NCBI RefSeq assembly: GCF_030816725.1
Contig: NZ_JAUSYG010000001.1
Location: 2,232,001-2,296,000 of the forward strand
Source: Pseudarthrobacter defluvii
GTDB taxonomy: Bacteria; Actinomycetota; Actinomycetes; Actinomycetales; Micrococcaceae
Direction: 5' to 3'
DNA: 64,000 nucleotides
Positions within the stretch are counted from its first letter, which is position 1, and every line of letters starts with the position of its first letter. A program made the position numbers and the translations under genes. The notes below the pieces were generated by a model. That model ran no database searches and was not told the origin of the DNA. It saw only the letters and a program-made list of their open reading frames with translations. Positions 1 through 64,000 of this stretch are shown here, one piece after another.

Positions 1-77
1 CCCGCGGCCAGCGCGGTCTTTCGCAGCGAGCCCATCGGGACTCGTTTCGTTGCTGCTAAAGGGTCGATGCTTGTCAT
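1..77 (-). CDS. DUF4386-like membrane protein, 5' end only
   Basis: Only the first 25 or so residues lie in the window; the gene runs off the left edge. The start is the ATG at 77, preceded by a strong GAAGGAGA ribosome-binding site eight bases away. The visible N-terminus ends in SLRKTALAAG, which resembles the cytoplasmic lead-in to the first membrane helix of DUF4386 proteins, a family with three more members in this window (4819, 7886, 9799). It lies 39 bases downstream of the small gene at 117-383 on the same strand, so the two are probably co-transcribed. Family assignment is inference from a short stretch. Confidence 0.5.
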   Translation of the reverse strand, partial: MTSIDPLAATKRVPMGSLRKTALAA

Positions 78-116
78 GGTGTCGTTCTCCTTCGTGGAAT
101 GCCTGGGGAGCATGAG

Positions 117-383
117 CTATCGGGGCTCTGTGGTGGACTCGGGCTTGTCGGGTTCAACCTGAGTGACAGAAATCAGCGGCAGGCCGATATCGCGCACTTT
201 TTGGAGCAGACCATGCAGTGCGGCCTGGTCAGCCACGTGGCCGTGGAGGATTGTGGTGCCGTCGTTTTCGTTCGTCAGGCTCAGTGCGTCGAACCAGGCA
301 GTCCACCGGGAATCCAGGTGGCCTTCGAGTCGAATGTCGTACCATCCGGAGTTGTGGTGATGGCCGGTCGGTATTTCGCTCAC
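117..383 (-). CDS. Small hypothetical protein (88 aa)
   Basis: I do not recognise a named domain. The protein is soluble and acidic, with a compact alpha/beta pattern (YDIRLEGHLDSRW at about 15-27, then a helix at HVADQAALHGLLQKVRDIGLPL and a final strand LISVTQVEP). I chose the GTG at 383 because AAAGGAG sits just upstream; a longer reading to 494 has no such site. It sits between the LuxR-type regulator (581-3307) and the DUF4386-like gene at 1-77, all on the minus strand, so it is probably an accessory to that membrane protein or part of its regulatory circuit (inference). Confidence 0.6.
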   Translation of the reverse strand: MSEIPTGHHHNSGWYDIRLEGHLDSRWTAWFDALSLTNENDGTTILHGHVADQAALHGLLQKVRDIGLPLISVTQVEPDKPESTTEPR

Positions 384-580
384 GGCGCTCCTTTCACTGT
401 GTCCGACTGGATGGACCTCAGCCGGCGTTGCGGCTGTTTCGTTGTCCTGATCGAACGGTAGAAGGAGACCTAATGACCACGCGTCATCACACATGGTGAT
501 TAGCGTGGTGATTTATTCACCGGGCCTTGTCATGCCATATTCCGTCCATCCGCGGCGGCCCGGGCTGGCCGGTTGCCGGA

Positions 581-3307
581 TCAGGACAACAGGCCCAGTT
601 CTTCGGCCCTGCGGACCGCTGCGCGACGGCTGTTCACACCGAGCTTGGCGTAGATATGACTGGTGTGCGTCCGCACCGTGTTCAGGGACACCGTGAGTTC
701 GTGAGCGATGCCCGGACCGTCGAGGTCCGTTCCGAGCAGCCGGAGAACGTCCAGCTCGCGTTCACTCAGCGGCTCGATCAAGCCCTGATTGACGGGTGCG
801 GTCTCTTCGGTGTTGTTGTTCATTGCCGTCAGGAGCCGGCGGAGGTAGCCCGGGGCTGTCCGTTGTTTCACAGCCGCCCTGAGCAGTGAAGCCATCGGTG
901 CGCCTTCATCAGCGAAAATCCGAACGTAGCCCTCCGGCTCGGACAACGCTGCGGCTCGCTGCAGGAATGCCAGCGCCGCCGGGATGTCCCCTCGCATCTG
1001 GTCGGCAAGCGCATGAAGCACGAGGATCTCGATGATGCTTCCCGTTCTCCCGCCATCCTCTGCCGCTTGCAGAAGGCGGCCCAGCAGTCGGATTGCCTCG
1101 TCAAGGGAGGGCGTTGAGCGCTCTGCTGTGTGCCGGGCAAGGAGCACCCGGGCAAGAGTGATGTGCTCGAACTCGCGAAGGTAGCTGAGTTCATCTTCCG
1201 CTGTCAGGGCCCGCTCCCGCACCCAGCCGAGCGCTTGCCCCAACCGCCCTTGCGCGACCCAGGTCCGTGCTCTCAAAGCCGGCACCGGACGAACATTGGG
1301 GAAGTAATCGCTGACGTAGAGCCGGTCAGCCTCAGCCAGGAGGTCGAGCGCTCCGGCCGGGTCTCCTTCCGCCTCCCGGATCCGAGCCATCGCGACGCGC
1401 CAGCGATACAGATTTTGCGGCAGCTCGCTGAGGGGACCGAGCTGCTGGCTGCGGACTAGGAGCCGGGCTGCGCCCTGCAGGTCGCCGCGCTCCCGGCAGA
1501 CCCCGCTCATGCCCACATACATGTCGGCTGTCCCCCGCAGAGCCGATCCGTGCTGTTCAGGGACGCGCTCCAGGGCCCGTTCGTAGGTGCGCATGGCGTC
1601 ATTGAGATGTCCCTGGGCCAGCCGGATGTCCGCCAGCGCGATCGCGCATCCAAATGTGTCGGCAAGGTGCCGTGCACGGTGCAGGCCGGCCATGCATTCG
1701 GCATACGCCCGATGGGCTGCCTCGAGCTCCCCACGCCCCCAGTAGGCGAGTCCCAGCAAGCCGGATGCGGCGGCACGGCTGAGATGATCTCCCTCAGGTG
1801 CAAGCTCAAGTGCACGTTGGGCATGACCTGCCGCCCCGGATCCGTCGCCCCGGCCCAGCGCCAGCGCGGCCCGATATACCTCAATCGTCTCGGGAAGGCG
1901 GCGAAATTCCTCCTCGTCGGCGACGACCATTTCCGCTGATCGGCCTTGGATTTCCTTACTCGTATCCGTCAGTGACTTCAGCCACCGTTCGACCTCCCGC
2001 AGCCGGGCCTCGGCTTCCTCGACATCGCCGCTTACGACCAACGTCCCGACCAGCCCCACGCCCAGAACGGGCCTGACGCGGACCACATCGTCCGGGAGCA
2101 CCTTCAACCAGCCGCGCAGCACGGCCTCCTGCCGGTTCCGCCGAATGGCGGGAACCGCTAGCTCGACGAGGTGCGCCGCCCGATCGAAATCCTGCGCGGC
2201 CACGGCATGGCGGACAGCATCGAACGCCTGACCATTCTGTTCGTACCAAGTGCTCGCCCGCCGATGCAGAACCGGGAGCTCTTCGCCGCGCTCCTCCAGC
2301 AGGCGCGCCCGTAGAACGTCGGCAAAAAGCTGGTGATAGCGATACCACTGACGGCGGTCATCCAAGGGAACCAGAAACAGGTTCGCTCGCTCCAACTCCA
2401 CGAGCCTGAGCTTGCCGTTGTCCTGTCCGGTGACGGCATCGCACAGTGGGCCGGTAAGCCGATCCAGGATGGAGGTTTCGAGCAGGAAGCGTTGGACATC
2501 CTCTGGTTGGCGCTGCAGGACCTCCTCGGCCAAGTAGTCGACGATGTATCGGTCGTCCCCGGCAAAGCCTGCGATGAAGGCGGCGAGGTCTTCGCGACCC
2601 TGCATCGAAAGCGCAGCGAGCTGGAGCGCCGCGATCCACCCTTCGGTGCGTCCTTCCAGCGCTGCTATATCCCCTGCCGTCAGCTCCAATCCCATGGCGC
2701 CGCTGAGGTAAGCCGCCGCCTCGTCCGCAGTAAATCGCAGATCGGCGGCGCGGATCTCGACGAGCTCGCCCCGTGCCCGTAACCTTGCCAACGGCAACAC
2801 CGGGTCGGCTCGGCCGGCGATTACGAGATGCACCTGCGGTGGCAGGTGCTCCAGCAGGAAAGCAATCCCGTCGTGTATATCGGGTGCATCGATAACGTGA
2901 TAATCATCGAGAACCAAGACCACATCGCTCGAGACGGCGTGGAGGTTATTGAGCAGGCTGGCGAGCACCGCTTCGATGGGCGGCTGTGCCGACTGCAGGA
3001 GCGAGAGCGCAGCGGCGCCAACCCCATCGGACGCCGTCTTCAACGCCGTGATGAAGTACGTCCAGAACATCGTGGAATCGTTGTCACGCTTGTCGAGCGA
3101 GAGCCACGCCGCCGACCATCCATCAGCGGAAGCGGATGCGAGCCACTCCGTCAGCAACGTCGTCTTACCGAAGCCGGCCGGGGCCGACACCAGCGTCAAC
3201 GTGGACTCCGCTCCACGGTTCAGACGCTCGCTCAACCTCGGACGCTCTGTCAGACCCCGTCGCCGTCTGGGGACGCGGAGCTTGCTCTCAAGCAGTGGGC
3301 CCGCCAT
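581..3307 (-). CDS. MalT-like LuxR-family ATP-dependent transcriptional regulator
   Basis: A 908-residue LAL-type regulator. An STAND/AAA-like NTPase domain opens the protein with Walker A SAPAGFGKTT at about 41-50 and a Walker B-like LVLDDYH at about 131-137. A long helical TPR-like middle section follows. The last 65 residues are a LuxR helix-turn-helix (LSERELDVLRLLG ... VSLNTVRTHTSHIYAKLGV). Such proteins bind a small ligand and ATP, oligomerise and activate promoters. The start is the ATG at 3307, with GGAGG ten bases upstream; the open frame extends to 3406 but lacks a better site. The small gene and DUF4386-like gene downstream on the same strand are likely targets (inference). Confidence 0.9.
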   Translation of the reverse strand: MAGPLLESKLRVPRRRRGLTERPRLSERLNRGAESTLTLVSAPAGFGKTTLLTEWLASASADGWSAAWLSLDKRDNDSTMFWTYFITALKTASDGVGAAALSLLQSAQPPIEAVLASLLNNLHAVSSDVVLVLDDYHVIDAPDIHDGIAFLLEHLPPQVHLVIAGRADPVLPLARLRARGELVEIRAADLRFTADEAAAYLSGAMGLELTAGDIAALEGRTEGWIAALQLAALSMQGREDLAAFIAGFAGDDRYIVDYLAEEVLQRQPEDVQRFLLETSILDRLTGPLCDAVTGQDNGKLRLVELERANLFLVPLDDRRQWYRYHQLFADVLRARLLEERGEELPVLHRRASTWYEQNGQAFDAVRHAVAAQDFDRAAHLVELAVPAIRRNRQEAVLRGWLKVLPDDVVRVRPVLGVGLVGTLVVSGDVEEAEARLREVERWLKSLTDTSKEIQGRSAEMVVADEEEFRRLPETIEVYRAALALGRGDGSGAAGHAQRALELAPEGDHLSRAAASGLLGLAYWGRGELEAAHRAYAECMAGLHRARHLADTFGCAIALADIRLAQGHLNDAMRTYERALERVPEQHGSALRGTADMYVGMSGVCRERGDLQGAARLLVRSQQLGPLSELPQNLYRWRVAMARIREAEGDPAGALDLLAEADRLYVSDYFPNVRPVPALRARTWVAQGRLGQALGWVRERALTAEDELSYLREFEHITLARVLLARHTAERSTPSLDEAIRLLGRLLQAAEDGGRTGSIIEILVLHALADQMRGDIPAALAFLQRAAALSEPEGYVRIFADEGAPMASLLRAAVKQRTAPGYLRRLLTAMNNNTEETAPVNQGLIEPLSERELDVLRLLGTDLDGPGIAHELTVSLNTVRTHTSHIYAKLGVNSRRAAVRRAEELGLLS

Positions 3308-3584
3308 GACCGCCTCCCCTCTGCAGACAGTGTACGGCTGCCACGAATGGTGCCGACGCCCATTCCGAGTCGGCAGGGCGAAATGCTCGGCCCGGGTGAT
3401 CATCAATGTGGACTGTGAACGCCCAGTACTAGCCAGCTTCTACATAGCAAGACATAACCCCGTTCACCTGACCCGGTTTTTCACATCCAAGGATGAGGCG
3501 GTGACCTGGCGGACGGACGGTCTTTTGCTGACCTGCCACCTGTAGGGCAGGGGTTACGGTTTGGTCGTCATGGTTGGAGGCAAC

Positions 3585-4073
3585 CTATCTAGCCGTTCGT
3601 CTCCAGCTGTCCCCGGGCGCCTTCACGAAGCGCTTCCACACGTAGTCCCAGGGCGTCACGGCCAGGATGGCGGTTACAAAGAGAATACTGAAGAGCATTT
3701 CAGAGGTGGCCTCGTCCATGTCGTTGGCGATGAGGAGGGGCAGGGCTACGATTCCCAGCCAGAGCACTTTCCAGATCACTTCGAACATGAGAATCGGGAG
3801 CATTCCGATGGGGTACCTGAGTCCCAGGAGCGCCAGAAGCGACATCGCTGTCAGAATGCAGACGACTACGCCGTCCATTACCGGCATCGACGCTGCCTGG
3901 AGAAGCAGGGGCCATTTGACGATGATGAGCCCTACTGCCATCAGCAGGTAACCGCCCCGCATCATGTGCAGGCGGAAGGTCGGCAAAACCGCGCCGGCCG
4001 GGCCGTCCTTCCCGGGTATAACTGTCCGGGGATGATGATTCAGGGGGAGTGAGGATGCGGCGGGCTGTGACAT
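3585..4073 (-). CDS. Four-helix integral membrane protein, paralogue of 8611-9060
   Basis: A 162-residue protein with four predicted membrane helices at about 38-55, 69-86, 90-114 and 126-142, ending in a conserved PWDYVWKR cytoplasmic tail. I do not recognise a named family. It is strikingly similar to the product of 8611-9060, which lies in opposite orientation: long stretches such as RGGYLLMAVGLIIVKWPLL and LGLRYPIGMLPIL are shared, and the DNA is also clearly alike. The N-terminal 30 residues are unique to this copy. The start at 4073 has AAAGGATCC upstream. It is monocistronic, with a palindrome at 4171-4199 in its promoter region. Confidence 0.75.
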   Translation of the reverse strand: MSQPAASSLPLNHHPRTVIPGKDGPAGAVLPTFRLHMMRGGYLLMAVGLIIVKWPLLLQAASMPVMDGVVVCILTAMSLLALLGLRYPIGMLPILMFEVIWKVLWLGIVALPLLIANDMDEATSEMLFSILFVTAILAVTPWDYVWKRFVKAPGDSWRRTAR

Positions 4074-4170
4074 GGTCAGGATCCTTTGATGTTTGGTGGT
4101 CCGGCCCGCGGATGCGTTGCCGGGCCCGTGGCTTTCCGTTATCCGCTGCCGCAGCAAAAATCATGGCCAC

Positions 4171-4199
4171 CTACCTTACTACCGAGCAGTACAGGTAGG
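4171..4199. promoter_or_regulatory. Imperfect palindrome upstream of the 4073 membrane gene
   Basis: The arms CTACCTTACT and AGTACAGGTAG face each other across seven bases, about 100 bases upstream of the minus-strand start at 4073. The geometry fits a TetR-type operator. It differs from the CGTACnnnGTACG sites found at neighbouring promoters, so a different regulator may act here. Function is inferred. Confidence 0.35.
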
Positions 4200-4368
4200 G
4201 ACTTCATAAGATACGTGACGCGAGGGCCGGAACCGGCCCGACGTTACGCAGCTTTGGGCGGGGGCTGGGCGGGCCGGGCAGAAGGGCCGGACGCGGGTCC
4301 GGGTCCGTGGGCGCGGCGGTAGATGAAGTACTCGGCTACGGCGAGGCTGAGAACCCATGATGCCCCGA

Positions 4369-4629
4369 TCAGTAGCGCCCGGGGGGTGCAATCCCTCGTC
4401 CCAGGCCCCCGGCCCCCAGAAGAATTAGGAGTACCGCCGTGCCGATTAGTAGGAGCGCGGTGGTGAGTCCATCCATTTCCCGCGGAAGCGAACGGTAGGC
4501 CGACAGCGCACCCACCGCGGCGAGTCCGAGCAGGACCCCCAGCATCAGGATGGCCATGGGCAGCGCGGGCATTCTGGCTGCTGGTGAATTGGGCCCGCGG
4601 GCAGGATTGTCGGGCATTGACGTGGACAT
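4369..4629 (-). CDS. Small membrane protein, probably frameshifted (remnant continues to 4244)
   Basis: The open frame gives 86 residues with two hydrophobic segments (about 24-42 and 57-77) and stops after GRGIAPPGRY. Past the stop, a different frame continues with ALLIGASWVLSLAVAEYF and then a Pro-rich tail down to 4244, which looks like a lost third helix. Restoring one C in the CCCCCC run near 4390 joins the two parts. The start ATG at 4629 follows GAAAGAAGCAAGCC, almost the same leader as the gene at 5505, and both proteins begin MS-S-MP. A paired operator lies 83 bases upstream. I recognise no family. Confidence 0.55.
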   Translation of the reverse strand: MSTSMPDNPARGPNSPAARMPALPMAILMLGVLLGLAAVGALSAYRSLPREMDGLTTALLLIGTAVLLILLGAGGLGRGIAPPGRY

Positions 4630-4711
4630 GGCTTGCTTCTTTCATAGAGGGCTGACGGTTGGAGTACCAAGAGCCGGCGACCGGATTAGCGGCCCGCCAC
4701 AGCACAGGTTT

Positions 4712-4747
4712 CGTACTGCGTACGGTCCACATACCGCACCTAGTACG
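4712..4747. promoter_or_regulatory. Paired 13-bp palindromes (TetR-type operator, copy 1)
   Basis: CGTACTGCGTACG at 4712 and CGCACCTAGTACG at 4735 start exactly 23 bp apart, about two helical turns. The first is a perfect CGTACnnnGTACG dyad; the second has one degenerate half-site. They lie upstream of the minus-strand gene starting at 4629. The same arrangement occurs at 5713-5748 and 6745-6780, the latter in the promoter region of a tetR gene, which makes the product of 6019-6720 the likely binder (inference). Confidence 0.6.
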
Positions 4748-4818
4748 AACACGCGATAGGGAGAGGGACGGACAGGTACCGTGTTACCGCCGGGGGTGTG
4801 GCTCAGTGGGGCTGATAT

Positions 4819-5505
4819 TCACGCGATGCGCCTGTGTATCGGACCGCCGTCAACGACCGTCCCGGCGTGGCGGAAGCCGCGGGCGATGAGCCAGATACCG
4901 AAGACCACTTCAAATAGCCCTCCGGGAACAGCTCCGACGAGACCCGCACCTTTGACGCCCAACAGCTCCAAGAGCGAGCCGGCGGCAAAGAACGCGTATC
5001 CAACAAAGCCCCATCCCGCCAGAAATCTGGGAGTCAGGCCTGAGCGGAAGAGGACCGCGCAGAAGAATAGGCTGCCGATTCCAAGTCCGGACATTGCGAC
5101 GTTGTAGGCGATGAAATTTCCGGAGATCGCGGCTGAGCCGTTGAGTAGCAGCAGGCAGCCAACACCGACGGCGAGGCCGATGCCCTCAAAGATCCTGGTG
5201 GCCAGATACCCCAAGGCAACGGCCTTGCTGTGCGGCTGCAGGATGGGGAGCATCAGCACGCCGATGCCAATGACGACGAAGGAATTGGTGAGCATGAGCG
5301 CGGCGCCGACGACGAGCATCGCTCTGGAGCTTTGGTCAACAGACCCGGCCAGATTCGTTGCGATGGCGTTGCCGATCCCGTAGGTCAGGAAGCCCGCAAG
5401 AAACAGTGTCCCGACGATCCGGGCTGTCGCCCGCACGCTTCGGGTCAACGGCCGCTTAGGGATGCTGGGTTGCCGGAGGTATCCGCTCGGCATTGACGCT
5501 GACAT
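4819..5505 (-). CDS. DUF4386 domain-containing membrane protein
   Basis: A 228-residue integral membrane protein with six or so hydrophobic helices. It matches the DUF4386 pattern: an N-terminal SVRATARIVGTLFLAGFLTY first helix, a glycine-rich middle helix GYLATRIFEGIGLAVGVG, and a C-terminal GLFEVVFGIWLIARGF. The function of the family is not known. The ATG at 5505 is preceded by GAAAGAAGAAAGCC, nearly identical to the leader of the gene starting at 4629. Its promoter region holds the second paired operator (5713-5748), so it probably belongs to the TetR regulon of this block. Confidence 0.8.
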   Translation of the reverse strand: MSASMPSGYLRQPSIPKRPLTRSVRATARIVGTLFLAGFLTYGIGNAIATNLAGSVDQSSRAMLVVGAALMLTNSFVVIGIGVLMLPILQPHSKAVALGYLATRIFEGIGLAVGVGCLLLLNGSAAISGNFIAYNVAMSGLGIGSLFFCAVLFRSGLTPRFLAGWGFVGYAFFAAGSLLELLGVKGAGLVGAVPGGLFEVVFGIWLIARGFRHAGTVVDGGPIHRRIA

Positions 5506-6018
5506 GGCTTTCTTCTTTCGGGAATGTCTGGCTGGGGATGGTGTGCAGGTTCGGTCCGGCGGGAATTCGACGGGTCCCTGCCAAATGACAGCCTCCGGCC
5601 AGTCTTAGTCGCGCTTTTGGCCGCTTGGACCGGGTTCCGTGTAGGGAGGTTCCGGATCATCCCCGGAAGGTCCTGAAGATTGGTTCATGGGAGAGATGCG
5701 TAAGGAGCTCTTCGTACTTTGTACGCTGAGCATACCGTACTAAGTACGATAAAGCCATAGCGCGGCGGTACCAGCCGACGGCGTACGGGCTGCGCGATAA
5801 GCCGCGGGGACCCATTGAAGTGCCGGGCCTGCATTCGCCGTGTTCCTTCGACTCCAGCTGCAGGGCACCTCCCTGTCGTTACCTGCTTTTGGGATCCACA
5901 GGCTCCGCGGACGTGGTCACTCCTGGGAATCGGCCGGCCAATCGCAGGAAGCCGGATGGTTGAGTGTTCGCCCTCCGCTCTTCACCACACCGTTCGGCCG
6001 TGACGGGTGTTCGTTCCT
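5506..6018. other. Intergenic region between two minus-strand genes
   Basis: No credible gene is seen in these 513 bases. The left half carries the leader of the 5505 gene and the paired operator at 5713-5748. Short frames here lack ribosome-binding sites and family signatures. Confidence 0.6.
5713..5748. promoter_or_regulatory. Paired 13-bp palindromes (TetR-type operator, copy 2)
   Basis: CGTACTTTGTACG at 5713 and CGTACTAAGTACG at 5736 are both perfect CGTACnnnGTACG dyads whose starts are 23 bp apart. They lie about 210 bases upstream of the minus-strand DUF4386 gene starting at 5505. The best-conserved pair of the three. Confidence 0.65.
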
Positions 6019-6720
6019 TTACGTGTTCTGCTGCGACTGGTCCTTGCCGCTGCTGGGGATCGCGCGTGCGAGCCCGTCGAGAATGACGTTCAGCCCGAAA
6101 TCGAACTCGTCCCCGAAGTCGTACCCGGGTTTGAGGACGTGCTCAGTGGCGATCTCAACGAGATGGGGGTACTGCCCGCCTGAGAAGCGTTCAACAATCG
6201 AGGCGGTCACCTCGACGGCGGCGTCCGGGCCGTGGAAGGGCAGGGCGGCTTCCTGGAGGGCTGCTCCGTAGATGTAGCTGTCGAGGAGCGCGTAGGCGTG
6301 GGCCGTCATCTGCACGGAGAATCCCGCGGACCGCAGGGTAGCAAGGGTCGCCTCGTGATGGCGCAGGGTTGCAGCCCCAGGAGATGCGCGGGTCTCCAGC
6401 AGCCCCACGGCCCAGGGGTGGCGCTTGAGCGCAGCCCGCACTGCGTGCGCCCGTCGGTGCATTTGGTCACGCCAGTCCCCCGCGGGGGATGGCGGCTCTA
6501 TTTCGTCGAAGACCATGTCCACGATGCCGTCCAGGATCTCATCCTTGTTGGCCACGTAGTGGTAGAGCGACATCGGCTTCGTCCCCATGCTGTTCGCGAG
6601 GGAACGGATGGTTAAAGACGCGATTCCCGACTCATCGGCGAGGTCGAGGGCGTATCTGAGTACCCTTTCCCGGCTGAGTGGAATTCGTTTCGGGGGCAGG
6701 TTTTGCGTGCTGACTGACAT
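6019..6720 (-). CDS. TetR/AcrR-family transcriptional regulator
   Basis: A 233-residue repressor-type protein. Residues about 18-65 form the TetR helix-turn-helix (RERVLRYALDLADESG ... IRSLANSMGTKPMSLYHYV, then NKDEILDGIVD). The C-terminal domain resembles the ligand-binding domain of TetR itself (TetR_C). I placed the start at the ATG at 6720, with GGGAG upstream, instead of the longer frame to 6828, because the longer one would read through the operator. It is divergent from the oxidoreductase operon at 6819, with a paired palindrome between them, which is the standard autoregulated arrangement. Likely ligand unknown; it may be a substrate of the neighbouring oxidoreductase. Confidence 0.88.
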   Translation of the reverse strand: MSVSTQNLPPKRIPLSRERVLRYALDLADESGIASLTIRSLANSMGTKPMSLYHYVANKDEILDGIVDMVFDEIEPPSPAGDWRDQMHRRAHAVRAALKRHPWAVGLLETRASPGAATLRHHEATLATLRSAGFSVQMTAHAYALLDSYIYGAALQEAALPFHGPDAAVEVTASIVERFSGGQYPHLVEIATEHVLKPGYDFGDEFDFGLNVILDGLARAIPSSGKDQSQQNT

Positions 6721-6744
6721 CGTGGCTCCCAGCCGTATCGGTTT

Positions 6745-6780
6745 AGTACTATGTACGCTACCATAACCGTACAGCGTACG
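6745..6780. promoter_or_regulatory. Paired 13-bp palindromes (TetR-type operator, copy 3)
   Basis: AGTACTATGTACG at 6745 and CGTACAGCGTACG at 6768 start 23 bp apart between the divergent tetR (start 6720) and oxidoreductase (start 6819) genes. This placement supports the product of 6019-6720 as the regulator that binds all three paired sites. Confidence 0.65.
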
Positions 6781-6818
6781 AAATTGCGCTTTCAATCCAG
6801 CATCTAAGGAGAGCGGCC

Positions 6819-7871
6819 ATGACCTCACCGGGTCAGAGCGTCACAGAAGGTCTGTTAGGACGCCCAGCGTCCGCAGGGGAAGTGCCCATGCGGGCCATAG
6901 TGCAGGAGGCCTACGGACCCGCCGATGTCCTGCACCTGGCGCACATTGCCCGCCCCGCCATTAGCGAAAAAGAGGTTCTGGTCCGTGTGCACGCGGCGGG
7001 ACTGGACCGGGGCACCTGGCATGTCACCACCGGACTGCCCTACGCCTTACGGTTGGTCTACGGCATCCGCGCCCCTAAAAACCCTGTCCCGGGGCTGGAC
7101 CTTGCCGGCACGGTCACAGCAGTCGGGGCAGCCGTGACCAGGTTCTCGGTCGGGGACGAAGTCTTCGGTTTCGGAAAAGGTCCCTTCGCTGAGTTCGCCG
7201 CCGCCCGGGAAGACAAACTCGCCCGCAAACCTGCCAACCTGACCTTCGAACAAGCCTCGGTCGTTCCGGTCTCGGCCAGCACCGCCCTGCAGGCGCTCCG
7301 CGCCGCCCGCCCCATAACGCCGGGGCAGAAGGTACTGGTCCTGGGCGCCTCAGGCGGGGTCGGCAGCTATGCCGTGCAGTTGGCCAAGGCGGCCGGGGCC
7401 GTGGTCACCGGCGTGGGCAGCACCGCCAAAATGGACCTGATTCGCTCCCTCGGGGCCGACCACGTCATCGACTACACGCGTCAGGACTTCGCTGACGGCA
7501 CCGCACGATACGACCTGATTCTGGACATCGCAGGAAACCCCACCCTGGCCAGCCTCCGCAACGCCCTTACCCCTAAGGGAACCGCTGTCATCACCGGCGG
7601 GGAGGAAGGCGGATCCTGGACCGGCAGCATGGACCGGCAGCTCCGGGCCCTGGCCCTCAACCCGTTCATCACCCAGCGGCTGACCATGATCACGTCAAAG
7701 CAACGCGCGTCGGACCTCGAGCACCTCACTGGACTTATCGAAGCTGGCACCCTTACACCGGTCATCGATCGGGCCTACCCCTTAGAGCAGGTCCCGGACG
7801 CCATGCGCTACTTCGACGCCGGCAAAGCCCGCGGAAAAATCTCCATCACCATCCAAGCCCCACAAGCCTAA
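6819..7871 (+). CDS. MDR-superfamily NAD(P)-dependent alcohol dehydrogenase / quinone oxidoreductase
   Basis: A 350-residue medium-chain dehydrogenase of the zinc-free quinone-oxidoreductase type. The GroES-like domain spans roughly 24-150 (PGLDLAGTVTAVG near 91-103). A Rossmann domain follows with LVLGASGGVGSYAVQLAK at about 173-190. No catalytic zinc cysteine or GHE motif is seen. Upstream CTAAGGAGAGCGGCC supports the ATG at 6819; an internal ATG at 6888 (MRAIVQEAYGP) also has a plausible site and matches the usual N-terminus of the family, so the true start is uncertain. First gene of a three-gene operon controlled from the divergent tetR promoter. The substrate is unknown. Confidence 0.88.
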   Translation: MTSPGQSVTEGLLGRPASAGEVPMRAIVQEAYGPADVLHLAHIARPAISEKEVLVRVHAAGLDRGTWHVTTGLPYALRLVYGIRAPKNPVPGLDLAGTVTAVGAAVTRFSVGDEVFGFGKGPFAEFAAAREDKLARKPANLTFEQASVVPVSASTALQALRAARPITPGQKVLVLGASGGVGSYAVQLAKAAGAVVTGVGSTAKMDLIRSLGADHVIDYTRQDFADGTARYDLILDIAGNPTLASLRNALTPKGTAVITGGEEGGSWTGSMDRQLRALALNPFITQRLTMITSKQRASDLEHLTGLIEAGTLTPVIDRAYPLEQVPDAMRYFDAGKARGKISITIQAPQA

Positions 7872-7885
7872 GAGAGAAGCCCGCC

Positions 7886-8614
7886 ATGTCAGTATCAGCA
7901 CCCTACGGTTCCCTGGACGCCACCGGCAACCGACTCACCAAATCCCTGCGTGCACCCAGCCTGGTTGCCGGAACCGCGCTGCTGCTCATGGCGGTACTGT
8001 CCGCCTGGGGCAACTTCGGTATCCTGGAAAACCTCATCACCACAGGGGACACAGCCAAAACCGTCGCGGATATCTCCGCTTCAGAAGCACTGTTCCGCAT
8101 GGGCGTAGCCGCCCTGGTCGCCGTCGTCGTTCTGGACGTCATCGTCGCCGCAGCGCTGTTCGAGGTGTTCGAGTCCGTGGACCGGGGCCTATCGATGATG
8201 GCGGCCTGGTTCCGGCTCGCCTACTCAGCGGTCTTCCTCGTCGCCATTTGCCGGCTCCTGGAAGTGCCCGCACTCCTGAAGAACGACGGTGGGCAGGCGG
8301 TGCGTATGCTGGACGCCTTCGATGCCACCTGGAAAGTCGGGCTGGTCCTCTTCGCCGTCCACCTGCTGCTGATCGGCTACCTGGCCTACCGGTCCGGGTT
8401 CATGGCAAGGATCTTCGGCGTCCTCCTCACCATCGCCGGACTGGGCTACCTCGCTGATGGATTCGCCACCATCCTCGTCCCTGATTTCCCGTTTGGCTTC
8501 GCCGTGTTTGTTTTCGGCGGCGAAGTAGCACTCATGTTCTGGCTGCTCATCAGGGGCCGCCAGGTCCGGGTCCCCGCCGATTCTTCCCCGGTTCCCGGAA
8601 AAGACATGCCATGA
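7886..8614 (+). CDS. DUF4386 domain-containing membrane protein
   Basis: A 242-residue polytopic membrane protein with about six helices, including GTALLLMAVLSAWGNFGIL, ALVAVVVLDVIVAAALFEVF and GVLLTIAGLGYLADGFA, the DUF4386 signature layout. AGAGAAG lies upstream of the ATG. It begins 14 bases after the oxidoreductase gene, and its stop overlaps the start of the next gene (ATGA), so all three are translated from one message. The role of the family is unknown; repeated pairing with TetR and oxidoreductases here suggests a membrane stress or transport role (inference). Confidence 0.82.
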   Translation: MSVSAPYGSLDATGNRLTKSLRAPSLVAGTALLLMAVLSAWGNFGILENLITTGDTAKTVADISASEALFRMGVAALVAVVVLDVIVAAALFEVFESVDRGLSMMAAWFRLAYSAVFLVAICRLLEVPALLKNDGGQAVRMLDAFDATWKVGLVLFAVHLLLIGYLAYRSGFMARIFGVLLTIAGLGYLADGFATILVPDFPFGFAVFVFGGEVALMFWLLIRGRQVRVPADSSPVPGKDMP

Positions 8615-9060
8615 ACGTTGGACTGCCTACCTTCCGCTTGAACCTGATGCGGGGCGGTTACCTGCTGATGGCAGTAGGCCTCATCATCGTCAAATGGCCC
8701 CTCCTCCGCCAGGCCGCTTCCATGCCCGTGCCTGACGGAGTGATCGTCTGCCTCCTGACAGCGATGTCGCTCCTGGCACTCCTGGGCCTCAGATATCCCA
8801 TCGGGATGCTGCCGATCCTCTTGTTCGAGGTGATCTGGAAAAAGCTGTGGTTGGGGATCGTGGCGCTGCCCCACCTTCTCGCCAACGACATGGACACCGC
8901 CACGGCCGACATGCTCTTCAGCATCCTCTTCGTTGTCGCCATCCTGGCCGTGACCCCGTGGGACTACATCTGGAAGCGCTACTTACTGACTCCCGGGGAC
9001 ATTGGGGACGAACCGCCTGACGGCGCTTACGTTCGGGTAAGCCCATCGAGCACTTTGTGA
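8611..9060 (+). CDS. Four-helix integral membrane protein, paralogue of 3585-4073
   Basis: A 149-residue protein with four hydrophobic helices and a conserved PWDYIWKRY motif near the end. It is the inverted-orientation near-duplicate of 3585-4073, sharing LMAVGLIIVKWPLL and LGLRYPIGMLPIL, but lacks the 30-residue N-terminal extension and has an acidic C-terminal tail instead. Translation is coupled to the DUF4386 gene by an ATGA overlap. Its last 34 bases overlap the end of the convergent tetR gene at 9027-9707. No named family recognised. Confidence 0.8.
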   Translation: MNVGLPTFRLNLMRGGYLLMAVGLIIVKWPLLRQAASMPVPDGVIVCLLTAMSLLALLGLRYPIGMLPILLFEVIWKKLWLGIVALPHLLANDMDTATADMLFSILFVVAILAVTPWDYIWKRYLLTPGDIGDEPPDGAYVRVSPSSTL

Positions 9061-9707
9061 AGTCCCCATCTGTACTGCTGGGTAGAGACGTAGGTGGCCA
9101 TGATCGCTGCCGCTTCAGCGGAGAGGGGGTACCTGGTGGCCGGTATTGCCGAAAACCCCTCCAGGCGGGAGGCAATTTTCTCCGCTTCCGAAATTCCCCT
9201 GGGCCCATTACCCAGCTCTGCCGCCTCGAGGGCTATCGAGCCGAAGACGTAGACGATTAGCAGGTAGGACGCCCTCGCGGCCTCGCCGGCGTCGAGCCCG
9301 GAATCCCGAAGCGTTTCCATGAGGTGTTCGTTCAGGGCAAGAGCCCGCGGGCCGTCCATGGGCCCGCCGATCATCAGGTTCACCGCTCCCGGATGGGCGG
9401 TGAGCCGCTCCCTGAGTTCCAACGCCAGGGATTCAATGCGCTGACGCCACGGAACGTTGCGGTCCGAGAACACGGCCAGGTCAACCTGCCCCAGCAGGTG
9501 CTCAACAATGGCTTTGATGACTGCCGCCTTATCGGGGAAGTACGTATAGACGGCGTTCGGGGCGACCCCGACCCGGGCAGCAATCCCCCGCACGGAAGCG
9601 GCATTAACTCCGCCCTCGTCGAGAAGGTCAAGGGCTGCGTCCATGATCGCGTTCTCGGTCAGGGTCCTGCGGGGCCCCGGTTTCGAACTGCGTGCCTGCG
9701 TCGTCAT
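9027..9707 (-). CDS. TetR/AcrR-family transcriptional regulator
   Basis: A 226-residue regulator. The helix-turn-helix is at about 17-62 (ENAIMDAALDLLDEGG, then VRGIAARVGVAPNAVYTYF and DKAAVIKAIVEHLL). The C-terminal domain resembles the TetR_C family. The start is the ATG at 9707 with AGAGGAATTA upstream; a longer frame to 9884 would cross its own operator. It is divergent from the DUF4386 gene at 9799, with a cluster of three palindromic sites between, and convergent with 8611-9060, overlapping its 3' end. Probably represses both itself and the 9799 operon (inference). Confidence 0.87.
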   Translation of the reverse strand: MTTQARSSKPGPRRTLTENAIMDAALDLLDEGGVNAASVRGIAARVGVAPNAVYTYFPDKAAVIKAIVEHLLGQVDLAVFSDRNVPWRQRIESLALELRERLTAHPGAVNLMIGGPMDGPRALALNEHLMETLRDSGLDAGEAARASYLLIVYVFGSIALEAAELGNGPRGISEAEKIASRLEGFSAIPATRYPLSAEAAAIMATYVSTQQYRWGLHKVLDGLTRT

Positions 9708-9730
9708 TAATTCCTCTCTTGACTTTCCTC

Positions 9731-9777
9731 TGTACAGCGTACACCATTTGTACAGCGTCCAGATTGCACGCCGTACA
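9731..9777. promoter_or_regulatory. Three TGTACnnnGTACA-like palindromes between divergent genes
   Basis: TGTACAGCGTACA at 9731, TGTACAGCGTCCA at 9749 and TGCACGCCGTACA at 9765 lie between the tetR start (9707) and the DUF4386 start (9799). The GTACnnnGTAC core is the same as in the paired sites at 4.7-6.8 kb, but the outer bases are T/A instead of C/G and the spacings are 18 and 16 bp. This suggests a related TetR with its own specificity. Confidence 0.6.
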
Positions 9778-9798
9778 GAAATAGGCAGGAACACCGCC

Positions 9799-10566
9799 AT
9801 GAACACCATGCCAACCACGAAACTTCGCAGCACCACCGGTGGGCTGTTTGCCTTCAGTGCCCTCGCGTTCGCGGCAGCGGCCACAGCCCTGTCAGTGATG
9901 TTTGACTGGCCGGACGTATTGCGGGAGCCGGCCGAGGTGGTGCTGCCTGCCTTTACCGCCGGCGGCCCCGCCCTCGTGTGGGCCTGGTTCGCGGCGGCCT
10001 GGACCTACGGGCTCCTCGCCATCCCGATCCTGCTTCTGCCGGCAGCTCTCGGCCTGCAGGGGAATCCCTTTGTGAAGGTTGCCACCTATGCCGGGGCCGC
10101 CTCGGTACTCCTGTCACTCATCGGGTTCCTGCGCTGGGTGTTCGTCGTCCCGGCACTGGCCAGCACCTACGCGACAGGGGACGGGCAGACGCGGGCTGCG
10201 GTGGCCGCTGCCTGGACAGCGCAGCACCAGTTCGGCGGTGCACTGCTGGGTGAGCACCTGGGCCAGCTGCTGGTGATCGGGTGGTCCGCCGCCGTCAGCA
10301 TCGTGATCCTGCGCAGCGGGATTCTTCCCCGATGGATCGGTGCCGCCGGCCTCATCACTTCCAGCATCTATCTGCTCAATCAGGGCGACATCCTCGCCAC
10401 CGCCGTCCCGGGATTTCCCGTCTGGGACCTCGCCGGCCTTCTCGGCAGCACAGGTTGGGGCCTCTGGGTTGCAGGGCTCGGTATCAGCATTCTCATAAAG
10501 CGTTCAGTGGCTGCAAGGCCTGTGCTCACCACGCATTTACATCCTGCCCAGCACGGTATGGCCTAA
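9799..10566 (+). CDS. DUF4386-like membrane protein
   Basis: A 255-residue polytopic membrane protein with about six helices (LFAFSALAFAAAATALSVMF, LLAIPILLLPAALG, ASVLLSLIGFLRWVFVVP, and others). Conserved DUF4386-like features include FLRWVFVVPALA followed by a loop and a QFGGALLGEHLGQLL helix. The start is the ATG at 9799, preceded by GGCAGGAA. It is controlled from the triple operator at 9731-9777 and begins a run of co-directional genes (10579, 11175, broken 12143). Function unknown. Confidence 0.75.
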   Translation: MNTMPTTKLRSTTGGLFAFSALAFAAAATALSVMFDWPDVLREPAEVVLPAFTAGGPALVWAWFAAAWTYGLLAIPILLLPAALGLQGNPFVKVATYAGAASVLLSLIGFLRWVFVVPALASTYATGDGQTRAAVAAAWTAQHQFGGALLGEHLGQLLVIGWSAAVSIVILRSGILPRWIGAAGLITSSIYLLNQGDILATAVPGFPVWDLAGLLGSTGWGLWVAGLGISILIKRSVAARPVLTTHLHPAQHGMA

Positions 10567-10578
10567 TGAACGGACATC

Positions 10579-11178
10579 ATGACCCACACAACGACTTCGC
10601 GGGCAAGCACCATCTGTGCCTGGCTGCTGTGGACCACCAGCTTCCTGGCACTGCCAATCGGCGAATACGCCGGCACCATGATCAGTGGCCGCATCGACGA
10701 CCCGCTTTCTGCGGTCATCGGCGGGGCCACCGCCGGACTCATCATCGGTAGCGGGCAGGCACTGACCAGCAGCCACAGGGTCCGGCCCCTGGCCTGGATC
10801 CCGGCGACTGTCCTGGGCATGGGCGCCGGACTGGCCCTGGGCGCCACGGCCGCAGGCTACGGCACCGCCCTTCCTGACCTTGCCCTGATGGGCGCACTCA
10901 ACGGGCTCGTCCTGGGTTTCGCCCAGGCACTTGCCCTTCCACGGCAGGTGGGCTGGCGCCGCTGGATCTGGGCAGCGGCCATGCCTGCACTATGGAGCCT
11001 GGGCTGGACAGTAACCACGCTGGCCAGGATCGCTGTCGATCAGCAGATCATCGTTTTCGGCGCCAGCGGAGCCCTCCTCGTCACCGCGATCACCGGCCTC
11101 ATCCTGAACCGGTTGCTACCCGTCCCGCTGCTCAACAAGCCGGCCGTGTCCCCCACGAACGCAAAGGTACAGTCATGA
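10579..11178 (+). CDS. Integral membrane protein, unknown function
   Basis: A 199-residue protein with about five hydrophobic, glycine- and alanine-rich helices (VIGGATAGLIIGSGQAL, TVLGMGAGLALGATAAGYG, LALMGALNGLVLGFAQALAL and others). The repeated G-x-x-x-G-Q-A-L pattern hints at an internal duplication. I recognise no family. It starts 13 bases after the DUF4386 gene and its stop overlaps the next start (ATGA), so it belongs to the operon led by 9799. Confidence 0.7.
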   Translation: MTHTTTSRASTICAWLLWTTSFLALPIGEYAGTMISGRIDDPLSAVIGGATAGLIIGSGQALTSSHRVRPLAWIPATVLGMGAGLALGATAAGYGTALPDLALMGALNGLVLGFAQALALPRQVGWRRWIWAAAMPALWSLGWTVTTLARIAVDQQIIVFGASGALLVTAITGLILNRLLPVPLLNKPAVSPTNAKVQS

Positions 11179-12146
11179 ATACCGGGCTCCACGTCATCTT
11201 CGGTACCGGCGCCATCGGGCTGGCCGCGTTCGACGCCCTCCGGCGGCGAGGCCGGACCGTCCGTCTGGTCAACCGGTCCGGGCAGGCCACCGTGCCCGAA
11301 GGTGTGGAAGTCATCGCCGGAAACGCCGCCGACCCCGTCTTCGCCGCCCGCGCAGCCCACGGTGCCACCGTCCACTATCAGACGATGAACCCGCCGTACC
11401 ACCTGTGGAGCGCACAATTCCCCGCACTGCAGACCGGAGTGCTTGCGGCGGCGGAAGCCACAGGCGCCCGGCTGGTCAGCATGGAAAACGTCTACATGTA
11501 TGGCCGCCCGGCAGGACGCCCACTGACCGAAGACCGACACAACAACGCCCACACGATCAAGGGCCGGCTCCGCGCCGCGATGGCTGACGAACTCCTGCAC
11601 GCCCACCATGCAGGCCGCGTCGAAGTAGCCATCGGCCGCGCCTCCGATTACTTCGGTCCGCGCGGCGGAGCACAATCAAACCTCGGCGACCGCGTCTTCC
11701 CGGCAGCCCTGGCCGGAAAAACCAGCACAGTACTGGGCGACCGGCACCAACCCCACACCTACACCTACGTTCCCGACATCGGTGAAGGCCTCGCCGTCCT
11801 GGGCGAACACCCGGACGCGCCCGGCCAAATCTGGCACCTGCCCAACGACCCCCACACGTGCAGCACCCAGGAACTCGTTGACACCATCTACCGTCAGGCA
11901 GGCCAACAGCGAACCAGGATCCGCGCCGTCCCGCCATTTCTCCTGCGCGCTCTGGCCATCAACAGCCCCGTCGTGCGTGAACTCCTCGAAATGCAGTACC
12001 AGTTCGAAGAACCCTTCATCGTTGACAGCAGCAAAATCACCACAAGGCTCGGCGTCACAGCCACGCCCCTGGACGAGGCCATCGCAGAAACACTCAATAG
12101 CTACACCGACACCAGCCAGCCCTACCCGGAACGAGCACAGTCATGA
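11175..12146 (+). CDS. NAD-dependent epimerase/dehydratase-family protein
   Basis: A 323-residue extended-SDR protein. It opens with the Rossmann motif HVIFGTGAIGLAAFDAL (about 6-22), where the usual GxxGxxG reads GTGAIGL. Residues after 90 hold the substrate domain, with SMENVYMYG near 100-108 in the place of the catalytic tyrosine region; the canonical YxxxK is not evident, so catalytic activity is uncertain. The ATG at 11175 overlaps the upstream stop and its own stop overlaps the SDR remnant start (ATGA at 12143), showing that the SDR gene was once part of this operon. Confidence 0.83.
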   Translation: MNTGLHVIFGTGAIGLAAFDALRRRGRTVRLVNRSGQATVPEGVEVIAGNAADPVFAARAAHGATVHYQTMNPPYHLWSAQFPALQTGVLAAAEATGARLVSMENVYMYGRPAGRPLTEDRHNNAHTIKGRLRAAMADELLHAHHAGRVEVAIGRASDYFGPRGGAQSNLGDRVFPAALAGKTSTVLGDRHQPHTYTYVPDIGEGLAVLGEHPDAPGQIWHLPNDPHTCSTQELVDTIYRQAGQQRTRIRAVPPFLLRALAINSPVVRELLEMQYQFEEPFIVDSSKITTRLGVTATPLDEAIAETLNSYTDTSQPYPERAQS

Positions 12147-12463
12147 AAAACAAAAACATGAGACCCATGGCGGGCAGGACAGTGGTCGTCACCGGCGCAA
12201 CCGGAGGCATCGGCAAGGCAACCGCCCACGCTGGCTCTGATGGGGGCCCACGTCGTCATCATCGGCCGGGACGCCAAACGCGCCCAAGAAACCGCCGAAG
12301 AACTGCGTTTGGCAGGCGGCGGAAAGGTGGACGCCTTTGTTGCCGACCTGTCTTCCCAAAACCAGGTACGTCGGCTCGCCGACGAGCTGCTCACCCTCCC
12401 CTGCATCAATGGGCTGATCAACAAGGCCGGAGGGTATTGGAACACCCGCCACACAACAGTCGG
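12143..12463 (+). pseudogene. SDR-family oxidoreductase remnant (frameshifted, 3' truncated)
   Basis: The first frame gives GRTVVVTGATGGIGKATA, the NAD(P)-binding TGxxxGIG of short-chain dehydrogenases. A 4-base insertion near 12230 then shifts the frame; the second frame continues MGAHVVIIGRDAKRAQETA and ends in INKAGGYWNTRH, the NAG-type motif. After about 12463 similarity stops and the sequence becomes the antisense of a Doc toxin gene. The N-terminal third of a retinol-dehydrogenase-like SDR remains; the active-site YxxxK is gone. Former fourth gene of the 9799 operon. Confidence 0.75.
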
Positions 12464-12780
12464 CAGTGCCCGCGGCGACTCCGACGACGAGGTCGAAGCC
12501 TGCATCCGTGATGAAGTCGTGCCGGTAACCGTTGATCCACATCAGCAACACCATGAGCGTCCACGCAGTCCGTTTGTTGCCATCAATGAGTGGATGGAAC
12601 CGGGCGACCGACTCCGACAAGGCTGCCGCCTTCACCGCGAGTTCCGGATAGGCTTCCGCGCCCCATGACAGTTGTAGCCGGCCTGGCCAATGCGGAGGCC
12701 AACAACCCGACATCACGGATATGGAAGCCGTACCGATCAACTACCTGAAGAGGGTCCTCAATGTCCAGGTACGCTGTCAC
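12464..12780 (-). pseudogene. doc: Death-on-curing (Fic/Doc) toxin, frameshifted and truncated
   Basis: The GTG at 12780 opens DIEDPLQVVDRYGFHIRDVG ... ARPATTVMG, the N-terminus of Doc-type toxins. One extra G in the GGGG run near 12690 breaks the frame. The other frame then reads AEAYPELAVKAAALSESVA and carries the Fic/Doc signature HPLIDGNKRTAW intact. The C-terminus is lost at the junction with the SDR remnant at about 12463. Doc toxins modify elongation factor Tu; this copy should be inactive. The start overlaps the antitoxin stop, the usual operon layout. Confidence 0.8.
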
Positions 12781-12977
12781 GCGTCTTCAAGGCGCTTCAG
12801 CAGATCAGCGTCATGACTCGTGACAAAATCAAGACCTGCGCTGATTTCGCGCCGGCGCGCGTGGCGCTGCAGAACCAACTCAGCACCCTCCAACAGAAGC
12901 GCGGACTTGGACGTGTGCTCCTCGGCAGCCAACTTCTCCAGCCGCCGATCGAGGTCTTCAGGAACACGGAGATTCAT
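12777..12977 (-). CDS. Ribbon-helix-helix antitoxin of the broken Doc system
   Basis: A 66-residue protein: MNLRVPEDLDRRLEKLAAEE at the N-terminus is a ribbon-helix-helix DNA-binding fold, and the C-terminal DADLLKRLEDA would be the toxin-neutralising tail. GAGG lies nine bases before the ATG at 12977; an in-frame ATG at 12983 is the alternative. It overlaps the doc start by four bases. Antitoxins of this kind bind Doc and repress their own operon; since doc is broken here, this is an orphan antitoxin. Confidence 0.75.
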   Translation of the reverse strand: MNLRVPEDLDRRLEKLAAEEHTSKSALLLEGAELVLQRHARRREISAGLDFVTSHDADLLKRLEDA

Positions 12978-13006
12978 AGCCATGTCCTCAGGCTCTGGGG
13001 GCATCC

Positions 13007-13160
13007 ATAGTCGGGTTCGCCAAGCAACTGGGCGCTCAAATCGTGGCGGAAGGAATCGAAACACCGGCCGAACTCGAAGTGGCCACCAAGCTCGGCATGA
13101 CGTCCGGTCAAGGCTTCTATTTGGGCCAGCCCACGTGCATCCCTCCAACTGGGCGGCATG
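13007..13160 (+). pseudogene. C-terminal fragment of an EAL-domain (c-di-GMP phosphodiesterase) protein
   Basis: Translation in one frame gives IVGFAKQLGAQIVAEGIETP, then AELEVATKLGMTSGQGFYLG. These are the last two conserved blocks of EAL domains (VAEGIE and GQGFYLG). There is no start codon context and the rest of the domain is missing. Upstream is the antitoxin leader; downstream similarity ends after GQPT. A dead scrap marking a past rearrangement. Confidence 0.7.
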
Positions 13161-13424
13161 GCGCGACAAACATTATTTGCCCAGAAACCACGGGAAACCG
13201 GCCATCAGGGCAGTGGTGTCATTACCTATAGTTCGTGAGACGCCGGCCAGGACATATCTGTCAAGGAAATCCAATGCGCGCAGAATGGCTGCAGCATGAA
13301 GCTGAGGCTGGGGCCGAGGACCAGAAAGCCACTCCGCGTCATCCCGATCATGCTTGCGCTCGTTGTGGCCACGCGGCAGCAGAATGAGGGACACAGGCTG
13401 CTGGGTCAGGAGCATACTGGTGGC

Positions 13425-13841
13425 ATGAGCGACCGTGAGGATTTCCTCGCCTGGGTGAAGTCAACGCTCCACCAGGCCGAGCTGGCACTGCATAACGGTG
13501 ATGCTGCGCCGCGGCGGGCAATATGGTCCCGCAATGAACCGGTCAGCATCCTGGGGGCGCTGCGCAACTCCTATGGGGTGCAGAACGTGGACGAATTGTT
13601 CACCTGGCTGGTGCAGATGTTCTCCGACTGCCAGTCCTACGATTTCGAAGTGCAGGCCTATGACGTTGTGGGAGACATGGCGTACACAGGTGGTCTGGAG
13701 CACATCTCCACCTCCGTTGAGGGCGAGCCCCGCACCTTTACCCTCCGGGCCACGCAGATATACCGCCGCGAAGACGGGCAGTGGAAAGTAGTCCATCGCC
13801 ACGCCGATACGGTGGTGCCGAACGCGGACCGCAGCCTGTAA
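13425..13841 (+). CDS. NTF2-like / SnoaL-fold protein
   Basis: A 138-residue protein of the nuclear-transport-factor-2 fold, judged from the helix-then-curved-sheet pattern and the motifs WVQMF-like FTWLVQMFSDCQ, YDVVGDMAYTGGLEH and a final ATQIYRREDGQWKVVHRHAD, typical of DUF4440/SnoaL-like polyketide cyclase relatives. These proteins are small enzymes or ligand binders of varied role. The start is the ATG at 13425; a weak GGAG is further upstream than usual. Monocistronic between two decayed genes. Confidence 0.72.
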   Translation: MSDREDFLAWVKSTLHQAELALHNGDAAPRRAIWSRNEPVSILGALRNSYGVQNVDELFTWLVQMFSDCQSYDFEVQAYDVVGDMAYTGGLEHISTSVEGEPRTFTLRATQIYRREDGQWKVVHRHADTVVPNADRSL

Positions 13842-13872
13842 GTGGCCGAGGGGCCGTGCCGCGTGCGGCCTC

Positions 13873-14814
13873 TTACGTGAGTAGGAGGAATTCGCACCAG
13901 AGCGGGTAGTGGTCGGAGATCCGCCAGGACACCTCGTTGCAGCTGAGCCCTTGGAAGACGTGCGGGATGAAGTCGAACGTTCCGGCCCGCTGCCCGTAGG
14001 CCAGGCCGCGCAACAGGGAGGTGCCGCCGGGGGTGGAGAACCAGGCCAGCTGGTCGTAGAAGTGCTTGGTTTTGTCGTCATCGAAGATGGTCCGCGGGAC
14101 GGCGTTCAGCTCGGCCGACGGCCAGAGGCCCGTGGAGATGAACGCCTCGTAGAACGGGTCGCCGATGCGGTCCAGGTTGAAGTCGCCCAGGACCATCAGG
14201 TTGGTGTTCCATTCGTTGGGGCGCACGGCCAGTCATGCATCCATTGGGCGAACGCGGTAATCTCCGGCAGCCGCTCGGTCTCGTCCTTGCCCCACAGCAC
14301 GTGGACGGTGGCGAGGGTGAACTGGACGCCGGCCCCGGCGATGCTGGCCGTGTACGGGGTGCGGGCGAACTGGCGGGCCGGGGCGTCCCCGATCGGTGGC
14401 AGCACGACTTCACCCACCAGACCCGAGGGCCGGATCCGTGAGCTGTCGTAGAGGAAGGCCAGACGTTCGCCGTTGCCGGCCGCCCCCTCGGTGACATCGG
14501 AGACGATAACCTGCCACTGCTCCCCCAGACTGGCCATGAGCCGCCTCAGGGCCGCGGGGTTGCGGCCGGATTCCTGCACGGCGACGACGTCGAACCGGGA
14601 GAGGATCTCGGCAAGGCAGGCGATGGCATGCCAGTCCCGCTTCGGCGAATCTTTGGGCCCGGCCAGCCACTTGTTCGTGAGGTCGCCGAGTCCGCGGATG
14701 TTCCAGGTTCCGACCAGCAGATTGGACTCTGTCTTGGTAGGGATGGCGGTGGCGAGGGCCGTCTGGAGCCGGCCCAGGTCTTCGATTACCGGTGCGGGTG
14801 GCTGCTCAGGTCAT
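13873..14814 (-). pseudogene. Endonuclease/exonuclease/phosphatase-family protein, two frameshifts
   Basis: Three frames together give a nearly full-length EEP protein. The ATG at 14814 is followed by an extra T that puts TGA in frame; with it removed, the protein reads into LLVGTWNIRGLGDL and VVAVQESGRNP (the metal-binding Asn and Glu). A second indel near 14228, a lost G in a TGGG run, separates FAQWMHDW from RPNEWNTNLMVLGDFNLDRI (catalytic GDFN). The end holds ISDHYPLWCEF (catalytic Asp-His). All catalytic motifs survive, so decay is recent or the indels are sequencing errors. Confidence 0.78.
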
Positions 14815-15040
14815 GACTTCATGCAAGCAGACAGCGTGACGGATGCAATCAGACGCACCGCGCACTTGGGATTACGATCCTAAACGTCCAATGGTGCTCA
14901 GCCTGCCCAGCGTCGCTGCTGCTAGCGGGTCGGCGGTTTGCTGCCATACGTGCTCCATCAACTCGTTCCTTCATCCCTCACGTTGTGCCCTGGAATTTCA
15001 CGCCTATTGGGTGTCAGGACAATCAAGGGAGGTGGCAGAA

Positions 15041-15421
15041 ATGCCAAAAATCAGCAAGATGGAAGCCCCGATTCTCGTCAGCGACGAACATCTGGAGGGC
15101 CGTTATGCAGAGCTTGGACCGTTCACCGTAGCGTTCGAGCATTTTCACATCGACGAGGACCCTGCAACACTGTTCCGCGGACTGCCTGAGGACCGATGCC
15201 AGTGCGAGCACTGGGGCATGGTCCGGAGCGGGAAGGTCGTGTTCCGCTTCGCGGACCATGATGAAGAATTCACCGCAGGGGATTTCTACTATGTGCCGCC
15301 GGGCCATCTGCCGCTCGTGGCAGCCGGAACAGAGGTCGCCGAATTCAGCCCCACGGCAGCTTTGGCGAAGACCATGGAGGTCCTGCAGGCCAACATGGCG
15401 ATGGAAGGAGAAGGACAATGA
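15041..15421 (+). CDS. Cupin-like protein
   Basis: A 126-residue single-domain protein. The region about 55-95 (CQCEHWGMVRSGKVVFRF ... EEFTAGDFYYVPPGH) fits the cupin core, with metal-binding-type residues in CEHWG and PPGH. AGGGAGGTGGCAGAA precedes the ATG at 15041; the frame extends upstream but without a site. Its stop overlaps the next start (ATGA), so it is co-translated with the NTF2-like gene. Probably a small-molecule binding protein or enzyme; substrate unknown. Confidence 0.7.
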   Translation: MPKISKMEAPILVSDEHLEGRYAELGPFTVAFEHFHIDEDPATLFRGLPEDRCQCEHWGMVRSGKVVFRFADHDEEFTAGDFYYVPPGHLPLVAAGTEVAEFSPTAALAKTMEVLQANMAMEGEGQ

Positions 15422-15894
15422 TCACGAACATCCCGATGGAAAAGAAGTCCAGGACGGAGATCCATCAGCATCCCCCCGTTGTGCCCCTAGTCTCGGAGGA
15501 GACCGTGAGGGTCCTGGAGCGGAAGTTCATCGAGTTCCTGAAGACCGGCAACATTCCAGATGGGCTCTTTGCTGACGACGTTTTCCTTGATTTCACCGTT
15601 CCCCTCTGGCGGCTGCAGGCATCAGGCGTCCAGGACGCGGTGGCCCTGCGGCGCTCCGGACACCCCTGCGCTGGCAAAGTTCCACGGTGGCGTACCGATC
15701 GCACCGACACGGGGTTTGTCATGGAATTCGAGGAAGTCTGGGTGGACGGGGGGCAGCAGTGGTACTGCCGCGAAATGGCACGGGCAGACGTCGCCGACAA
15801 TGCCATCTCTGCCTTGTCCGTATATTGCACTGGAGATTGGGACGCGGCGCGGCAAGCCCGTCATGCCCAGAAGGAAGTGATGCTGCGGCCCTAG
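15418..15894 (+). CDS. NTF2-like (SnoaL-fold) protein
   Basis: A 158-residue protein with the NTF2-like pattern: an N-terminal helix (VRVLERKFIEFLKTGN), FADDVFLDFTVPLWRLQ, and the strands FVMEFEEVWVDGGQQWYCREMARADV near the end. GAAGGAGAAGG precedes the ATG, which overlaps the cupin stop. The pair of a cupin and an NTF2-like protein suggests a two-component small-molecule-handling unit; the TPR protein that follows 66 bases later may be its regulator (inference). Confidence 0.68.
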   Translation: MITNIPMEKKSRTEIHQHPPVVPLVSEETVRVLERKFIEFLKTGNIPDGLFADDVFLDFTVPLWRLQASGVQDAVALRRSGHPCAGKVPRWRTDRTDTGFVMEFEEVWVDGGQQWYCREMARADVADNAISALSVYCTGDWDAARQARHAQKEVMLRP

Positions 15895-15959
15895 AAGTGT
15901 GCCAGGGGTCAGTACCCGCAGCGGTGGTGACGGTGGACAGACGGGCCTAGTATCGGAAC

Positions 15960-17825
15960 ATGGCTTCGGCCACCGTTCCCGAGCCGCCTGTCGGTACCAC
16001 TGCCGATATGCTGTTCCGTCGTGCGCAGGAGGCAGAACGGAACAACGACCCGGCCGGCGAATCGCTGTACCTGCAGGCCTGTCACGAGGCCGTCCAATCC
16101 GGCCGGATCGATGTGCTGGCCGCCGCGGTGCTGCAGTTGATCAATCGCCATCGATTCGGTACCGCCGCCGGTCAGCTTCCTGCCCTGCTGAACACTGCCT
16201 ACCGGTCAACGATCGGACCGGCTGAACGTAGCCGGCTGGGGGCAGCGATGGCACGGCTGTGGGTCTACAGCGGAGAGGCCGCCCGGGCGGCCGACTTCGC
16301 GGCAGATGCATTGCACCTGGCAGAGGAAGCTAACGACCCCGATCGTGTCGCCGAGGCCCTGGAGGCCGGATTATTGGTTCACTGGGGACCCCAGGAGGTG
16401 GCCGAAAGGGCGTGGCTGTCGGCCAGGCTGGCAGAGCTGACCGCCTACACGGACGACGTCGAACTCAGGCTCCGAGCCCTCTGCTGGGTGCTGACCAGCT
16501 GCCTGGAAAGGCTCGATGGGCTCGGCGTGCAGCGACAGCTGCGGGAACTGGAACTGCTTGCCGTCCAGTCCGGATCCCGCCGGGTGTCTTTCTACGCTCT
16601 GAGCCGGCGCGCCATGTACCTGCTTCTTTGCGGGGAAACAGTCCAGGCTGCCGCCTTGTGCACAGAAGCGGCGGCGGCCGGACGTGACACCGGAGACGTT
16701 GACACGATCGCCCTCGAGCACACCCTGCGCGGCGAGATCGCCCGGCAAACCCGCGACAAGGCCCAACTGGCCGCGGAAGCGGGCCTGCACGAAGAGTTTG
16801 CCAGGGCCGAAGGAGTCCCCTCCGTCCTGGCGCAGGCCGCCGTGCTCTGGCTGGAGTCAGGTGACCCGCAGCGCGCCCGCCTGATGGCGCGGCAAATTGC
16901 GGGAAAAGACTTCGGCACTGTTCAGCGTGACGTTGACTGGTTGCTCACGGCCTGCCTGGTTACTGATGTGGCCACGCGCACCGGGGACACCGCGACAGCC
17001 TCGCTCATGGCGGACCTGCTGGAACCATTCGCAGGCCAAGGAGTCGTGAACGCCGGTTCTGTCAGCTTCCACGGCATGGTCGATGCCTATCTCGGCACCG
17101 CAGCGCTTCTGCTGGGAAACGACCTCCAGTCAGAACACCACTTGGACCAGGCGAGGGCCGGCTACGGACGGCTGGGAGCGACGTGGTGGGAAGCCCAACT
17201 GCCACCCGCACCACTGGGTCCCGCCGCCGGACCGGCTGGCCCCGCCACCACTCGAGCGGAATCCACGATTGACTTCCGGCCCACTGATCACCGGATATGG
17301 AAAATTGGGCCACCTTCAGCCCCGCATTTTCTCCCACACACGCGAGGCTTCGAGTACTTGCGCCAGCTAATTCGTAATCCCGGCAAGGAAATTTCATGCC
17401 TGGACCTGGCCACCGGCTTCTCCCGATCGGCTGACGCTCATGCCGACGCCGGCGGCGGTGGCGAAATCCTGGACGATGCGGCACGCACGGCCTACAAACA
17501 GCGCCTAGCCAACCTGGCATCAGAAATTGAGGATGCCGAGAGTTGGAACGACACCGCCCGGGCCTCGGCAGCGAGGCAGCAGCGGCAGGTCCTGATAGAC
17601 CATCTGGCCAAGACGTACGGATTGATGGGACGGCCACGGGAGTTCAGCTCCGCGCCCGAACGAGCCCGGGTGGCCGTCCGCAAGGCCATCACGGCCGCCA
17701 TAGACAGCATCGCAACAGCAGATCCGGCAACCGCGACCCTACTACGCAGCGGCGTTCACACCGGAAGGTTCTGCCGCTATGAACCGGACCCCGACCGCAG
17801 CATCCACTGGCAGACGGAACCTTAA
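15960..17825 (+). CDS. Large TPR-type helical protein with a conserved C-terminal actinobacterial domain
   Basis: A 621-residue protein, mostly alpha-helical repeats of TPR type up to about residue 410 (e.g. AARAADFAADALHLAEEAND). A Pro/Ala-rich linker (about 415-440) leads to a C-terminal domain with FLPHTRGFEYLRQLIRNPG, an AYKQRLANLASEIEDAESWND block and RVAVRKAITAAIDSIA. That last domain is familiar from C-termini of large actinobacterial AAA/LuxR-like signalling ATPases; here the N-terminal ATPase is absent and no DNA-binding motif is obvious. The closely spaced upstream cupin and NTF2-like genes make an operon plausible. Function unknown; signalling or regulation is inferred. Confidence 0.7.
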   Translation: MASATVPEPPVGTTADMLFRRAQEAERNNDPAGESLYLQACHEAVQSGRIDVLAAAVLQLINRHRFGTAAGQLPALLNTAYRSTIGPAERSRLGAAMARLWVYSGEAARAADFAADALHLAEEANDPDRVAEALEAGLLVHWGPQEVAERAWLSARLAELTAYTDDVELRLRALCWVLTSCLERLDGLGVQRQLRELELLAVQSGSRRVSFYALSRRAMYLLLCGETVQAAALCTEAAAAGRDTGDVDTIALEHTLRGEIARQTRDKAQLAAEAGLHEEFARAEGVPSVLAQAAVLWLESGDPQRARLMARQIAGKDFGTVQRDVDWLLTACLVTDVATRTGDTATASLMADLLEPFAGQGVVNAGSVSFHGMVDAYLGTAALLLGNDLQSEHHLDQARAGYGRLGATWWEAQLPPAPLGPAAGPAGPATTRAESTIDFRPTDHRIWKIGPPSAPHFLPHTRGFEYLRQLIRNPGKEISCLDLATGFSRSADAHADAGGGGEILDDAARTAYKQRLANLASEIEDAESWNDTARASAARQQRQVLIDHLAKTYGLMGRPREFSSAPERARVAVRKAITAAIDSIATADPATATLLRSGVHTGRFCRYEPDPDRSIHWQTEP

Positions 17826-17959
17826 CCGCTCCCCGCCGCCTGAAATGGCACATCGGGCGGCCGGAACTTCGGCTTCTGGTACGGCGGCTGGCGGCTCGGC
17901 CGCCCGGCCTGGAGGCTGCTGCGAAATTTCTTGATCAACTCTTGGGGACTTTTGGGCAT
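17822..17959 (-). CDS. Possible 45-residue basic protein
   Basis: The frame from the ATG at 17959 gives a short, Lys/Arg/Pro-rich protein beginning MPKSPQELIKKFRSSLQAG. AAGGGTG just upstream is a weak ribosome-binding site. It is convergent with the TPR gene, sharing its stop region, and divergent from 18038. No family recognised; it may be spurious. Confidence 0.3.
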   Translation of the reverse strand: MPKSPQELIKKFRSSLQAGRPSRQPPYQKPKFRPPDVPFQAAGSG

Positions 17960-18037
17960 CACCCTTGCGTCACGCAGCGCATCATAGGGGCAACGCCCGG
18001 GCACTTCCGGGTCGGCACGGGCAGGAAGGCAACCGCC

Positions 18038-18358
18038 GTGATATTTCGAGTAACCACCGGCCCGGACGGAGCCCCCTCGTGGTGGCTGTACGGGGCTCAC
18101 GTTGAACTGTTGGCCTGGGCTGGCCGGCGATACGTCTCCCTCGAGTTCGCCCGCACAGAAGCGTCGGCCTTCCGGTTAGCAGCCCTGCGGGTGAGGTATG
18201 AAATCTATCCTCATCCTGACGGCGGATGGGCGTGGAGGGCCATCGAGCCCGTCGACAACTACATGGCGTATTCGGGTACCAGCTTTGTCCACCAGGCAGA
18301 GGCGAGGAGGGCGGCCCGGCACGTCAGGAGAGGCGTCTCCCACTCCACAGGCCTGTAG
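18038..18358 (+). CDS. DUF1508-like (YegP-type) small protein
   Basis: A 106-residue protein made of two similar halves. The second half (YEIYPHPDGGWAWRAIEP ... YMAYSGTSFVHQAEARRAARHV) has the DUF1508 pattern: a strand, a D/G turn, a W-R-W strand, and an A-x-S-G-x-x-F-x-x-x-x-x-A helix start. The first half (FRVTTGPDGAPSWWLYG) looks like a degenerate repeat. I chose the GTG at 18038 because GGAAGGCAACC sits just upstream. The molecular role of the family is unknown. The gene stands alone and is followed by a hairpin at 18450-18483. Confidence 0.65.
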   Translation: MIFRVTTGPDGAPSWWLYGAHVELLAWAGRRYVSLEFARTEASAFRLAALRVRYEIYPHPDGGWAWRAIEPVDNYMAYSGTSFVHQAEARRAARHVRRGVSHSTGL

Positions 18359-18449
18359 ACCGGGATCCTGAGGCGGGGCTTGACCGCACATTGCTAAGCA
18401 TGCTTACAATAGCTGCATCCGGATGGGGATCCGGTGCGAAGGGGAATCG

Positions 18450-18483
18450 AAAGGGTGCGCTCAGCGAACGGGGCGCACCCTTT
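18450..18483. terminator. Strong hairpin between 18038-18358 and the next gene
   Basis: An 11-bp perfect stem, AAAGGGTGCGC against GCGCACCCTTT, with a 12-base loop. No T-tract follows, so it may terminate factor-dependently or protect a message end. It lies 91 bases past the stop at 18358. Confidence 0.5.
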
Positions 18484-18513
18484 CCCGTATCTATGCAACA
18501 AAAGGAGGACAAT

Positions 18514-18661
18514 GTGAGCGACTCCGGAACCAGGGAACAGCCTGTCGGTGAGCCGAAGGACCCGCAGACCGACCGACACACCGAACACGAAGCCCGAGGA
18601 AGACCGTCCCGTTACTGAGGACCCCGACGGTACCCCGAAGGAGAACCCTTCAGGAGGCTGA
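18514..18661 (+). pseudogene. Small disordered acidic protein, frameshifted
   Basis: The GTG at 18514 has a perfect AAAGGAGG site and opens VSDSGTREQPVGEPKDPQ. One extra A after this point shifts the frame; the neighbouring frame then gives PTDTPNTKPEEDRPVTEDPD and ends KENPSGG, stop at 18661. The Pro/Glu/Asp/Thr-rich composition indicates an intrinsically disordered protein. Without correction the frame ends at 18618 after 34 residues. The joined product of about 48 residues resembles small uncharacterised Arthrobacter proteins (recollection, not a search). Confidence 0.5.
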
Positions 18662-18709
18662 TGGCCATCAACAGGGCCTGCCAGGCGTCGAGTGGTAGGG
18701 AGTGTAAAC

Positions 18710-18744
18710 AGCGGGCCAGTCGGGACTGGGCCCGCTCTTTCTTT
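18710..18744 (+). terminator. Rho-independent terminator
   Basis: The stem AGCGGGCC/GGCCCGCT, extended by AGTC/GACT, is followed by CTTTCTTT. It lies 49 bases after the disordered-protein gene and separates it from the operon starting at 18801. Confidence 0.75.
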
Positions 18745-18800
18745 GCCCGATGCTGCCCACCCTCGCGTAGCCTTGGGGCAACGACTATGTGGGGGTAGCA

Positions 18801-18962
18801 ATGTTTAGTCTCAGTCCAGCCTTTGGCATCCTTGGCATTCTTTACGCAGTCTTCACGGTCGTCCTGGCCGGCCTGGCGGTGTACGCCCTGGTCCTGGCCA
18901 TCATCTTCCTTCGGCTGCGGATCGCCGAGCTGAAGCGGGCCGCGCGGGCCGGGGACAGCTGA
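18801..18962 (+). CDS. Single-pass small membrane protein (53 aa)
   Basis: The ATG at 18801 follows GGGGGTAGCA and opens a 53-residue protein. Residues about 7-40 are hydrophobic (FGILGILYAVFTVVLAG, then YALVLAIIFLRLRIAEL), and a short basic cytoplasmic tail follows. The stop overlaps the next start (TGATG at 18960-18964), so translation is coupled to the next membrane protein. First gene of a three-gene operon (18801, 18962, 19237). Role unknown. Confidence 0.65.
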   Translation: MFSLSPAFGILGILYAVFTVVLAGLAVYALVLAIIFLRLRIAELKRAARAGDS

Positions 18963-19240
18963 TGCGCCGCACCCGCAACGCCAGAATTTTTCTCGCTGGA
19001 GTCCTGCTGCTGCCCGTAGGATTCTGGGCGCACGGCCTTGACGTCAGGTTCTCCAAGCCCGAATACCGGAACGATGAGGACCTCTATACGCTCCTCTCCC
19101 TGATCGGACTGCTTCTGCTGCTGATCGGCTTCATTCTGATTGTGACCGCCGTCTTCCACGGGCTCCGGAAGATCGACAGGCTCACCGATGACGACCTCGA
19201 GGGCCGTTTGTCGTCAGTCCGGAGCTCCGAGACTTCGTGA
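18962..19240 (+). CDS. Two-helix membrane protein (92 aa)
   Basis: Two hydrophobic helices (ARIFLAGVLLLPVGFWAHG at about 7-25 and LLSLIGLLLLLIGFILIVTAVF at 44-65) enclose a short charged loop, and a charged C-terminal tail follows. Translation is coupled to both neighbours: it starts on the upstream stop and ends over the GTG of the next gene. No family recognised. The operon context with a helicase-associated-domain protein gives no clear function. Confidence 0.7.
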   Translation: MRRTRNARIFLAGVLLLPVGFWAHGLDVRFSKPEYRNDEDLYTLLSLIGLLLLLIGFILIVTAVFHGLRKIDRLTDDDLEGRLSSVRSSETS

Positions 19241-19902
19241 CCCAGGCTCGTCGCCCCGCCCCGGACCTTGAGTGGGTGCTGATGTACCGGCACGACATCA
19301 CCAACCCGAAGATTGCCGCGGCCGCCGGGGCGTCCGAATCAACGGTACGGCGCCACCTCGCAGCTGCCGTCAAGCAGGAGCCGGGGCTGACCGCTGAGCA
19401 CCAGGCGGCCCTTGCGCCAGCTGCACCGCGGGTGACGGAGCCCGGCCGCAAGAACCTGGACGAGATCCTGGCGTTCTACAAGAGTGAGGGACGACTCCCG
19501 ATGCATCGCCGCTCCGCCCGGGAAACGGCTCAGGCGGCTTGGCTGGTGCGGCGCCGCAAGGAGGCAGCCGACGGCACCCTCTCCCCCGCCTACGCTCTGG
19601 TCCTGGACAGCATTCCGAACTGGCGGGACTACCCCACGAAGCGGGATGCCGACGCGGCCCGCTGGCAGCAGCGCCTGGCCGAGCTCGCCGCCTACCTTGC
19701 CGCCGGCCACGACTGGCCCCGGCACAACAAAACCGACAACCAAGAGGAACGGACCCTGGGCGTGTGGCTGCACACCCAGCGCATCGACTACCGTGCCGGA
19801 AAGCTGGGCCCGGCCAAGGAAGAGCAGCTGAACGAGGGCATTCCGGGCTGGTGCCAAGGCAGGGCGCGGCGGGGCGCGAACAGCCGGCGGAGCGGCGCTT
19901 AG
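19237..19902 (+). CDS. Helicase-associated-domain protein with N-terminal helix-turn-helix
   Basis: A 221-residue protein starting at GTG 19237, which overlaps the upstream stop (GTGA). Residues about 10-45 look like a helix-turn-helix (MYRHDITNPKIAAAAGASES, then TVRRHLAAAV). From about 75 on are one and a half helicase-associated (HA, PF03457-type) repeats: LDEILAFYKSEGRLPMHRR and then LAELAAYLAAGHDWPRHNK with WLHTQRIDYRAGKLG. HA repeats are nucleic-acid-binding modules usually attached to helicases; here no helicase domain exists. Phage and plasmid genomes often carry such free HA proteins. Confidence 0.75.
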   Translation: MTQARRPAPDLEWVLMYRHDITNPKIAAAAGASESTVRRHLAAAVKQEPGLTAEHQAALAPAAPRVTEPGRKNLDEILAFYKSEGRLPMHRRSARETAQAAWLVRRRKEAADGTLSPAYALVLDSIPNWRDYPTKRDADAARWQQRLAELAAYLAAGHDWPRHNKTDNQEERTLGVWLHTQRIDYRAGKLGPAKEEQLNEGIPGWCQGRARRGANSRRSGA

Positions 19903-20040
19903 CAGGATCCCTTTCCCACCAGGAGGGCCGGTCGTACGATTGAGGCCTGGGCGACGGTGCCGCCCAGGTTTGGCCGGACGTGGTGCCGCAGGCGGCTTTG
20001 AACGTGTCACCCTCGCTGCTGCGTGACGGAGGTAGTTGTT

Positions 20041-20796
20041 GTGACGGAATATGATGTGCTTGCCGAGGTGTACGAATGGCTCATCTCGGATGAAAAGTTG
20101 CCTCCCGCCGAGTTCGTTGCGTCGTTCGATGACGTCCTCAGTCTCCTGCCGTCGAACGCTAACGTCCTCGACTGTTCGTGCGGAACCGGACAGTTGGCGG
20201 TTGGCCTCGCCGGTCGTGGCATGCAGGTTGTCGCAACTGACGCCAGCGAAGCGATGGTTCGCCGGACTGCAGAGTTGTCTGAGGAGTTCGGGGCCTCCGT
20301 TCGGGCCGTGCGGGCGAACTGGGATGAGTTGCCCAACCATTTCGAGGACGACACGTTCGACATGGTGTTCTGCGTTGGCAACTCGCTTCACCATGCCGCG
20401 GGCGCGACAGGCAGGGGTGTTGCTCTGGAGTCGATGTCACGGCTTCTGCGCCCTGGCGGGCGCTTGGTGCTCACATCCCGCACTTGGGAACTCGTGAGGG
20501 CCAGAGGTTCCCGGATAGACATCTGGGACCGACTCGTCCGCCGGAACGGTCGCGATGCCGTTGTGGTCTACCGCTGGGAGATTGCGCCGCGTTGGGAGGA
20601 TGAGCACCACATCGAGATTGCGGTTGCCCAAGTTGATGCTACGGGTCTGGTTCTTGTCCGCTCGGAACTGCTGTCCTGCTGGCCCTACCGGTATGAGGAA
20701 CTCGAAGTCGAGCTGCGCCGGATCGGACTCCGGACGGAAGTAAGCACGTTCGATCTTGAGGCCGAGAACTACATGGTGGTCGCGAGCAAGGTATAG
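20041..20796 (+). CDS. Class I SAM-dependent methyltransferase
   Basis: A 251-residue methyltransferase. Motif I is VLDCSCGTGQLAVGLAGRG (about 42-60), motif II ends VVATDAS, and the post-motif FCVGNSLHH and LRPGGRLVLTSRTWE fit the family. The substrate is unknown; the fold resembles the small-molecule methyltransferases annotated methyltransferase type 11/25. I chose the GTG at 20041, which has ACGGAGG upstream, over an earlier GTG at 20023 that would place the ribosome-binding site inside the gene. Monocistronic. Confidence 0.85.
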   Translation: MTEYDVLAEVYEWLISDEKLPPAEFVASFDDVLSLLPSNANVLDCSCGTGQLAVGLAGRGMQVVATDASEAMVRRTAELSEEFGASVRAVRANWDELPNHFEDDTFDMVFCVGNSLHHAAGATGRGVALESMSRLLRPGGRLVLTSRTWELVRARGSRIDIWDRLVRRNGRDAVVVYRWEIAPRWEDEHHIEIAVAQVDATGLVLVRSELLSCWPYRYEELEVELRRIGLRTEVSTFDLEAENYMVVASKV

Positions 20797-21177
20797 CCGC
20801 GAGGAGTCATGTCCCTGAACCGACTACGCCTCGGTAAGCCAATGCATGCCGGGGCCTTGCATCAGGCCAGACGGGACTTGGCTACCGTTTACTGGCGCTT
20901 CATATGGGGACCGTCCCTTTGGGGAACGACAAGCCCGGCATGCCGGCGTTGGTCTACCACCAGCGTTTCAGCGCCCACCCGTTAGCTGCACCATCCCCGG
21001 CGTCGCCGGCCTCCCCATCTTTGCCGCAGCGCAGACATCGCTTATAGATCGCTCCATCTTCAGTATGTTCAACGTGCCATTCATGGCGGATATTGAATTT
21101 GCACAGCAAGGGCTTCAACATAGCCTTCTCCTATCTGCGCATCTGGCAGTTTCGGAAGTGGCCTCCAGGATCGTCGG
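20797..21177. other. Intergenic region, no gene seen
   Basis: No supported frame. Ten-base inverted repeats GCATGCCGGG (20844) and CCCGGCATGC (20934), 80 bases apart, are the only structure noticed; significance doubtful. Confidence 0.5.
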
Positions 21178-21441
21178 CTACTCGAAGAGCTCCACGCGTG
21201 GTTCGCCCTGAACGCCGCTGCGCTGCATCGCGTCCCTCAAGTCCTCCCGTCCGAAGAACGCCGTCGCGGTTTGCAGGTTGTCGAAATGATGGATGACGAG
21301 GACGTTGTTAGGGTCATCGACCATCTGGTGTACTGACTCCTCGGTTACCCCTCCATCTTTCTGCATGTCGCCCACAGAGTCGTAGACCTTGCGCCAGGTG
21401 TCGTAGTCGGCGACGCGGTGAAGGATGGTTGCAACGGTCAT
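21178..21441 (-). CDS. Small dimeric alpha/beta-barrel-like protein ('cyclase'-annotated type)
   Basis: An 87-residue protein. The pattern ATILHRVADYDTWRKVYDSV ... NVLVIHHFDNLQTATAFF ... LRDAMQRSGV is that of small ABM-like ferredoxin-fold proteins, in which a strand, a helix carrying DYDTW and a second strand-helix pair form half of a dimeric barrel. Database entries for such proteins usually read cyclase or hypothetical. AAAGGAG lies upstream of the ATG at 21441; the longer frame to 21759 has no such site. Substrate unknown, monocistronic. Confidence 0.7.
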   Translation of the reverse strand: MTVATILHRVADYDTWRKVYDSVGDMQKDGGVTEESVHQMVDDPNNVLVIHHFDNLQTATAFFGREDLRDAMQRSGVQGEPRVELFE

Positions 21442-22020
21442 GGTGCTTCTCCTTTGAAGCGTGTAGCGCCTTTGCTGGAGCCGGCCCTGAGGTAGTGGAG
21501 GGCAGACCTGATCTGGGATGGCGCGTGCACATTTTCTGCGGCGACCCCGAATAGAGCCGCTACTGGCTGTGTTACTCCGGCCCCGGAAAGGTGTCAATGA
21601 GCATCCTGCTGGAAGGCCGTATGGATCGATCGGAGGGGCAGTGCACTCAGCCGTGAGTGTCAGGAGCACAGTGTGCCATGCGCCCATTAGTTGGCCTCTC
21701 GATGTCAGTCGGGTTGCTGGCACCACTATGGCAGGCCGTGGCCGCCAGAGGTAACACATACAGTTGATGAGTGCGGGTGCTCTCTTGTATTCGGGAGGTG
21801 GTGACCAAGTCGAACCACGAGCGCGGGTTAGCAGTCCTGCCTAGCGCCCCAACCTGCTCGGTGGGGCTTCAGAGCGAGTCTGGAGCACCGACTAAAACTG
21901 AGGCGATCTTGCGGGGAAACTCGAGCTTTCTTTGTGGCCGCTCGGGATAAAATCCCCTATGCGTCTCCAGACGCGGGCCGGTGCCGGGAGTCACTGGCGA
22001 TGACTCTCCAGAGGGGTGCC
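21442..22020. other. Intergenic region, no gene seen
   Basis: These 579 bases separate divergent genes. Short frames on both strands lack ribosome-binding sites or family signatures. It probably holds the promoters of 21441 (minus) and 22021 (plus), but I see no convincing motif. Confidence 0.5.
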
Positions 22021-22419
22021 ATGGGCAAGATGAAGGGTAACCGGCTGAACACGGCGGCGAACGTTGGCAGCTTCATCACCGGGCGGCAACAGCTAGGCGT
22101 CCAACGAACCATCGCTCAGCAGAACGCCGTCCAAGCCGAACTGGCTGCCGCCCAACTCTCCCAGCTCAAACGTCGGCAACTCGACGCGGAGTATCAACGG
22201 TTGCGCGCATGGGCCGAAGCGGAAGTCGCCGCCGGGCGCCTTAGCCAAGCTGACGCAGATACCCAAGTGGCAACCCACATGCACAATTTCGTGACCCCTC
22301 CACCCCAACCATCCGACAGGATTACCGCCCGCTTTACAGACTTCCTCATCGCAGGGCTCAATGCCGGCGGGGCTGGACGAGGATGGTACAACCAAGGCGA
22401 GGGAACTGCCCGCTACTGA
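22021..22419 (+). CDS. Hypothetical helical protein (132 aa)
   Basis: No named domain is recognised. The N-terminus (MGKMKGNRLNTAANVGSFIT) is basic; the middle is a long Gln/Ala-rich helix (AQQNAVQAELAAAQLSQLKR) likely to form a coiled coil. A C-terminal Pro-rich turn ends in a glycine-rich tail (AGLNAGGAGRGWYNQ). I placed the start at the ATG at 22021, with GAGGGG nearby, because the 29 codons upstream have poor context. It is followed after nine bases by the DUF2510 gene, so the two are probably co-transcribed. Confidence 0.6.
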   Translation: MGKMKGNRLNTAANVGSFITGRQQLGVQRTIAQQNAVQAELAAAQLSQLKRRQLDAEYQRLRAWAEAEVAAGRLSQADADTQVATHMHNFVTPPPQPSDRITARFTDFLIAGLNAGGAGRGWYNQGEGTARY

Positions 22420-22428
22420 AACGGAACG

Positions 22429-22725
22429 ATGTGGACTCACCACGTCACCTCAGTCCAAGTAGCGAAACAGCTCGTCCAGCGCCTCTCCGATGAGGACTAC
22501 AAAGGCCGCCGCCATGACGTCGAACAGGCGGCGGATGTCATCTCCGAAAACCCCCGAGCAACTTCGGCACAGGTTCCCGCCCCCGAGCAAATACAGCTGC
22601 CTCAGCAGCCAGCCATGCCGCCGGCCGGCTGGTATCCAACGGCAACAGCTGGAGTGCTTGGGTACTGGGACGGCCAGGCTTGGACCGGTGAAACCAGGCC
22701 TGACCCCAACAGCTTCCCGGGATAG
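22429..22725 (+). CDS. DUF2510 domain-containing protein
   Basis: A 98-residue protein whose C-terminal 35 residues carry the DUF2510 motif PPAGWYPTATAGVLGYWDG followed by QAWTGETRPDP. This short motif is common in actinobacterial membrane-associated and secreted proteins and has no known activity. The N-terminal part is helical and polar, with a Gln/Pro linker; there is no membrane segment or signal peptide. It follows 22021-22419 closely. Confidence 0.72.
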   Translation: MWTHHVTSVQVAKQLVQRLSDEDYKGRRHDVEQAADVISENPRATSAQVPAPEQIQLPQQPAMPPAGWYPTATAGVLGYWDGQAWTGETRPDPNSFPG

Positions 22726-23098
22726 GCAACGCGAGAATTGCCGAGTCCTTCAGTTGGGCACCAGGGGAGCCTGAAGAAACCGACCGAGTCGCCAGCACCG
22801 AGCAGATTGTGGTGAAAGGGGAGGGCATCCACGGGTCGGGTATCCACGAACAGGACCACGACCCCAGCAGGTGGGCCCATCCAGCCAGGTGTGGATGCCG
22901 CTGAACTCCTCGACGAACAATCCGTTACCGAGCGGGCCCCGCTGATCGAGAAGGTCCCGGCGAGATGCCATGCGAGGTCCATTACATCGCGAACATATTA
23001 GGGGTACCCCAATGGCAACAGGGGTGCCAGCCCCCTTCAACAGGTCCTTTCAGCGGGCGTAACGTCTTCCCAAGACTCGTCTTCATTGGGGTAGCGGC
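22726..23098. other. Intergenic region, no gene seen
   Basis: No supported coding frame, terminator or repeat was found in these 373 bases. The promoter of the lipoprotein gene at 23099 is presumably in the right-hand part. Confidence 0.45.
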
Positions 23099-24106
23099 AT
23101 GGACAGCATACTTTTTGAGCCGGAAAGGCATCCTGCAGAACAGAGTCTTAGCGCCAGAACAGTCGCCCGCTTATTTGCGGCTTGCGTCGCTGTAATTCTG
23201 GCCGTACAGCTTAGCGCGTGTGGCGGCGGGAGCGGAGATTCCGGCGGCGGCGGAGGTGGCGCGCCGCAGGCGCCCCAGGACTACGGCGGCAGCCCCCCCG
23301 CGCCGGCGCCTTATACGGCCGCCCCGCCAGTAACAACGGCGGCGATCCCGGACGTCCCGCAGGTGGGGTGCACCCCAAAGTGGCCCCGGAGGCAGCCTCC
23401 GGTTCCTGAGACTCGTGAAGAGGTTGCATACCTCGATCTGATCGTCGTCTGCGTCAACGACTCGACGGGATCAATGTCAGTGAAAAATAAGAGCAACATG
23501 GTCTGGATGTTTCAAGCGGACACTCCCGTGAGCATCTACCAGGAAGACGCGGACTTCAAGGTCAAGGAATTCCATGCACTGACACAAGCAGGCATGGATT
23601 CCCGTGGCTTCATGGCACCGGCGGAAACAATCTATGTTGACTCGCCACCCGCTTCGTTTGGATGGGTCATCAATCCTGATCTCAGCCTGGCGTGGATGAC
23701 CAATGAATTCGTGATTAAGCAAGTCGTCAAGAAGACCACCGCGGCCCTCAAGTCGGCCTACACCTCTGGTTCCGCGGTACGGAAAGCAGTATGGGACTGC
23801 ACGAAAGCTGTGTATGACGTCGCTTTAAAGGTTCCACAAATCCTTTCTCCGCAGTACGACCCTGCAGAACTGCTGAAACAAGGACTAGACATAGCAACGT
23901 CCTCAGGAACATGCGGAATGTCCTGGGCGGCAGCGGAGAAGGAAGTCGCGGCTTCCGCTCCCATTCCATCTTTTTTGCAAATGAGTGAAGAGGCTCGCGC
24001 TGCTTCAAAGGCTGGTGGCGAGTTTGCGGGAATGTCGGCTGACCTACTGCGGGGAATGAAGGCACTCGCGCGACCTGTCTGCAGGGCCACGCACCGATGC
24101 GGCTAA
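23099..24106 (+). CDS. Putative lipoprotein with Gly/Pro-rich linker
   Basis: A 335-residue exported protein. After a 23-residue polar lead comes the hydrophobic stretch LFAACVAVILAVQ and a lipobox LSAC, so the mature protein would start at the cysteine near residue 41 and be anchored to the outer face of the membrane. A Gly-rich (GGGSGDSGGGGGG) and Pro-rich linker leads to a globular domain of about 240 residues with several cysteines (VVCVND, VWDCTKA, SGTCGMSW, PVCRATHRC), probably disulfide-bonded. I recognise no family. The long N-terminal lead suggests a later in-frame start may be used. Confidence 0.68.
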   Translation: MDSILFEPERHPAEQSLSARTVARLFAACVAVILAVQLSACGGGSGDSGGGGGGAPQAPQDYGGSPPAPAPYTAAPPVTTAAIPDVPQVGCTPKWPRRQPPVPETREEVAYLDLIVVCVNDSTGSMSVKNKSNMVWMFQADTPVSIYQEDADFKVKEFHALTQAGMDSRGFMAPAETIYVDSPPASFGWVINPDLSLAWMTNEFVIKQVVKKTTAALKSAYTSGSAVRKAVWDCTKAVYDVALKVPQILSPQYDPAELLKQGLDIATSSGTCGMSWAAAEKEVAASAPIPSFLQMSEEARAASKAGGEFAGMSADLLRGMKALARPVCRATHRCG

Positions 24107-24232
24107 TAGGGAGACTCGCTTATGTGCTGGTCTAAGCCTGCCTTCTCCCATGCAGCAGGCTTTAGAGTGTGTCCTGCCTCTGGTACCCCAACAAGTGTCG
24201 ATCCCGAAGGGGACGGAGCTTCAGCGCCTGCC

Positions 24233-24946
24233 CTAGAGGTCGTGTGGACAAATTTCAGTGCCAGCCAGTTCAGGCTTTCCCTGTCCGTATGAGGGGTCGT
24301 CGTCGCTTCCTGCCCAGATGACACCGCCCCCTGGGCAGGGCATAACATCGAACGCTCTGCCATTGAGGTGCGCCCGCAGATGGTGCCCGTCATCCTCGAC
24401 CACTTCCCAGCCGGCCGCCAGCAGCGTTGCGCGATAGTGCTGCAACACATCGACGTCTCCTGAGAGCTTAAACCAGCGGGTACAGCCGCCCACCCCACTC
24501 ATGCCGCCGCCGTTGAATTGGCCGATGTGGCTGATGGTATCGAACACCTGCTGGGCCTCACGATCTGCGGTGGCCATGGGCTCATCCGTGCCTTCGGTCA
24601 CGCATTGTGGAGATGAAACGTACTGCTTTTCAAACCGCTGTCCCAGCGCCAGGGGGGTGATAGCGAACATCCCGACCAGCATGAGGACAGGAATGGCCGC
24701 GGCCGTCAGCCGCATCCATCGTCTTGTCGAGAGCATGAAACCGATGACCGCCAAGACCGCGACCAGAAGGAGCGCCAATCTGGAGGGTCCGGCCGTCAAC
24801 CCCCATATGAGTCCGTCAAACGCGGTGCCGGTGACATCGCCGTACACCCTCATGAATCCGTAGTGAACCAGCACGCCCAGCAGCGCCAGTCCTGTCCCAA
24901 TGACGAGCAGCACCGCGGCAGTGACGGATCGGCCGGTCACGGGCAT
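24233..24946 (-). CDS. Membrane protein with extracytoplasmic C-terminal domain
   Basis: A 237-residue protein with three hydrophobic helices in the first half (AAVLLVIGTGLALLGVLVHY at about 9-28, LALLLVAVLAVIGFML, and AAIPVLMLVGMFAITPLAL). A roughly 130-residue soluble domain follows, with a central VGGCTRWFKLSGDVDVLQHY block, AGWEVVEDDGHHLRAHL and a cysteine in MPCPGGG. The layout suggests an outward-facing domain. No family recognised. The start is not backed by a clear ribosome-binding site. Convergent with 23099-24106. Confidence 0.65.
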   Translation of the reverse strand: MPVTGRSVTAAVLLVIGTGLALLGVLVHYGFMRVYGDVTGTAFDGLIWGLTAGPSRLALLLVAVLAVIGFMLSTRRWMRLTAAAIPVLMLVGMFAITPLALGQRFEKQYVSSPQCVTEGTDEPMATADREAQQVFDTISHIGQFNGGGMSGVGGCTRWFKLSGDVDVLQHYRATLLAAGWEVVEDDGHHLRAHLNGRAFDVMPCPGGGVIWAGSDDDPSYGQGKPELAGTEICPHDL

Positions 24947-25392
24947 GGCTCATGGTAGGTTCCGCCCGACCATATGTCCACAGGTTTTTCGGCAGTGTAA
25001 GCAGTGACTGGAAACAGAAGAAAAAGCTTTGGGGTGGCTGGAGTCAGCGGGACGTTTCGCAGGACCACCGATTATCTGCATCTAAGTCCAAGCAGTAGGG
25101 ATCTTGGACATCACCAGTGCCCCTTATTGGCCGCTTGATCTCACCACCGCATGTTCGAGACGGCTCACATCCCAAGGGTTGTGAGACGCACATAATGCTC
25201 GAGTTGGGGACCTTCACAGCACCGACGCGGACGCGTCCACATCCGCTTCGAACCGGCCAGGACACCGGAGGCGGTCCCGGAGTGCCCAAATGACCTGTCC
25301 GTTTATCACCCTTGCAGGTCATCGACTATGCCCCCGCGCGGAATCCGGGGGCGCGCCTTACGCCGCGTACCAAGCACCGACGCAGCTCACTG
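24947..25392. other. Intergenic region, no gene seen
   Basis: These 446 bases lie between two minus-strand genes. No frame has a ribosome-binding site and family signature. AT content is slightly higher near 25000-25035. Confidence 0.45.
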
Positions 25393-26316
25393 TCACACGA
25401 GCAGCGCCTCGAGCTCCGGAAGTCGGCCGAACATGTCGGGGAGGCCGCGCACCCCGTTGCGCACGGACTCGTGCGACAGCGCGAGGCCAGGGCCGGTGCT
25501 CGCCTCGCCACCGGCGAGGCACCGGAGGACGTTCAACCTCATGTGCCCCAGCCAGCCGCCGATCATGAACACAAACCAGCTTGGACCTGACGGCGGCAGC
25601 ACTCCGCCCCCCGCGACATAGCCGTCGAGAACCGAGCGGAAAATGGCGGGCCTGATGTCATCGAAGCCAGGTCCCTTCGCGAGGCTCAGCGCGGTCGAGC
25701 CGAGCTCACTGGACAGGTCGAGCATCCCCGAGAGCTCCCAGTCGAGCACCACCGGCCGACCCTCTCGAGCGAGCAGATTCCATGGGTGGATATCCCTGTG
25801 GGTCAGCACGACGAGGCCTGGCCGTTCGCAGGTGTCGACGAAGTGGGCAATCGCGAGGAACGTCTCGACGTGAGAGGCGAGTTCGTCGGCCCACGGCTGT
25901 CCGGTCGCCGCTGCCCGCACGGCGAGCTCGGACCAGTCCCGAGAAGGCGGGTCCTCGATCGACACACGGGTCCACGCGACGTCGAGCGCGTGGATGCGCG
26001 CGAGGATCTCACCGATCTCAAACGCGTACGCCGCCGTCACCGGCGCTTCGGGTACCTTCTCGCCTTCGACCCACCGGTGAATGAGTGTGTGGTGGCTGGC
26101 CGAGATCGGCTCTGGCATCGGAATGCCGGCAGCGAAGGCCGCCCGCTCAAACCGGAACACGTCCTCGACGCGGTAGGTCCAGCGGCGGTCGACGAGGTTC
26201 AACTCCTTCACCGCGAACGACCCCTGGTCAGTGTCGAGCCGATACATCCGGTTGGCGAACCCGCCGTGGACGCGAATCATCGGCCCGAACGGCGCGCCGA
26301 GATGCGAAAGGTCCAC
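25393..26316 (-). CDS. Aminoglycoside-phosphotransferase-fold kinase (APH family)
   Basis: A 307-residue protein kinase-like small-molecule kinase. The N-lobe has GGFANRMYRLDTDQGSFAVK with the ATP-binding lysine near 37. The catalytic loop is THRDIHPWNLL (about 172-182) with the HxDxxxxN pattern, and LDWELSG (about 191-197) is the metal-binding segment. The GTG at 26316 is the only start that keeps the N-lobe whole; its ribosome-binding site is poor. APH-family members phosphorylate antibiotics or metabolites; nothing here indicates which. It stands alone, so resistance should not be assumed. Confidence 0.82.
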   Translation of the reverse strand: MDLSHLGAPFGPMIRVHGGFANRMYRLDTDQGSFAVKELNLVDRRWTYRVEDVFRFERAAFAAGIPMPEPISASHHTLIHRWVEGEKVPEAPVTAAYAFEIGEILARIHALDVAWTRVSIEDPPSRDWSELAVRAAATGQPWADELASHVETFLAIAHFVDTCERPGLVVLTHRDIHPWNLLAREGRPVVLDWELSGMLDLSSELGSTALSLAKGPGFDDIRPAIFRSVLDGYVAGGGVLPPSGPSWFVFMIGGWLGHMRLNVLRCLAGGEASTGPGLALSHESVRNGVRGLPDMFGRLPELEALLV

Positions 26317-26735
26317 CCAGTCATTCTAAAGATTGCCATTCACCGATGCACCGAACTATCCCGCCATGCATGCGCACGATCAGCGCCACGCCGACGAATG
26401 GCTACAGCCCGACCACTTACCAAACACGCCTTAGCCCGATTCGGTGTCTCGAATCCTCTGCGCCTCGAAACCCAAGGGTTTCAAGTGCATACTGCCGCCA
26501 GATCTCTCGGGCCAGTTAGGCTCGGGCGGTGAAAGCTGCCACTCCCACAACACTGCCTCAGGGCGCTCCTGTCATTTCGGAGGTTGCCCGAGTCGAAACC
26601 GGGCTTCGGGCAACTCTTCATTGTCACGAGTTCTCTGCCAGAGGAGACTTGAGGTGACGGCATCCCATTTCGGGCCGCCCGCGGGGCCACCCGGCTGCGG
26701 GGCCTCACAGTACCCTGTAGCGGCTTGGTGGATCG
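26317..26735. other. Intergenic region, no gene seen
   Basis: A 419-base spacer between the divergent APH-like and lipoprotein genes. Overlapping frames on both strands look like noise. It must contain both promoters, but I cannot name a convincing -35/-10 pair. Confidence 0.45.
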
Positions 26736-27530
26736 ATGAGCTCCATGGCACCTACCGAAAAAGCCGGTCAGCGGTCGCGCCATCTCTTGCCCTTGGTGGC
26801 TATCGCACTGATAGGCTGTCTCAGCGGGTGCCAGTATGAGCCCGATAACGTCTCCCTCCCGTCCGCCAGTTCTCCGACCACGGAGGCTCGCACGGTCCCA
26901 CCGCCGCCGGAGAGTAGCGACACTCGCACGGTCCCACCGCTGCCGAAGAGTGGCGACATCGACGCCGGCACATACCTCGTCCCCATTGCCGGCTACAAGG
27001 AGCCTTTCCAGATCACCGTCCCAAACGGCTGGTTTGGTCTCGACGGCGACAGCCTGGGCAAGGACGAACCGAATCATCCGGCTGAATGGGCCGTCTACCT
27101 TACTCTTTGGCCCGCGAAGTATGTGGCGATGGACGCATGCAAGTGGAGGGGCGCCCTTTCCGATGACGGTCCGTCGGCCGAGGCCTTCGTTACCGCGATG
27201 GCGGCGCAGACGTCAACGACAAGCACCCCTCCCGCCAAGGTCATGGTCGGCAACTACTCCGGCTTCGAGTTCGACCACTCCGTCGAGGGCAGCGTGGACA
27301 TCAAAGCCTGCGACGGCGGCAAGTTATGCATCCACTCAGAAACTAGATCCGACTGCTCCCGCTGGTACTCAACTCAGAATGAACACGAAACCTACCGGGT
27401 GGTCGACCTGAACGGCCAGCGGGCTGTCGTCGCCGTTGCCCACATCGACGAAACGATCAATCCGGAGCTGATGAGAGAGGCACGCGCCGTCTTCGACTCG
27501 ATCGTGTTCAAGGCCGACAAGACCAGTTGA
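26736..27530 (+). CDS. Lipoprotein of unknown function
   Basis: A 264-residue lipoprotein. The signal peptide (basic GQRSRHLLPLVAIALIG) ends in the lipobox LSGC near residues 29-32. Next is a Thr/Pro linker containing a tandem duplication (ARTVPPPPESSD followed by TRTVPPLPKSGD), then a globular domain of about 180 residues with WAVYLTLWPAKYVAMDACKW, four cysteines and a final INPELMREARAVFDSIVF helix. This domain recalls the actinobacterial lipoproteins that sit next to membrane sensors, but I cannot assign a family. Confidence 0.72.
   Translation: MSSMAPTEKAGQRSRHLLPLVAIALIGCLSGCQYEPDNVSLPSASSPTTEARTVPPPPESSDTRTVPPLPKSGDIDAGTYLVPIAGYKEPFQITVPNGWFGLDGDSLGKDEPNHPAEWAVYLTLWPAKYVAMDACKWRGALSDDGPSAEAFVTAMAAQTSTTSTPPAKVMVGNYSGFEFDHSVEGSVDIKACDGGKLCIHSETRSDCSRWYSTQNEHETYRVVDLNGQRAVVAVAHIDETINPELMREARAVFDSIVFKADKTS
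26886..26957 (+). repeat. Tandem 36-bp in-gene duplication
   Basis: Two successive 36-base units, both of the form CTCGCACGGTCCCACCG, encode the repeated linker of the lipoprotein at 26736. They differ at only a few positions, so the duplication is recent and in frame. Confidence 0.7.
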
Positions 27531-27744
27531 TGTGATGGGCGATCCCGCCCTCGGGCGCCGGCTCCTTCTCTGAAACCCACCTGCATGTCTCATAACCGAG
27601 GTGCCTCAAATCGCTAGCGTTTCGAGGCATAGAGGCGGCAGGCGAGAGCTAGCCTGACTGCCTCTTGCACCCGCGGGGGGCATCCGAAGACGACGTGTTG
27701 GGGGCCCACCTGACATCGGGCTCAAGTTCGCTCGGCCTTCTATA

Positions 27745-27799
27745 AAGCAGACGTAAGTGTGGACACTGTCCACACCCTCTTTGGCAGGGCAAACCTCGG
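27745..27799. repeat. Dyad 1: GTGTGGACAcTGTCCACAC with shared flanks
   Basis: A perfect 19-bp inverted repeat with one central base at 27757-27775. It is preceded by AAGCAGACGTA and followed by CTCTTTGGCAGGGCAAA. Nearly the same block occurs at 45819-45873. The dyad lies 45 bases left of the IS3 end. Confidence 0.75.
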
Positions 27800-27884
27800 C
27801 GCGACTCTCACGGGCACTGGGACTGCCCCCAGTTTTGTTGACTCCTTAACCTAGCGAGCTTGTGCTCGTGGAAGGATGTTGACC

Positions 27885-28166
27885 ATGCCCACGGCTTATG
27901 GGGCGGAGTTCCGCCAGGATGTTATTGATGTGGCCCGCAAGGGCGAGGCGCCGCTGGCGCAGATCGCGAAGGACTTCGGGCTCTCGGTCACGACGTTGAA
28001 GCGCTGGATTGCCATCGCCGAACGTAAGGAATCCGGGGCCGGCCCTGCGGCCGCGGAGTCGGCCGAGATGCGGGAGCTGAAGAAGCGGAACCGGTTGTTG
28101 GAGCAGGAGAATGAGATTCTGCGCCGGGCGGCTGCCTATCTGGCAAGGGACATCAACCCAAAATGA
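27885..28166 (+). CDS. IS3-family transposase OrfA
   Basis: A 93-residue DNA-binding subunit: a helix-turn-helix (YGAEFRQDVIDVARKG ... IAKDFGLSVTTLKRWI) followed by the leucine-zipper-like helix MRELKKRNRLLEQENEILRR. GGAAGG is nine bases before the ATG at 27885; an ATG nine bases earlier is less well placed. It overlaps orfB by four bases in the -1 frame. In this family a fusion OrfAB made by frameshifting near the AAAATGA overlap is the active transposase. Confidence 0.88.
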   Translation: MPTAYGAEFRQDVIDVARKGEAPLAQIAKDFGLSVTTLKRWIAIAERKESGAGPAAAESAEMRELKKRNRLLEQENEILRRAAAYLARDINPK

Positions 28167-29029
28167 CCTACCCGCTGGTCACGGATCTTGCCGCTGACGG
28201 TGTTCCCGTGGCGGTGACCTGCAGGGTGTTGGGATTCAGCAAGCAAGGCTACTACCGGTGGAGGGCCAGCCCGGTGACAGACCGGGACTGGATCGATGCG
28301 CACCTCGTCAACGCCGCCCTGGACATCCACACCGACGACCCGGCCTTCGGGTACCGGTTCATCGCCGACGAACTCCCGGAGAAGGGCATCGTGGCGGGCG
28401 AGAACAGGGTCCAGCGCCTGTGCAGGGACCACGGCATCTGGTCGGTGTTCTCCAAGAAACGGGGCCTGAACCGTAGACCTGGGCCGCCGGTCCACGACGA
28501 TCTCGTGGAGCGGGACTTCACCGCCGCAGCGGCGAACCAGCTGTGGCTGACCGACATCACCGAGCACCCCACTGCCGAGGGCAAGCTCTACCTCTGCGCG
28601 GTCAAGGACGTCTATTCCGGAAGGATCGTCGGCTACTCGATGGACTCGCGGATGAAGTCCTCACTGGCCGTCGCCGCACTGGAGAACGCCGTGCGGGCAC
28701 GGCGCCCGGAAGGGACCGTGGTTCACTCCGATCGCGGTTCACAATTCCGGTCACGCCGGTTCGTCGAATCACTCCGTCACCACGGGCTCACCGGCTCGAT
28801 GGGCAGGGTCGGTGCGTGCGCCGACAACGCCGCAATGGAATCGTTCTTCTCGCTGCTGCAAAAGAACGTCCTGGACCGTCAGCGGTGGCTCACCCGACAG
28901 GACCTCCGGCTGGCCATAACAACCTGGATCGAGAGAACCTACCACCGCCGGCGACGGCAAAGACGGCTGGGAAAACTCACGCCCATCGAATATGAAACAA
29001 TCAACCGGACCGCGCTCACAGCGGCCTAA
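28163..29029 (+). CDS. IS3-family transposase OrfB (DDE integrase domain)
   Basis: A 288-residue catalytic subunit with the retroviral-integrase fold. An N-terminal HTH_21-type region (YRFIADELPEKGI) precedes the DDE core: Asp131 in LWLTDITEH, Asp190 in VVHSDRGSQF and Glu226 in NAAMESFFS. The C-terminal YHRRRRQRRLGKLTPIEYE is the usual ending. All catalytic residues are present and both terminal repeats are intact, so the element may be active. Confidence 0.9.
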   Translation: MTYPLVTDLAADGVPVAVTCRVLGFSKQGYYRWRASPVTDRDWIDAHLVNAALDIHTDDPAFGYRFIADELPEKGIVAGENRVQRLCRDHGIWSVFSKKRGLNRRPGPPVHDDLVERDFTAAAANQLWLTDITEHPTAEGKLYLCAVKDVYSGRIVGYSMDSRMKSSLAVAALENAVRARRPEGTVVHSDRGSQFRSRRFVESLRHHGLTGSMGRVGACADNAAMESFFSLLQKNVLDRQRWLTRQDLRLAITTWIERTYHRRRRQRRLGKLTPIEYETINRTALTAA

Positions 29030-29063
29030 GACCCGGAGTCAACAAAAGCCGGGGCAGTCCCCA

Positions 29064-30184
29064 TCGAGGCCTTCAAAGTCCTGGGAGGCATCCCCACCAA
29101 ACACATCCGCTACGACAATCTCACCAGCGCGGTCACCACGGTGGTGTTCGGCCAGGGCCGGCACCGCCAGGAGAATGACCGGTGGGTGCTGTTCCGTTCG
29201 TTTTACGGCTTCGATCCCTTCTATTGCCAGCCTGGTATCGCAGGGGCCCACGAAAAGGGCGGCGTCGAGGGTGAGGTGGGCTGGTTCCGCCGCAACCGGC
29301 TTTCTCCGATGCCGGTCGCTGACTCCCTGGACGAGCTCAACGACCGGATACGGGCTTGGGAAGCCCAGGACGAGGCCCGGCGGATCAACGACAGGATCCG
29401 CACCATAGGCCAGGACTTCGAGATCGAACGGCCATTCCTGGCCCCGTTGCCGGCCGAGGAATTTGATCCGGGTCTGTCCCTGAACCCGAGGGTCGACAGG
29501 TCCTCGATGATCACGGTCCGGATGGTGAAATACTCCGTCCCAGCCCGGTTCATCGGCCGGAGGGTCCGGGTCTCGCTGCGCGCGTCCGAGGTAGTGGTGT
29601 TCGATGGCCGCACCGTGGTCGCCAGGCATCAGCGGGTCGCCGCCCGGTCCGGTCAATCGGTCCAGCTAGATCACTATCTCGAAGTCCTCAAAACCAAACC
29701 CGGAGCCCTCCCGGGCTCCACCGCTTTGGCCCGGGCCCGGGAGTCCGGGGCGTTCACCAGTGCGCATGAAGCCTTCTGGGCCGCGTCCCGCCGGGTCAAC
29801 GGCGACGCCGACGGGACCCGGGAACTGATCGACGTCCTGCTCCTCCACCGGTCCATGAATGCCACAGACATTCATGCAGGGATCAGCGCGGCGCTGGGAG
29901 TGGGCGCGGTCAGCGCCGACGTCGTCGCGGTCGAAGCCCGCAGACACGCCACGACCTCTTCCCTGGGTGGGGCCAGCTCCGACCGTCATCCCGGTGCTCA
30001 CGTTGAAGACAAAGTGCAACGGGTTGTCAGTCTCACCCAGCGCCGACTCATGGACCCCGCGGCCGTCATTGCCGGGCTCCCGCCTGACATCCGTCCCCTT
30101 CCCTCGGTCAATGCCTATGACGAACTGCTGGCCAAACGCTCCGAACACCCCGCAGGAACCGCGTCAAAGGAGAACATCTCATGA
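29064..30184 (+). pseudogene. istA: IS21-family transposase IstA, 5' truncated
   Basis: Only the C-terminal two thirds remain, starting right at the IS3 end. The second catalytic Asp is in HIRYDNLTSAV and the Glu in HEKGGVEGEVGWFRRN; the beta-rich C-terminal domain (MVKYSVPARFIGRRVRVSLRAS-like region) follows. The N-terminal helix-turn-helix and first catalytic Asp are missing. A GTG at 29141 could start a shortened protein without function. The stop overlaps the istB start (ATGA). Confidence 0.85.
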
Positions 30185-30999
30185 GCCCCACCGCACCGGC
30201 CACCACCATCACCCCGACCCTGCGCCGGCGGCGCGGCCTGACTGAGCAGGCAGCGGTCGCCACCGTGGACCAGGCCTGCCGCCGACTGCGCCTACCCACC
30301 ATCCGCGGGGTCCTCGATGAAGTCCTCACCGTCGCGGGGAAAGAACAACTCTCCTACCAAGGCTTCCTGGCCGAATTGCTACTGGCCGAATGCAACGACC
30401 GGGACCGGCGCTCCTCGATCCGCCGAGTTAAAGCCGCGAACTTTCCCCGGGACAAGTGGCTCGGGGACTTTGATTTCGATGCAAACCCGAACATCAACCC
30501 CGCCACCATCCATACCCTGGCCACCGGGGAATGGATCCGCAAAGGACAACCCCTCTGCCTGATCGGAGACTCTGGAACCGGCAAATCCCACCTGCTCATC
30601 GGACTCGGCACTGCCGCCGGCGAGAAGGGCTACAGGGTCAAGTACACCCTCGCCACCCGGCTCGTAAACGAACTCGTCGAAGCTGCCGATGAGAAAGTCC
30701 TGGCAAAGACTATCGCCCGCTACGGGCGGGTAGACCTGCTCTGCATCGACGAACTGGGCTACATGGAACTGGACCGCCGCGGCGCCGAACTCCTCTTCCA
30801 GGTCCTCACCGAGCGCGAGGAGAAGAACTCCATCGCTATCGCGTCCAACGAATCCTTCTCCGGCTGGACCAAAACCTTCAGCGACCCGCGTCTCTGCGCC
30901 GCCATCGTGGACCGGCTGACCTTCAACGGAACCATCATCGAAACCGGCACCGACTCCTACCGCCTTGCCCACACCCTCAACCAACAAGCCGCTAGCTAA
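30181..30999 (+). CDS. istB: IS21-family ATP-binding protein IstB
   Basis: A 272-residue DnaA/DnaC-like AAA+ ATPase that selects targets for IstA. Walker A is LIGDSGTGKSHLL (about 127-139), Walker B is LLCIDELGYM, and a sensor region IAIASNESFSGW follows. Full length for the family with an intact frame and start overlap to istA. With istA truncated, the pair cannot transpose unless another IstA is supplied in trans. Confidence 0.9.
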   Translation: MSPTAPATTITPTLRRRRGLTEQAAVATVDQACRRLRLPTIRGVLDEVLTVAGKEQLSYQGFLAELLLAECNDRDRRSSIRRVKAANFPRDKWLGDFDFDANPNINPATIHTLATGEWIRKGQPLCLIGDSGTGKSHLLIGLGTAAGEKGYRVKYTLATRLVNELVEAADEKVLAKTIARYGRVDLLCIDELGYMELDRRGAELLFQVLTEREEKNSIAIASNESFSGWTKTFSDPRLCAAIVDRLTFNGTIIETGTDSYRLAHTLNQQAAS

Positions 31000-31187
31000 T
31001 CGCTGGACCTAGGGGGTTGCCGGTGTCTCCGCTCTTGGTGGGCGGAGCAGATGAGGCTTGGCGCGCCGCGATCTACGACCACGGATTTCTGGTCTATGCG
31101 AGACAAACATCGTTCCGTGGCATGGAGCTGACCCCACCCCGCTGACTTGGGTCAGTCCGCGGCAGTCTGCCGGAATCCTTCAGACCC
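31000..31187. other. Spacer after istB
   Basis: No terminal repeat of the IS21 element is recognisable directly after istB. One 40-codon frame (GTG 31023 to 31145, ending in YARQTSFRGMELTPPR) reads like a protein fragment but I cannot place it. The element's right part seems to have been replaced. Confidence 0.4.
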
Positions 31188-31799
31188 TCACCAGGACGTG
31201 GGGCACAGGGCGGAACCGACGGGGATGACAGGGCTGCTGACCCCCTCGGCCCCCTCCACCTCCACGCTCAGCCTGATGCACCTGGTCTCCGTTCCGTGGA
31301 CCAGGAAGCCGCCCGGCCACCAGGTGTACGGGGTCTTCTCCTCCGGGCACGCCGTGAAGGTCACGGATGTGTTACCCTCCGTCGCCCCGTACTCGGCCAC
31401 GAGTCCCACGGTCGTCTTCTGCTCCGACGCCACGGTGACGGTGACCGTCTGCCCGGCACGCAGCCAGTACGGATCCTTCATCCATTGAACGCCGTTCATG
31501 AGCTGAGGCGTGCCATCGCCGGGCTGGGAAAAGTTGTCCATGATGAACAGCGGATCGACGTTGAAGAGCCTTTCTCCGGACGGGCTGAACCCCGCAGCGT
31601 CGGTCTGGCCCTGCAGGCATCCCGCCTCGTAATGCCCGGCAGGCGGAGGAAGTGCCGTGACGGAGGTTGTTGCCGTGGACGACGAAGGCGGGGAGTCGCT
31701 CGCAGCGTCTGGCGCCGGAGTGCCGCCGCCGGTGCATCCAGCCAGCAGCAGGATCAAAGGAACCAGTCCGAGCGGATGGCACCGCGTCTGCTCCACCAT
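31188..31799 (-). CDS. Putative lipoprotein (203 aa)
   Basis: The signal peptide LGLVPLILLLAGC ends in the lipobox LAGC near residues 19-22. A Ser/Thr/Pro linker (DSPPSSSTATTSVT) and a beta-rich domain of about 150 residues follow (QTVTVTVASEQKTTVGLVAEYG, SVTFTACPEE, ETRCIRLSVEVEG), resembling an Ig-like fold. It has three more cysteines. No family recognised. The gene sits between IS21 pieces, so it may be cargo brought in with the element or a chromosomal gene trapped by a deletion. Confidence 0.65.
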   Translation of the reverse strand: MVEQTRCHPLGLVPLILLLAGCTGGGTPAPDAASDSPPSSSTATTSVTALPPPAGHYEAGCLQGQTDAAGFSPSGERLFNVDPLFIMDNFSQPGDGTPQLMNGVQWMKDPYWLRAGQTVTVTVASEQKTTVGLVAEYGATEGNTSVTFTACPEEKTPYTWWPGGFLVHGTETRCIRLSVEVEGAEGVSSPVIPVGSALCPTSW

Positions 31800-31914
31800 G
31801 CCCTCACGCTACGCCGGCGCGTCGTGGGCGGAAAGTCCAGGACGGCGCCTCAGTCTATGCAGTGGTACATGAAGGATCCATGACGGCAGGGCACCCGCGG
31901 GACCAGGACAACCA

Positions 31915-31970
31915 AAGTTCCTCAGTGGGGCCAGAAATAACCGTCATGCTGGGGCCAAAAAAGGTTGACA
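31915..31970. mobile_element. IS21-like terminal fragment
   Basis: Read on the minus strand, the segment begins TGTCAACC, continues TTTTTTGGCCCCAGC, and repeats the GGCCCC element once more (TTTCTGGCCCCACTGAGG). TG-starting ends with internal repeats are typical of IS21-family termini. It sits inside the integrase reading frame, marking the insertion point that truncated that gene. Whether it belongs to the istA/istB copy at 29-31 kb is inference. Confidence 0.55.
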
Positions 31971-32463
31971 TAGTCAGCACGCCCCGACAGGGATTGCGGG
32001 TGATGTAGCCGAGCATCTCGGCGGTATTCATTGAAGCTGATATGAGGCCGTGGATGTTGTGGATCGTTTTGGGCGCCTTGCCCTTGGCCATCATCGACTT
32101 CACCCAATGGGCAATGACGCGGTAGTCGAGCTTGTCCACAGGAACGTGGCCGATGACCGGCCGGATGTGGAATTCAAGCATGGTCTGGTACGTCTTGACT
32201 GTCCCGCTCGACGGGCGGACCAACAGATCGATATGTTCCTGGATGACTTCCGCCACAGTCGGCGGGCGCTTCTCGTTTGTCAGGATGGCGTGCTGCGCGA
32301 TCTCAAACGACTGGCCGTTAGCGTCCAGCAGCCTCTTCAGGGTTTCAGCCTCGACGAGACTAGCGACTGTCAGTCCCTGCTGCTCGCGGCTCTTTGGGTC
32401 CCGCCACAGCACCATGTAGGACGAGGAACCGTCCTTCTTAGTGCGTTTACGGATGCTTGCCAC
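31968..32463 (-). pseudogene. Tyrosine integrase, 3' truncated
   Basis: The N-terminal 165 residues of a phage-type integrase remain: an AP2-like arm-binding start (MASIRKRTKKDGSSSYMVLW), then the core-binding SAM-like domain (TVAEVIQEHIDLLVRPSSG, then TYQTMLEFHIRPVIGHVPVD and MMAKGKAPKTIHNIHGLIS). It breaks off after ITRNPCRGV, just before the catalytic domain with the R-H-R-Y residues, where an IS21-like end begins; the frame runs on nonsensically to 31855. It starts 88 bases from the tRNA 3'-end fragment, the normal place of an integrase beside its attachment site. Confidence 0.82.
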
Positions 32464-32550
32464 ATCAAAAACGGTACGCCGCTGTCAACACTTTGGGCGT
32501 TTTTGTCAACACACAAAGTGGCAAGTGCCGTTTGACCTGCGGAAACACTG

Positions 32551-32579
32551 TGCCCGAGGTGGGACTCGAACTACATTCC
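32551..32579 (-). repeat. tRNA 3'-end fragment, att-like repeat A
   Basis: On the minus strand this reads GTTCGAGTCCCACCTCGGGCA, the T-loop, 3' T-stem and 3' acceptor strand of a tRNA. The matching 5' T-stem and the rest of the tRNA are absent. The 29 bases match 46200-46228 at 27 positions, in the same orientation. Next to an integrase gene, this is most simply an attachment site. Confidence 0.7.
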
Positions 32580-32608
32580 AGCCCCTGCAGACACTAGGAA
32601 TCCGCGGA

Positions 32609-32624
32609 AACATGCGGAATCCGG
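32609..32624. repeat. Shared 16-mer of att-like region A
   Basis: AACATGCGGAATCCGG recurs with one mismatch at 46237-46252, in both cases between the tRNA fragment and the 19-bp dyad. It shows that the two loci share more than a tRNA end. Confidence 0.6.
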
Positions 32625-32661
32625 AGCAGTCCGTCGGCAGTATCATCGGATCCGAAGGGAA

Positions 32662-32684
32662 GAGTGTGGACAATGTCCACACTC
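32662..32684. repeat. Dyad 2: GTGTGGACAaTGTCCACAC
   Basis: The perfect dyad core is 32664-32682 and extends by two more paired bases on each side to 23 bp. It lies 113 bases from the start of tRNA fragment A and 38 bases from the end of the SDR gene at 32722. Confidence 0.75.
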
Positions 32685-32721
32685 CTTTTTCAACTAACAC
32701 CTGAAAGACGGACTGTAGCGC

Positions 32722-33567
32722 TTAGTCAGGAATTGCCTGCATCGCCGGGGTGGGTCCGTCTACGGCAGCGGTGGCGATACTGACACGGGGGTCGAAGGCG
32801 ATGGCTCCGGGTTCGACCGCGATCAGTCCCCCATCCACCGGGATCGTGGCTGCATTAACGTACGAGGCCTGATCGGAGAGCAGCCAGGCAATGACATCGG
32901 CGACCTCGGAGGACGCGGCCGGGCGCCGACTGGGGACGAACGCAGTGGCAAGGCTGTAGGCTTCCTCGCGATCGATGCCGCTGTGTTCAGCAAATTCGCC
33001 CATCTCCATATCCGCCATTTCCGTCCGGGTCCAGCCAGGACATACCGCGTTGGCGCGCACCCCGAGCGGTCCGTAATCGACCGCGATGGATTGCATCAAC
33101 ATGGCAAGGCCGGCCTTCGTGGCGTCGTAGCCCGCGATTCCAGCCGTCGCGGGAAGCGCTGCTGCTGAGGCCACCCCTACGATCGAGCCGCCGGCTTTGA
33201 TCAGGTGCGGCAAGGCGGCACGGACTAGTAGGAAGGGCCCGGTGAGGTTGGTGCTGACCATGGCGTTCCAGTCTTCATCGGACAGCTCGCCGGCACTGCC
33301 GGCGCGGACAATTCCGGCATTCAGTACGAGGCCGTTAATAGCGCCGAATTGCTCCACGGTATCGGCGACCAGCCGTTCCATGTCGGAAGCGGAAGCAACA
33401 TCCGCGACGACAGCGCGGGCGCCGGTCATGTCAGCGACTCGGCTTACAGCTTCTGGGCGGCGTCCGCAGACGACAACTTCCCACCCTTGGCCCCGGAGTG
33501 TTGCGGCAGTGGCGGCTCCTATTCCGGTTCCTCCCCCGGTAATGATTGCAACTGATGTGGGGGTCAT
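32722..33567 (-). CDS. SDR-family oxidoreductase
   Basis: A 281-residue classical short-chain dehydrogenase. TGGGTGIG at 10-17 binds the nucleotide, NAG is at 83-85, and the active site is Ser near 135 with Tyr147 and Lys151 (YDATK). The Asp in VADVASA suits NAD(P). The C-terminus extends past the usual DGG motif (ATIPVDGGL) by about 30 residues. GGGAGATCAGA precedes the ATG at 33567; the frame extends further but without a site. It is the first intact gene inside the bracketed block, next to the permease on the same strand, and probably oxidises a hydroxyl of the imported substrate (inference). Confidence 0.88.
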   Translation of the reverse strand: MTPTSVAIITGGGTGIGAATAATLRGQGWEVVVCGRRPEAVSRVADMTGARAVVADVASASDMERLVADTVEQFGAINGLVLNAGIVRAGSAGELSDEDWNAMVSTNLTGPFLLVRAALPHLIKAGGSIVGVASAAALPATAGIAGYDATKAGLAMLMQSIAVDYGPLGVRANAVCPGWTRTEMADMEMGEFAEHSGIDREEAYSLATAFVPSRRPAASSEVADVIAWLLSDQASYVNAATIPVDGGLIAVEPGAIAFDPRVSIATAAVDGPTPAMQAIPD

Positions 33568-33744
33568 TCTGATCTCCCGGTTCTGTTTCGAAGGTGTGTG
33601 CTTTCGCTTACTCGTGGAGGACCAATCGTCAGACTTCAAAGACGATGCGGGCACACCACTGGGCCACCTCGTAAAGACGTTATCGTCCTGGAGGAAACGA
33701 ATTACCGTGCTGCCGCCCGCGGAGGCGGCAGCACGCTAACCGTT

Positions 33745-35196
33745 TCAGATAACTTCTTTGGCGTAGTCGATGTCGCGCTTGCTCCTGCCGAATACCAGGC
33801 CGCCAAGCATCGCGGCAGGAATGAGGACGAGCAGCCACTTTGCTGCGGCGTTGTCAGGCCCGATGAGGGAGTCGTAGTTCTCGATCGTCACGTAGCCGAT
33901 ATAGGAGAGGATCACGGTGGAGAGGGTAGGTGCGATCTTCGTCGCCCAGATACTGGTGTTGTCCTTGGTCCGGACGAAGAACACGACTATGGATACGGAC
34001 GCCACGATGAGGATGGTGATAAAGGCTGCCGTTGCCAGGGCGCTGAACCAGGCGAACACGACGGTCAGTGGGTCTGCGCCGAGGACGAGGAAGGTAACCA
34101 CGATGATGCCGACGGCCACGCCGTTGGACAGGGCTGCCGTGGCGGGACTCTCCTCCTTGGAAACGGTGGCCAGCCTGGCCGGCAGGACTCCGGCACGGCT
34201 GAGGGCGAAAAGGTAGCGGGCGAACATGTTCATCAGGCCCAGCAGCATGGCCAGGTAACTGGTCACGACGAGGACCTGCATGGCCATGCTCAAGACGCTC
34301 CCTCCGCTTTCGGAGGCGAGGCTGAAGATGAATCCTGCAGGGTCATCCGTTGCCGCCTGTTGGATGTTGTCCACCCCGATGGCCCCTCCGATAACCCAGA
34401 TGGAGAGCGTGTAAAAAATTCCGACAAAGGCGATTACGGCGTAGAGGGCCCGCGGGATGGTCTTGCGGGGGTTGATTGCTTCTTCCGAGAACACCACGGT
34501 TGCTTCGAAGCTGGTGAAGCACAGGAAGGCGAACAGCAATGCAATGCCCAGGCCCGGGCTGAAGAGGTTCTCAGCGGTGAAGCCGGAGAATGTGAAGACT
34601 CCCGGCCCCTTGCTGGCAACGAGCACAATAACCAGAGCAGCAACGACGAGGGTTTCGCCGATGATGAGAACGGCCAAGAGTCGGATGCTCGTGTCGACGC
34701 CCCGCATGGTGAGTGCCGTGGTGATGACGAGCAACGCGACGATCCAGACGAGCGGGGGTACGGAGAGTCCCGTGATGCTCTCCAGCAACTGCCCGGCGAA
34801 GACGCCGAACTGTGACCACAGCCCGACCTGCAGGCTGAGGTACATCAGCAGCGCCAGACCAGCTCCTGCGGTGGCCCAGGGTGTACCGAGGCCTTTGGCG
34901 ATGTAGGCGACAAAGCCGCCGGCGTTGGTGACATGCCTGCTCATGCGTAGGTATCCGACGGCGAAGAGTGCGATGAGCAGTGCGGCGATCGCGTAGATCA
35001 ATGGGGCTGCAGGTCCAACCGCAGCAAAGACCACGGGACCGGTGCCGACGACAGCCGCCATGGGGGCCGCCGCTGCGATGACGAAGAAGGCGATGGCGAA
35101 GACGCCGAGTTTATTTGAGCGGAGATGGCCTGCTTGCGGTTGGACAGGTGTGCTGGACGGCGTCGTTGCCGGCAACTCGCTGACATTATCAATCAT
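33745..35196 (-). CDS. APC-superfamily amino acid/amine permease
   Basis: A 483-residue transporter with about 12 membrane helices. The first helix region LGVFAIAFFVIAAAAPMAAV has the broken-helix glycine/proline pattern of APC transporters, and helix 6 lies in CFTSFEATVVFSEEAINPRK. APC family members import amino acids, amines and amino alcohols by proton symport. The ATG at 35196 has AAAGAGAAAA upstream; the frame extends to 35433 but that part is polar and low in quality. It lies between the SDR and phosphatase genes on the minus strand, so it probably supplies substrate for the catabolic genes. Confidence 0.88.
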   Translation of the reverse strand: MIDNVSELPATTPSSTPVQPQAGHLRSNKLGVFAIAFFVIAAAAPMAAVVGTGPVVFAAVGPAAPLIYAIAALLIALFAVGYLRMSRHVTNAGGFVAYIAKGLGTPWATAGAGLALLMYLSLQVGLWSQFGVFAGQLLESITGLSVPPLVWIVALLVITTALTMRGVDTSIRLLAVLIIGETLVVAALVIVLVASKGPGVFTFSGFTAENLFSPGLGIALLFAFLCFTSFEATVVFSEEAINPRKTIPRALYAVIAFVGIFYTLSIWVIGGAIGVDNIQQAATDDPAGFIFSLASESGGSVLSMAMQVLVVTSYLAMLLGLMNMFARYLFALSRAGVLPARLATVSKEESPATAALSNGVAVGIIVVTFLVLGADPLTVVFAWFSALATAAFITILIVASVSIVVFFVRTKDNTSIWATKIAPTLSTVILSYIGYVTIENYDSLIGPDNAAAKWLLVLIPAAMLGGLVFGRSKRDIDYAKEVI

Positions 35197-35245
35197 GAAT
35201 TTTCTCTTTCGGGCAGATAATGGCCGTAGCCGTGTTCGGGCTTCC

Positions 35246-36043
35246 TCAGACGAGGAGCCGTGCCTTGAGTTTGTTTGTGAGCGCCGGAGTGATGCCGAGT
35301 CCGTCTTCCAAGTAGGAGTGGCGTGATCCCCAGGCGTGCTCCCCGCTGTGCCATGCGGCTTCGAGGTACCCTTGCCGCGCTTCCAGCAAGGGTGTGATGA
35401 CTGTTCGCAGGTGCTTGTCGATGCTGGTGACACTGCCCGCTGAGTCTCTGATGAGGTATTGGTTCTCCGGTAATGAACTCTGAACGTAGTCTTCGAGGAT
35501 CGCGGTTTCAGGTACCCCCAGGATGGTCAAAAGGATGGCTATTGCCCATCCGGTTCTGTCCTTCCCAGCCGAGCAGTGGACGACGACAGGCAGCTCAACT
35601 CGAGCCAATGACTGAAGGAAATTGGCAAATACCGGTGGGTTGCCTGCTATGTCACGGGCATAGAGCCGGTGCATTGCCTCTTCAGCCCGCACTGCCGTAA
35701 GGGCCCTGCCAAGCTCGCTCACGCGACCTTCGCGAACCGCAGACCACAGCCACGCGTCCCTGCTGTCTTTAGCCTGTAGTGGCGTTTGTACAGCCGTTAG
35801 CGCAGGCACGCAACGGTCTTCGGTTTCGGATTCCCGAGGACTTCGCAGATCCATGAAGTGCAGGCGTGCCGCCTCCAGCCTTTGACGATCCGGGGCTGTC
35901 GAGTATCCGAAGTGTCCACTCCGGTACACCAGGCCTTCAGCCACACGGGATCCTCCGTGCGCTGGCAGTCCCCCGAGGCTTCGGAAGTTCCGGACGCCCT
36001 CAAGGGAGTTAGGACCAGCCAAGCCTGGTGTGACCTGTTTCAT
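35246..36043 (-). CDS. Tyrosine-protein phosphatase (Tyr/Ser type, IphP-like)
   Basis: A 265-residue cysteine phosphatase. The signature loop VVHCSAGKDRTGW (about 154-166) is the CX5R motif with the CSAGKDRTG form of IphP/PTP-like lipid or protein phosphatases. Upstream LVYRSGHFGY and FMDLRSPRESE are the usual family blocks. Start at 36043 is uncertain; another ATG lies 36 bases upstream and neither has a strong site. A role in a catabolic block is unexpected; it may remove phosphate from a phosphorylated intermediate made by the kinase at 38184 or act in signalling (inference). Confidence 0.82.
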   Translation of the reverse strand: MKQVTPGLAGPNSLEGVRNFRSLGGLPAHGGSRVAEGLVYRSGHFGYSTAPDRQRLEAARLHFMDLRSPRESETEDRCVPALTAVQTPLQAKDSRDAWLWSAVREGRVSELGRALTAVRAEEAMHRLYARDIAGNPPVFANFLQSLARVELPVVVHCSAGKDRTGWAIAILLTILGVPETAILEDYVQSSLPENQYLIRDSAGSVTSIDKHLRTVITPLLEARQGYLEAAWHSGEHAWGSRHSYLEDGLGITPALTNKLKARLLV

Positions 36044-36082
36044 ACATAAAAGGTAAACACTGAATGTTTCGTACTGCAATAG

Positions 36083-36123
36083 AACAAGTTAAATATTTGT
36101 TGCATGACTAGTTCAGAACTTAG
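36083..36123. promoter_or_regulatory. AT-rich divergent promoter region with palindromes
   Basis: Between the divergent phosphatase and tetR genes the sequence is unusually AT-rich for this window. It holds AACAA/TTGTT arms (36083-36101) and the perfect dyad AGTTCAGAACT (36110-36120). It is the natural operator site for the TetR encoded at 36262; direct evidence is lacking. Confidence 0.45.
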
Positions 36124-36261
36124 GCATAGTGTTCAATGTCTTCAACCGTTCCAGAGCGACCGCGGACCCCTTCTTCAAAGTTTGCACAGACTGTTCACTT
36201 TTAGGATCCGATGTGCAATCATGTGAAGCAGATCACCAGCACCCCACACGAAGGACCAGAA

Positions 36262-36876
36262 ATGAGCGCCTCCAACAAGCCCCTCTCCCTTCGGGAACGA
36301 AACCGTATGAGAACCCGCGGCGACATTCTCGACACCGCAGCTGAGCTGCTGAGTTCGGAGGGGTACGCCTCGACCGCCCTGGAGGTCCTTAGCCAGCAGG
36401 CGGGTATTTCGAGGGGCACCATTTATGCCCACTTCCCCGGCGGAAGGGACGAAATTGTCCGTGAGGTGTATCTGCGGATCGCCGACGCCGTCTACGTACG
36501 GGGCATCAGCCTGCGCGATCCCCTCACGGACCCCGGTGCAAGAATCACGGCGCTGGCCACCGCGCTGGTGGAGGCGACCAAGGAGCCCAAGGGCCGGTTC
36601 TACGGGGTGATGGGACCGGACCTGGTGTCGGCCCTCTCGGACGTCATGGGCTCGACTTCCCGCTCTTTCGAAGAGCTCATTGCGCGGGATCTGAAGGATG
36701 CCAAAGACAGCGGCACCTTGCCTGAGGACGCGCCGACTGAGGCCTTGGCAGCAACGATAACCGGGGCGATCCGCGCTGCCGGGGCTGCTGCAGCTCGTGA
36801 GCCGGCGAACGCCGGGCCAGCGGTCGCGGCTATCCGGTTGCTCATGGACGGACTTCTAGTACGAGCCACTGTCTGA
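36262..36876 (+). CDS. TetR-family transcriptional regulator of the catabolic block
   Basis: A 204-residue regulator. Helix-turn-helix at about 14-58: RMRTRGDILDTAAELLSSEG, then LEVLSQQAGISRGTIYAHFP and RDEIVREVYLRI. The C-terminal ligand domain is Ala-rich. CGAAGGACC lies upstream of the ATG at 36262; the 17 codons further up have no site. It is divergent from the phosphatase/permease/SDR genes and leads into the FAD oxidase gene 37 bases after its stop, so it likely controls both arms in response to the substrate (inference). Confidence 0.85.
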   Translation: MSASNKPLSLRERNRMRTRGDILDTAAELLSSEGYASTALEVLSQQAGISRGTIYAHFPGGRDEIVREVYLRIADAVYVRGISLRDPLTDPGARITALATALVEATKEPKGRFYGVMGPDLVSALSDVMGSTSRSFEELIARDLKDAKDSGTLPEDAPTEALAATITGAIRAAGAAAAREPANAGPAVAAIRLLMDGLLVRATV

Positions 36877-36913
36877 CCCGCCAAGGGTCCGAAAACCACT
36901 AACGGAGGAATTT

Positions 36914-38041
36914 GTGTCAAAACAACACTACGACGTCATTGTCATTGGATTGGGCCCCTGGGGTTCGTCAGCGGCATGGCACTTGGCGGCCCGCGGCAAG
37001 TCCGTGCTCGGCTTGGACAAGTTTGCACCACCGCACATGCACGGTTCGCACGGAGGCGCCACCCGGCTGGCCCGGCAGTCCAGCAGTGCAGGAGCCCAGT
37101 ACACCACCTTCACGAAGCGGACCTTTGAGTTGTGGGACGAGTTGGGCGCGAAAACCGGGACCCGGCTGTTGGAACGTTCGGGAACTGTGTTCGTCGGCGA
37201 ACCCGGATCAATGTGGTTCGACAAAACGGTGGCATCCCTGAACGCGTCCGATTTTGAGTACGATGCCCTTGACGCTTCGACGGCACGGAAGCGGTTCCCT
37301 TGGGCCACGATTAAAGACGACGAAGTCGCCGTATGGGAGCCAAACGGCACCGTTGCCCTCGTTCACCCCGCCATCAAGGCCCTGCAGTCAGAGGCTCGCC
37401 GGCTCGGCGCAACCCTGCGCACGGGAGAAGCGGTTCAAGGCTGGGATGAGAGCGCTTCGGGCATCGTCGTGAGCACCGATCAGGGTAACTATTCAGCCGA
37501 CAAGGTCGTCGTCACCGTGGGTGCCCGCGCCAACCATTTGATGCAACTGGATCTGCCCTACAAGGTGGACCGTCAGGTGCTGGCCAATTTCCGCCAGGAC
37601 GGGCCACCGAAGCCGGCCATCTACTTCGCCAAGCCCCCAGGATCGGACGAGGCACCGGCTTACGGTTGCTCCGAGCCTAACGGTGAATGGAAGTTCTCTG
37701 TCCCCGGGAAGGGAAACTGGATCGACCCCGAGGACCTCAGCCAAGACCTCAGACCCGGAGACCTCGAACGGATCCAGGAAGTCCTCAGCGCCAGGCTCCC
37801 GGACATCGACACCAACCCGGTATCTACCACCGTATGCATGTGGTCTGAGGTGGAGGACGGCCATTGGGTTATCGGTGGACACCCGCAGTCGTCCGATGTC
37901 GTCATCGGCACCGGAGACATGGGCCGAGGGTTCCGCTATGCAGCGGTTGTTGGTGAAATGCTGGCCGATCATGTCGACGGCATTTCCCGCCCCGAAACAA
38001 ACCTGTTCCTGCCTTCACGCTTCGCCACAGCAAAGGCATAA
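36914..38041 (+). CDS. FAD-dependent amine oxidase, sarcosine oxidase / N-methyltryptophan oxidase type
   Basis: A 375-residue flavoprotein of the DAO family. YDVIVIGLGPWGSSAAWHLA (6-25) binds the ADP part of FAD, and GSHGGATRLARQSS is the second family block (H-G-x-T-R). A cysteine in TTVCMWSEVEDGHW, near residue 310, sits where monomeric sarcosine oxidases attach FAD covalently. IGTGDMGRGFRYAAVVGEML closes the fold. ACGGAGGAATTT precedes the GTG at 36914. Such enzymes oxidise N-methyl amines to the free amine, formaldehyde and hydrogen peroxide; the formaldehyde dehydrogenase downstream fits this. Confidence 0.85.
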   Translation: MSKQHYDVIVIGLGPWGSSAAWHLAARGKSVLGLDKFAPPHMHGSHGGATRLARQSSSAGAQYTTFTKRTFELWDELGAKTGTRLLERSGTVFVGEPGSMWFDKTVASLNASDFEYDALDASTARKRFPWATIKDDEVAVWEPNGTVALVHPAIKALQSEARRLGATLRTGEAVQGWDESASGIVVSTDQGNYSADKVVVTVGARANHLMQLDLPYKVDRQVLANFRQDGPPKPAIYFAKPPGSDEAPAYGCSEPNGEWKFSVPGKGNWIDPEDLSQDLRPGDLERIQEVLSARLPDIDTNPVSTTVCMWSEVEDGHWVIGGHPQSSDVVIGTGDMGRGFRYAAVVGEMLADHVDGISRPETNLFLPSRFATAKA

Positions 38042-38183
38042 ACCGTGACACCGGCAGACGTCCTGACCGCACCGTTACAGAGCTTGTGGGAGCTCGTGAA
38101 ACAGTGCGAACAGTGCAGCCAGGACAACCTCCGACCCCAACACAGTGCACCTGCATTCGAACATCGAAGGACATCCAATCCTA

Positions 38184-39137
38184 ATGACCATCGTCCCTGA
38201 TACCGAAATCACCAGCATTGAGGCGGTGCTTTCGACGAACCCAGACTGGGTTGGCTGTCACGTCACCGCACATTCCCTCTCCGGCGGCCAGGCCCATAAG
38301 AACTACCTCGTCGAGGACGGTTCCCGTCGTTGCGTCGTCAAGCTCTGGAACAACTACTGGGAAACGGTAGGAGTTCTGCCCGCCGCCCACGTGGTTCTGG
38401 AAAACACAAGAATTGCCGCCGAGATCGGCGTAGGCGCGCCCGTCATAACAGTCTCAAACGAACCCTTGGCGCTGGCTCTCGACTTTGTTCCGGGAGGCCA
38501 CCCGAGGCTAAGCGACGACGATGACTCCGTCACCCGACTCGTCCCTGCCCTTCACCGGCTTCATCACTCCGGCCGCCGGTTCCTCAACGACATCAACCCC
38601 TTCAACCTGGCCCGACAAAGGATGGAGGCCGCCAGAAGACAAGGTATCGAGCTGCCGCCCGGAACGTCAGCCATCCAAGCCCTGATGGACCGTCTGGAGA
38701 CCGTCCTGGCCCTGGATCCTTCCCAGTTTGTTCCCTGCCATCTGGACATTTGGGATGCAAACATCATCAAGGACACCTCCTCGATGACCTACAACATTAT
38801 CGACTGGGACCTCGCCGGCAACTCGGACCCGTGCTACGAGATCGGATTTATTGCAGCGCAAAACGGATTCGGGGAAGAGAAGGCACAGGCACTCTTCGAA
38901 GCCTACTTCGGCAACACTGACCCAGTAAAAATGGCCCGCGCCAGGCTCTTCATGGCGGTGGCTCATTGGTCCAACAGTGGACTGTGGATCACCGCAATGG
39001 GCAACGCTGCGCCCAACGACGACGCCGACTACGCAGGGGAACTGCGTACCTGTTGGGAAGGGTTGATCTCTGAAATAACAGCCCCTGACTTCCCCGACTT
39101 AATAAAGGCAGCCGCAAAACCGGCAGCTCTCGTCTAA
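38184..39137 (+). CDS. Choline/ethanolamine kinase-like phosphotransferase (APH fold)
   Basis: A 317-residue kinase-fold protein. [14 protein letters not shown] with VVKLW (about 31-55) forms the N-lobe. [11 protein letters not shown] (185-195) is the catalytic loop and [13 protein letters not shown] (204-216) the metal-binding loop, both close to those of choline and ethanolamine kinases (IDWE/D-YAG). GAAGGACATCC precedes the ATG at 38184. Beside a class III PLP enzyme and an aldehyde dehydrogenase it suggests the route known for 1-amino-2-propanol: phosphorylate an amino alcohol, then eliminate phosphate and ammonia to give an aldehyde. Substrate inferred, not shown. Confidence 0.8.
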
Positions 39138-39234
39138 CAAAACCGCGGCGCGCGCGTTAGCGCCTAACCAAGGCTGGCTCTACGCCAGTCAATGCAACTA
39201 CGCCCTTAAACAGGAAAAGATTTCGGAGCAACAG

Positions 39235-39633
39235 ATGAACGACATCACGCAGCAAGAAGCACACAAGATAGTTGAAGCGGCACGAGAGGCAGCCCTGTCC
39301 TCGGAAACCCTGATGAACATTGCCGTTGTAGACGCCGGCGGAAACCTCAAGGCCTTCACCCGCATGGACGGTGCGTGGCTCGGCAGTATCGACATCGCCA
39401 TCAAAAAGGCACGCACGGCCCGCTACTTCGACATGCCCACCGGAGACATCGGCTCCATCTCGCAGCCCGGCGGACCGCTGTTCAACATCGAAGTATCCAA
39501 TGGCGGCCTGATCACCTTTCCCGGAGGCATCCCACTGACTAAAGACGGGGTCACCGTCGGCGCCATCGGTGTCAGCGGCAGCACCGTTGAAAACGACCAC
39601 CTGGTCGCTACTGCCGGCGCCCAAGCCCTCTAA
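39235..39633 (+). CDS. GlcG/HbpS-like heme-binding-family protein
   Basis: A 132-residue protein of the GlcG/HbpS (DUF336) family: [32 protein letters not shown] and the C-terminal [19 protein letters not shown] are the conserved blocks. Family members bind heme or cobalamin-like cofactors or act as accessory proteins in glycolate, diol and amine catabolism; biochemical roles remain poorly known. GGAG lies eleven bases before the ATG. It sits between the kinase and PLP enzyme, co-directional with both. Confidence 0.82.
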
Positions 39634-39728
39634 CCGGCTGCCGGGGCCGGCCAGCGACCGTCCGACCCCGGCAACACCCACCGACTCATGTTCCGGACTC
39701 AAATCCGCACCAACGGCCAAGGACAGCA

Positions 39729-41069
39729 ATGACACTCGAAACAGCCACAGAACCGGCACCCGACGCACTCCTTCAGGAAAGCCTCATTGACCGCCGCGAA
39801 CGCACCATCGGGCGCCACTCCCCGCTGTTCTATGCCACTCCCCTGGAAATCGTGGCCGGCGAAGGCGTGTGGGTCCACGACGCCACCGGCAAGACCTACC
39901 TGGATGTCTACAACAACGTCCCCCACGTCGGACACTCCAACCCTGTCGTCCGCGAAGCAATCACAGCCCAGCTGCAGACCGTCAACCTCCACACGAGGTA
40001 CCTCAACTCGCGCGTCGTTGAGTACGCCGAAAAGCTGCTGGCGCTCTTCGATTCCCCGCTGGAGCGGGTATTCTTCACCAACAGCGGATCCGAAGCAAAC
40101 GAGCTCGCCCTACGAATCGCACGGCAACACACCGGCAACACCGGCATCCTTATCTCGGACCACAGCTACCACGGCAACACAACCACTCTGGCCGAACTGA
40201 CCACCGGCCTCCAGGTCAAAGAACCCCTCGGCGCCCACGTACGCCCCCTTCGTATTCCGGACGCAGCAGGGTTGACACAGGCTAAAGGAAAGCGCCTCCT
40301 CCAGGAAGCGCTGCGCGACGTCGACGCAGCCATCTCCTCGCTCCAGGCCGAAGGCTGCGGAGTCTCAGCCATCCTGTATGACCCGTTGTTCTCAACCGAA
40401 GGACTCCTACAGACCCCCGACGGCTACATAGAGGCAGTCACCGAGCGGGTCCGTGCCGCCGGCGGGCTGGTCATAGCGGACGAGGTCCAATCGGGCTTCG
40501 GACGGACCGGCAACCATATGTGGGGCCACCAGGCTTTCGGCACCACCCCTGATCTGGTGACGCTTGGCAAGCCGATGGGCAACGGCCACCCGGTAGGTGG
40601 TGTCATCACCACGCAAGCACTGATGGAGGAATTCGGGGAAAACAACACCTACTTCAACACATTTGCCGGAAACCCCGTCTCGTCAGCTGCCGGTCTTGCT
40701 GTGCTGCATGTCATGGAAGAGAACGGGCTTATTGAAAATGCGCACCAACTCGGCAAGTTCATCGCTGACGCACTCGCAGCCGTCGCTAAAGGCAACCCCA
40801 GGATCAAGAGCGTACGCGGCCGGGGCCTGTTCTTTGGTCTGGAGATCGTCAATCCCGAGGATGCGACACCGGACCCTGCCGCCACCAAGGCACTCACGGA
40901 AGAGATGCGTTCCCGCGGCGTTCTCATCGGAAAGATCGGTCGCCACGAAAACGTCCTCAAAATGAGGCCACCGCTCGTCTTCGAACTCGAACACGCCCAA
41001 CACATGATCGAGCAACTCCGTCTGGCACTGGAAACACTCAACGACCCAGCTGATCAAAACCAATGGTGA
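39729..41069 (+). CDS. Class III PLP-dependent enzyme (aminotransferase / phospho-lyase type)
   Basis: A 446-residue fold-type I PLP enzyme. FFTNSGSEANELALRIAR (about 114-131) binds the cofactor phosphate, IADEVQSGFGRTG (249-261) carries the Asp that contacts the pyridine ring, and Lys281 in TLGKPMGNGHP forms the Schiff base. The short-loop architecture and NNVPHVGHSNP start resemble ethanolamine-phosphate and 5-phosphohydroxylysine phospho-lyases as well as omega-transaminases. With a kinase before it and an aldehyde dehydrogenase after it, phospho-lyase action is the attractive reading; transamination remains possible. Confidence 0.85.
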   Translation: MTLETATEPAPDALLQESLIDRRERTIGRHSPLFYATPLEIVAGEGVWVHDATGKTYLDVYNNVPHVGHSNPVVREAITAQLQTVNLHTRYLNSRVVEYAEKLLALFDSPLERVFFTNSGSEANELALRIARQHTGNTGILISDHSYHGNTTTLAELTTGLQVKEPLGAHVRPLRIPDAAGLTQAKGKRLLQEALRDVDAAISSLQAEGCGVSAILYDPLFSTEGLLQTPDGYIEAVTERVRAAGGLVIADEVQSGFGRTGNHMWGHQAFGTTPDLVTLGKPMGNGHPVGGVITTQALMEEFGENNTYFNTFAGNPVSSAAGLAVLHVMEENGLIENAHQLGKFIADALAAVAKGNPRIKSVRGRGLFFGLEIVNPEDATPDPAATKALTEEMRSRGVLIGKIGRHENVLKMRPPLVFELEHAQHMIEQLRLALETLNDPADQNQW

Positions 41070-41120
41070 CCATCCCGGATTCACCCGAACAACAACCAAC
41101 CACTCAATGAGGAGAATGCC

Positions 41121-42518
41121 ATGAACACCACGCCTGTCCTTACCCAGGACGCCGTCTCCACCCGAACCATCTTCAACCCCGCCACCGGTGAACCCGTCGG
41201 AGAAGCCCCGGTGCATACGGTCGCGGACCTGCAGCACGCCATCGACGTGGCAGTCGCCGCCCAGCCCGGCTGGGCCACACTCGGTCACGAGGCACGGTCC
41301 GCCGCACTGCTGAAGGCCGCCGACGCCGTCGAAGCGCGCGCGGAAGAACTCGCCCAGCTGCTCTCCCGCGAGCAGGGCAAACCGCTGAACGGCCCCAACG
41401 CCCGCTTCGAAGTCGGCGCCTGCGCCGCCTGGCTCCGCGCCGCCGCCGGGACACCGCTCGAAGCGGAAACCCTGGTCGATGACGGTGAAACCCGTGCGGA
41501 GCTGCACTACCGGCCCATCGGCGTCGTCGGGGCCATCGGGCCATGGAACTGGCCCATGATGATCACCGTCTGGCAGGTCGCCCCCGCACTGAGAATGGGC
41601 AACGCCGTAGTGGTCAAACCCTCCGAATACACCCCGCTCAGCGTGCTTGCCCTCGTTGAAACCATCAACGAAGCCCTGCCCGAAGGGCTCCTCACCGTGG
41701 TCTCCGGCGGCCGCGACGTAGGCGAAGCCCTCGCCTCGCACCCCGCCATCGGGAAGATCATGTTCACCGGCTCCACCGCAACGGGCAAGGCGATCATCAA
41801 ATCCTCCGCGGACACCATCAAGCGGCTCACCCTGGAGCTCGGCGGTAACGACGCCGGCATCGTCCTGCCCGACGCCGACCCGAGGGCCATCGCCGAAGGC
41901 CTGTTCTGGGGCGCCTTCATCAACACCGGCCAAACCTGCGCTGCCCTGAAACGCCTCTACGTCCACGACGACATCTACGACGCCGTCTGCGAGGAGCTCA
42001 CCAATGTGGCCAAGGCCATGCCGATGGGCAACGGCCTGGACGAAAACAACGTCCTGGGACCGCTGCAGAACAAGGCACAGTACGAGATCGTCGCGAACCT
42101 CGTGGAGGCCGCCAAAGCCGCCGGGGCCCGCGTCCTCCTCGGCGGAAACCCGGACACTGACCAGCCCGGCTACTTCTACCCCACCACCCTCGTGGCCGAC
42201 ATCGACAACGACAACCCACTCGTCGCCGAAGAACAATTCGGCCCCGCCCTGCCCATCATCCGCTACAGCACCATCGACGAAGCAATCCAGAAAGCAAACG
42301 CCCTCGACGTCGGCCTCGGCGCCTCCGTCTGGTCCTCAGACCCGGCAACAGCCCGCAACGTCGCCGCCCGAATCCAAGCAGGTACCGTCTGGATCAACAA
42401 ACACGGCGCCGTCGACCCTCGCATCCCCTTCGGCGGGGCAAAACAATCCGGCTACGGCCTCGAATTCGGCGTCGAAGGACTCAAACACCTCGGCGTCCCC
42501 CAGGTCATCAACGGCTAA
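41121..42518 (+). CDS. Aldehyde dehydrogenase family protein
   Basis: A 465-residue NAD(P)-dependent aldehyde dehydrogenase. The oxyanion Asn is Asn143 in PWNWP, the general base Glu239 is in LTLELGG, and the catalytic Cys273 in NTGQTCAALKR. VVVKPSEYTPLS and FTGSTATGK are cofactor-binding blocks. TGAGGAGAATGCC gives a good start. The gene is AT-poor and codon-biased like its neighbours. In context it would oxidise the aldehyde released by the PLP enzyme to a carboxylic acid. A 15-bp hairpin follows the stop. Confidence 0.9.
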   Translation: MNTTPVLTQDAVSTRTIFNPATGEPVGEAPVHTVADLQHAIDVAVAAQPGWATLGHEARSAALLKAADAVEARAEELAQLLSREQGKPLNGPNARFEVGACAAWLRAAAGTPLEAETLVDDGETRAELHYRPIGVVGAIGPWNWPMMITVWQVAPALRMGNAVVVKPSEYTPLSVLALVETINEALPEGLLTVVSGGRDVGEALASHPAIGKIMFTGSTATGKAIIKSSADTIKRLTLELGGNDAGIVLPDADPRAIAEGLFWGAFINTGQTCAALKRLYVHDDIYDAVCEELTNVAKAMPMGNGLDENNVLGPLQNKAQYEIVANLVEAAKAAGARVLLGGNPDTDQPGYFYPTTLVADIDNDNPLVAEEQFGPALPIIRYSTIDEAIQKANALDVGLGASVWSSDPATARNVAARIQAGTVWINKHGAVDPRIPFGGAKQSGYGLEFGVEGLKHLGVPQVING

Positions 42519-42531
42519 AACACCACTGACT

Positions 42532-42564
42532 GGTGGGGGCACCGCCACAGGCGGCGCCCCCACC
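42532..42564. terminator. Hairpin after the aldehyde dehydrogenase gene
   Basis: Fifteen-base arms, GGTGGGGGCaCCGCC against GGCGGcGCCCCCACC, pair with one mismatch and a short loop, 14 bases past the stop. No T-tract follows. It may end the first part of the operon or stabilise the upstream message. Confidence 0.5.
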
Positions 42565-42638
42565 GCGGAATGCCAAGGCTGAGGGCCGCTTCCTGGATAC
42601 AGCGACCGGTAGTGCCAATCGACATCGCGGAGGATTAA

Positions 42639-42863
42639 TTGAACCGCCACACCCGTGCAGTTGAGGTAGAGGACTGGTCCATGCTCCGGGCCGGCGACAG
42701 GGTTGCCGTCTCAGAAGACCTCTTCTACCAGGACGCGCTCCAAGTAGAAGAAACAGCAGCAGACATCGGAGTGATCTGGGTCCGCAGAATCTCCAGTGGT
42801 GACCGCCAGCTTCTCAGCGTCGGGACCCACAGAATTTGGCATCTCGGCACTAAAAACATCTGA
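42639..42863 (+). CDS. Small hypothetical protein with TTG start (74 aa)
   Basis: The TTG at 42639 is preceded by a strong GCGGAGGATTAA, which is why I accept the rare start. The product is polar and probably beta-rich (GDRVAVSEDLFYQD, ADIGVIWVRRISSGD, LLSVGTHRIWHL), like a small SH3-type barrel. No family recognised. It lies between the aldehyde dehydrogenase and formaldehyde dehydrogenase genes, in the same direction, and may be an accessory or regulatory protein of the C1 branch. Confidence 0.6.
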   Translation: MNRHTRAVEVEDWSMLRAGDRVAVSEDLFYQDALQVEETAADIGVIWVRRISSGDRQLLSVGTHRIWHLGTKNI

Positions 42864-42908
42864 TCCGCCCCGGTTCAACTGCAAGAACGCAAACGAAGGT
42901 ACGCATTC

Positions 42909-44009
42909 ATGGTTCATAAAGTCCAAGCAGTAGTGGTTAAGGAAAAGAACGCCCCGGTGTCGCTGGAGACCATCCTGGTGCCGGATCCGGGGCCGGGGGA
43001 AGCGCTGGTGGACATCCTGACCTGCGGTGTCTGCCACGCGGATCTGCACTATAAGCAGGGCGGCATCGGCGATGATTTCCCGTACCTGCTGGGCCATGAG
43101 GCCACCGGCGTTGTCTCTGCAGTTGGTCCGGACGTCACCTCGGTGGGGCCCGGTGACCGGGTCATCCTGAACTGGCGGGCGGTGTGCGGCGAGTGCCGGG
43201 CGTGCGCCAAGGGCCAGCCGCAGTACTGCTTCAATACCCACAACGCAACCCAGAAGATGACCCTTGAGGACGGCACGGTCCTGTCCCCGGCCCTGGGCAT
43301 TGGCGCCTTCGCTGAAAAGACCCTGGTGGCCGCGGGGCGGTGCACCAAGGTGGACCCCGACGTAGACGCGGCGGCCGTGGGGCTGCTGGGCTGCGGCATC
43401 ATGGCCGGCATCGGTGCCGCGATCAACACCGGCGAGGTCAAGCGCGGCGAGTCCGTGGCAGTGATTGGCTGCGGCGGCGTGGGCATCGCCGCGGTCGCCG
43501 GCGCGAAGTTGGCGGGTGCGACGACGATCATCGCCGTTGACATCGACGACAACAAGATCGGGATGACCAAGTCCCTCGGCGCCACCCATGGCGTGAACTC
43601 CAAGCAGGAGGACGCGGTGGAGGCCATCCGGGCCCTTACCGGAGGCAACGGCGCGGACGTGATGATTGACGCCGTCGGCCGTCCTGAAACCTACAAGCAG
43701 GCGTTCTACGCCCGCGACCTTGCCGGCCGCGTGGTCCTGGTCGGTGTGCCGACGCCGGAGATGACGCTGGAACTGCCGCTGCTGGATGTCTTTGGCCGCG
43801 GCGGGTCGCTGAAGTCCTCCTGGTACGGCGACTGCCTGCCCTCCCGGGACTTCTCCATGCTGGTGTCCCACTACAAGCAGGGCAACCTGGACCTGGACGC
43901 GTTCGTGTCCGAGCGCATCACCATCGACCAGGTGGAGGAGGCCTTCGGCAAAATGCACGAGGGCAAGGTCCTGCGTTCCGTTGTTGAAGTCAGCCCAGTG
44001 CAGATCTGA
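42909..44009 (+). CDS. mscR: S-(hydroxymethyl)mycothiol dehydrogenase
   Basis: A 366-residue zinc-dependent MDR dehydrogenase. Catalytic zinc ligands lie in CGVCHAD (Cys39) and GHEATG; the structural zinc site has Cys93, Cys96, Cys99 and Cys107 ([15 protein letters not shown]). The nucleotide fold shows [11 protein letters not shown]. The overall pattern is that of the mycothiol-dependent formaldehyde dehydrogenase of actinobacteria, which oxidises S-hydroxymethylmycothiol to S-formylmycothiol. The next gene, a metallo-hydrolase, starts on its stop codon; this pairing is the standard one. It would detoxify formaldehyde from the FAD oxidase. Confidence 0.88.
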
Positions 44010-44629
44010 TGGCCGTCACCATTGAGAACCTGGTCACCTCGGGCACGTTCTCGCTCGACGGCGGCACCTGGGATGTGGACAACAACGTCTGGATCGTGGG
44101 CAACGACGAGGAATGCGTCATCATCGACGCTCCCCACGACGCCGCCGCGATCATCAACCAGGTCCGCAGCCGCAAGGTCAAGGCCATCCTGCTGACCCAC
44201 GCGCACAACGACCACATCGGTGCCGCCCGGGAGGTTGCAGACGCGCTGGGAGCACCGGTCCTCCTGAACGAGGAGGACCTGGTGCTGTGGGAGCAGGTCT
44301 ACCCTGACGCCAAGCCGGACCGCTATCACTCGGACGGGGACGTGTTCGAGGTGGGCGGGGCAACGCTGAAGGCGATCCGCACGCCCGGCCACTCCCCGGG
44401 GTCCACCTGCTTCTACCTCGAAAGCGAAGGAACGGTATTCACCGGGGACACGCTGTTCAATGGCGGCCCGGGTGCCACGGGCCGGTCCTACAGTGACTAT
44501 CCCACCATCCTGACCTCCATCCGTGGACGGCTTTTGACGCTTCCCTCGGAAACGGTGGTCCGCACCGGCCACGGCGACAACACCACCATCGCCGCGGAGC
44601 AGGAAACGCTGGCGAAAGTCCCGCAGTAG
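44009..44629 (+). CDS. MBL-fold hydrolase, probable S-formylmycothiol hydrolase
   Basis: A 206-residue metallo-beta-lactamase-fold protein: THAHNDHIG (63-71) is the HxHxDH metal motif, TPGHSPGS holds the next ligand His, FTGDTLF the bridging Asp, and TGHGDNT the last His. The family includes glyoxalase II-like thioester hydrolases. Its start shares one base with the stop of the formaldehyde dehydrogenase gene, and this gene pair is conserved in actinobacteria, so hydrolysis of formyl-mycothiol to formate is the likely reaction (inference from context). Confidence 0.87.
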   Translation: MAVTIENLVTSGTFSLDGGTWDVDNNVWIVGNDEECVIIDAPHDAAAIINQVRSRKVKAILLTHAHNDHIGAAREVADALGAPVLLNEEDLVLWEQVYPDAKPDRYHSDGDVFEVGGATLKAIRTPGHSPGSTCFYLESEGTVFTGDTLFNGGPGATGRSYSDYPTILTSIRGRLLTLPSETVVRTGHGDNTTIAAEQETLAKVPQ

Positions 44630-44716
44630 CGGCAGGAACAACGCAATAAGCCAGCGAAAAGCGAGCCGTGAACATCCGGCGCGCTTTTCAAAGACACCGC
44701 GAGGGCGACCCACGCG

Positions 44717-45496
44717 TCAGGAGCTGTACCCGCCGAGGTCTTCGCCGAACGACAGTGCCATTGTTCCGCTGCGCTTTAGGGCGTCTACCACCACGGCCGG
44801 CTCGATGGCATGGGCCCGGGTGGCCCACTGGGACTCTTTCAGGTACGTGGAAAGTGCGGCGCGGCTGGGAAAGACGGCATCGACAACAAGCTGGAAGTCA
44901 CCGGCGAGTACCGCGGCGTACCGGACTGACGGGGAAGGAAGCATTTCCGCTTCCACGCGGTCCAGTTCCGGAAACGGCACTTTGACCCACAGCAGCACCT
45001 CTACCGGCAATCCGAGCAGCGCAGGCTCGAAGACTGCGCGGATGAACACTGTCCCCTCGCGCCGCATCCGCTCCACCCTGCGCTGGGTCGTCTGCACCGA
45101 GAGTCCCGTGATGCGCGCCAGTTCCTCGTAACTGGCGCGGCCATCGCGTTCCAGTGCCCTGAGAAGTTGCCGGTCCTCTTTTCCCAGTTGCTCCACGTGT
45201 TCCAGGGCGGTCGGTGCCTTCGAGTAGCGGGTTCCGCCCATCACCTCAATTTCTTCCGGCGTCAGGACGCCGGGATTCCACTGGTGCATCGTTCTGGGAT
45301 AGCTGAGGACGGGATACGTGGCGGCCGATCTAACGCCCGGGATGCTCCCTATGTCCCGGATCAACAGCTCTGCAAACTTAGAGGCAGGGCTGGAAAGCTC
45401 CGCCGCGCAGTCCGCGGACCCGGTGAGGATGTAGGTGTACAAGGTTTCCGGGCGCCTCGCGACGGCGGCAGCGGCATGAACCTCTTCAACATCCAT
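44717..45496 (-). CDS. Lrp/AsnC-family regulator, probably missing its first DNA-binding domain
   Basis: From the ATG at 45496 (AGAAGG upstream) the product has about 259 residues in the order RAM-like domain (about 5-85), AsnC helix-turn-helix (DRQLLRALERDGRASYEELA, then TGLSVQTTQRRVERM) and a second RAM domain (PVEVLLWVKVPFPELDRVE). Actinobacterial homologues of this type are usually HTH-RAM-HTH-RAM, so the first HTH is missing and the gene appears cut at about 45497, where unrelated sequence starts. A few more codons are open up to 45559. It may still bind DNA through its remaining HTH. Confidence 0.7.
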   Translation of the reverse strand: MDVEEVHAAAAVARRPETLYTYILTGSADCAAELSSPASKFAELLIRDIGSIPGVRSAATYPVLSYPRTMHQWNPGVLTPEEIEVMGGTRYSKAPTALEHVEQLGKEDRQLLRALERDGRASYEELARITGLSVQTTQRRVERMRREGTVFIRAVFEPALLGLPVEVLLWVKVPFPELDRVEAEMLPSPSVRYAAVLAGDFQLVVDAVFPSRAALSTYLKESQWATRAHAIEPAVVVDALKRSGTMALSFGEDLGGYSS

Positions 45497-45818
45497 GCAG
45501 CCTTCTGGGGCCTGGCGATTGGCTACGGGGTGTCCCGCCTGCTGGAGCAGAGGGACCATTTAGGTCTCTAAGTCGGGCAACCTACAGCGTCGTCCGCGTA
45601 CAGGCCGCCCGGTCGCGCGGGTTGCGCGGTACATCCAACAACGAACAGGCATCCTGCCGCAGGCATCGAGGTCAACCAGGTGGGGCACACCCCAACCTGA
45701 CGTCGAGCGGTGGTGTGTAGGGTCCGGCTGGGCTCGGTTTGTTTCTTTTCTGACGCCGCCGAAATGAATTCATATCCCTGAACCGGACAGTGGACACGAC
45801 CCCTACGGCCACTCCAAG

Positions 45819-45873
45819 AAGCAGACGTAGCTGTGGACACAGTCCACACCTCCCTTGGCCGGACAAATACACG
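45819..45873. repeat. Dyad 3 with the same flanks as dyad 1
   Basis: CTGTGGACAcAGTCCACAC (45831-45849) differs from the perfect dyad at two positions. Its flanks AAGCAGACGTA and TTGGCCGGACAAA match those of dyad 1 at 27745-27799, in the same orientation, so the two are copies of one larger block. Confidence 0.7.
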
Positions 45874-46170
45874 ACCACGTCCTCCGGCGCAACCAAGAGC
45901 GGCCTTCCGAGACCGTTCCGCACCAGAGAGGTCTTCGTCATGTCGTTCCCGCACCGCAAAGCCATGAACAGGTGTTGGCCACCCCAGACCAACCCGACAG
46001 AACCGGAACGAGGAACCACCTGCCACCCATAAACAGCAGGCGGTGAGCCCACCAGCCAGGGCACTGAGCCCGCCACCCACACACCTGAATAGGCCACCGC
46101 GGCGGCCAGGCCACGGCCGCGAACCACCGTCAGAGTCGACGGGCCAAAGCTTTGTAGACACGCTTAAAGC

Positions 46171-46192
46171 AAAAACCCCCTCTGACGAGGGG
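46171..46192 (-). terminator. Rho-independent terminator beyond tRNA fragment B
   Basis: On the minus strand CCCCTC-loop-GAGGGG is followed by TTTTT. It stands eight bases beyond the tRNA 3' end, just where a tRNA transcript would be terminated. This suggests that locus B keeps the original chromosomal flank of the target tRNA gene. Confidence 0.7.
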
Positions 46193-46199
46193 CTCTGCG

Positions 46200-46228
46200 T
46201 GCCCAAGGTGGGACTCGAACTGCATTCC
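46200..46228 (-). repeat. tRNA 3'-end fragment, att-like repeat B
   Basis: On the minus strand it reads GTTCGAGTCCCACCTTGGGCA, the T-loop to acceptor end of a tRNA, followed by a terminator. It matches repeat A (32551-32579) at 27 of 29 positions and in the same orientation, 13.65 kb away. No 5' part of a tRNA is present. An acceptor 5' strand would be GCCCAAG, or GCCCGAG for copy A; the isotype cannot be fixed. Confidence 0.7.
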
Positions 46229-46236
46229 CGGCCGGC

Positions 46237-46252
46237 AACATGCGTAATCCGG
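46237..46252. repeat. Shared 16-mer of att-like region B
   Basis: AACATGCGTAATCCGG, one mismatch from 32609-32624, lies between the tRNA fragment and dyad 4. Confidence 0.6.
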
Positions 46253-46291
46253 TCGAAACCGAAGGCTACACGAGGCATTCTGAGACGGCAC

Positions 46292-46310
46292 GCGTGGACA
46301 TTGTCTACAC
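46292..46310. repeat. Dyad 4: GCGTGGACAtTGTCTACAC
   Basis: It differs from the perfect dyad at two positions and lies 92 bases from the start of tRNA fragment B, closely matching the layout at locus A (113 bases). Confidence 0.65.
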
Positions 46311-46465
46311 GCATACTACCCTCTATCCGATCAGCTATTCCGGTCCTCCTCGAGGGCACCGCCGCCCCTCGACAGCAGAAAATCTAGGTCATTACTTCCA
46401 CGCCGGCATCCCCCTTCAACTTGTTGAGGGATTAGAGTCGCTCCTGACTATCGAAGGAGCAGCGC

Positions 46466-46915
46466 ATGGGCTACACCCACTACTTTCGCGGCTTGATCGC
46501 CACGCCCCAAGTCATCGCTGAGGCCGCAAAAATCATCGAAGCTTCCGGCGTCACAGTCTGCGGGCCCCGCGGCGAAGGGCTGCCGGTCCTCATCGAAGCA
46601 CACGGCATCAAGCTGAACGGGTTCGCCGCAGCAGGTGAAGCCTACGAGACTTTCTCCCTCCCTAGCGCAAACGCCGCCGGCAGTGGGCACCATGCCTGGT
46701 TCTGTAAAACCGAGAACAAACCCTACGACGTTGTCGTCACCGCAATCCTCACCGCCGCCGCCCTACACCGCCCGGGCGTCCTGCGCAGCGACGGCCGTTG
46801 GGAAAACTGGACCGCAGGCCTCGCCCTTTACGAAAAGTCCGTTCGCTTCCTCCCCCAGGACCAGAAGATCGCGCTCGAACTCGACATCGAAGCCATGCGA
46901 CCAGCACATCGCTGA
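46466..46915 (+). CDS. Hypothetical protein of plasmid/phage type (149 aa)
   Basis: A 149-residue protein starting MGYTHYF, a hallmark start of a family common on actinobacterial plasmids and phages but without known function. Further blocks: GLPVLIEAHGIKLNGFAAAG, HHAWFCKTENKPYDVVVTAIL and GRWENWTAGLALYEKS. GAAGGAG lies eight bases before the ATG. It is the first gene right of the att-like region B and supports a mobile origin of this side. Confidence 0.72.
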   Translation: MGYTHYFRGLIATPQVIAEAAKIIEASGVTVCGPRGEGLPVLIEAHGIKLNGFAAAGEAYETFSLPSANAAGSGHHAWFCKTENKPYDVVVTAILTAAALHRPGVLRSDGRWENWTAGLALYEKSVRFLPQDQKIALELDIEAMRPAHR

Positions 46916-47318
46916 CACCCACAAACGCCCGATGGTCCCTGCCGCCCCGCTCCCAGTGTCGTTTTGAAAGGTCTCCGGGCATTGCTTGCAGCTCAGCCAT
47001 CTTGGAGTGGTCATGCTGCTCGATCTGCCTAGTCCGATGAATGAGTGGAAGCTGTATCGCTGCTTGTCATTCTGATATATCCCATGATCGCTGGGCGGGT
47101 CCTCCGCGCAACCAGGGCGCTACCGCGCCGACCCCGGAACCGAAAACTTCTCCATGATCGCACCGGAGGCACTGCATGGCGATGAAGTTTTCGTCCCCGG
47201 CGCCGGTCCCCCAAGTTGCACTCCGGCCCCTCAACCCAGCGGATGGTCCCCTACCAGAACGACGCTCACCACCAACAACCACAGGAACAAGGCAACTCAA
47301 GGGTCAAGGAGAACAGGG
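46916..47318. other. Intergenic region with a long inverted repeat
   Basis: No gene seen in these 403 bases. The inverted repeat at 47134-47200 dominates the right half. Otherwise the sequence is unremarkable. Confidence 0.5.
47134..47200. repeat. Long inverted repeat upstream of the DUF4192 gene
   Basis: CGAAAACTTC (47141-47150) and GAAGTTTTCG (47184-47193) pair perfectly; CCGG outside and ATCGC/GCGAT inside extend the structure. It lies about 120 bases before the ATG at 47319 and could be an operator, an RNA hairpin or a recombination site. Confidence 0.5.
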
Positions 47319-48356
47319 ATGATGGAAAAACTCACCATCAAAACGCCACCGGATGTCCTCAGCTTCATCGGGCACACACTCGGGTTCTGGCCAAAAGAAA
47401 GCCTGGTCTGCATCACCCTCAACGAGAACAGCATCGGCGCCACCCTACGGATCGATCTCCCCCGCCAGCCCGGCCAGGAACTCCCCTACGCCCGAACCGT
47501 CGCCCACTACCTCACCAGCGACACCACCGCGACGTCACTGATCTTCGCCGTCTACACCAGCGCACCCTGGCAACCCGGACAGCCCAAACCCCACGCCGGC
47601 ACCATCGCCGCACTCACCGGAGTCCTCGCCGAACAAGGCATCACCATCCGCGACGGGCTCTTCGTCGGCGACGACACCTTCTCCCCATACGACGGCGAAC
47701 CCGGCCACGAACTCGCCCTGCCCGTCAGCTCCACCCAGACCAGCGCAATCAACGCCGAGTTCATCTACCGCGGCAGCGCCGTCCAACCCACCGACCAGAT
47801 CACACTCCCAGCCACCAGAGAGGCACTTGCTAACGCCGCCGCCGTCGAACACCACATGGACACCATCCGATCCATGTCCGCCGGTACCGCAACGAGGCAA
47901 GCCCGGGAGCTCTGGGCCGGCATGCTGGACACTGCATCCTTCCCCAGCGACGACGATTCACACGCCTTGGTCGCAAACCTCCAGTTCCCGGCCATCCGCG
48001 ACCGCCTCATCGCCGACATCCCAGACCTGGAAGAGCCACTGCAAAGCATCCTCTTTGCACAAACCGACGGCGCCCCCAAGTGGTCGCGCATCGAGTGGGC
48101 ACAGCAACTACTCCTGCACGCCTACACCCGCACCAGCCCCCAACACGCTGCCCCGGTCCTCACCACCATCGGCTACATCAACTGGTGGGAAGGCAGAGGC
48201 AGCAAAGCACACCAATTCCTCCAACTCGCCCTCGACACCGACCCCGCCTACCGCCTCGCACGACTCAGCGACCAAATGATCGGCTCCGGAATCGTCGCAG
48301 GCTGGAACATGAACAAACACACCGCCTACAAAGCCCTGCCGTACGAAATGCCGTAA
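47319..48356 (+). CDS. DUF4192 domain-containing protein
   Basis: A 345-residue soluble protein. The start LTIKTPPDVLSFIGHTLGFW, then PKESLVCITLNENSIGATLRIDL, is the classic DUF4192 opening, and the C-terminal part (TTIGYINWWEGRGSKAHQFLQLALDTDPAYRLARL) is its TPR-like ending. Function unknown; found in actinobacterial chromosomes and on plasmids. GTCAAGGAGAACAGGG supports ATG 47319. Codon use is strongly C-ending. Confidence 0.82.
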   Translation: MMEKLTIKTPPDVLSFIGHTLGFWPKESLVCITLNENSIGATLRIDLPRQPGQELPYARTVAHYLTSDTTATSLIFAVYTSAPWQPGQPKPHAGTIAALTGVLAEQGITIRDGLFVGDDTFSPYDGEPGHELALPVSSTQTSAINAEFIYRGSAVQPTDQITLPATREALANAAAVEHHMDTIRSMSAGTATRQARELWAGMLDTASFPSDDDSHALVANLQFPAIRDRLIADIPDLEEPLQSILFAQTDGAPKWSRIEWAQQLLLHAYTRTSPQHAAPVLTTIGYINWWEGRGSKAHQFLQLALDTDPAYRLARLSDQMIGSGIVAGWNMNKHTAYKALPYEMP

Positions 48357-48759
48357 ATCACGCGAAGCTGGACAGAAGGGCAGTGTCGAGGCACGCTTAC
48401 ATCGCGGTGAGCTCCTCAGCTCATGCAAAAGGTCGCCAAGGCAATCGCAACTTGCTAGGTTGACGGAACGTCGGCCATCAGCGGCCCGATGGAAGGGCGC
48501 TGGGGGAGTACAAATGGTCCGTGGAGTTAAATTACGGCGAGCTGGGCTTCCAGCGAATTCTCAGGCACCAACGACCATAATGTACCGAAGCTCCGGTCAA
48601 CCGCTATTTGATCGGAGCTTCACCAGTGGCCGCCACGAGCAGGGGTCCCGCTTGGCGCCTTCTATTGGCCAGTTAGGCCCGGGAACAACCGCGCAAGCGC
48701 GCACGTTGCAGCCTCAGAAGAGGATAATCACCAGGCAACGAGGAAACGAGAAGCACAAC
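48357..48759. other. Intergenic region, no gene seen
   Basis: These 403 bases hold only frames without starts or signatures. GAGCTCCTCAGCTC near 48410 is a small dyad. The promoter of the DUF4193 gene should be near the right end. Confidence 0.45.
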
Positions 48760-49063
48760 GTGGCAGCCGACTATGACGAAGTCCGTCCCGACGTCAAGGA
48801 GTCCCAGGAGCGCTCTCTGGAGGACGTACAGTCTGTAAAAACCCCTGATGCGCGCAGCGTCGTCACCGAGCTGGACGAAGCCGACGCCCTGGACGAAGGG
48901 CTGACGCCTGGCGGGGAAATCATCGCCGACGAGCTCATCGTGCAAGTGATTCCCCAAGCCGCTGACGAGTTCACATGCTATTCCTGTTTTCTCGTCCGGC
49001 AACCGGTCCCAGCTGGCGCGCGAGAGCAACGGCCATTCATACTGCGTCGAGTGCGAAGGCTAA
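48760..49063 (+). pseudogene. DUF4193-family protein, frameshifted near the C-terminus
   Basis: The GTG at 48760 opens VAADYDEVRPDVKESQERSL and runs through a conserved acidic domain to ADEFTCYSCFLVR, the first CxxC pair of the family zinc ribbon. One extra A near 49000 shifts the frame. The other frame supplies SQLARESNGHSYCVECEG with the second CxxC pair and a proper stop at 49063. Unshifted, the frame runs on to 49155 with no second CxxC. DUF4193 proteins are widely conserved in actinobacteria and normally about 100 residues long. Confidence 0.75.
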
Positions 49064-49491
49064 GGCAAAATCTTCCTTGCCTAAGGAGCCGAAATCGTAG
49101 TCTCGGAGCCCCTTTCGGCGCCAGCCTGACAAAATATCCACTATCGGCTCTTTAGAATCGACAGGGGAGTGTCTGCAAAAGGACTGTTTCAGCCAGCGCT
49201 GGGCGTCCTCACCACTGCCGAAGGCTTCCATTCCCCGTGGTCGTCCTCATCCTCTACCTCATCGGCGTCGCCGGACTCTTCGCCGTCGCCACCATGACCT
49301 AACCCCATAAAGCAGCCCGGACAGATCTATGTGCAGAGGTACAAATTCGGGACCTAAGAACTTTGGGAATGGACCTGACCGCCAAACTCCGTAGCGAGCA
49401 TACTTGACAGTGACGCGGACGGGACAGCAAGCCGGAGGCAACTCACTGGGACGCCGCTTACCACTGTTATTGACCCTTTGAAGGAGTGGGC
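49064..49491. other. Intergenic region with a hydrophobic C-terminal scrap
   Basis: No complete gene. Around 49232-49302 one plus-strand frame ends with FPVVVLILYLIGVAGLFAVA and a stop, which looks like the last helix of a lost membrane protein. The promoter of 49492 lies to the right. Confidence 0.45.
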
Positions 49492-50946
49492 ATGAGCGGA
49501 TGGGACACCAGCAAGGGCAGGAATTCTGCAGTTAGTGATCCGCTGCGCAGTTCTGGCCGCATGCACGAGGCGGGCCGGGTCCGGCGTGGCGTCGACGAGT
49601 TCCTCAGGGTGCCTCTGCTGATTACGGCCGCTTTCTGCGTCGGGGGCGTGCTCGTGTCAGTCCTGGATATTGTGGGCGGGAATCAGACGCCGCTGCGAAG
49701 TGTTGCGGCGGCCATCGTGCCTGCCAAAGGGGCATCAGACTTCGTATCAGCAGTTGCGACAAGCCTCCTGACCGTCACGTCGATTACGTTTTCAGTGCTG
49801 CTGCTGGCCGTGCAACAGACCGCGAGTTCACTGACCTCCGTGGTCTTCGACCAGTTCCTGCGCCGACGTGCCAACCAAGCCTATTTCGGGTTCTTCGTGG
49901 GGGCCACCGCCTTCACCTTCCTTGTTCTCGGCCTGGCACGGGATGACCCGGCGCCCGTGTACGGGGCAGCCATCACATTGTTCCTGACCGTGGCGGCGCT
50001 GGTGGCCCTGCTTCTGCTCATTCACGGGACCATCGACCAAATGCGCCCGCAGTCGGTCGTGCGTTCCATCCATGAACTTGCGCTGCGGGCACGCGAGAAC
50101 GAACTTGTCCTCCTGGGGCGGACGCGCAAGCGGAGGATAAGCGCCGAGGGCGCGCCTGAGCGGAAGGTGCGGGTACTGGATAGTGGTTACGTGGTCACAA
50201 TCGACGTCGACAGGCTTGCCCAGATTGCCCGGGCCGCTGGTCCGCACACAGAGGTTCTGGTGGAAGGCCGGCTGGGTGAGTACTTGGTTTTCGATGAAGT
50301 AGTAGTCCGCTTGGTCGGCGTAAGCCCAGATGATTCCTCACACGATGACCGCGTCCTTGCAGCATTCGGAATCGACGACATCCGCGACGTCGATGCCGAG
50401 GCCGGTTACGCCATTGACCAACTGGAGAACATTGCTTGGGCAACCGGCACCAGCGCCTCCCAAAGCCCGAACACCGCCACCGCTGCAATCCGGTCACTGA
50501 GCGACCTACTGGGACGGTGGATGATCAGCGGAGAGCGGGACAGATCCAACCGCTCTCTAGAACAGGAAGAGTTGCCCGTAGTTTATTTGGACGGGGCTGT
50601 GCCGCTGGGCATGGCAGCGCTGAGCACCCTCATCATCGGCACCGTCGATTCCAGCCAGGTCCAGACCTGCGCTGAGCTGATCCGCTCTTTCGCGCGCCTG
50701 GTACCCAGACTCCACGAAACTGACAAGAAGGACTTCGAAGAGGTCCTCGACGGCGCCTTGCCCGCCGTAATCCAACATGCACACGTACCGGTGCTGCGCA
50801 ACGCCCTTGCAGAGCTTGAGCACGTGATGTACCAGTGCGGATACAACATCGACCGCGTTGGCGAGGTCCGTCACCTTCTCGACGAATCCGCCCGCCGCCT
50901 GCTGCCCAAACCCTCCGACGAACCAGAGTCCGCTCATCCCCAGTAA
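49492..50946 (+). CDS. DUF2254 domain-containing membrane protein
   Basis: A 484-residue protein. Four membrane helices are in the first 190 residues (LLITAAFCVGGVLVSVLDIV, a helix within SLLTVTSITFSVLLLAVQQT, FGFFVGATAFTFLVLGLA and GAAITLFLTVAALVALLLLI), with the DUF2254 block TASSLTSVVFDQFLRRRANQ between helices 2 and 3. A large cytoplasmic domain follows with DSGYVVTIDVDRLAQIA and DSSHDDRVLAAFGIDDIRD. Family function unknown. GAAGGAG precedes the ATG at 49492; a GTG six bases earlier is less likely. Monocistronic. Confidence 0.82.
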   Translation: MSGWDTSKGRNSAVSDPLRSSGRMHEAGRVRRGVDEFLRVPLLITAAFCVGGVLVSVLDIVGGNQTPLRSVAAAIVPAKGASDFVSAVATSLLTVTSITFSVLLLAVQQTASSLTSVVFDQFLRRRANQAYFGFFVGATAFTFLVLGLARDDPAPVYGAAITLFLTVAALVALLLLIHGTIDQMRPQSVVRSIHELALRARENELVLLGRTRKRRISAEGAPERKVRVLDSGYVVTIDVDRLAQIARAAGPHTEVLVEGRLGEYLVFDEVVVRLVGVSPDDSSHDDRVLAAFGIDDIRDVDAEAGYAIDQLENIAWATGTSASQSPNTATAAIRSLSDLLGRWMISGERDRSNRSLEQEELPVVYLDGAVPLGMAALSTLIIGTVDSSQVQTCAELIRSFARLVPRLHETDKKDFEEVLDGALPAVIQHAHVPVLRNALAELEHVMYQCGYNIDRVGEVRHLLDESARRLLPKPSDEPESAHPQ

Positions 50947-51243
50947 CGAAAAATTACCGGTGTCGGTCCGGTTCCCGAAGAGATGAGTTACTGGAGGGCC
51001 AAGCCTTCGAGACTTCGAGAGCATCCATGAGGGGGTGCAGGGCCCCCGTCACGGGAGCGCGTACCGTCTTGCCGAACAGATGGGTACGAAACCCGCGACC
51101 AACACTCCTCTCCCCGCCGCGCCTGGGAACCGGTCCGACGGCGTCTTCGAACCGTAACCCCGTGGCCGTAGCCCGACGGAAGGTCCATTATTGGCCTTGT
51201 GCATGGGACGACTACCGCGGTGGACGAAGGCGGAAACGAGGAT

Positions 51244-51705
51244 TCATTCAGCGATGATGAGGGCCTGGGGGGCTGCTTGTTTCATTCGGGTTTGCAGCCA
51301 TTTGAGTTGGGTGCCGGTTTGCCCGTCGCAGGCGGTAATGATGTCCAGGAGTTCCTTGTCCCTTAGTCCTTGCGCGGCTTGCTTGATCATGGTCCAAGTG
51401 GTGTCGACGAGGCTCGCGAGGAGGTAGAGGTCCTGGAGGTCTCTCAGCAGCCCAACGGGACCTGTTCGGGTGTCCTGGAGCCCGTCGGAATGCAGTCTTT
51501 CTGGTTCGTCGTCGGCATCGACCTCGCCGTACCGGTTGATGACGGGCTGAAGTGCCTTTTGGTGTTCGTCGCATTGTGCCGCCAGCGTCTGGCAGAGGAA
51601 GTGGACGTCGGGCTCGTGCCCGTGCCCTTCGGATACCTGTCGGAAGGATTCGGCGAGGGTGCCTTCGGACTTGTGCAGCAGGCCCAGGTAGACGGGAAGC
51701 TTCAT
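51244..51705 (-). CDS. Helical partner protein of the molybdopterin oxidoreductase (153 aa)
   Basis: A 153-residue all-helical protein (LPVYLGLLHKSEGTLAESF, VHFLCQTLAAQCDEHQKALQ, LRDLQDLYLLASLVDTTWTM, DIITACDGQTGTQLKWLQTR) suggesting a ferritin-like or four-helix bundle. The His/Glu spacing (HxxxE-type pairs in helices 1 and 2) might allow metal binding. AAGGAGGAACACTC precedes the ATG, which overlaps the stop of the oxidoreductase gene (ATGA). Translational coupling indicates a dedicated partner, perhaps a chaperone or subunit. No named family recognised. Confidence 0.7.
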   Translation of the reverse strand: MKLPVYLGLLHKSEGTLAESFRQVSEGHGHEPDVHFLCQTLAAQCDEHQKALQPVINRYGEVDADDEPERLHSDGLQDTRTGPVGLLRDLQDLYLLASLVDTTWTMIKQAAQGLRDKELLDIITACDGQTGTQLKWLQTRMKQAAPQALIIAE

Positions 51706-54191
51706 GAGTGTTCCTCCTTGGTGGCCACCGCCGGGGGTTCGACTGGTGCGATTGTCTCCTTGGCCTGTGCTGCCGGCCCGCCCGCCGTGGGCAGCACCCG
51801 TTTGCCTCCCCGTCCTTGGGTCGCGGGGCGCGAGGCTGTGGTGGTTGGGGCAAGGGCTGGTCCCACACCGTCGGCGATCTTTGTGACGCGGACCGCTGCG
51901 TTCTTCAGGACGGGCTGTTTGGAGACGGGATCCCATTCAGTGATGGTCAGTTCGTTCGCGGCCCGGTGCCTGCTGTTTGGTGTTCCCCCCTCGTCCCAGT
52001 ACCCGTAGTGGAACGGGGCGAAGATGCTGCCATCCCGGATCCCGCTGACCCGTACCGGGGCGGTGATATGTCCCCGGCGTGATTCGACCTGGACAAGGTC
52101 GCCTTCCACCAGCCCCGCGGACTGGGCGTCGTTAACGGACATCTCCACCCATGCGTCGGGCGCTGCCTGGTTCAGCTGGGGGGATCTGGCCGTCTTCGTG
52201 CGCGTGTGGAAGTGGTACACAGTGCGCCCGGTCGTATACCGGAAGGGGTAGTCCTCATCCGGGGTCTCGTGCGCCGGCTGGTAGGGGGCAGTTTTGAAGA
52301 TGGCCCGCCCTGCCGGGTTCATTGCCTTGTAGGCTGCCGGGCCGACCGTGGCTCCGGTCAGCAGGTCATGGCCGTAGGTTTCGCAGTAGTCGGGGTCGGT
52401 GGCGAACACTCCGTCACGGTACATACGCACTGTGCCATCTGGATGGTCCTCGTTGCACGGCCAGGGGACGCCGCTGCCGCCGCGGAGTTTGTCGTAGGTG
52501 ATGCCGGTGTAGTCACAGGGACGCCCGCGCGTACATTCCTTCCAAGCGGTGAACGCGTCCTCCGGCCCTTTCCAGTCCAGCAGGGGCGATCCGTCACGCT
52601 GCGTGAAGCCCATGCGCCGGGAGTAGTCCAGGAATGTATCCAGGTCGCTGCGGGCCTGTCCCGGAGGTTCCACCGCTTTCTCCGACAGGTGCACTGTGCG
52701 GTTCACGTTGGTGAACGTCCCGGTTTTCTCTCCCCACGCCGCCGCCGGCAGCACCACATCGGCGTATTGGGCGGTCTCGGTCAGGTAGAGGTCCTGCACG
52801 ACCAGGAACAGGCTGTCAGCGTTGAGGATCTCCCGGATCCGTGGCAGCTGCGGCATCGACACGGCCGGGTTGGTTGCTGAGATCCACAGGAATTCAATCG
52901 ATCCCTGCTCGACGTACCGGAAGATCTGCATGGCGTGGGTAGGTGGAGCCCAGTGCGGGATGATTGCGGCGTCGACGTTCCACAAATCGGCAAGTTCTTG
53001 GACGTGCTCGGGGTTTTCCCAGTTCCGGAACCCGGACAGGTCCCCATCGGCCCCGCATTCGCGGTTGTTCTGGGCTGTTGGCTGGCCGTTCATTTGCAGT
53101 ATCCCGCAGCCCGGCTTGCCTAAAAGCCCCCTGAGCAGGTGCAGGTTGTTCACCGCGCAGGAGGATGCCGTGGCTTGGGACGATTGGTAGAAGCCCTGCA
53201 AGACCGTGGACAGCACCCGGTCCGAGGTCCCAAAGATTTCCGCCGCCCGGCGAACATCCTCCGCATCGACGCCGCAGGTTTGTGCCACCGCCTCGGGAGT
53301 CCACGGTTCAACCGTTCTCCGAAGCTCATCGACGTTCATTGTGTGCCGGTCGATGTAGTCCTGGTCGATCCAACCGCTGATGAACAGTTCCCGTACCAGC
53401 CCGTGCATCAAGGCCAGATTGGTGCCGGGCCGGACCGGCAAGTGGACTTCTGCGTTGCGGGCGACTTCGGTGTCGCGGGGGTCCACGCACACAACTCTGG
53501 GCTTGTCCGGGCCGGCAATCCGGTCCAGGACACGCATCCACAGGACGGTCTGGCTTTCGGCCATGTTATGCCCAAACAGGAACATGGCATCACATTCATC
53601 TATGTCGACATAACTGCCGGGCTGGCCGTCAGAGCCAAAGGATTCCTTCATGGCCGCCGCCGCGGTCGCGGTGCAAAGCCTCGTATTGCCGTCCATGTGA
53701 GGCGTGCCGATCCCCGCTTTGCCGACGATGGCCTGAGCGTAGTACTCCTCAAGGAACAACTGCCCGCTCGTGTAAAAACCGTGCGAGAGAGGGCCCTTTT
53801 CATCCAGCAGTCTCCTGCTGCGGGCGACGATGCGGTCCATCGCCGTATCCCAGTCCGACTCGACCAGCACCCCGTTTTCACGGACCAGGGGCTTGGTGAT
53901 GCGGTCCTGGTTGCTCACCCCCTGCCAGCTCGCGAACAGGCCCTTCGGTCCAAGACGGCCATGGTTGACGGTGTCCACAGACCTGCCGCGGACCCCGACC
54001 ATGGCCCCGTCCTTCACTGCGATATCGATGCCGCATCCGTTGCTGCACAGCACGCATGCCGACTGCACCCACCGCTCCACCTCAGCTTCGTTCACACCCT
54101 CGGCAAGGACCTGGTCCACCCGGACCGGCCACCGCTCATCCCGTGCATACGGAGTGCGGGTCCCCCAAATCTGAGCAATACGATCGACCAT
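51702..54191 (-). CDS. Molybdopterin-dependent oxidoreductase (bis-MGD, DMSO reductase superfamily)
   Basis: An 829-residue enzyme close to assimilatory nitrate reductase and formate dehydrogenase alpha chains. The N-terminal cluster motif has Cys46, Cys49 and Cys53 (CVLCSNGCG); the fourth cysteine expected in NxGxLCxKG is replaced, reading NHGRLGPKG. Molybdopterin domains follow (NTRLCTATAAAAMKESFG with the likely Mo-ligand region, VVLPAAAWGEKTGTFTNVNR, and the C-terminal VQVESRRGHITAPVRVS barrel). An Ala/Pro tail of 60 residues ends it. I chose the ATG at 54191 (GGAAGGA upstream) over 54206. The natural substrate is open. Confidence 0.85.
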   Translation of the reverse strand: MVDRIAQIWGTRTPYARDERWPVRVDQVLAEGVNEAEVERWVQSACVLCSNGCGIDIAVKDGAMVGVRGRSVDTVNHGRLGPKGLFASWQGVSNQDRITKPLVRENGVLVESDWDTAMDRIVARSRRLLDEKGPLSHGFYTSGQLFLEEYYAQAIVGKAGIGTPHMDGNTRLCTATAAAAMKESFGSDGQPGSYVDIDECDAMFLFGHNMAESQTVLWMRVLDRIAGPDKPRVVCVDPRDTEVARNAEVHLPVRPGTNLALMHGLVRELFISGWIDQDYIDRHTMNVDELRRTVEPWTPEAVAQTCGVDAEDVRRAAEIFGTSDRVLSTVLQGFYQSSQATASSCAVNNLHLLRGLLGKPGCGILQMNGQPTAQNNRECGADGDLSGFRNWENPEHVQELADLWNVDAAIIPHWAPPTHAMQIFRYVEQGSIEFLWISATNPAVSMPQLPRIREILNADSLFLVVQDLYLTETAQYADVVLPAAAWGEKTGTFTNVNRTVHLSEKAVEPPGQARSDLDTFLDYSRRMGFTQRDGSPLLDWKGPEDAFTAWKECTRGRPCDYTGITYDKLRGGSGVPWPCNEDHPDGTVRMYRDGVFATDPDYCETYGHDLLTGATVGPAAYKAMNPAGRAIFKTAPYQPAHETPDEDYPFRYTTGRTVYHFHTRTKTARSPQLNQAAPDAWVEMSVNDAQSAGLVEGDLVQVESRRGHITAPVRVSGIRDGSIFAPFHYGYWDEGGTPNSRHRAANELTITEWDPVSKQPVLKNAAVRVTKIADGVGPALAPTTTASRPATQGRGGKRVLPTAGGPAAQAKETIAPVEPPAVATKEEHS

Positions 54192-54514
54192 GGCCGTTCC
54201 TTCCATGCAGGGGCTTGTGGCCCGGTGGCGCGAGGAACCCTTCGAGGGCGAATTTGGCTGCCGTGTGTCCGACGGTGCTTCAACCGGGCTGCATGACAGA
54301 CAGCATCACTCCCCGCCTGGGATTATGTGACGATACGCTAGCCCTGTTACTTGCGTTAAGGCAACAGTCCGCGGCATCGGTACTGTCGCAGCTGCCGCTC
54401 AGCCCTTCGTGCTTCCATGCGTGATGAACTGTTCCGGCCGCACCATTTATCTACTGGCCAACTTGCGGAAAGCTTGGCCGAAGGCGGCACGGCCAAATAC
54501 CGCCGCAGGTTGTC
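54192..54514. other. Intergenic region, no gene seen
   Basis: About 320 bases between the oxidoreductase start and the first recognisable GH15 codons. It should carry the oxidoreductase promoter. No motif stands out. Confidence 0.45.
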
Positions 54515-55230
54515 TCAGCAATCCGGCTCTCCCTCACCCGCAACGCGTTGCTGCACTCCCCTGACGATTCCTGGGACATCCGGATCGCCCTGATAGACCA
54601 CCTCGAGGGAGTCTGGCAACAGCCCGACAACGGGCACTGGGAGATGCGGCGACCCCGCCGCCATTTCACCCACTCCAAAGTCATGGCCTGGGTGGCGGTA
54701 GACAGGATGGCAAAAGGCCCCCGTGACTTCCACCTCCCGGGCCCAGCGGAACGCTGGGAAGACCTACTTGACAGCATCCACCGCGATTCATGCAACAGCG
54801 CTTCGATTCAGAATTGAATTCATTCGTCCAGTCCCATGGCAGCAAGGGATTGGACGCGAGCATGCTGTTGATCCCCCGCGTCCGGTTCCCGCCCCCCGTG
54901 CCACCCCACGCGCTGGGCACCGTCGACGGCATCCAGCGCAACCTGACTCAGGACGGGTTCGTGCTGCGGTACAAGCCAGAGCGCAGCAACGACGGATTGC
55001 CCGGCGGGGAGGGCGTCTTTCTGGCCTGCTCCTTCTGGCTCGTCGATGCCATCCTCGGGGCAGGCCGGAGCACCGAAGCAACCGAACTCGTCGAACGGCT
55101 CCTGGCGCTTCGCAACGACCTTGGCCTGCTCAGCGAGGAATGGGACGGCCAGGCGGCGTGGCAGCTCGGAAACACGCCGAAAGCCTTCAGCCACTTCGCC
55201 CTCATCAGCAGTGCCTTCGGGCTTCAACAC
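54515..55230 (+). pseudogene. GH15-family glycoside hydrolase fragment (frameshifted, both ends missing)
   Basis: The first frame gives DSWDIRIALIDHLEGVWQQP and RRHFTHSKVMAWVAVDRMAK, the central (alpha/alpha)6-barrel part of GH15 glucoamylase/trehalase-like enzymes. A base is missing near 54790; the other frame then gives FVQSHGSKGLDASMLLIPRV, LACSFWLVDAILGAG and LLSEEWDGQAAWQLGNTP, the conserved C-terminal end with the catalytic-type LLSEE. The N-terminal 60 percent and the last residues are absent. Inactive remnant. Confidence 0.75.
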
Positions 55231-55299
55231 GTTTCCCCGTGCGCCGAAGTGACCAAGCACGCCAGTTATCCAGCGTTCAGCGGGGCCAACTTTGGGGTT

Positions 55300-55946
55300 C
55301 CCATTGTCTGTCGGCAGGCTTGTCTGACTTTGGCGATGCGGGGGTGAGTCGGTCATGTCGTTGCTGTAGATCAGGCTGACGCGGGATACGGCGCTGGCGT
55401 CCTGGATGTCCAGGTACGCAAGGCCGGGGATGGCGAAGGCGCGGAGGGATTCCGGGACAACTGCGATGCCCAAGTGGGCGGCCACCAGTCCGAGGATGGT
55501 CGGGAACTGGACGGCTTGCTGCGAGAGGTCGAAGTCGACGTCGGCGGCATGAAGCAGCGCAGCGATGTGGTCGAAAAGCCGCGAGATCCGGTCGCGCGGG
55601 AAGGCAATGAACCTCTCCCCCTTCAGTTCGGCGAGCCCGACTGAGGTCCGGTGGGCCAGGGGTGGTCTGTCGGGACGGCCACGACGAGGCGTTCATTTTG
55701 CAGGAGCGTCGAACTGAGGCCCGCCACGTTTCGGACTTCCCTGGCGATTCCGGCATCGAGGGCTCCGGCGGCAATGAGTTGAATCTGGGCGTCGGTGGTT
55801 TCCTCCCGGAGTTCCAGGTCAATGCCAGGCCATTGCGAGAGGAGTTCCCGCACCACGGGCGGCAGAGCTGAAATGGCTGCCGATGACACGAACCCGAGAC
55901 GGACGTCCGATTTCGCCCTCCCGGGAGCTCCTAATGAGACGCCCAT
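55300..55946 (-). pseudogene. LysR-family regulator fragment (no HTH, frameshifted)
   Basis: The first frame (55946 down) is the start of a LysR substrate-binding domain: DVRLGFVSSAAISALPPVVR, ELREETTDAQIQLIAAGALD, AGIAREVR and ERLVVAVPTDHP. One C is missing from the CCCC run near 55655; the next frame carries GERFIAFPRDRISRLFDHI, LVAAHLGIAVVPESLRAF and VSLIYSNDM. The N-terminal helix-turn-helix is gone at 55946 and the C-terminus runs into the antisense of the GH15 fragment. Not a functional regulator. Confidence 0.75.
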
Positions 55947-55967
55947 CCCAAATTATGGACAAAAGGT

Positions 55968-56120
55968 ATGTCCTCCGTCACGTACCTCGATGAGGCCAAG
56001 AAGTCACTGGCCCGGAAGGACTTTGAAAAGTTTCTGGCCGACAGCGCATACCCGGGCCTGCGCGAACACCTTGGGGCCCTCCAGGAGTGGGCACATCCTG
56101 GCTCCATTAGCGTGCGGTAA
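55968..56120 (+). CDS. Possible small protein (50 aa)
   Basis: The frame from ATG 55968 gives a charged helical product (VTYLDEAKKSLARKDFEKF, then YPGLREHLGALQEWAHPG). AAAAGG lies close upstream, nearer than ideal. It has good codon structure but might be a fragment of a longer lost gene. No family recognised. Confidence 0.35.
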   Translation: MSSVTYLDEAKKSLARKDFEKFLADSAYPGLREHLGALQEWAHPGSISVR

Positions 56121-56178
56121 TGCCTTGGAAAAAGAGACAGGACCCGCGTGGAGGTCGACGGGGCCATTGCTCGGATGG

Positions 56179-56373
56179 CTATGCGTCATAACGGGAGTCC
56201 GGGCATCCAGGGGTAAGGCACTCAAGTAACGCCAGTTTCCACTTCTCGGCTGACCCGGGGTCGGTTTCATCGTAGACGCGCTGCCAGGTCGGGTATGCCG
56301 TCTCACCGCAGAACGGACAGACGGCCGTGTAGCTTCGACGCTCTTCCGCTGAGTATTCCCGATCGTCTTCCAT
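56179..56373 (-). CDS. Small zinc-ribbon-like protein (64 aa)
   Basis: A 64-residue acidic protein with CPFCGE (19-24) and CLTPGCP (52-58), two cysteine pairs suited to bind one zinc ion. Between them YPTWQRVYDETDPGSAEKWK is polar. The ribosome-binding site is weak. No family recognised; the CxxC spacing argues for a real gene. Confidence 0.5.
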   Translation of the reverse strand: MEDDREYSAEERRSYTAVCPFCGETAYPTWQRVYDETDPGSAEKWKLALLECLTPGCPDSRYDA

Positions 56374-56824
56374 CCACTAATGCTAGAGCGCCGCGGCCGA
56401 TGGCCCCGCCTCCCGCTCGCACCCGGGCTCGCTCCCGCAGTCGCGGCAGGCCTGCTGGACTCACGGCTCAACTCACCCCGACGAAGTCAAGGAAGCCGGG
56501 GCCCGCTAATTCCGTCCCTACAACACGTAGAACTGACCTAGCTAGCTAAAAATCAAATCTGGGTGACAAAGAACCACTCCGAGGTCGTCGGCAAACTCAA
56601 CTGTTTCTTTGGGCCCCCATCCTGGCCTAATGGGCCAACAAGTTGAGCGGCGGTTTTGGCAGCTCACCGGCTAGAAGGCATACGCCGCCGGAAGTCTACA
56701 AGTCGCGAAGGATAGATAACGACTCAACCGGGCGCACCGCAGAGCGCGGCCCGTATTAGGCGGTTGTTACGCTCACCTATTGGCATTCGGCAGCCACTCC
56801 TACCGTAGCAGCGGGTCGGACGAA
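56374..56824. other. Intergenic region, no gene seen
   Basis: These 451 bases have only short frames without support. The middle (56540-56600) is less GC-rich. No terminator was recognised after the histidine kinase gene, whose 3' end is at 56825. Confidence 0.45.
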
Positions 56825-57964
56825 TTATCGGGCCCCAGCCTTAATAGGGAGGGATAGCGAGACGTGGAAGCGGTCGTCGGTGAGGCTGGTTTCAGCGGTT
56901 CCGCCGGCCAGCTCGGCCCGCTCAACCATTCCTTTCAGACCGAAGCCACGTCCGGAATGTGATGATCTTCCGATGGTCACGGCGTTGCTGATCTTCAGGT
57001 CCACCCGGTCCTCTCCCCAGGTAAGGTCGGCGTCGACGTCTGCCCCTGACGCATGCTTCCGAACATTCGAGAGCGCTTCCTGCACCGTTCTGTAGAGCGC
57101 CACAGCCGCCTCATCGGACAACGGAACGGGCGCGCCGTGGACGGTGTAGCGCGTCTCCCCCGCCGAGGCGAGCTTGTGCTGCTCGATGAGGGAACGGATC
57201 ATCTCCGGCCCCGGCGCCGTGTCCCCGCGGAGGGCTTGCACCGCTTGGCGGGCTTCTGTCAGGCCAGACTTGGAAAGACTGTGGGCACGCGTGACGGCTT
57301 TGAGCAGTCTTTCGTCGGCGCCGGTGCTTGACGCAAGCAGGCGTGCGCCTTCCAGATGCAGGACGAGTCCTGAGAGGGTGTGGGCCAGGACGTCGTGGAC
57401 TTCCCGAGCCATCCGGCCGCGTTCAGCGGCAACGGAAGCAGCACGCTCGGCCTCCCGGCTGGCCTCGAGTTCGTGGAGCAGCCCGGCGATCTGGAGTCGC
57501 TGCTCCTTTTCCCTTCGCAGCAGCGTGCCGACCAGGAAGAAGAACGCGGCTCCGGCGTCGGTGGCGAGGATCAGCGTCAGAGCCGAGTGTCCCGTGCTCA
57601 GCTGCAGGACATTGAACGCCAGTGCCGCGAGCAGGGTCACCGCGGCCAGGGCCGGGCGCGGCGGGCGCAGGGGTGCGAACGCCGCGAGCAGGAACAGGGC
57701 CAGGACTTCGCCGGTGGGATCGGCAAGGCGCATGCCCAGCACCCCCAGGCCCATGAGCACCGTCAACTGCAGGAAGACCGCCGGGGGCAGGCGTTCCTTG
57801 ATCAGGAAGGGCACGGCCGCGCCGGCGAAAACCAGGGCCGAGATCAGGTTCAGCAAACCGTCCCCCACGTCGGCGAACCCGGGGCCGCCGAAGGCGGAGG
57901 TAATGACCACGAGGGCAACCATGGCCAGGCCTAGTGGAGTAAGCCATTGGCGGGTTGGATTCAT
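56825..57964 (-). CDS. NarL-type sensor histidine kinase
   Basis: A 379-residue membrane kinase. About five helices fill residues 10-150. A short coiled coil (EKEQRLQIAGLLHELEASRE) leads to the HisKA_3 box MAREVHDVLAHTLSG with the phosphorylated His190, and the C-terminal ATPase domain has EALSNVRKHASGA (N box) and GRGFGLKGMVERAELAGG (G boxes). I chose the ATG at 57964. It is divergent from its likely partner, the NarL regulator at 58065, 100 bases away. Signal unknown; there is no periplasmic sensor domain, so a membrane or cell-wall stress signal is plausible. Confidence 0.88.
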   Translation of the reverse strand: MNPTRQWLTPLGLAMVALVVITSAFGGPGFADVGDGLLNLISALVFAGAAVPFLIKERLPPAVFLQLTVLMGLGVLGMRLADPTGEVLALFLLAAFAPLRPPRPALAAVTLLAALAFNVLQLSTGHSALTLILATDAGAAFFFLVGTLLRREKEQRLQIAGLLHELEASREAERAASVAAERGRMAREVHDVLAHTLSGLVLHLEGARLLASSTGADERLLKAVTRAHSLSKSGLTEARQAVQALRGDTAPGPEMIRSLIEQHKLASAGETRYTVHGAPVPLSDEAAVALYRTVQEALSNVRKHASGADVDADLTWGEDRVDLKISNAVTIGRSSHSGRGFGLKGMVERAELAGGTAETSLTDDRFHVSLSLPIKAGAR

Positions 57965-58064
57965 GGTGGAATACTTCCACAAGCCGGAGCCGTTTGGCGC
58001 CACCGAGTAAACGCAGGCTCAGCGCCTTCCCCGGAATTGCCGCTGAACCGAACGGGGGAACATC

Positions 58065-58745
58065 ATGGACGCACCCGAGGTCAGGGTACTGATCGCTGAT
58101 GACCAGAAGATCGTCCGGGACGGCTTGTCGATGATCATGGGCCTGCTGGAGGGCATCACCGTCATCGGGACCGCTGTTGACGGGGCCGACGCCGTCCGCC
58201 AGGCCAGGGCATTGCAGCCGGACGTCATCGTCATGGATCTCAACATGCCGGTGATGAACGGCGCGGAAGCCACGGAAGTCCTCAGCAGGGAAATGCCGGC
58301 GGTCAAGGTGCTCGTGCTGACCACCTACGCCGATGACCAATGGGTGTTCGCAGCTCTCCGGGCCGGGGCGCGCGGGTTCCTGACCAAGGACGCCGGCGCA
58401 GAAGAGATCCGGCATGCACTGCTCAGCGTCGCCGCCGGTGAAGCCCAGCTCGATCCCACCGTCCAGCGCCGGCTCCTCGAGGCGCTGCGGCGCGGGGACC
58501 ACACAGCCCTCGCTCCCGAGCCTGCCGACGTCCGTTCAGACGGCGGTAACGCCCTGACCGCCAGGGAAACCGAGGTCCTGGTCCTGATAGCGGAAGGCCT
58601 GTCCAACAAGGAGATCGCCGACCGGTTGTTCGTTTCGGATTCCACGATCAAAACCCACATCAACCATCTGCTGGCCAAGACCGGCATGCGCGACCGGGCC
58701 CAGCTCGTCGCCTACGCGTACCGCCACCGCCTGGTCACCGGCTGA
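58065..58745 (+). CDS. NarL/FixJ-family response regulator
   Basis: A 226-residue regulator. Receiver domain 1-125 with the acidic pair in IADDQ, phosphoacceptor Asp58 in VIVMDLNMP, Thr in VLTTYADD and Lys in FLTKDAG. The LuxR-type helix-turn-helix is at about 160-215 (LTARETEVLVLIAEGLSNKE, then VSDSTIKTHINHLLAKTG). Divergent from the histidine kinase, and followed co-directionally by the membrane protein/CPBP/TIGR03086 genes, which are its most likely targets (inference). Confidence 0.92.
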   Translation: MDAPEVRVLIADDQKIVRDGLSMIMGLLEGITVIGTAVDGADAVRQARALQPDVIVMDLNMPVMNGAEATEVLSREMPAVKVLVLTTYADDQWVFAALRAGARGFLTKDAGAEEIRHALLSVAAGEAQLDPTVQRRLLEALRRGDHTALAPEPADVRSDGGNALTARETEVLVLIAEGLSNKEIADRLFVSDSTIKTHINHLLAKTGMRDRAQLVAYAYRHRLVTG

Positions 58746-58884
58746 CCGTCTCCACCCCAGGGTGGAGAAACCGCAAACGCGAATCCACCCACGCGCCGAA
58801 TCGGCCGCCGCCTCCGCTGCGTAGCTTTGAAGAAAGCACCCCGACGGGCTCCCCACCAGCCCTCAGAACGCACCGGAGAACCAC

Positions 58885-59418
58885 ATGACCACCACCCAAT
58901 GGCTGCTTAACGCCGGCCTCCTGATCTTCATCCTCGCAACGAACCTGGGCACCCGCCCGGTCACCCGCCGCCGACTGATCCTGCCGATCATCCTGGCTGC
59001 CGTCGCGGGGATCCTGCTGCTCTCCAACATCCCCACCGGGGGCAACGACCTCGCCCTGGACTACATCGGCGCCGGCGCCGGGATCGCCCTCGGCATCCTC
59101 GCGGCCCTCCTGATGCGGGTCGAACGCAACCCCGCCGGCCAGGCCACCAGCACCGCTGGCGCCCCCTACGCCCTGCTGTGGCTTCTGGTCATCGGCGGCC
59201 GGGTCACCTTCGCCGAATCAGCCAACGGCTGGGCAGCAGCCGGGATCCGGGACTTCTCCATCAGCAACGCCATCACCGGCGCCGATGCCTGGACAGCGGC
59301 CTTCATCATCATGGCCCTGACCATGGTGGCCGCCCGCGTCATCACCACCTACATCCGCTACCGCGCCCTGCCCGCCCGCGTTGACGCCGGCACACCCCAA
59401 CCCGTCCGCGGCCACTGA
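58885..59418 (+). CDS. Integral membrane protein, DUF1453-like
   Basis: A 177-residue protein with about five helices (QWLLNAGLLIFILATNLG, LILPIILAAVAGILLLSNI, YIGAGAGIALGILAALL, YALLWLLVIGGRVTFAE and AFIIMALTMVAARVI). The R-x-V-T-x-R-R start after helix 1 and the GRVTFAE motif recall CcdC/DUF1453-type proteins, but this is a weak match. It begins 140 bases after the response regulator and 31 bases before the CPBP gene. Confidence 0.7.
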   Translation: MTTTQWLLNAGLLIFILATNLGTRPVTRRRLILPIILAAVAGILLLSNIPTGGNDLALDYIGAGAGIALGILAALLMRVERNPAGQATSTAGAPYALLWLLVIGGRVTFAESANGWAAAGIRDFSISNAITGADAWTAAFIIMALTMVAARVITTYIRYRALPARVDAGTPQPVRGH

Positions 59419-59448
59419 CCCGTCCGCGCCACGACCCAAGGAAAAACC

Positions 59449-60183
59449 ATGATTGAAACCCAGACCGCTGCCCCGGCGCGCCCACTGAAAGCCGCCCTCA
59501 CCCTCACCGGGATCACCGCCGGACTCACCATCGCCGCGGCCCTGGTCATCCAATGGCTGGCCCCCGGCATGGAACCCATGCAGCAACGGTTCATCGCCGT
59601 CCTCGCCCTGGCCGCCTTCGCCGTCATCACCGTCGCCGTGACCCGCCGGGACCTCCTGACCTCCGGCCGGCTCCACCCGGTCCTGCTCATCCTCCCGCTG
59701 CTGGTCAGCCTCGCACCGTTTGCCGGCGGCATCAAAGACATCAGCCCGCAGGCCGGCACCACGGTCGTCATCGGCTACCTCGCCACCGGAGTCTACGAAG
59801 AGCTCTGGTTCCGGGGGCTGGTCCTGAACAGCCTCGCCCAATGGACCCCCGTGAAGGCGGCACTGGTGTCCTCGACCCTATTCGGCCTCACCCACTTGTC
59901 GAACATCGCCTTCGGCGCGAACCCAGCGATCACCGCCGCCCAGGTCATCGGCGCCACCTGTTTCGGGATCGGCCTGGCAGCCCTGAGGCTCCGCGGAGTA
60001 TCACTCTGGCCGCTCATCATCATCCACGCCCTGACAGACATTGCGCTCCAGGTCGGAGACGTGACCAGTACCTGGCGTTGGATCCTCATGATTGGCGGTG
60101 ACATCATCCTGCTCGCCTACGGGCTTCGGATCCTCCGCAAAGCGAGCCCCACCGGCGAAGACCACCTCTGGCCAATGGTCTAA
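59449..60183 (+). CDS. CPBP-family intramembrane glutamic endopeptidase
   Basis: A 244-residue membrane protein with about eight helices. The CPBP (Abi, Rce1-like) motifs are present: EELWFRG (117-123) with the catalytic Glu pair and Arg, FGLTHL (145-150) with the first His, and IIHALTDIA with the last conserved block. Members cleave prenylated or peptide substrates in the membrane, and in bacteria often give bacteriocin self-immunity. Downstream of the NarL regulator it may execute the response to the sensed signal. Confidence 0.85.
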   Translation: MIETQTAAPARPLKAALTLTGITAGLTIAAALVIQWLAPGMEPMQQRFIAVLALAAFAVITVAVTRRDLLTSGRLHPVLLILPLLVSLAPFAGGIKDISPQAGTTVVIGYLATGVYEELWFRGLVLNSLAQWTPVKAALVSSTLFGLTHLSNIAFGANPAITAAQVIGATCFGIGLAALRLRGVSLWPLIIIHALTDIALQVGDVTSTWRWILMIGGDIILLAYGLRILRKASPTGEDHLWPMV

Positions 60184-60221
60184 CCCACCCACTGACAACC
60201 ACACAAGAAAAGGGAGCGGAC

Positions 60222-60848
60222 ATGGAAGCACTGCAGGGCCGAATCGAGAAAGCCCACACAGCCACGGAAATCATCTTCAAGGGAATTCGCCACGACCAAT
60301 GGGCCCTGCCCACCCCTTGCACGGACTGGGACGTCCGCACGCTGGCCAACCACATGGTCGGCGGCTACAGACTGTTCCACGCCGCCATTACCGGGACCGG
60401 AGACGGGATGGACTTCGAAGCCGACTGGCTCGGAACTGACCCGGTCACCGAATACACCAACGCCGCCACCGACGTCCTCACAGCCTGGCGCGCTCCGGAT
60501 GTCCTGGAACGGACCCTGACGATCTCTGTCGGCCCGGTCCCGGGACAGATCGCCGCCCTGATCCACCTGACCGAAGTCATCGTTCACGGCATCGACCTTG
60601 CCGTCGCCACCTCCCAGGAACAGCTGATCGACGACGGATCGGCAGAAGACCTGCTGACCACCATGCACCAGATGGGCATCATGGGACAGTTCCGTGTCCA
60701 AGGCATCTTCCAGCCAGAACTGCCCGCCCCGTCCGACGCCCCGGCACACCGGCGACTCATGGCCTTCCTCGGCCGGGACGCCAACTGGCAGCCAGCGGCC
60801 CGGGCCTGGGCTTACAGGCCGGCAGTCCAGATATTGAAGCGCCGGTAA
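60222..60848 (+). CDS. TIGR03086-family metal-binding protein (mycothiol/DinB-like)
   Basis: A 208-residue helical protein of the DinB/MDMPI superfamily. The N-terminal WALPTPCTDWDVRTLANHMV has the PTPCxxWxVxxLxxH signature with the first metal His; ALIHLTEVIVHGIDLAVAT carries the HxxxxHxxD-like second site, and a final AFLGRD is the family ending. Relatives are mycothiol-dependent isomerases or transferases and unassigned metal proteins. AAAAGGGAGCGGAC precedes the start. It is the last gene of the run after the NarL regulator. Confidence 0.85.
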   Translation: MEALQGRIEKAHTATEIIFKGIRHDQWALPTPCTDWDVRTLANHMVGGYRLFHAAITGTGDGMDFEADWLGTDPVTEYTNAATDVLTAWRAPDVLERTLTISVGPVPGQIAALIHLTEVIVHGIDLAVATSQEQLIDDGSAEDLLTTMHQMGIMGQFRVQGIFQPELPAPSDAPAHRRLMAFLGRDANWQPAARAWAYRPAVQILKRR

Positions 60849-61113
60849 TTGGCGTGGACGTCTTCGGTGCCCGCCCAGCCGCAATTGTCCAGATGGGGGT
60901 GAATGCCGGGGAGGGAAGTTGGATCCGGCACCCGACAGTACCTGCTCACGGCCGACGGGCCGTGGATAGCGCCGCAATGCTTGACGAAAGACCCTTTATC
61001 TGCCTTTTCCGTCGCGCCTCTATGTTGCACGATCGGTCAGCTGGCGGGGATCATTTCGGCTTCGAAATGGTGCGCCTGCGTAAGGCCGGGTGCCCGTTGC
61101 GGCAAGGCCAGCA

Positions 61114-62181
61114 TTAGGGGGTTGTGGACAGGTTTCCGAGGGTGACATGCAGGTTCTGCGGTGTTGAGCCGCGCTGCACCACGATGTCGACCTGCTGTCC
61201 GGGGTCCTGTTTCCTGAGTGCCACAAGCAGGTCTGTAACGTTTCCTATCTGGGTTTGGGCGAATTTGGTGATGATGTCACCTGCTTCCATGCCGGCATTG
61301 TCAGCTGGGCTGCCTTGGGAAACGTTGACGATCAATGCTCCGGCCGTGACGGGTAGAGAGAACCGTTGAGCTAGTTGCGGTGTGATATCGGTGGGGACGA
61401 CACCGAGTGCTGCGTGTTTGACCGCTCCGCTGGCCAGGAGTTGGTCGGCAACGTTGGTAACCGTCGAAGATGGGGTGACGAACCCGATTGCAACCGCTCC
61501 GGAGCTGGGTGGCAGGTAGGCCTCGGACAGTCCGATGACCTGTCCGGTGGAGTCTGCTACTGCGCCGCCGGAGTTACCGGGAGAGATGGGGGCATCGGTT
61601 TGCAGCAGGTCGATGGCGCCGTGAGGTGATTCCTGGGAAGGGGGCATGTTGCGGTGCATGCTGGATACGATTCCTGCGGTGACTGTTTCTTCCAAACCCA
61701 AGGGGCTTCCGATGACGACGGTCATCGAGCCCACTTCCGGATCGGAAGAAGCGAATTTTGCGGCGGGAAGGCCCTTGCGGTCGACCTTAATGACGCCAAC
61801 GTCCGTGACGTCGTCCACGCCCAGAACGGTTCCCTGGGACTGTGAGCCGTCGGCGAACTGGACCTGAACGTTCTTGAAGGGCTGTTTTTGCTCGTTCTCA
61901 ATGACGTGGGCGTCGGTGACTATGGATCCGTCCGTGTGGTATATGACTCCGCTGCCGAGCCCAATATCTGTCCGGATCGTCACGACTGACGGCTCGACTT
62001 CCTTGACCACGCCCGGAACCGCGGGCAGTCCCCCACCTGCGGCCTGGCTAGCCGCTGGAACGGAAACCGCCGGTGATGCTGCGGAGGCGCTGGATCCTGG
62101 CGCGGAATTCCCGGTGCAGCCAGCCAGAGCGAGTGCTGCTGCCGTCGCTGCAGCTGCCGGGTAAATCCTGAAGTATTTCAT
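61114..62181 (-). CDS. HtrA/DegP-like serine protease with PDZ domain, lipoprotein-anchored
   Basis: A 355-residue protease. The signal peptide ends in the lipobox LAGC (Cys22), followed by a Ser/Ala linker. The trypsin-like domain has His92 in VTDAHVIE, Asp127 in DDVTDVGVIKV and Ser204 in ISPGNSGGAV, the full triad. The PDZ domain (about 260-350) has GALIVNVSQGSPADNAGMEA, GDIITKFAQTQIGNV and VDIVVQRG. It would act on misfolded proteins outside the membrane. AAGGAGTAACCCC precedes the ATG. Confidence 0.92.
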   Translation of the reverse strand: MKYFRIYPAAAATAAALALAGCTGNSAPGSSASAASPAVSVPAASQAAGGGLPAVPGVVKEVEPSVVTIRTDIGLGSGVIYHTDGSIVTDAHVIENEQKQPFKNVQVQFADGSQSQGTVLGVDDVTDVGVIKVDRKGLPAAKFASSDPEVGSMTVVIGSPLGLEETVTAGIVSSMHRNMPPSQESPHGAIDLLQTDAPISPGNSGGAVADSTGQVIGLSEAYLPPSSGAVAIGFVTPSSTVTNVADQLLASGAVKHAALGVVPTDITPQLAQRFSLPVTAGALIVNVSQGSPADNAGMEAGDIITKFAQTQIGNVTDLLVALRKQDPGQQVDIVVQRGSTPQNLHVTLGNLSTTP

Positions 62182-62840
62182 GGGGTTACTCCTTCTTGAG
62201 AGCCTCCAAGGAAGCGGGCCCCTTGCGCCTCTGAAACTGTTCCGCCCCGCACCGAGCTGCCTGGTGCGAGGCGTTACCTCGGCCGCCTGGCTTTTGCCGG
62301 GGCAGCCGGGAACAACTATCGCACGGTGGTTTTATTTAACCGCACTAATTGCGCAAGCGCAACGGTAATGACGGTTATTGATGTGGGTTTGGGAATGAAG
62401 TTCCCGCGGCCTGCCTCATCGACGTTGTAGAGACGGCTTTCCCCGGCTAGGGCTGATGGAACCGCGGCCAGAGCTGACCCGCCGGAGATCCCAGAGAAGC
62501 TGATGGTGATGTTCAGTACCGGATGACCCGCAGTTCTTTTTCGTCTCTGCTCATCATCTCGCCGCCTGAGGTCCGTCGTGTCAGTCCACGGGCGTGGAGG
62601 CCAGTGAAGCACTTGGGCTTGGGCGGCCGCTTCTGTGTGGGGCAGGCACGAACAGCAGCCCCTGCCTGACAGCTGGCTGAAGCACTGACCCCAGGATGAA
62701 GACTCGGCCACTCGTAAGGCCGTGGAAGTTCTGCTTTTCTGAGGTTCACATCTTGGTGACGGGTTGTTCGCGATGCCGGAATCCGCGGCGCCGCCGCGTC
62801 GATGAGTCGCGTGCGCGTGGTCTGGTACTGGTCTTTGGGG
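62182..62840. other. Gene-free region upstream of the protease gene
   Basis: No supported gene in these 659 bases. A 124-codon minus-strand frame (62513-62887) overlaps the lipoprotein gene and has no signature or site. Read on the minus strand, TTGCGC and TTAAAT 17 bases apart near 62340-62370 might be the -35 and -10 of the protease promoter (weak). Confidence 0.45.
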
Positions 62841-63311
62841 TCAGCTGGATGGGCTTGGAGATGGAATGTATGGCCGGTACTGGTCAAAGGTTCCGTTCTG
62901 GATGGGCACGTTGATTGAGGCCTGTTGCCCTTTCACTGTTACCTGTAGATCGGTGCGGGCACCGGGCGGCTCCTGGGTGCTGTTGAAGATCACAAGTGAC
63001 TGGTCAAACTCGATGTGTCCCAGAGCGGGGATCTTGACTGGAAGTTGTTCGTCGGAGTCGGCCAGAACCATGTGTATGTCGGTAGCAGTGGTGTTGAAGA
63101 TCGTTCCCAGGACGCGCCCGGGTTCGTTTTGGCCGGACGTCAGGATCAGGACGCTCCGCAATTGCAGTCCCGAGAAATTCAGGTCCGCGCCGAGGGCAAC
63201 GGGGTCGTGGTCTCCTTCAGAGTGGTTGTAGCAGCCAGTTAGGAGAACCGATGATATCGCCAGGGCTGGGATCAGGCGAAAGTACTTTGCGGTGCTGTCC
63301 GTGGGTTTCAT
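62841..63311 (-). CDS. Small lipoprotein (156 aa)
   Basis: A 156-residue exported protein. The signal peptide (KYFRLIPALAISSVLLTGC) has the lipobox LTGC at about 24-27. The mature part is a beta-sandwich-like domain (LNFSGLQLRSVLILTSGQNE, GRVLGTIFNTTATDIHMVLAD, GARTDLQVTVKGQQASINVP), similar to lipoproteins sometimes annotated LpqE-like or DNA modification methylase by error. The N-terminal KYFRLIPA resembles the KYFRIYPA of the protease 660 bases downstream, hinting at a shared export signal origin. The start overlaps the upstream stop (ATGA). Confidence 0.75.
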   Translation of the reverse strand: MKPTDSTAKYFRLIPALAISSVLLTGCYNHSEGDHDPVALGADLNFSGLQLRSVLILTSGQNEPGRVLGTIFNTTATDIHMVLADSDEQLPVKIPALGHIEFDQSLVIFNSTQEPPGARTDLQVTVKGQQASINVPIQNGTFDQYRPYIPSPSPSS

Positions 63312-63538
63312 GGGAGGTCCTTATTGCGGTGCTGTGAACTGGTTGGTTGATCAAACCTGAAGCCGCAGGCGCAGCTGTAAGTGATGACGCCGTCGACGCT
63401 GCTGGTGCGGCTTTCGGCAACGGACCCCAGGCGTAAGATCGTCATGGGCCCACCGCAGTGGGTGTGTGTTGTGAGCATTCGCAGAAGCTGTGGATCGGGT
63501 GACAGTGCTTTGACGTCTTCCGGCCGGTGTTGTTTCAT
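63308..63538 (-). CDS. Small zinc-ribbon-like protein (76 aa)
   Basis: From the ATG at 63538 the product has 76 residues, with HTHCGG (about 25-30) and SCACGF (about 59-64) as a possible zinc site. ILRLGSVAESRTS and GVITYSCACGFRF are beta-like. No own ribosome-binding site is clear; the upstream 17-codon frame ends on this start (TGATG), which would couple translation. An in-frame ATG at 63607 is the alternative. The stop overlaps the lipoprotein start. Confidence 0.6.
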   Translation of the reverse strand: MKQHRPEDVKALSPDPQLLRMLTTHTHCGGPMTILRLGSVAESRTSSVDGVITYSCACGFRFDQPTSSQHRNKDLP

Positions 63539-63591
63539 CACTGGCCACGGCCTGTTTTGACCTCGGTGCCGGTGGTGAATTTGGTATTCAT
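63538..63591 (-). CDS. Possible 17-residue leader peptide coupled to the zinc-ribbon gene
   Basis: ATG 63591 is preceded by GGAGAGAGGCCAGT, the best ribosome-binding site in the region, and opens MNTKFTTGTEVKTGRGQ, which ends with TGA overlapping the next ATG by one base. The arrangement would deliver ribosomes to the gene at 63538. It could also be the relic of a longer protein. Confidence 0.35.
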   Translation of the reverse strand: MNTKFTTGTEVKTGRGQ

Positions 63592-63607
63592 ACTGGCCTC
63601 TCTCCAT

Positions 63608-64000
63608 GAGTTGTCCGTGGTGGGTGCCGCCCCTCTTCGCCCCTAGAGGCCTGGCCTGTCAAGGAGCGGATCAAGTAATTACCCAGGCGAGGGCAATCAC
63701 CGATCACTACCCGGCGCTTGGGTCTAATGGATGGATCGGCCTAGCAACTGCCGCTATTCCCTGTACAGTGACCGGCCTGAGTGGCCGTTGCCTTCCCGAG
63801 GTTTCTGCCCCGTGCGTACTGCCCGCCATGCCGACTGGCAGCAGCTTTACTGACTCGTCCAGGCCGTTCCGTTCCGCTGAGAGGCCTTCACCCAAGTCTG
63901 GCGCATCGGTTGCGCAAAAGCAATGAATTGCTCGTTTTCCGGCCACCCGTTGGCAGGATTGTTGTACTCCTGTAACCCCTCACGGCCCCGGGGCGGGAAT
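63608..64000. other. Right edge of the window, no gene seen
   Basis: The last 393 bases hold no supported frame. The promoter of the zinc-ribbon/lipoprotein operon should lie at 63600-63700. Confidence 0.45.

Follow-up and report, generated by a model that had tools for sequence, protein, structure and literature searches.

Tandem accretion of ICE, IME and CIME at gene 3' ends has been reviewed (PMC5704250). In Bordetella petrii, GI1-GI3 lie at tRNA-Gly as adjacent catabolic islands, for which composite excision was shown (PMC2717098), and single as well as joint excision was observed for the tandem AICEs of Frankia (PMC3218068). For Cluster K mycobacteriophages, the predicted arm sites vary with N-terminal substitutions of the integrase at positions 17 and 19 (PMC3203893).

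The tRNA-Leu(CAA) locus of Pseudarthrobacter defluvii resembles the accretion outlined in parts of that review (PMC5704250) by its att repeats, by the element at the target gene and by its att-bounded, integrase-less neighbours. It differs from what those parts describe in that the integrase-less units own a conserved P' end, carry arm variants matching those of integrases and form genus-wide arrays. Adjoining catabolic islands are shared with B. petrii, where the sections on GI1-GI3 also report tRNA-end repeats of 18 bp with an inverted repeat close by; those islands, however, are Clc-like, have their own integrases, use another tRNA and had their excision measured, whereas the present array is known from sequence (PMC2717098). 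The AICEs of Frankia and Streptomyces likewise illustrate actinobacterial tandem insertion in tRNA genes, but those presented in the sections concerned bear integrases and occur in pairs (PMC3218068); the word «Arthrobacter» has no occurrence in the main text of that article. Compared with the Cluster K phages as covered in part of PMC3203893, the 51 integrases examined here show four 2-base variants, between which they switched repeatedly, and integrase-less islands carry these variants too. No account of this tRNA-Leu(CAA) array was found among the top-ranked matches in open-licence papers on mobile elements.

The window, i.e., the whole stretch of DNA analysed, is 64 kb long (seven-digit positions below are those of the contig, the others those of the window; Table 1). 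It contains a direct repeat at 32550-32584 and 46199-46233, on one strand, with a spacing of 13,649 and 89% identity over 35 nt. The predicted tRNA 3'-end repeat (27/29 at 32551 and 46200) is thus real: 200 first-order Markov sequences of 64 kb reach at most 21/29. The repeat corresponds to the T-arm and acceptor 3' side of a minus-strand tRNA, and the same 22-mer ends an intact tRNA-Leu(CAA) gene, called by ARAGORN, at 2453526-2453608. The two repeats are very probably internal att sites of an island array at the 3' end of this gene, formed by tandem accretion of mostly non-autonomous islands that were probably moved in trans by ICE integrases. The array is seen from (i) cores on the same strand; (ii) conserved P and P' arms; (iii) element ends at cores in several genomes; (iv) a genus-wide organisation. 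The att repeats made of a tRNA 3' end, the involvement of an integrase, the inserted catabolic DNA and the suspected recombination between element copies had all been rightly recognized in the original prediction.

Table 1. Features of the window around the two att core copies.
Feature	Position	Strand	Evidence or remark
Outer piece of type-2 P' end	27736..27817		dyad 27758-27774; 90.6% to 2212289-2212373
IS3-type copy (27818-29065) and IS21-type pieces (Mu-type C-terminal domain, IstB)	27818..30999	+	
Int-type (P') element end: core, two arm sites, integrase 5' part	31977..32571	-	96.5% over 595 bp to 2452953-2453547
Two arm-type sites, GTGTTGACA on minus strand (32504-32512 and 32483-32491)	32483..32512		read from sequence
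att core copy	32550..32571	-	last 22 nt of tRNA-Leu(CAA), exact
P arm of catabolic element	32572..32690		ends in inverted-repeat dyad 32664-32682
Catabolic segment	32572..45479		collinear in G001, G026 and G035, from core onward
Short-chain dehydrogenase	32722..33654	-	Pfam adh_short_C2 4e-54
Amino acid/amine permease, APC family, start uncertain	33745..35433	-	Pfam AA_permease_2 5.7e-29
Tyrosine-phosphatase-like protein	35246..36079	-	Pfam Y_phosphatase3 4.8e-51
TetR regulator	36211..36876	+	Pfam TetR_N 1.3e-11
N-methyl amine/amino acid oxidase	36914..38041	+	NCBIfam N-methyl-L-tryptophan oxidase, 273.3 bits (cut-off 257)
APH-type small-molecule kinase	38145..39137	+	Pfam APH 2.6e-16
HbpS-like protein	39235..39633	+	Pfam 7.5e-39
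Class-III PLP enzyme, likely amine-phosphate phospho-lyase	39729..41069	+	best PDB match 5g4i phospholyase, E 1.6e-188
Aldehyde dehydrogenase	41121..42518	+	Pfam Aldedh 4.1e-146
S-(hydroxymethyl)mycothiol dehydrogenase	42909..44009	+	TIGR03451, 651.1 bits (cut-off 512.9)
MBL-fold hydrolase	44009..44629	+	best match GloB model, below its cut-off
AsnC/Lrp regulator, 5'-truncated at ~45479	44717..45559	-	332 aa in G001 and G026
Junction DNA, shared segment end against another element's end	45480..45780		homology to relatives stops at 45310-45479
Type-2 P' end, without integrase	45781..46198	-	dyad 45832-45848; arm site 46153-46161 GTGTCTACA; terminator hairpin 46172-46193
att core copy	46199..46220	-	one mismatch to tRNA-Leu(CAA) core
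P arm of next element	46221..46312		degenerate dyad 46294-46310

The 22-nt core has six copies in the genome, on one strand: five extra ones (2192652, 2195052, 2212678, 2264550 and 2278199) and that of the tRNA at 2453526 (all +). The five extra cores, two of which are the window repeats, all lie on the 3' side of the tRNA and span a 261-kb array, which ends at the intact gene, 175 kb to the right of the window repeats. The intact tRNA and the three further core copies beyond the window had been missed in the original prediction. As expected for a tRNA-targeted island array, the direct repeats equal the tRNA 3' end with the intact gene at one end, and a 376-aa tyrosine integrase (2452309-2453439) adjoins this gene. 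By its gene content (integrase, relaxase, T4SS coupling and transfer genes) the tRNA-side segment 2385-2453 kb appears to be an ICE, with a TrwC relaxase, a TraG/TraD-type coupling protein and TrbL at 2385-2398 kb. The tRNA-to-rpsA distance is 356.5 kb versus 17.8 kb in G002, where the site is nearly empty; the G002 backbone match ends at 2105904, and this draft genome has three other cores, of which one is exact and the others have a single mismatch, distributed over two further contigs. Of 20 genomes compared, 18 keep the usual order, and in these the span runs from 18 to 764 kb.

Of 206 genomes of the genus, 150 have the att unit; the units total 347, with no more than 8 in any genome, and the reversed pattern gave 0 matches. 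It must be noticed that the strict pattern overlooks three of the five extra units of the present genome; in 22 genomes, the integrase is matched but the strict pattern finds no unit. The repeats are not scattered without linkage: in 12 genomes, all 34 extra cores lie on the tRNA strand and on its 3' side, two core matches inside another tRNA-Leu (by full-length match) being excluded from this count. These 12, one of which has no extra core, were taken from 25 with a core match, as having the tRNA and the cores on one main contig. In five further genomes with copies on the tRNA contig, 14 of 16 fit (6/6 in four genomes, 8/10 in G022); the rest of the 25 have core copies on other contigs or none. 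When nine array regions were compared, 8 of 44 homology ends fell on a core (random mean 0.59, maximum 4 in 300 draws), and these eight stem from about 4 elements. When 297 genomes of the order were searched, the integrase was matched in 4 (E up to 1e-110), and these all belong to the genus. All 2062 phage records with a related integrase are below 60% identity, the best among the matches listed being 41%, and the att unit has no match in plasmids.

The elements have two kinds of P' end, i.e., int-type and type-2 (without integrase). A terminator had been predicted exactly where the tRNA transcript would end; it is present (46172-46193), but it is part of a conserved element end and not a leftover of a host tRNA. 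Twenty such type-2 ends from 17 genomes, chosen for having a dyad (19 of them not near-identical), were aligned and have a common, specific layout over ~400 nt; the end next to the 46199 core is 73.7% identical to that of G035. No reading frame is open in all 20 over the conserved 250-nt stretch, where consensus folding is weak (z -2.5 and -3.4) and Rfam gives chance matches only; the z of -5.7 for the whole unit takes in the tRNA end, the terminator and the dyad. A type-2 end sits at the intact tRNA in 7 of the 30 fetched tRNA loci.

The common 16-mer announced for both repeats is present at each, but with 15/16 identity (AACATGCGGAATCCGG vs. AACATGCGTAATCCGG). In the same manner, both 19-bp dyads exist but differ: the left one reads GTGTGGACAATGTCCACAC (32664-32682), while the right one, degenerate, reads GTGGACATTGTCTACAC (46294-46310) and stands 21 nt closer to its core. 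The exact TGTGGACNNNGTCCACA has 5 sites in the whole genome, 4 of them within 370 nt of a core copy; the fifth (27758) belongs to the same kind of element-end piece, displaced by IS elements.

The arm sites of the integrases exist as four 2-base variants (TG, GT, GG and GC). The set comprised 61 loci (30 best matches, 20 hand-picked from the same list and 11 from tRNA loci), 58 of which gave an integrase at an exact core (misses: L212, L213 and L042), 51 being different; L161 and L211, whose second arm site shows none of the four variants, received their label from the first one. Among the integrase columns, residues 6, 5 and 19 tell the most about the variant, though L173 (TG with Cys19) breaks the residue-19 pattern. 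On the tree of the remaining integrase protein 13 variant changes are needed, versus a minimum of 3. The integrase start is no more than ~90 bp away from the arm sites, so that physical linkage could by itself make variant and N-terminus travel together. In type-2 ends, the arm site nearest the core is an integrase-type variant in 17 of 19 cases, a count that ignores kinship and takes the best of 12 start positions; the 46199 copy (CT) is one of the two misses, and the G006 end, with more than 1 mismatch in the arm site, is outside the 19.

Within the array, the attP of a newcomer would recombine with the tRNA core, so that older islands would be pushed away from the tRNA; the ICE with relaxase, coupling protein and integrase would hold the tRNA side at present. 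Many islands, the catabolic one included, appear to have no integrase and would probably be mobilised in trans by this integrase family, presumed to recognise the arm sites GTGTNNACA via residues 5, 6 and 19. It may even be, although we propose this only tentatively, that the locus acts in this genus like an integron without an integron integrase: the tRNA would be the fixed loading site, the cassettes, with catabolic and other genes, would be integrase-less and in one orientation, a TG/GT/GG/GC address would determine for each cassette the visiting ICE integrase able to mobilise it, and integrases would switch address by exchanging their first ~30 residues together with the arm sites. The P-arm dyads (GG 16/30, GC 8, TG 3, mixed 3, GT 0) and the outer dyads of type-2 ends (GG in 16/20) do not track the variant of the near-core arm sites, which counts against the preferred reading. 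The locus does not qualify as an integron proper (IntI-type integrase, attI and folded attC): its sites are arm-flanked 3' ends of a tRNA, Rfam gave no family above chance on 45700-46400, and the integrase matches IntI4 only distantly (7.1e-7), its best match being 3nkh (1.3e-16).

Alternatively, the integrase-less units could be decayed ICEs that lost their own integrase, the array being shuffled and trimmed by homologous recombination between att regions, with no trans mobilisation. We hold this for a serious possibility, if not a probable one. Decay into CIMEs, with accretion afterwards, is the usual account in the parts of PMC5704250 that deal with it; moreover, the block stops at its right edge in a truncation, and IS elements and an int-type end have remodelled the DNA to its left. 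Decay does not readily explain the specific layout of the type-2 ends, some of them at the intact tRNA, nor the agreement between their arm-site variants and those of integrases. It also sits uneasily with the arrays of G001, G006 and G010: upon a search of eight genomes, two tyrosine recombinases were found in each of these three (E up to 1e-5), all outside the arrays, and no PF07508 recombinase, which an ICE that came and left would explain too.

Under the preferred reading, i.e., tandem accretion with probable trans mobilisation, the catabolic block has a true element end at left only. Three relatives (G001, G026 and G035) share the catabolic segment at 92.7, 95.6 and 94.5% identity, and their block begins at the left core, exactly in two and with 48 nt more in the third; the left repeat is therefore a true element end. 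Homology to them ends 0.7-0.9 kb before the right repeat and the elements then continue differently, so that this repeat is not the other end of the block. Counted from the left core, the next one follows after 20.6 kb in G001, 23.7 kb in G026 and 49.3 kb in G035. As the left junction is shared and the right one is not, what was taken for a 13.65-kb island is a truncated element that adjoins the end of a different one. A single island bracketed by both repeats and integrated as a unit, as first predicted, is thus improbable: direct repeats in one orientation and GG dyads in both the P arm (32664) and the P' end (45832) are in its favour, but the relatives share the left junction only, with their next core farther away, and the right-edge regulator is truncated in the present genome. 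The stretch 32550-46199 would rather begin with a catabolic island, represented by its P-arm part and cut off at ~45479; after this would come the P' end of a second element that has lost its body, the simplest cause being recombination or a deletion within the array. Related strains having the catabolic genes but neither repeat would speak against the original prediction, and in part this is the case: G174 and G141 carry homologues (80-82%) with no core (up to 4 mismatches allowed) in the 35 and 30 kb around them. The gene set thus also occurs outside att-bounded DNA.

The truncated integrase announced at the left is indeed present: ORF 31855-32463 corresponds to residues 2-163 of the tRNA-side integrase (98%), the homology ending near 31977. 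Further left, 27586-27817 matches G026 DNA contiguous with the left core, and insertions separate the outer type-2 piece from the core at 32550. A composite transposon with incidental tRNA pieces is very improbable, for all the IS3 and IS21 DNA left of 32550: IS copies were not found at both block ends, the two other copies of the IS3-type element (99.92%, at 2182693 and 2409581 in a 301-kb self-comparison) are away from the right edge, and the left junction of the three relatives is a core plus a type-2 end with no match to these IS elements.

The catabolic gene set, predicted to be complete, is mostly so, except that its right-edge regulator is 5'-truncated. With regard to a CIME (cis-mobilizable element; att sites at both ends, no integrase or transfer genes), no integrase or transfer gene is among those annotated in the block, but the right att site belongs to the end of another element. 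Among proteins of solved structure, phospholyase 5g4i/5g4j is nearest to the class-III PLP enzyme (residues 1-441), and this match suggests a phospho-lyase; its neighbours point to an N-methylated amino alcohol as substrate. The pathway would probably proceed as follows: (i) the N-methylated amino alcohol is demethylated; (ii) formaldehyde is detoxified via mycothiol; (iii) the amino alcohol is phosphorylated; (iv) the phospho-lyase removes amine and phosphate; (v) the aldehyde is oxidised. A search of genome contigs with the oxidase gave one relative, in Sinomonas atrocyanea (75%), and plasmids match the block only partially (at most 12% of its length).

The array accounts for the origin of a large, strain-variable part of the chromosomes of these soil bacteria, and for the stacking of degradation genes there. 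If the arm-site addresses choose the integrase, two bases and three residues would suffice to predict gene flow in the array, and the natural variants would allow tests of arm recognition by integrases.

The two direct repeats, at window 32550-32584 and 46199-46233, lie on the same strand and are 89% identical over 35 nt. Their reality, as claimed in the original prediction, is confirmed: 27 of the 29 bases of the 29-mer proposed there agree, as against at most 21 of 29 in 200 random 64-kb sequences. No tRNA gene was found inside the window by ARAGORN. The 22-nt core of the repeats, GTGCCCGAGGTGGGACTCGAAC, was searched in the whole genome with at most 2 mismatches and has 7 occurrences, on one strand only. 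Since the core is found five extra times and in tRNA-Leu(CAA), both fragments duplicate the 3' end of this tRNA; 175 kb separate its intact gene from the right-hand repeat.

Each att unit has a P arm on the tRNA-sense upstream side of the core (about 110 nt, with a dyad at its end) and, on the downstream side, one of two kinds of P' end: (i) the int-type end, with two arm sites, mostly 37 and 58 nt past the core, followed by the integrase gene; (ii) the integrase-less type-2 end, which has a terminator hairpin, a single arm site 36-37 nt past the core, where the int-type end has its first, and another dyad some 370 nt from the start of the core; in between, roughly 250 nt of non-coding sequence are conserved. 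In the window this stretch is 45850-46100; it is kept in the integrase-less ends of 17 genomes, does not code for protein and shows no clear structure. Five places in the whole genome have the exact dyad TGTGGACNNNGTCCACA: four of them are at most 370 nt from a core, and the fifth is within a type-2 piece that has been displaced. The core at 32550 now has an int-type P' side, of which 595 bp match the DNA next to the intact tRNA at 96.5% identity; this homology breaks off inside the integrase gene. The P' end at 46199 is type-2; thus the terminator noticed there does exist, but it belongs to the conserved element end and is no remnant of the host tRNA gene. The IS3-type element at window 27818-29065 has two further copies (99.92%), at 2182693 and 2409581, so that it was probably active not long ago.

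Core copies, tRNA genes and displaced end piece (genome coordinates unless stated), and gene content of the catabolic block
Feature	Position	Remark
Extra core copy	2192652	whole-genome core search
Extra core copy	2195052	whole-genome core search
Extra core copy	2212678	whole-genome core search
Extra core copy	2264550	window 32550; whole-genome core search
Extra core copy	2278199	window 46199; whole-genome core search
Intact tRNA-Leu(CAA)	2453526	contains core
Second tRNA-Leu (TAA)	3014920	core with 2 mismatches
Outer piece of type-2 end	window 27736-27817	beyond IS3 and IS21 DNA; counterpart contiguous with the 32550 core in relative G026
N-methyl amine oxidase	block	above NCBIfam cut-off
APH-type kinase; HbpS-like protein	block	
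Class-III PLP enzyme	block	closest solved relative phospholyase 5g4i, E 1.6e-188
Aldehyde dehydrogenase; MBL-fold hydrolase	block	
S-(hydroxymethyl)mycothiol dehydrogenase	block	above cut-off
APC permease, SDR, regulators	block	

A search of 206 genomes of the genus with the block's oxidase/kinase stretch gave some match in 37 and a match over its length in 8, the window's genome included; the identity is 97% in three relatives, G001, G026 and G035. The relatives compared in this analysis represent each species by one genome. Their homology to the window starts at 32502, 32550 and 32549, respectively: the left junction is the core in two of the three, and G001 has 48 nt of extra P' sequence. 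The homology stops at 45475, 45479 and 45310, i.e., before 46199, and the distance from the left core to the next one is 20.6 kb (G001), 23.7 kb (G026) and 49.3 kb (G035), which speaks against a single island between 32550 and 46199. Past the right stop, G001 and G026 have about 3.7 kb more in common (esterase and transporter genes, judged by eye) and then diverge; G035 diverges from both immediately. At the block's right edge, the AsnC-type regulator, of 332 aa in G001 and G026, lacks its start in the window. These junctions and the truncated regulator indicate that the catabolic element has its P-arm end at the left repeat, and that the right repeat belongs to the end of another element. Two relatives carry the catabolic genes apart from the repeats: around the homologues (80-82%) of G174 and G141, the 35 and 30 kb retrieved, respectively, contain no core. 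In G164 and G088 a core on the other strand lies about 7 and 1 kb, respectively, from the homologous genes. The gene set thus exists outside the att-bounded arrangement too. Directly right of the 46199 unit, window 46466-48356 holds a 149-aa gene of no known function and a DUF4192 gene; DUF4192-like DNA is also near an att unit in G088.

A strict unit pattern, in which 80-110 nt separate the core from a dyad of whichever variant, and which just 2 of the 5 extra units of the window's own genome match, was found in 150 of 206 genomes, with 347 units in all and at most 8 per genome; the reversed pattern, used as a control on the 206 genomes, gave none. All units are on one strand in 73 of the 94 genomes with at least two, the others including drafts of many contigs. 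Strand and side were counted in 12 of 25 core-bearing genomes, those with the tRNA and cores on one main contig: all 34 extra cores (11 genomes, G017 having none) are on the strand and the 3' side of the tRNA, hence the repeats are not scattered without linkage. Thirty of the 34 lie between the tRNA and rpsA; the other four, of G012, are not countable, rpsA being rearranged there. In five more genomes, whose tRNA shares its contig with extra cores, 14 of 16 fit, both misfits being in G022. Two cores of G022 lie off the main array, at C1:3838724 (-) and 4998216 (+), one on the opposite strand; a secondary site or a rearrangement is possible. Outside the genus, the core (at most 1 mismatch) was found in none of 14 genomes of the order.

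The tRNA-to-rpsA distance is 17.8 kb in the relative G002 vs. 356.5 kb in the window's genome, which the G002 backbone matches from rpsA to 2105904 and, past that point, in one 62-nt piece only. In 20-kb steps, the G+C content falls from 0.67 near rpsA to 0.59-0.65 between 2155 kb and the tRNA, and is again 0.67 on the far side of the tRNA. When homologous blocks (at least 1 kb, at least 85%) were compared between the array regions of nine genomes, 8 of 44 block ends fell on a core, vs. a random mean of 0.59; these 8 are not independent, as they trace back to about four elements. One of these elements is a small unit flanked by cores in both the window's genome, G000 (2.4 kb), and G011 (2.0 kb); the two genomes share 1.7 kb of it, up to the distal core. 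A doc-like gene region has two copies (90.8% over 533 bp), at window 12189-12740 and in locus L005, near G000:2195208-2195576; one is near an att unit's P arm, where a segment of about 1 kb also adjoins a core in G001 and G012. Tandem repeats (periods of about 153 and 162 nt, copies 96-99% identical) are present in loci L026, near G000:2423330-2424387, and L029, near 2180620-2181264.

The integrase beside the tRNA, at 2452309-2453439, contains a tyrosine-recombinase catalytic domain. The adjoining segment encodes a TrwC relaxase, a TraG-type coupling protein and TrbL, which marks it as an integrative conjugative element (ICE). On the ICE side, locus L027 (1943-5649 and 7358-8794) holds adjacent tyrosine recombinases of 838 and 397 aa, presumably RIT-like, and a large serine recombinase. 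The integrase has a relative (E ≤1e-60) in 95 of 206 genomes and none in 77 of the 150 with units. Tyrosine recombinases were searched (E ≤1e-5) in eight genomes: G001, G006 and G010, with four, two and two extra cores, have only two each, both outside the arrays, which we read as XerC and XerD, and none of the three has a PF07508 recombinase. No tyrosine recombinase is found in the six-unit array of G011, which has others elsewhere, nor in the window's block. The integrase-less units were inserted by an enzyme that they do not now encode.

The arm sites of 51 different integrases, each adjoining an exact core, read GTGTNNACA, with NN = TG (22), GT (9), GG (8) or GC (12). When integrase columns are ranked by their information on NN, residues 6, 5 and 19 come first, and the top seven are all within residues 5-28. 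Integrases with TG sites have Arg5-Lys6 and Leu/Val19 (one Cys); those with GG sites, Arg or Lys at residues 5 and 6 and Cys19; those with GT sites, Ala/Ser5-Thr6 and Arg19; and those with GC sites, Trp5-Glu6 and Arg19. The tree of residues 71 to the end needs 13 variant changes vs. a minimum of 3, which argues that the N-terminus changes together with its arm sites, a process to which their linkage across some 90 bp may contribute. A close precedent is described in PMC3203893: in mycobacteriophages also, predicted arm sites vary with the N-terminal residues of the integrase. The near-core arm site of type-2 ends is one of the same four variants in 17 of 19 cases (probability about 6e-6, allowing for base composition and not for kinship of the ends), the 46199 unit being one of the two exceptions. 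We take this match as the best evidence that integrase-less islands would be substrates of these integrases. GG dyads predominate whatever the near-core variant (P-arm 16 of 30, outer type-2 16 of 20), for which the reading of the arm-site variants as a two-base address does not account.

From the enzyme set of the block we infer a predicted pathway in which an N-methylated amino alcohol would be demethylated and the formaldehyde detoxified; the amino alcohol would then be phosphorylated and cleaved by the phospho-lyase, and the aldehyde oxidised. The substrate itself is a guess. Plasmid matches include Arthrobacter-group plasmids.

Tandem accretion of islands at tRNA ends, cis-mobilizable elements and tandems of catabolic islands are already known, according to PMC5704250, PMC2717098 and PMC3218068. 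As far as the open-licence literature searched shows, new are: (i) the genus-wide array at tRNA-Leu(CAA); (ii) the conserved end of the integrase-less units; (iii) the arm-site variants common to these units and the integrases.
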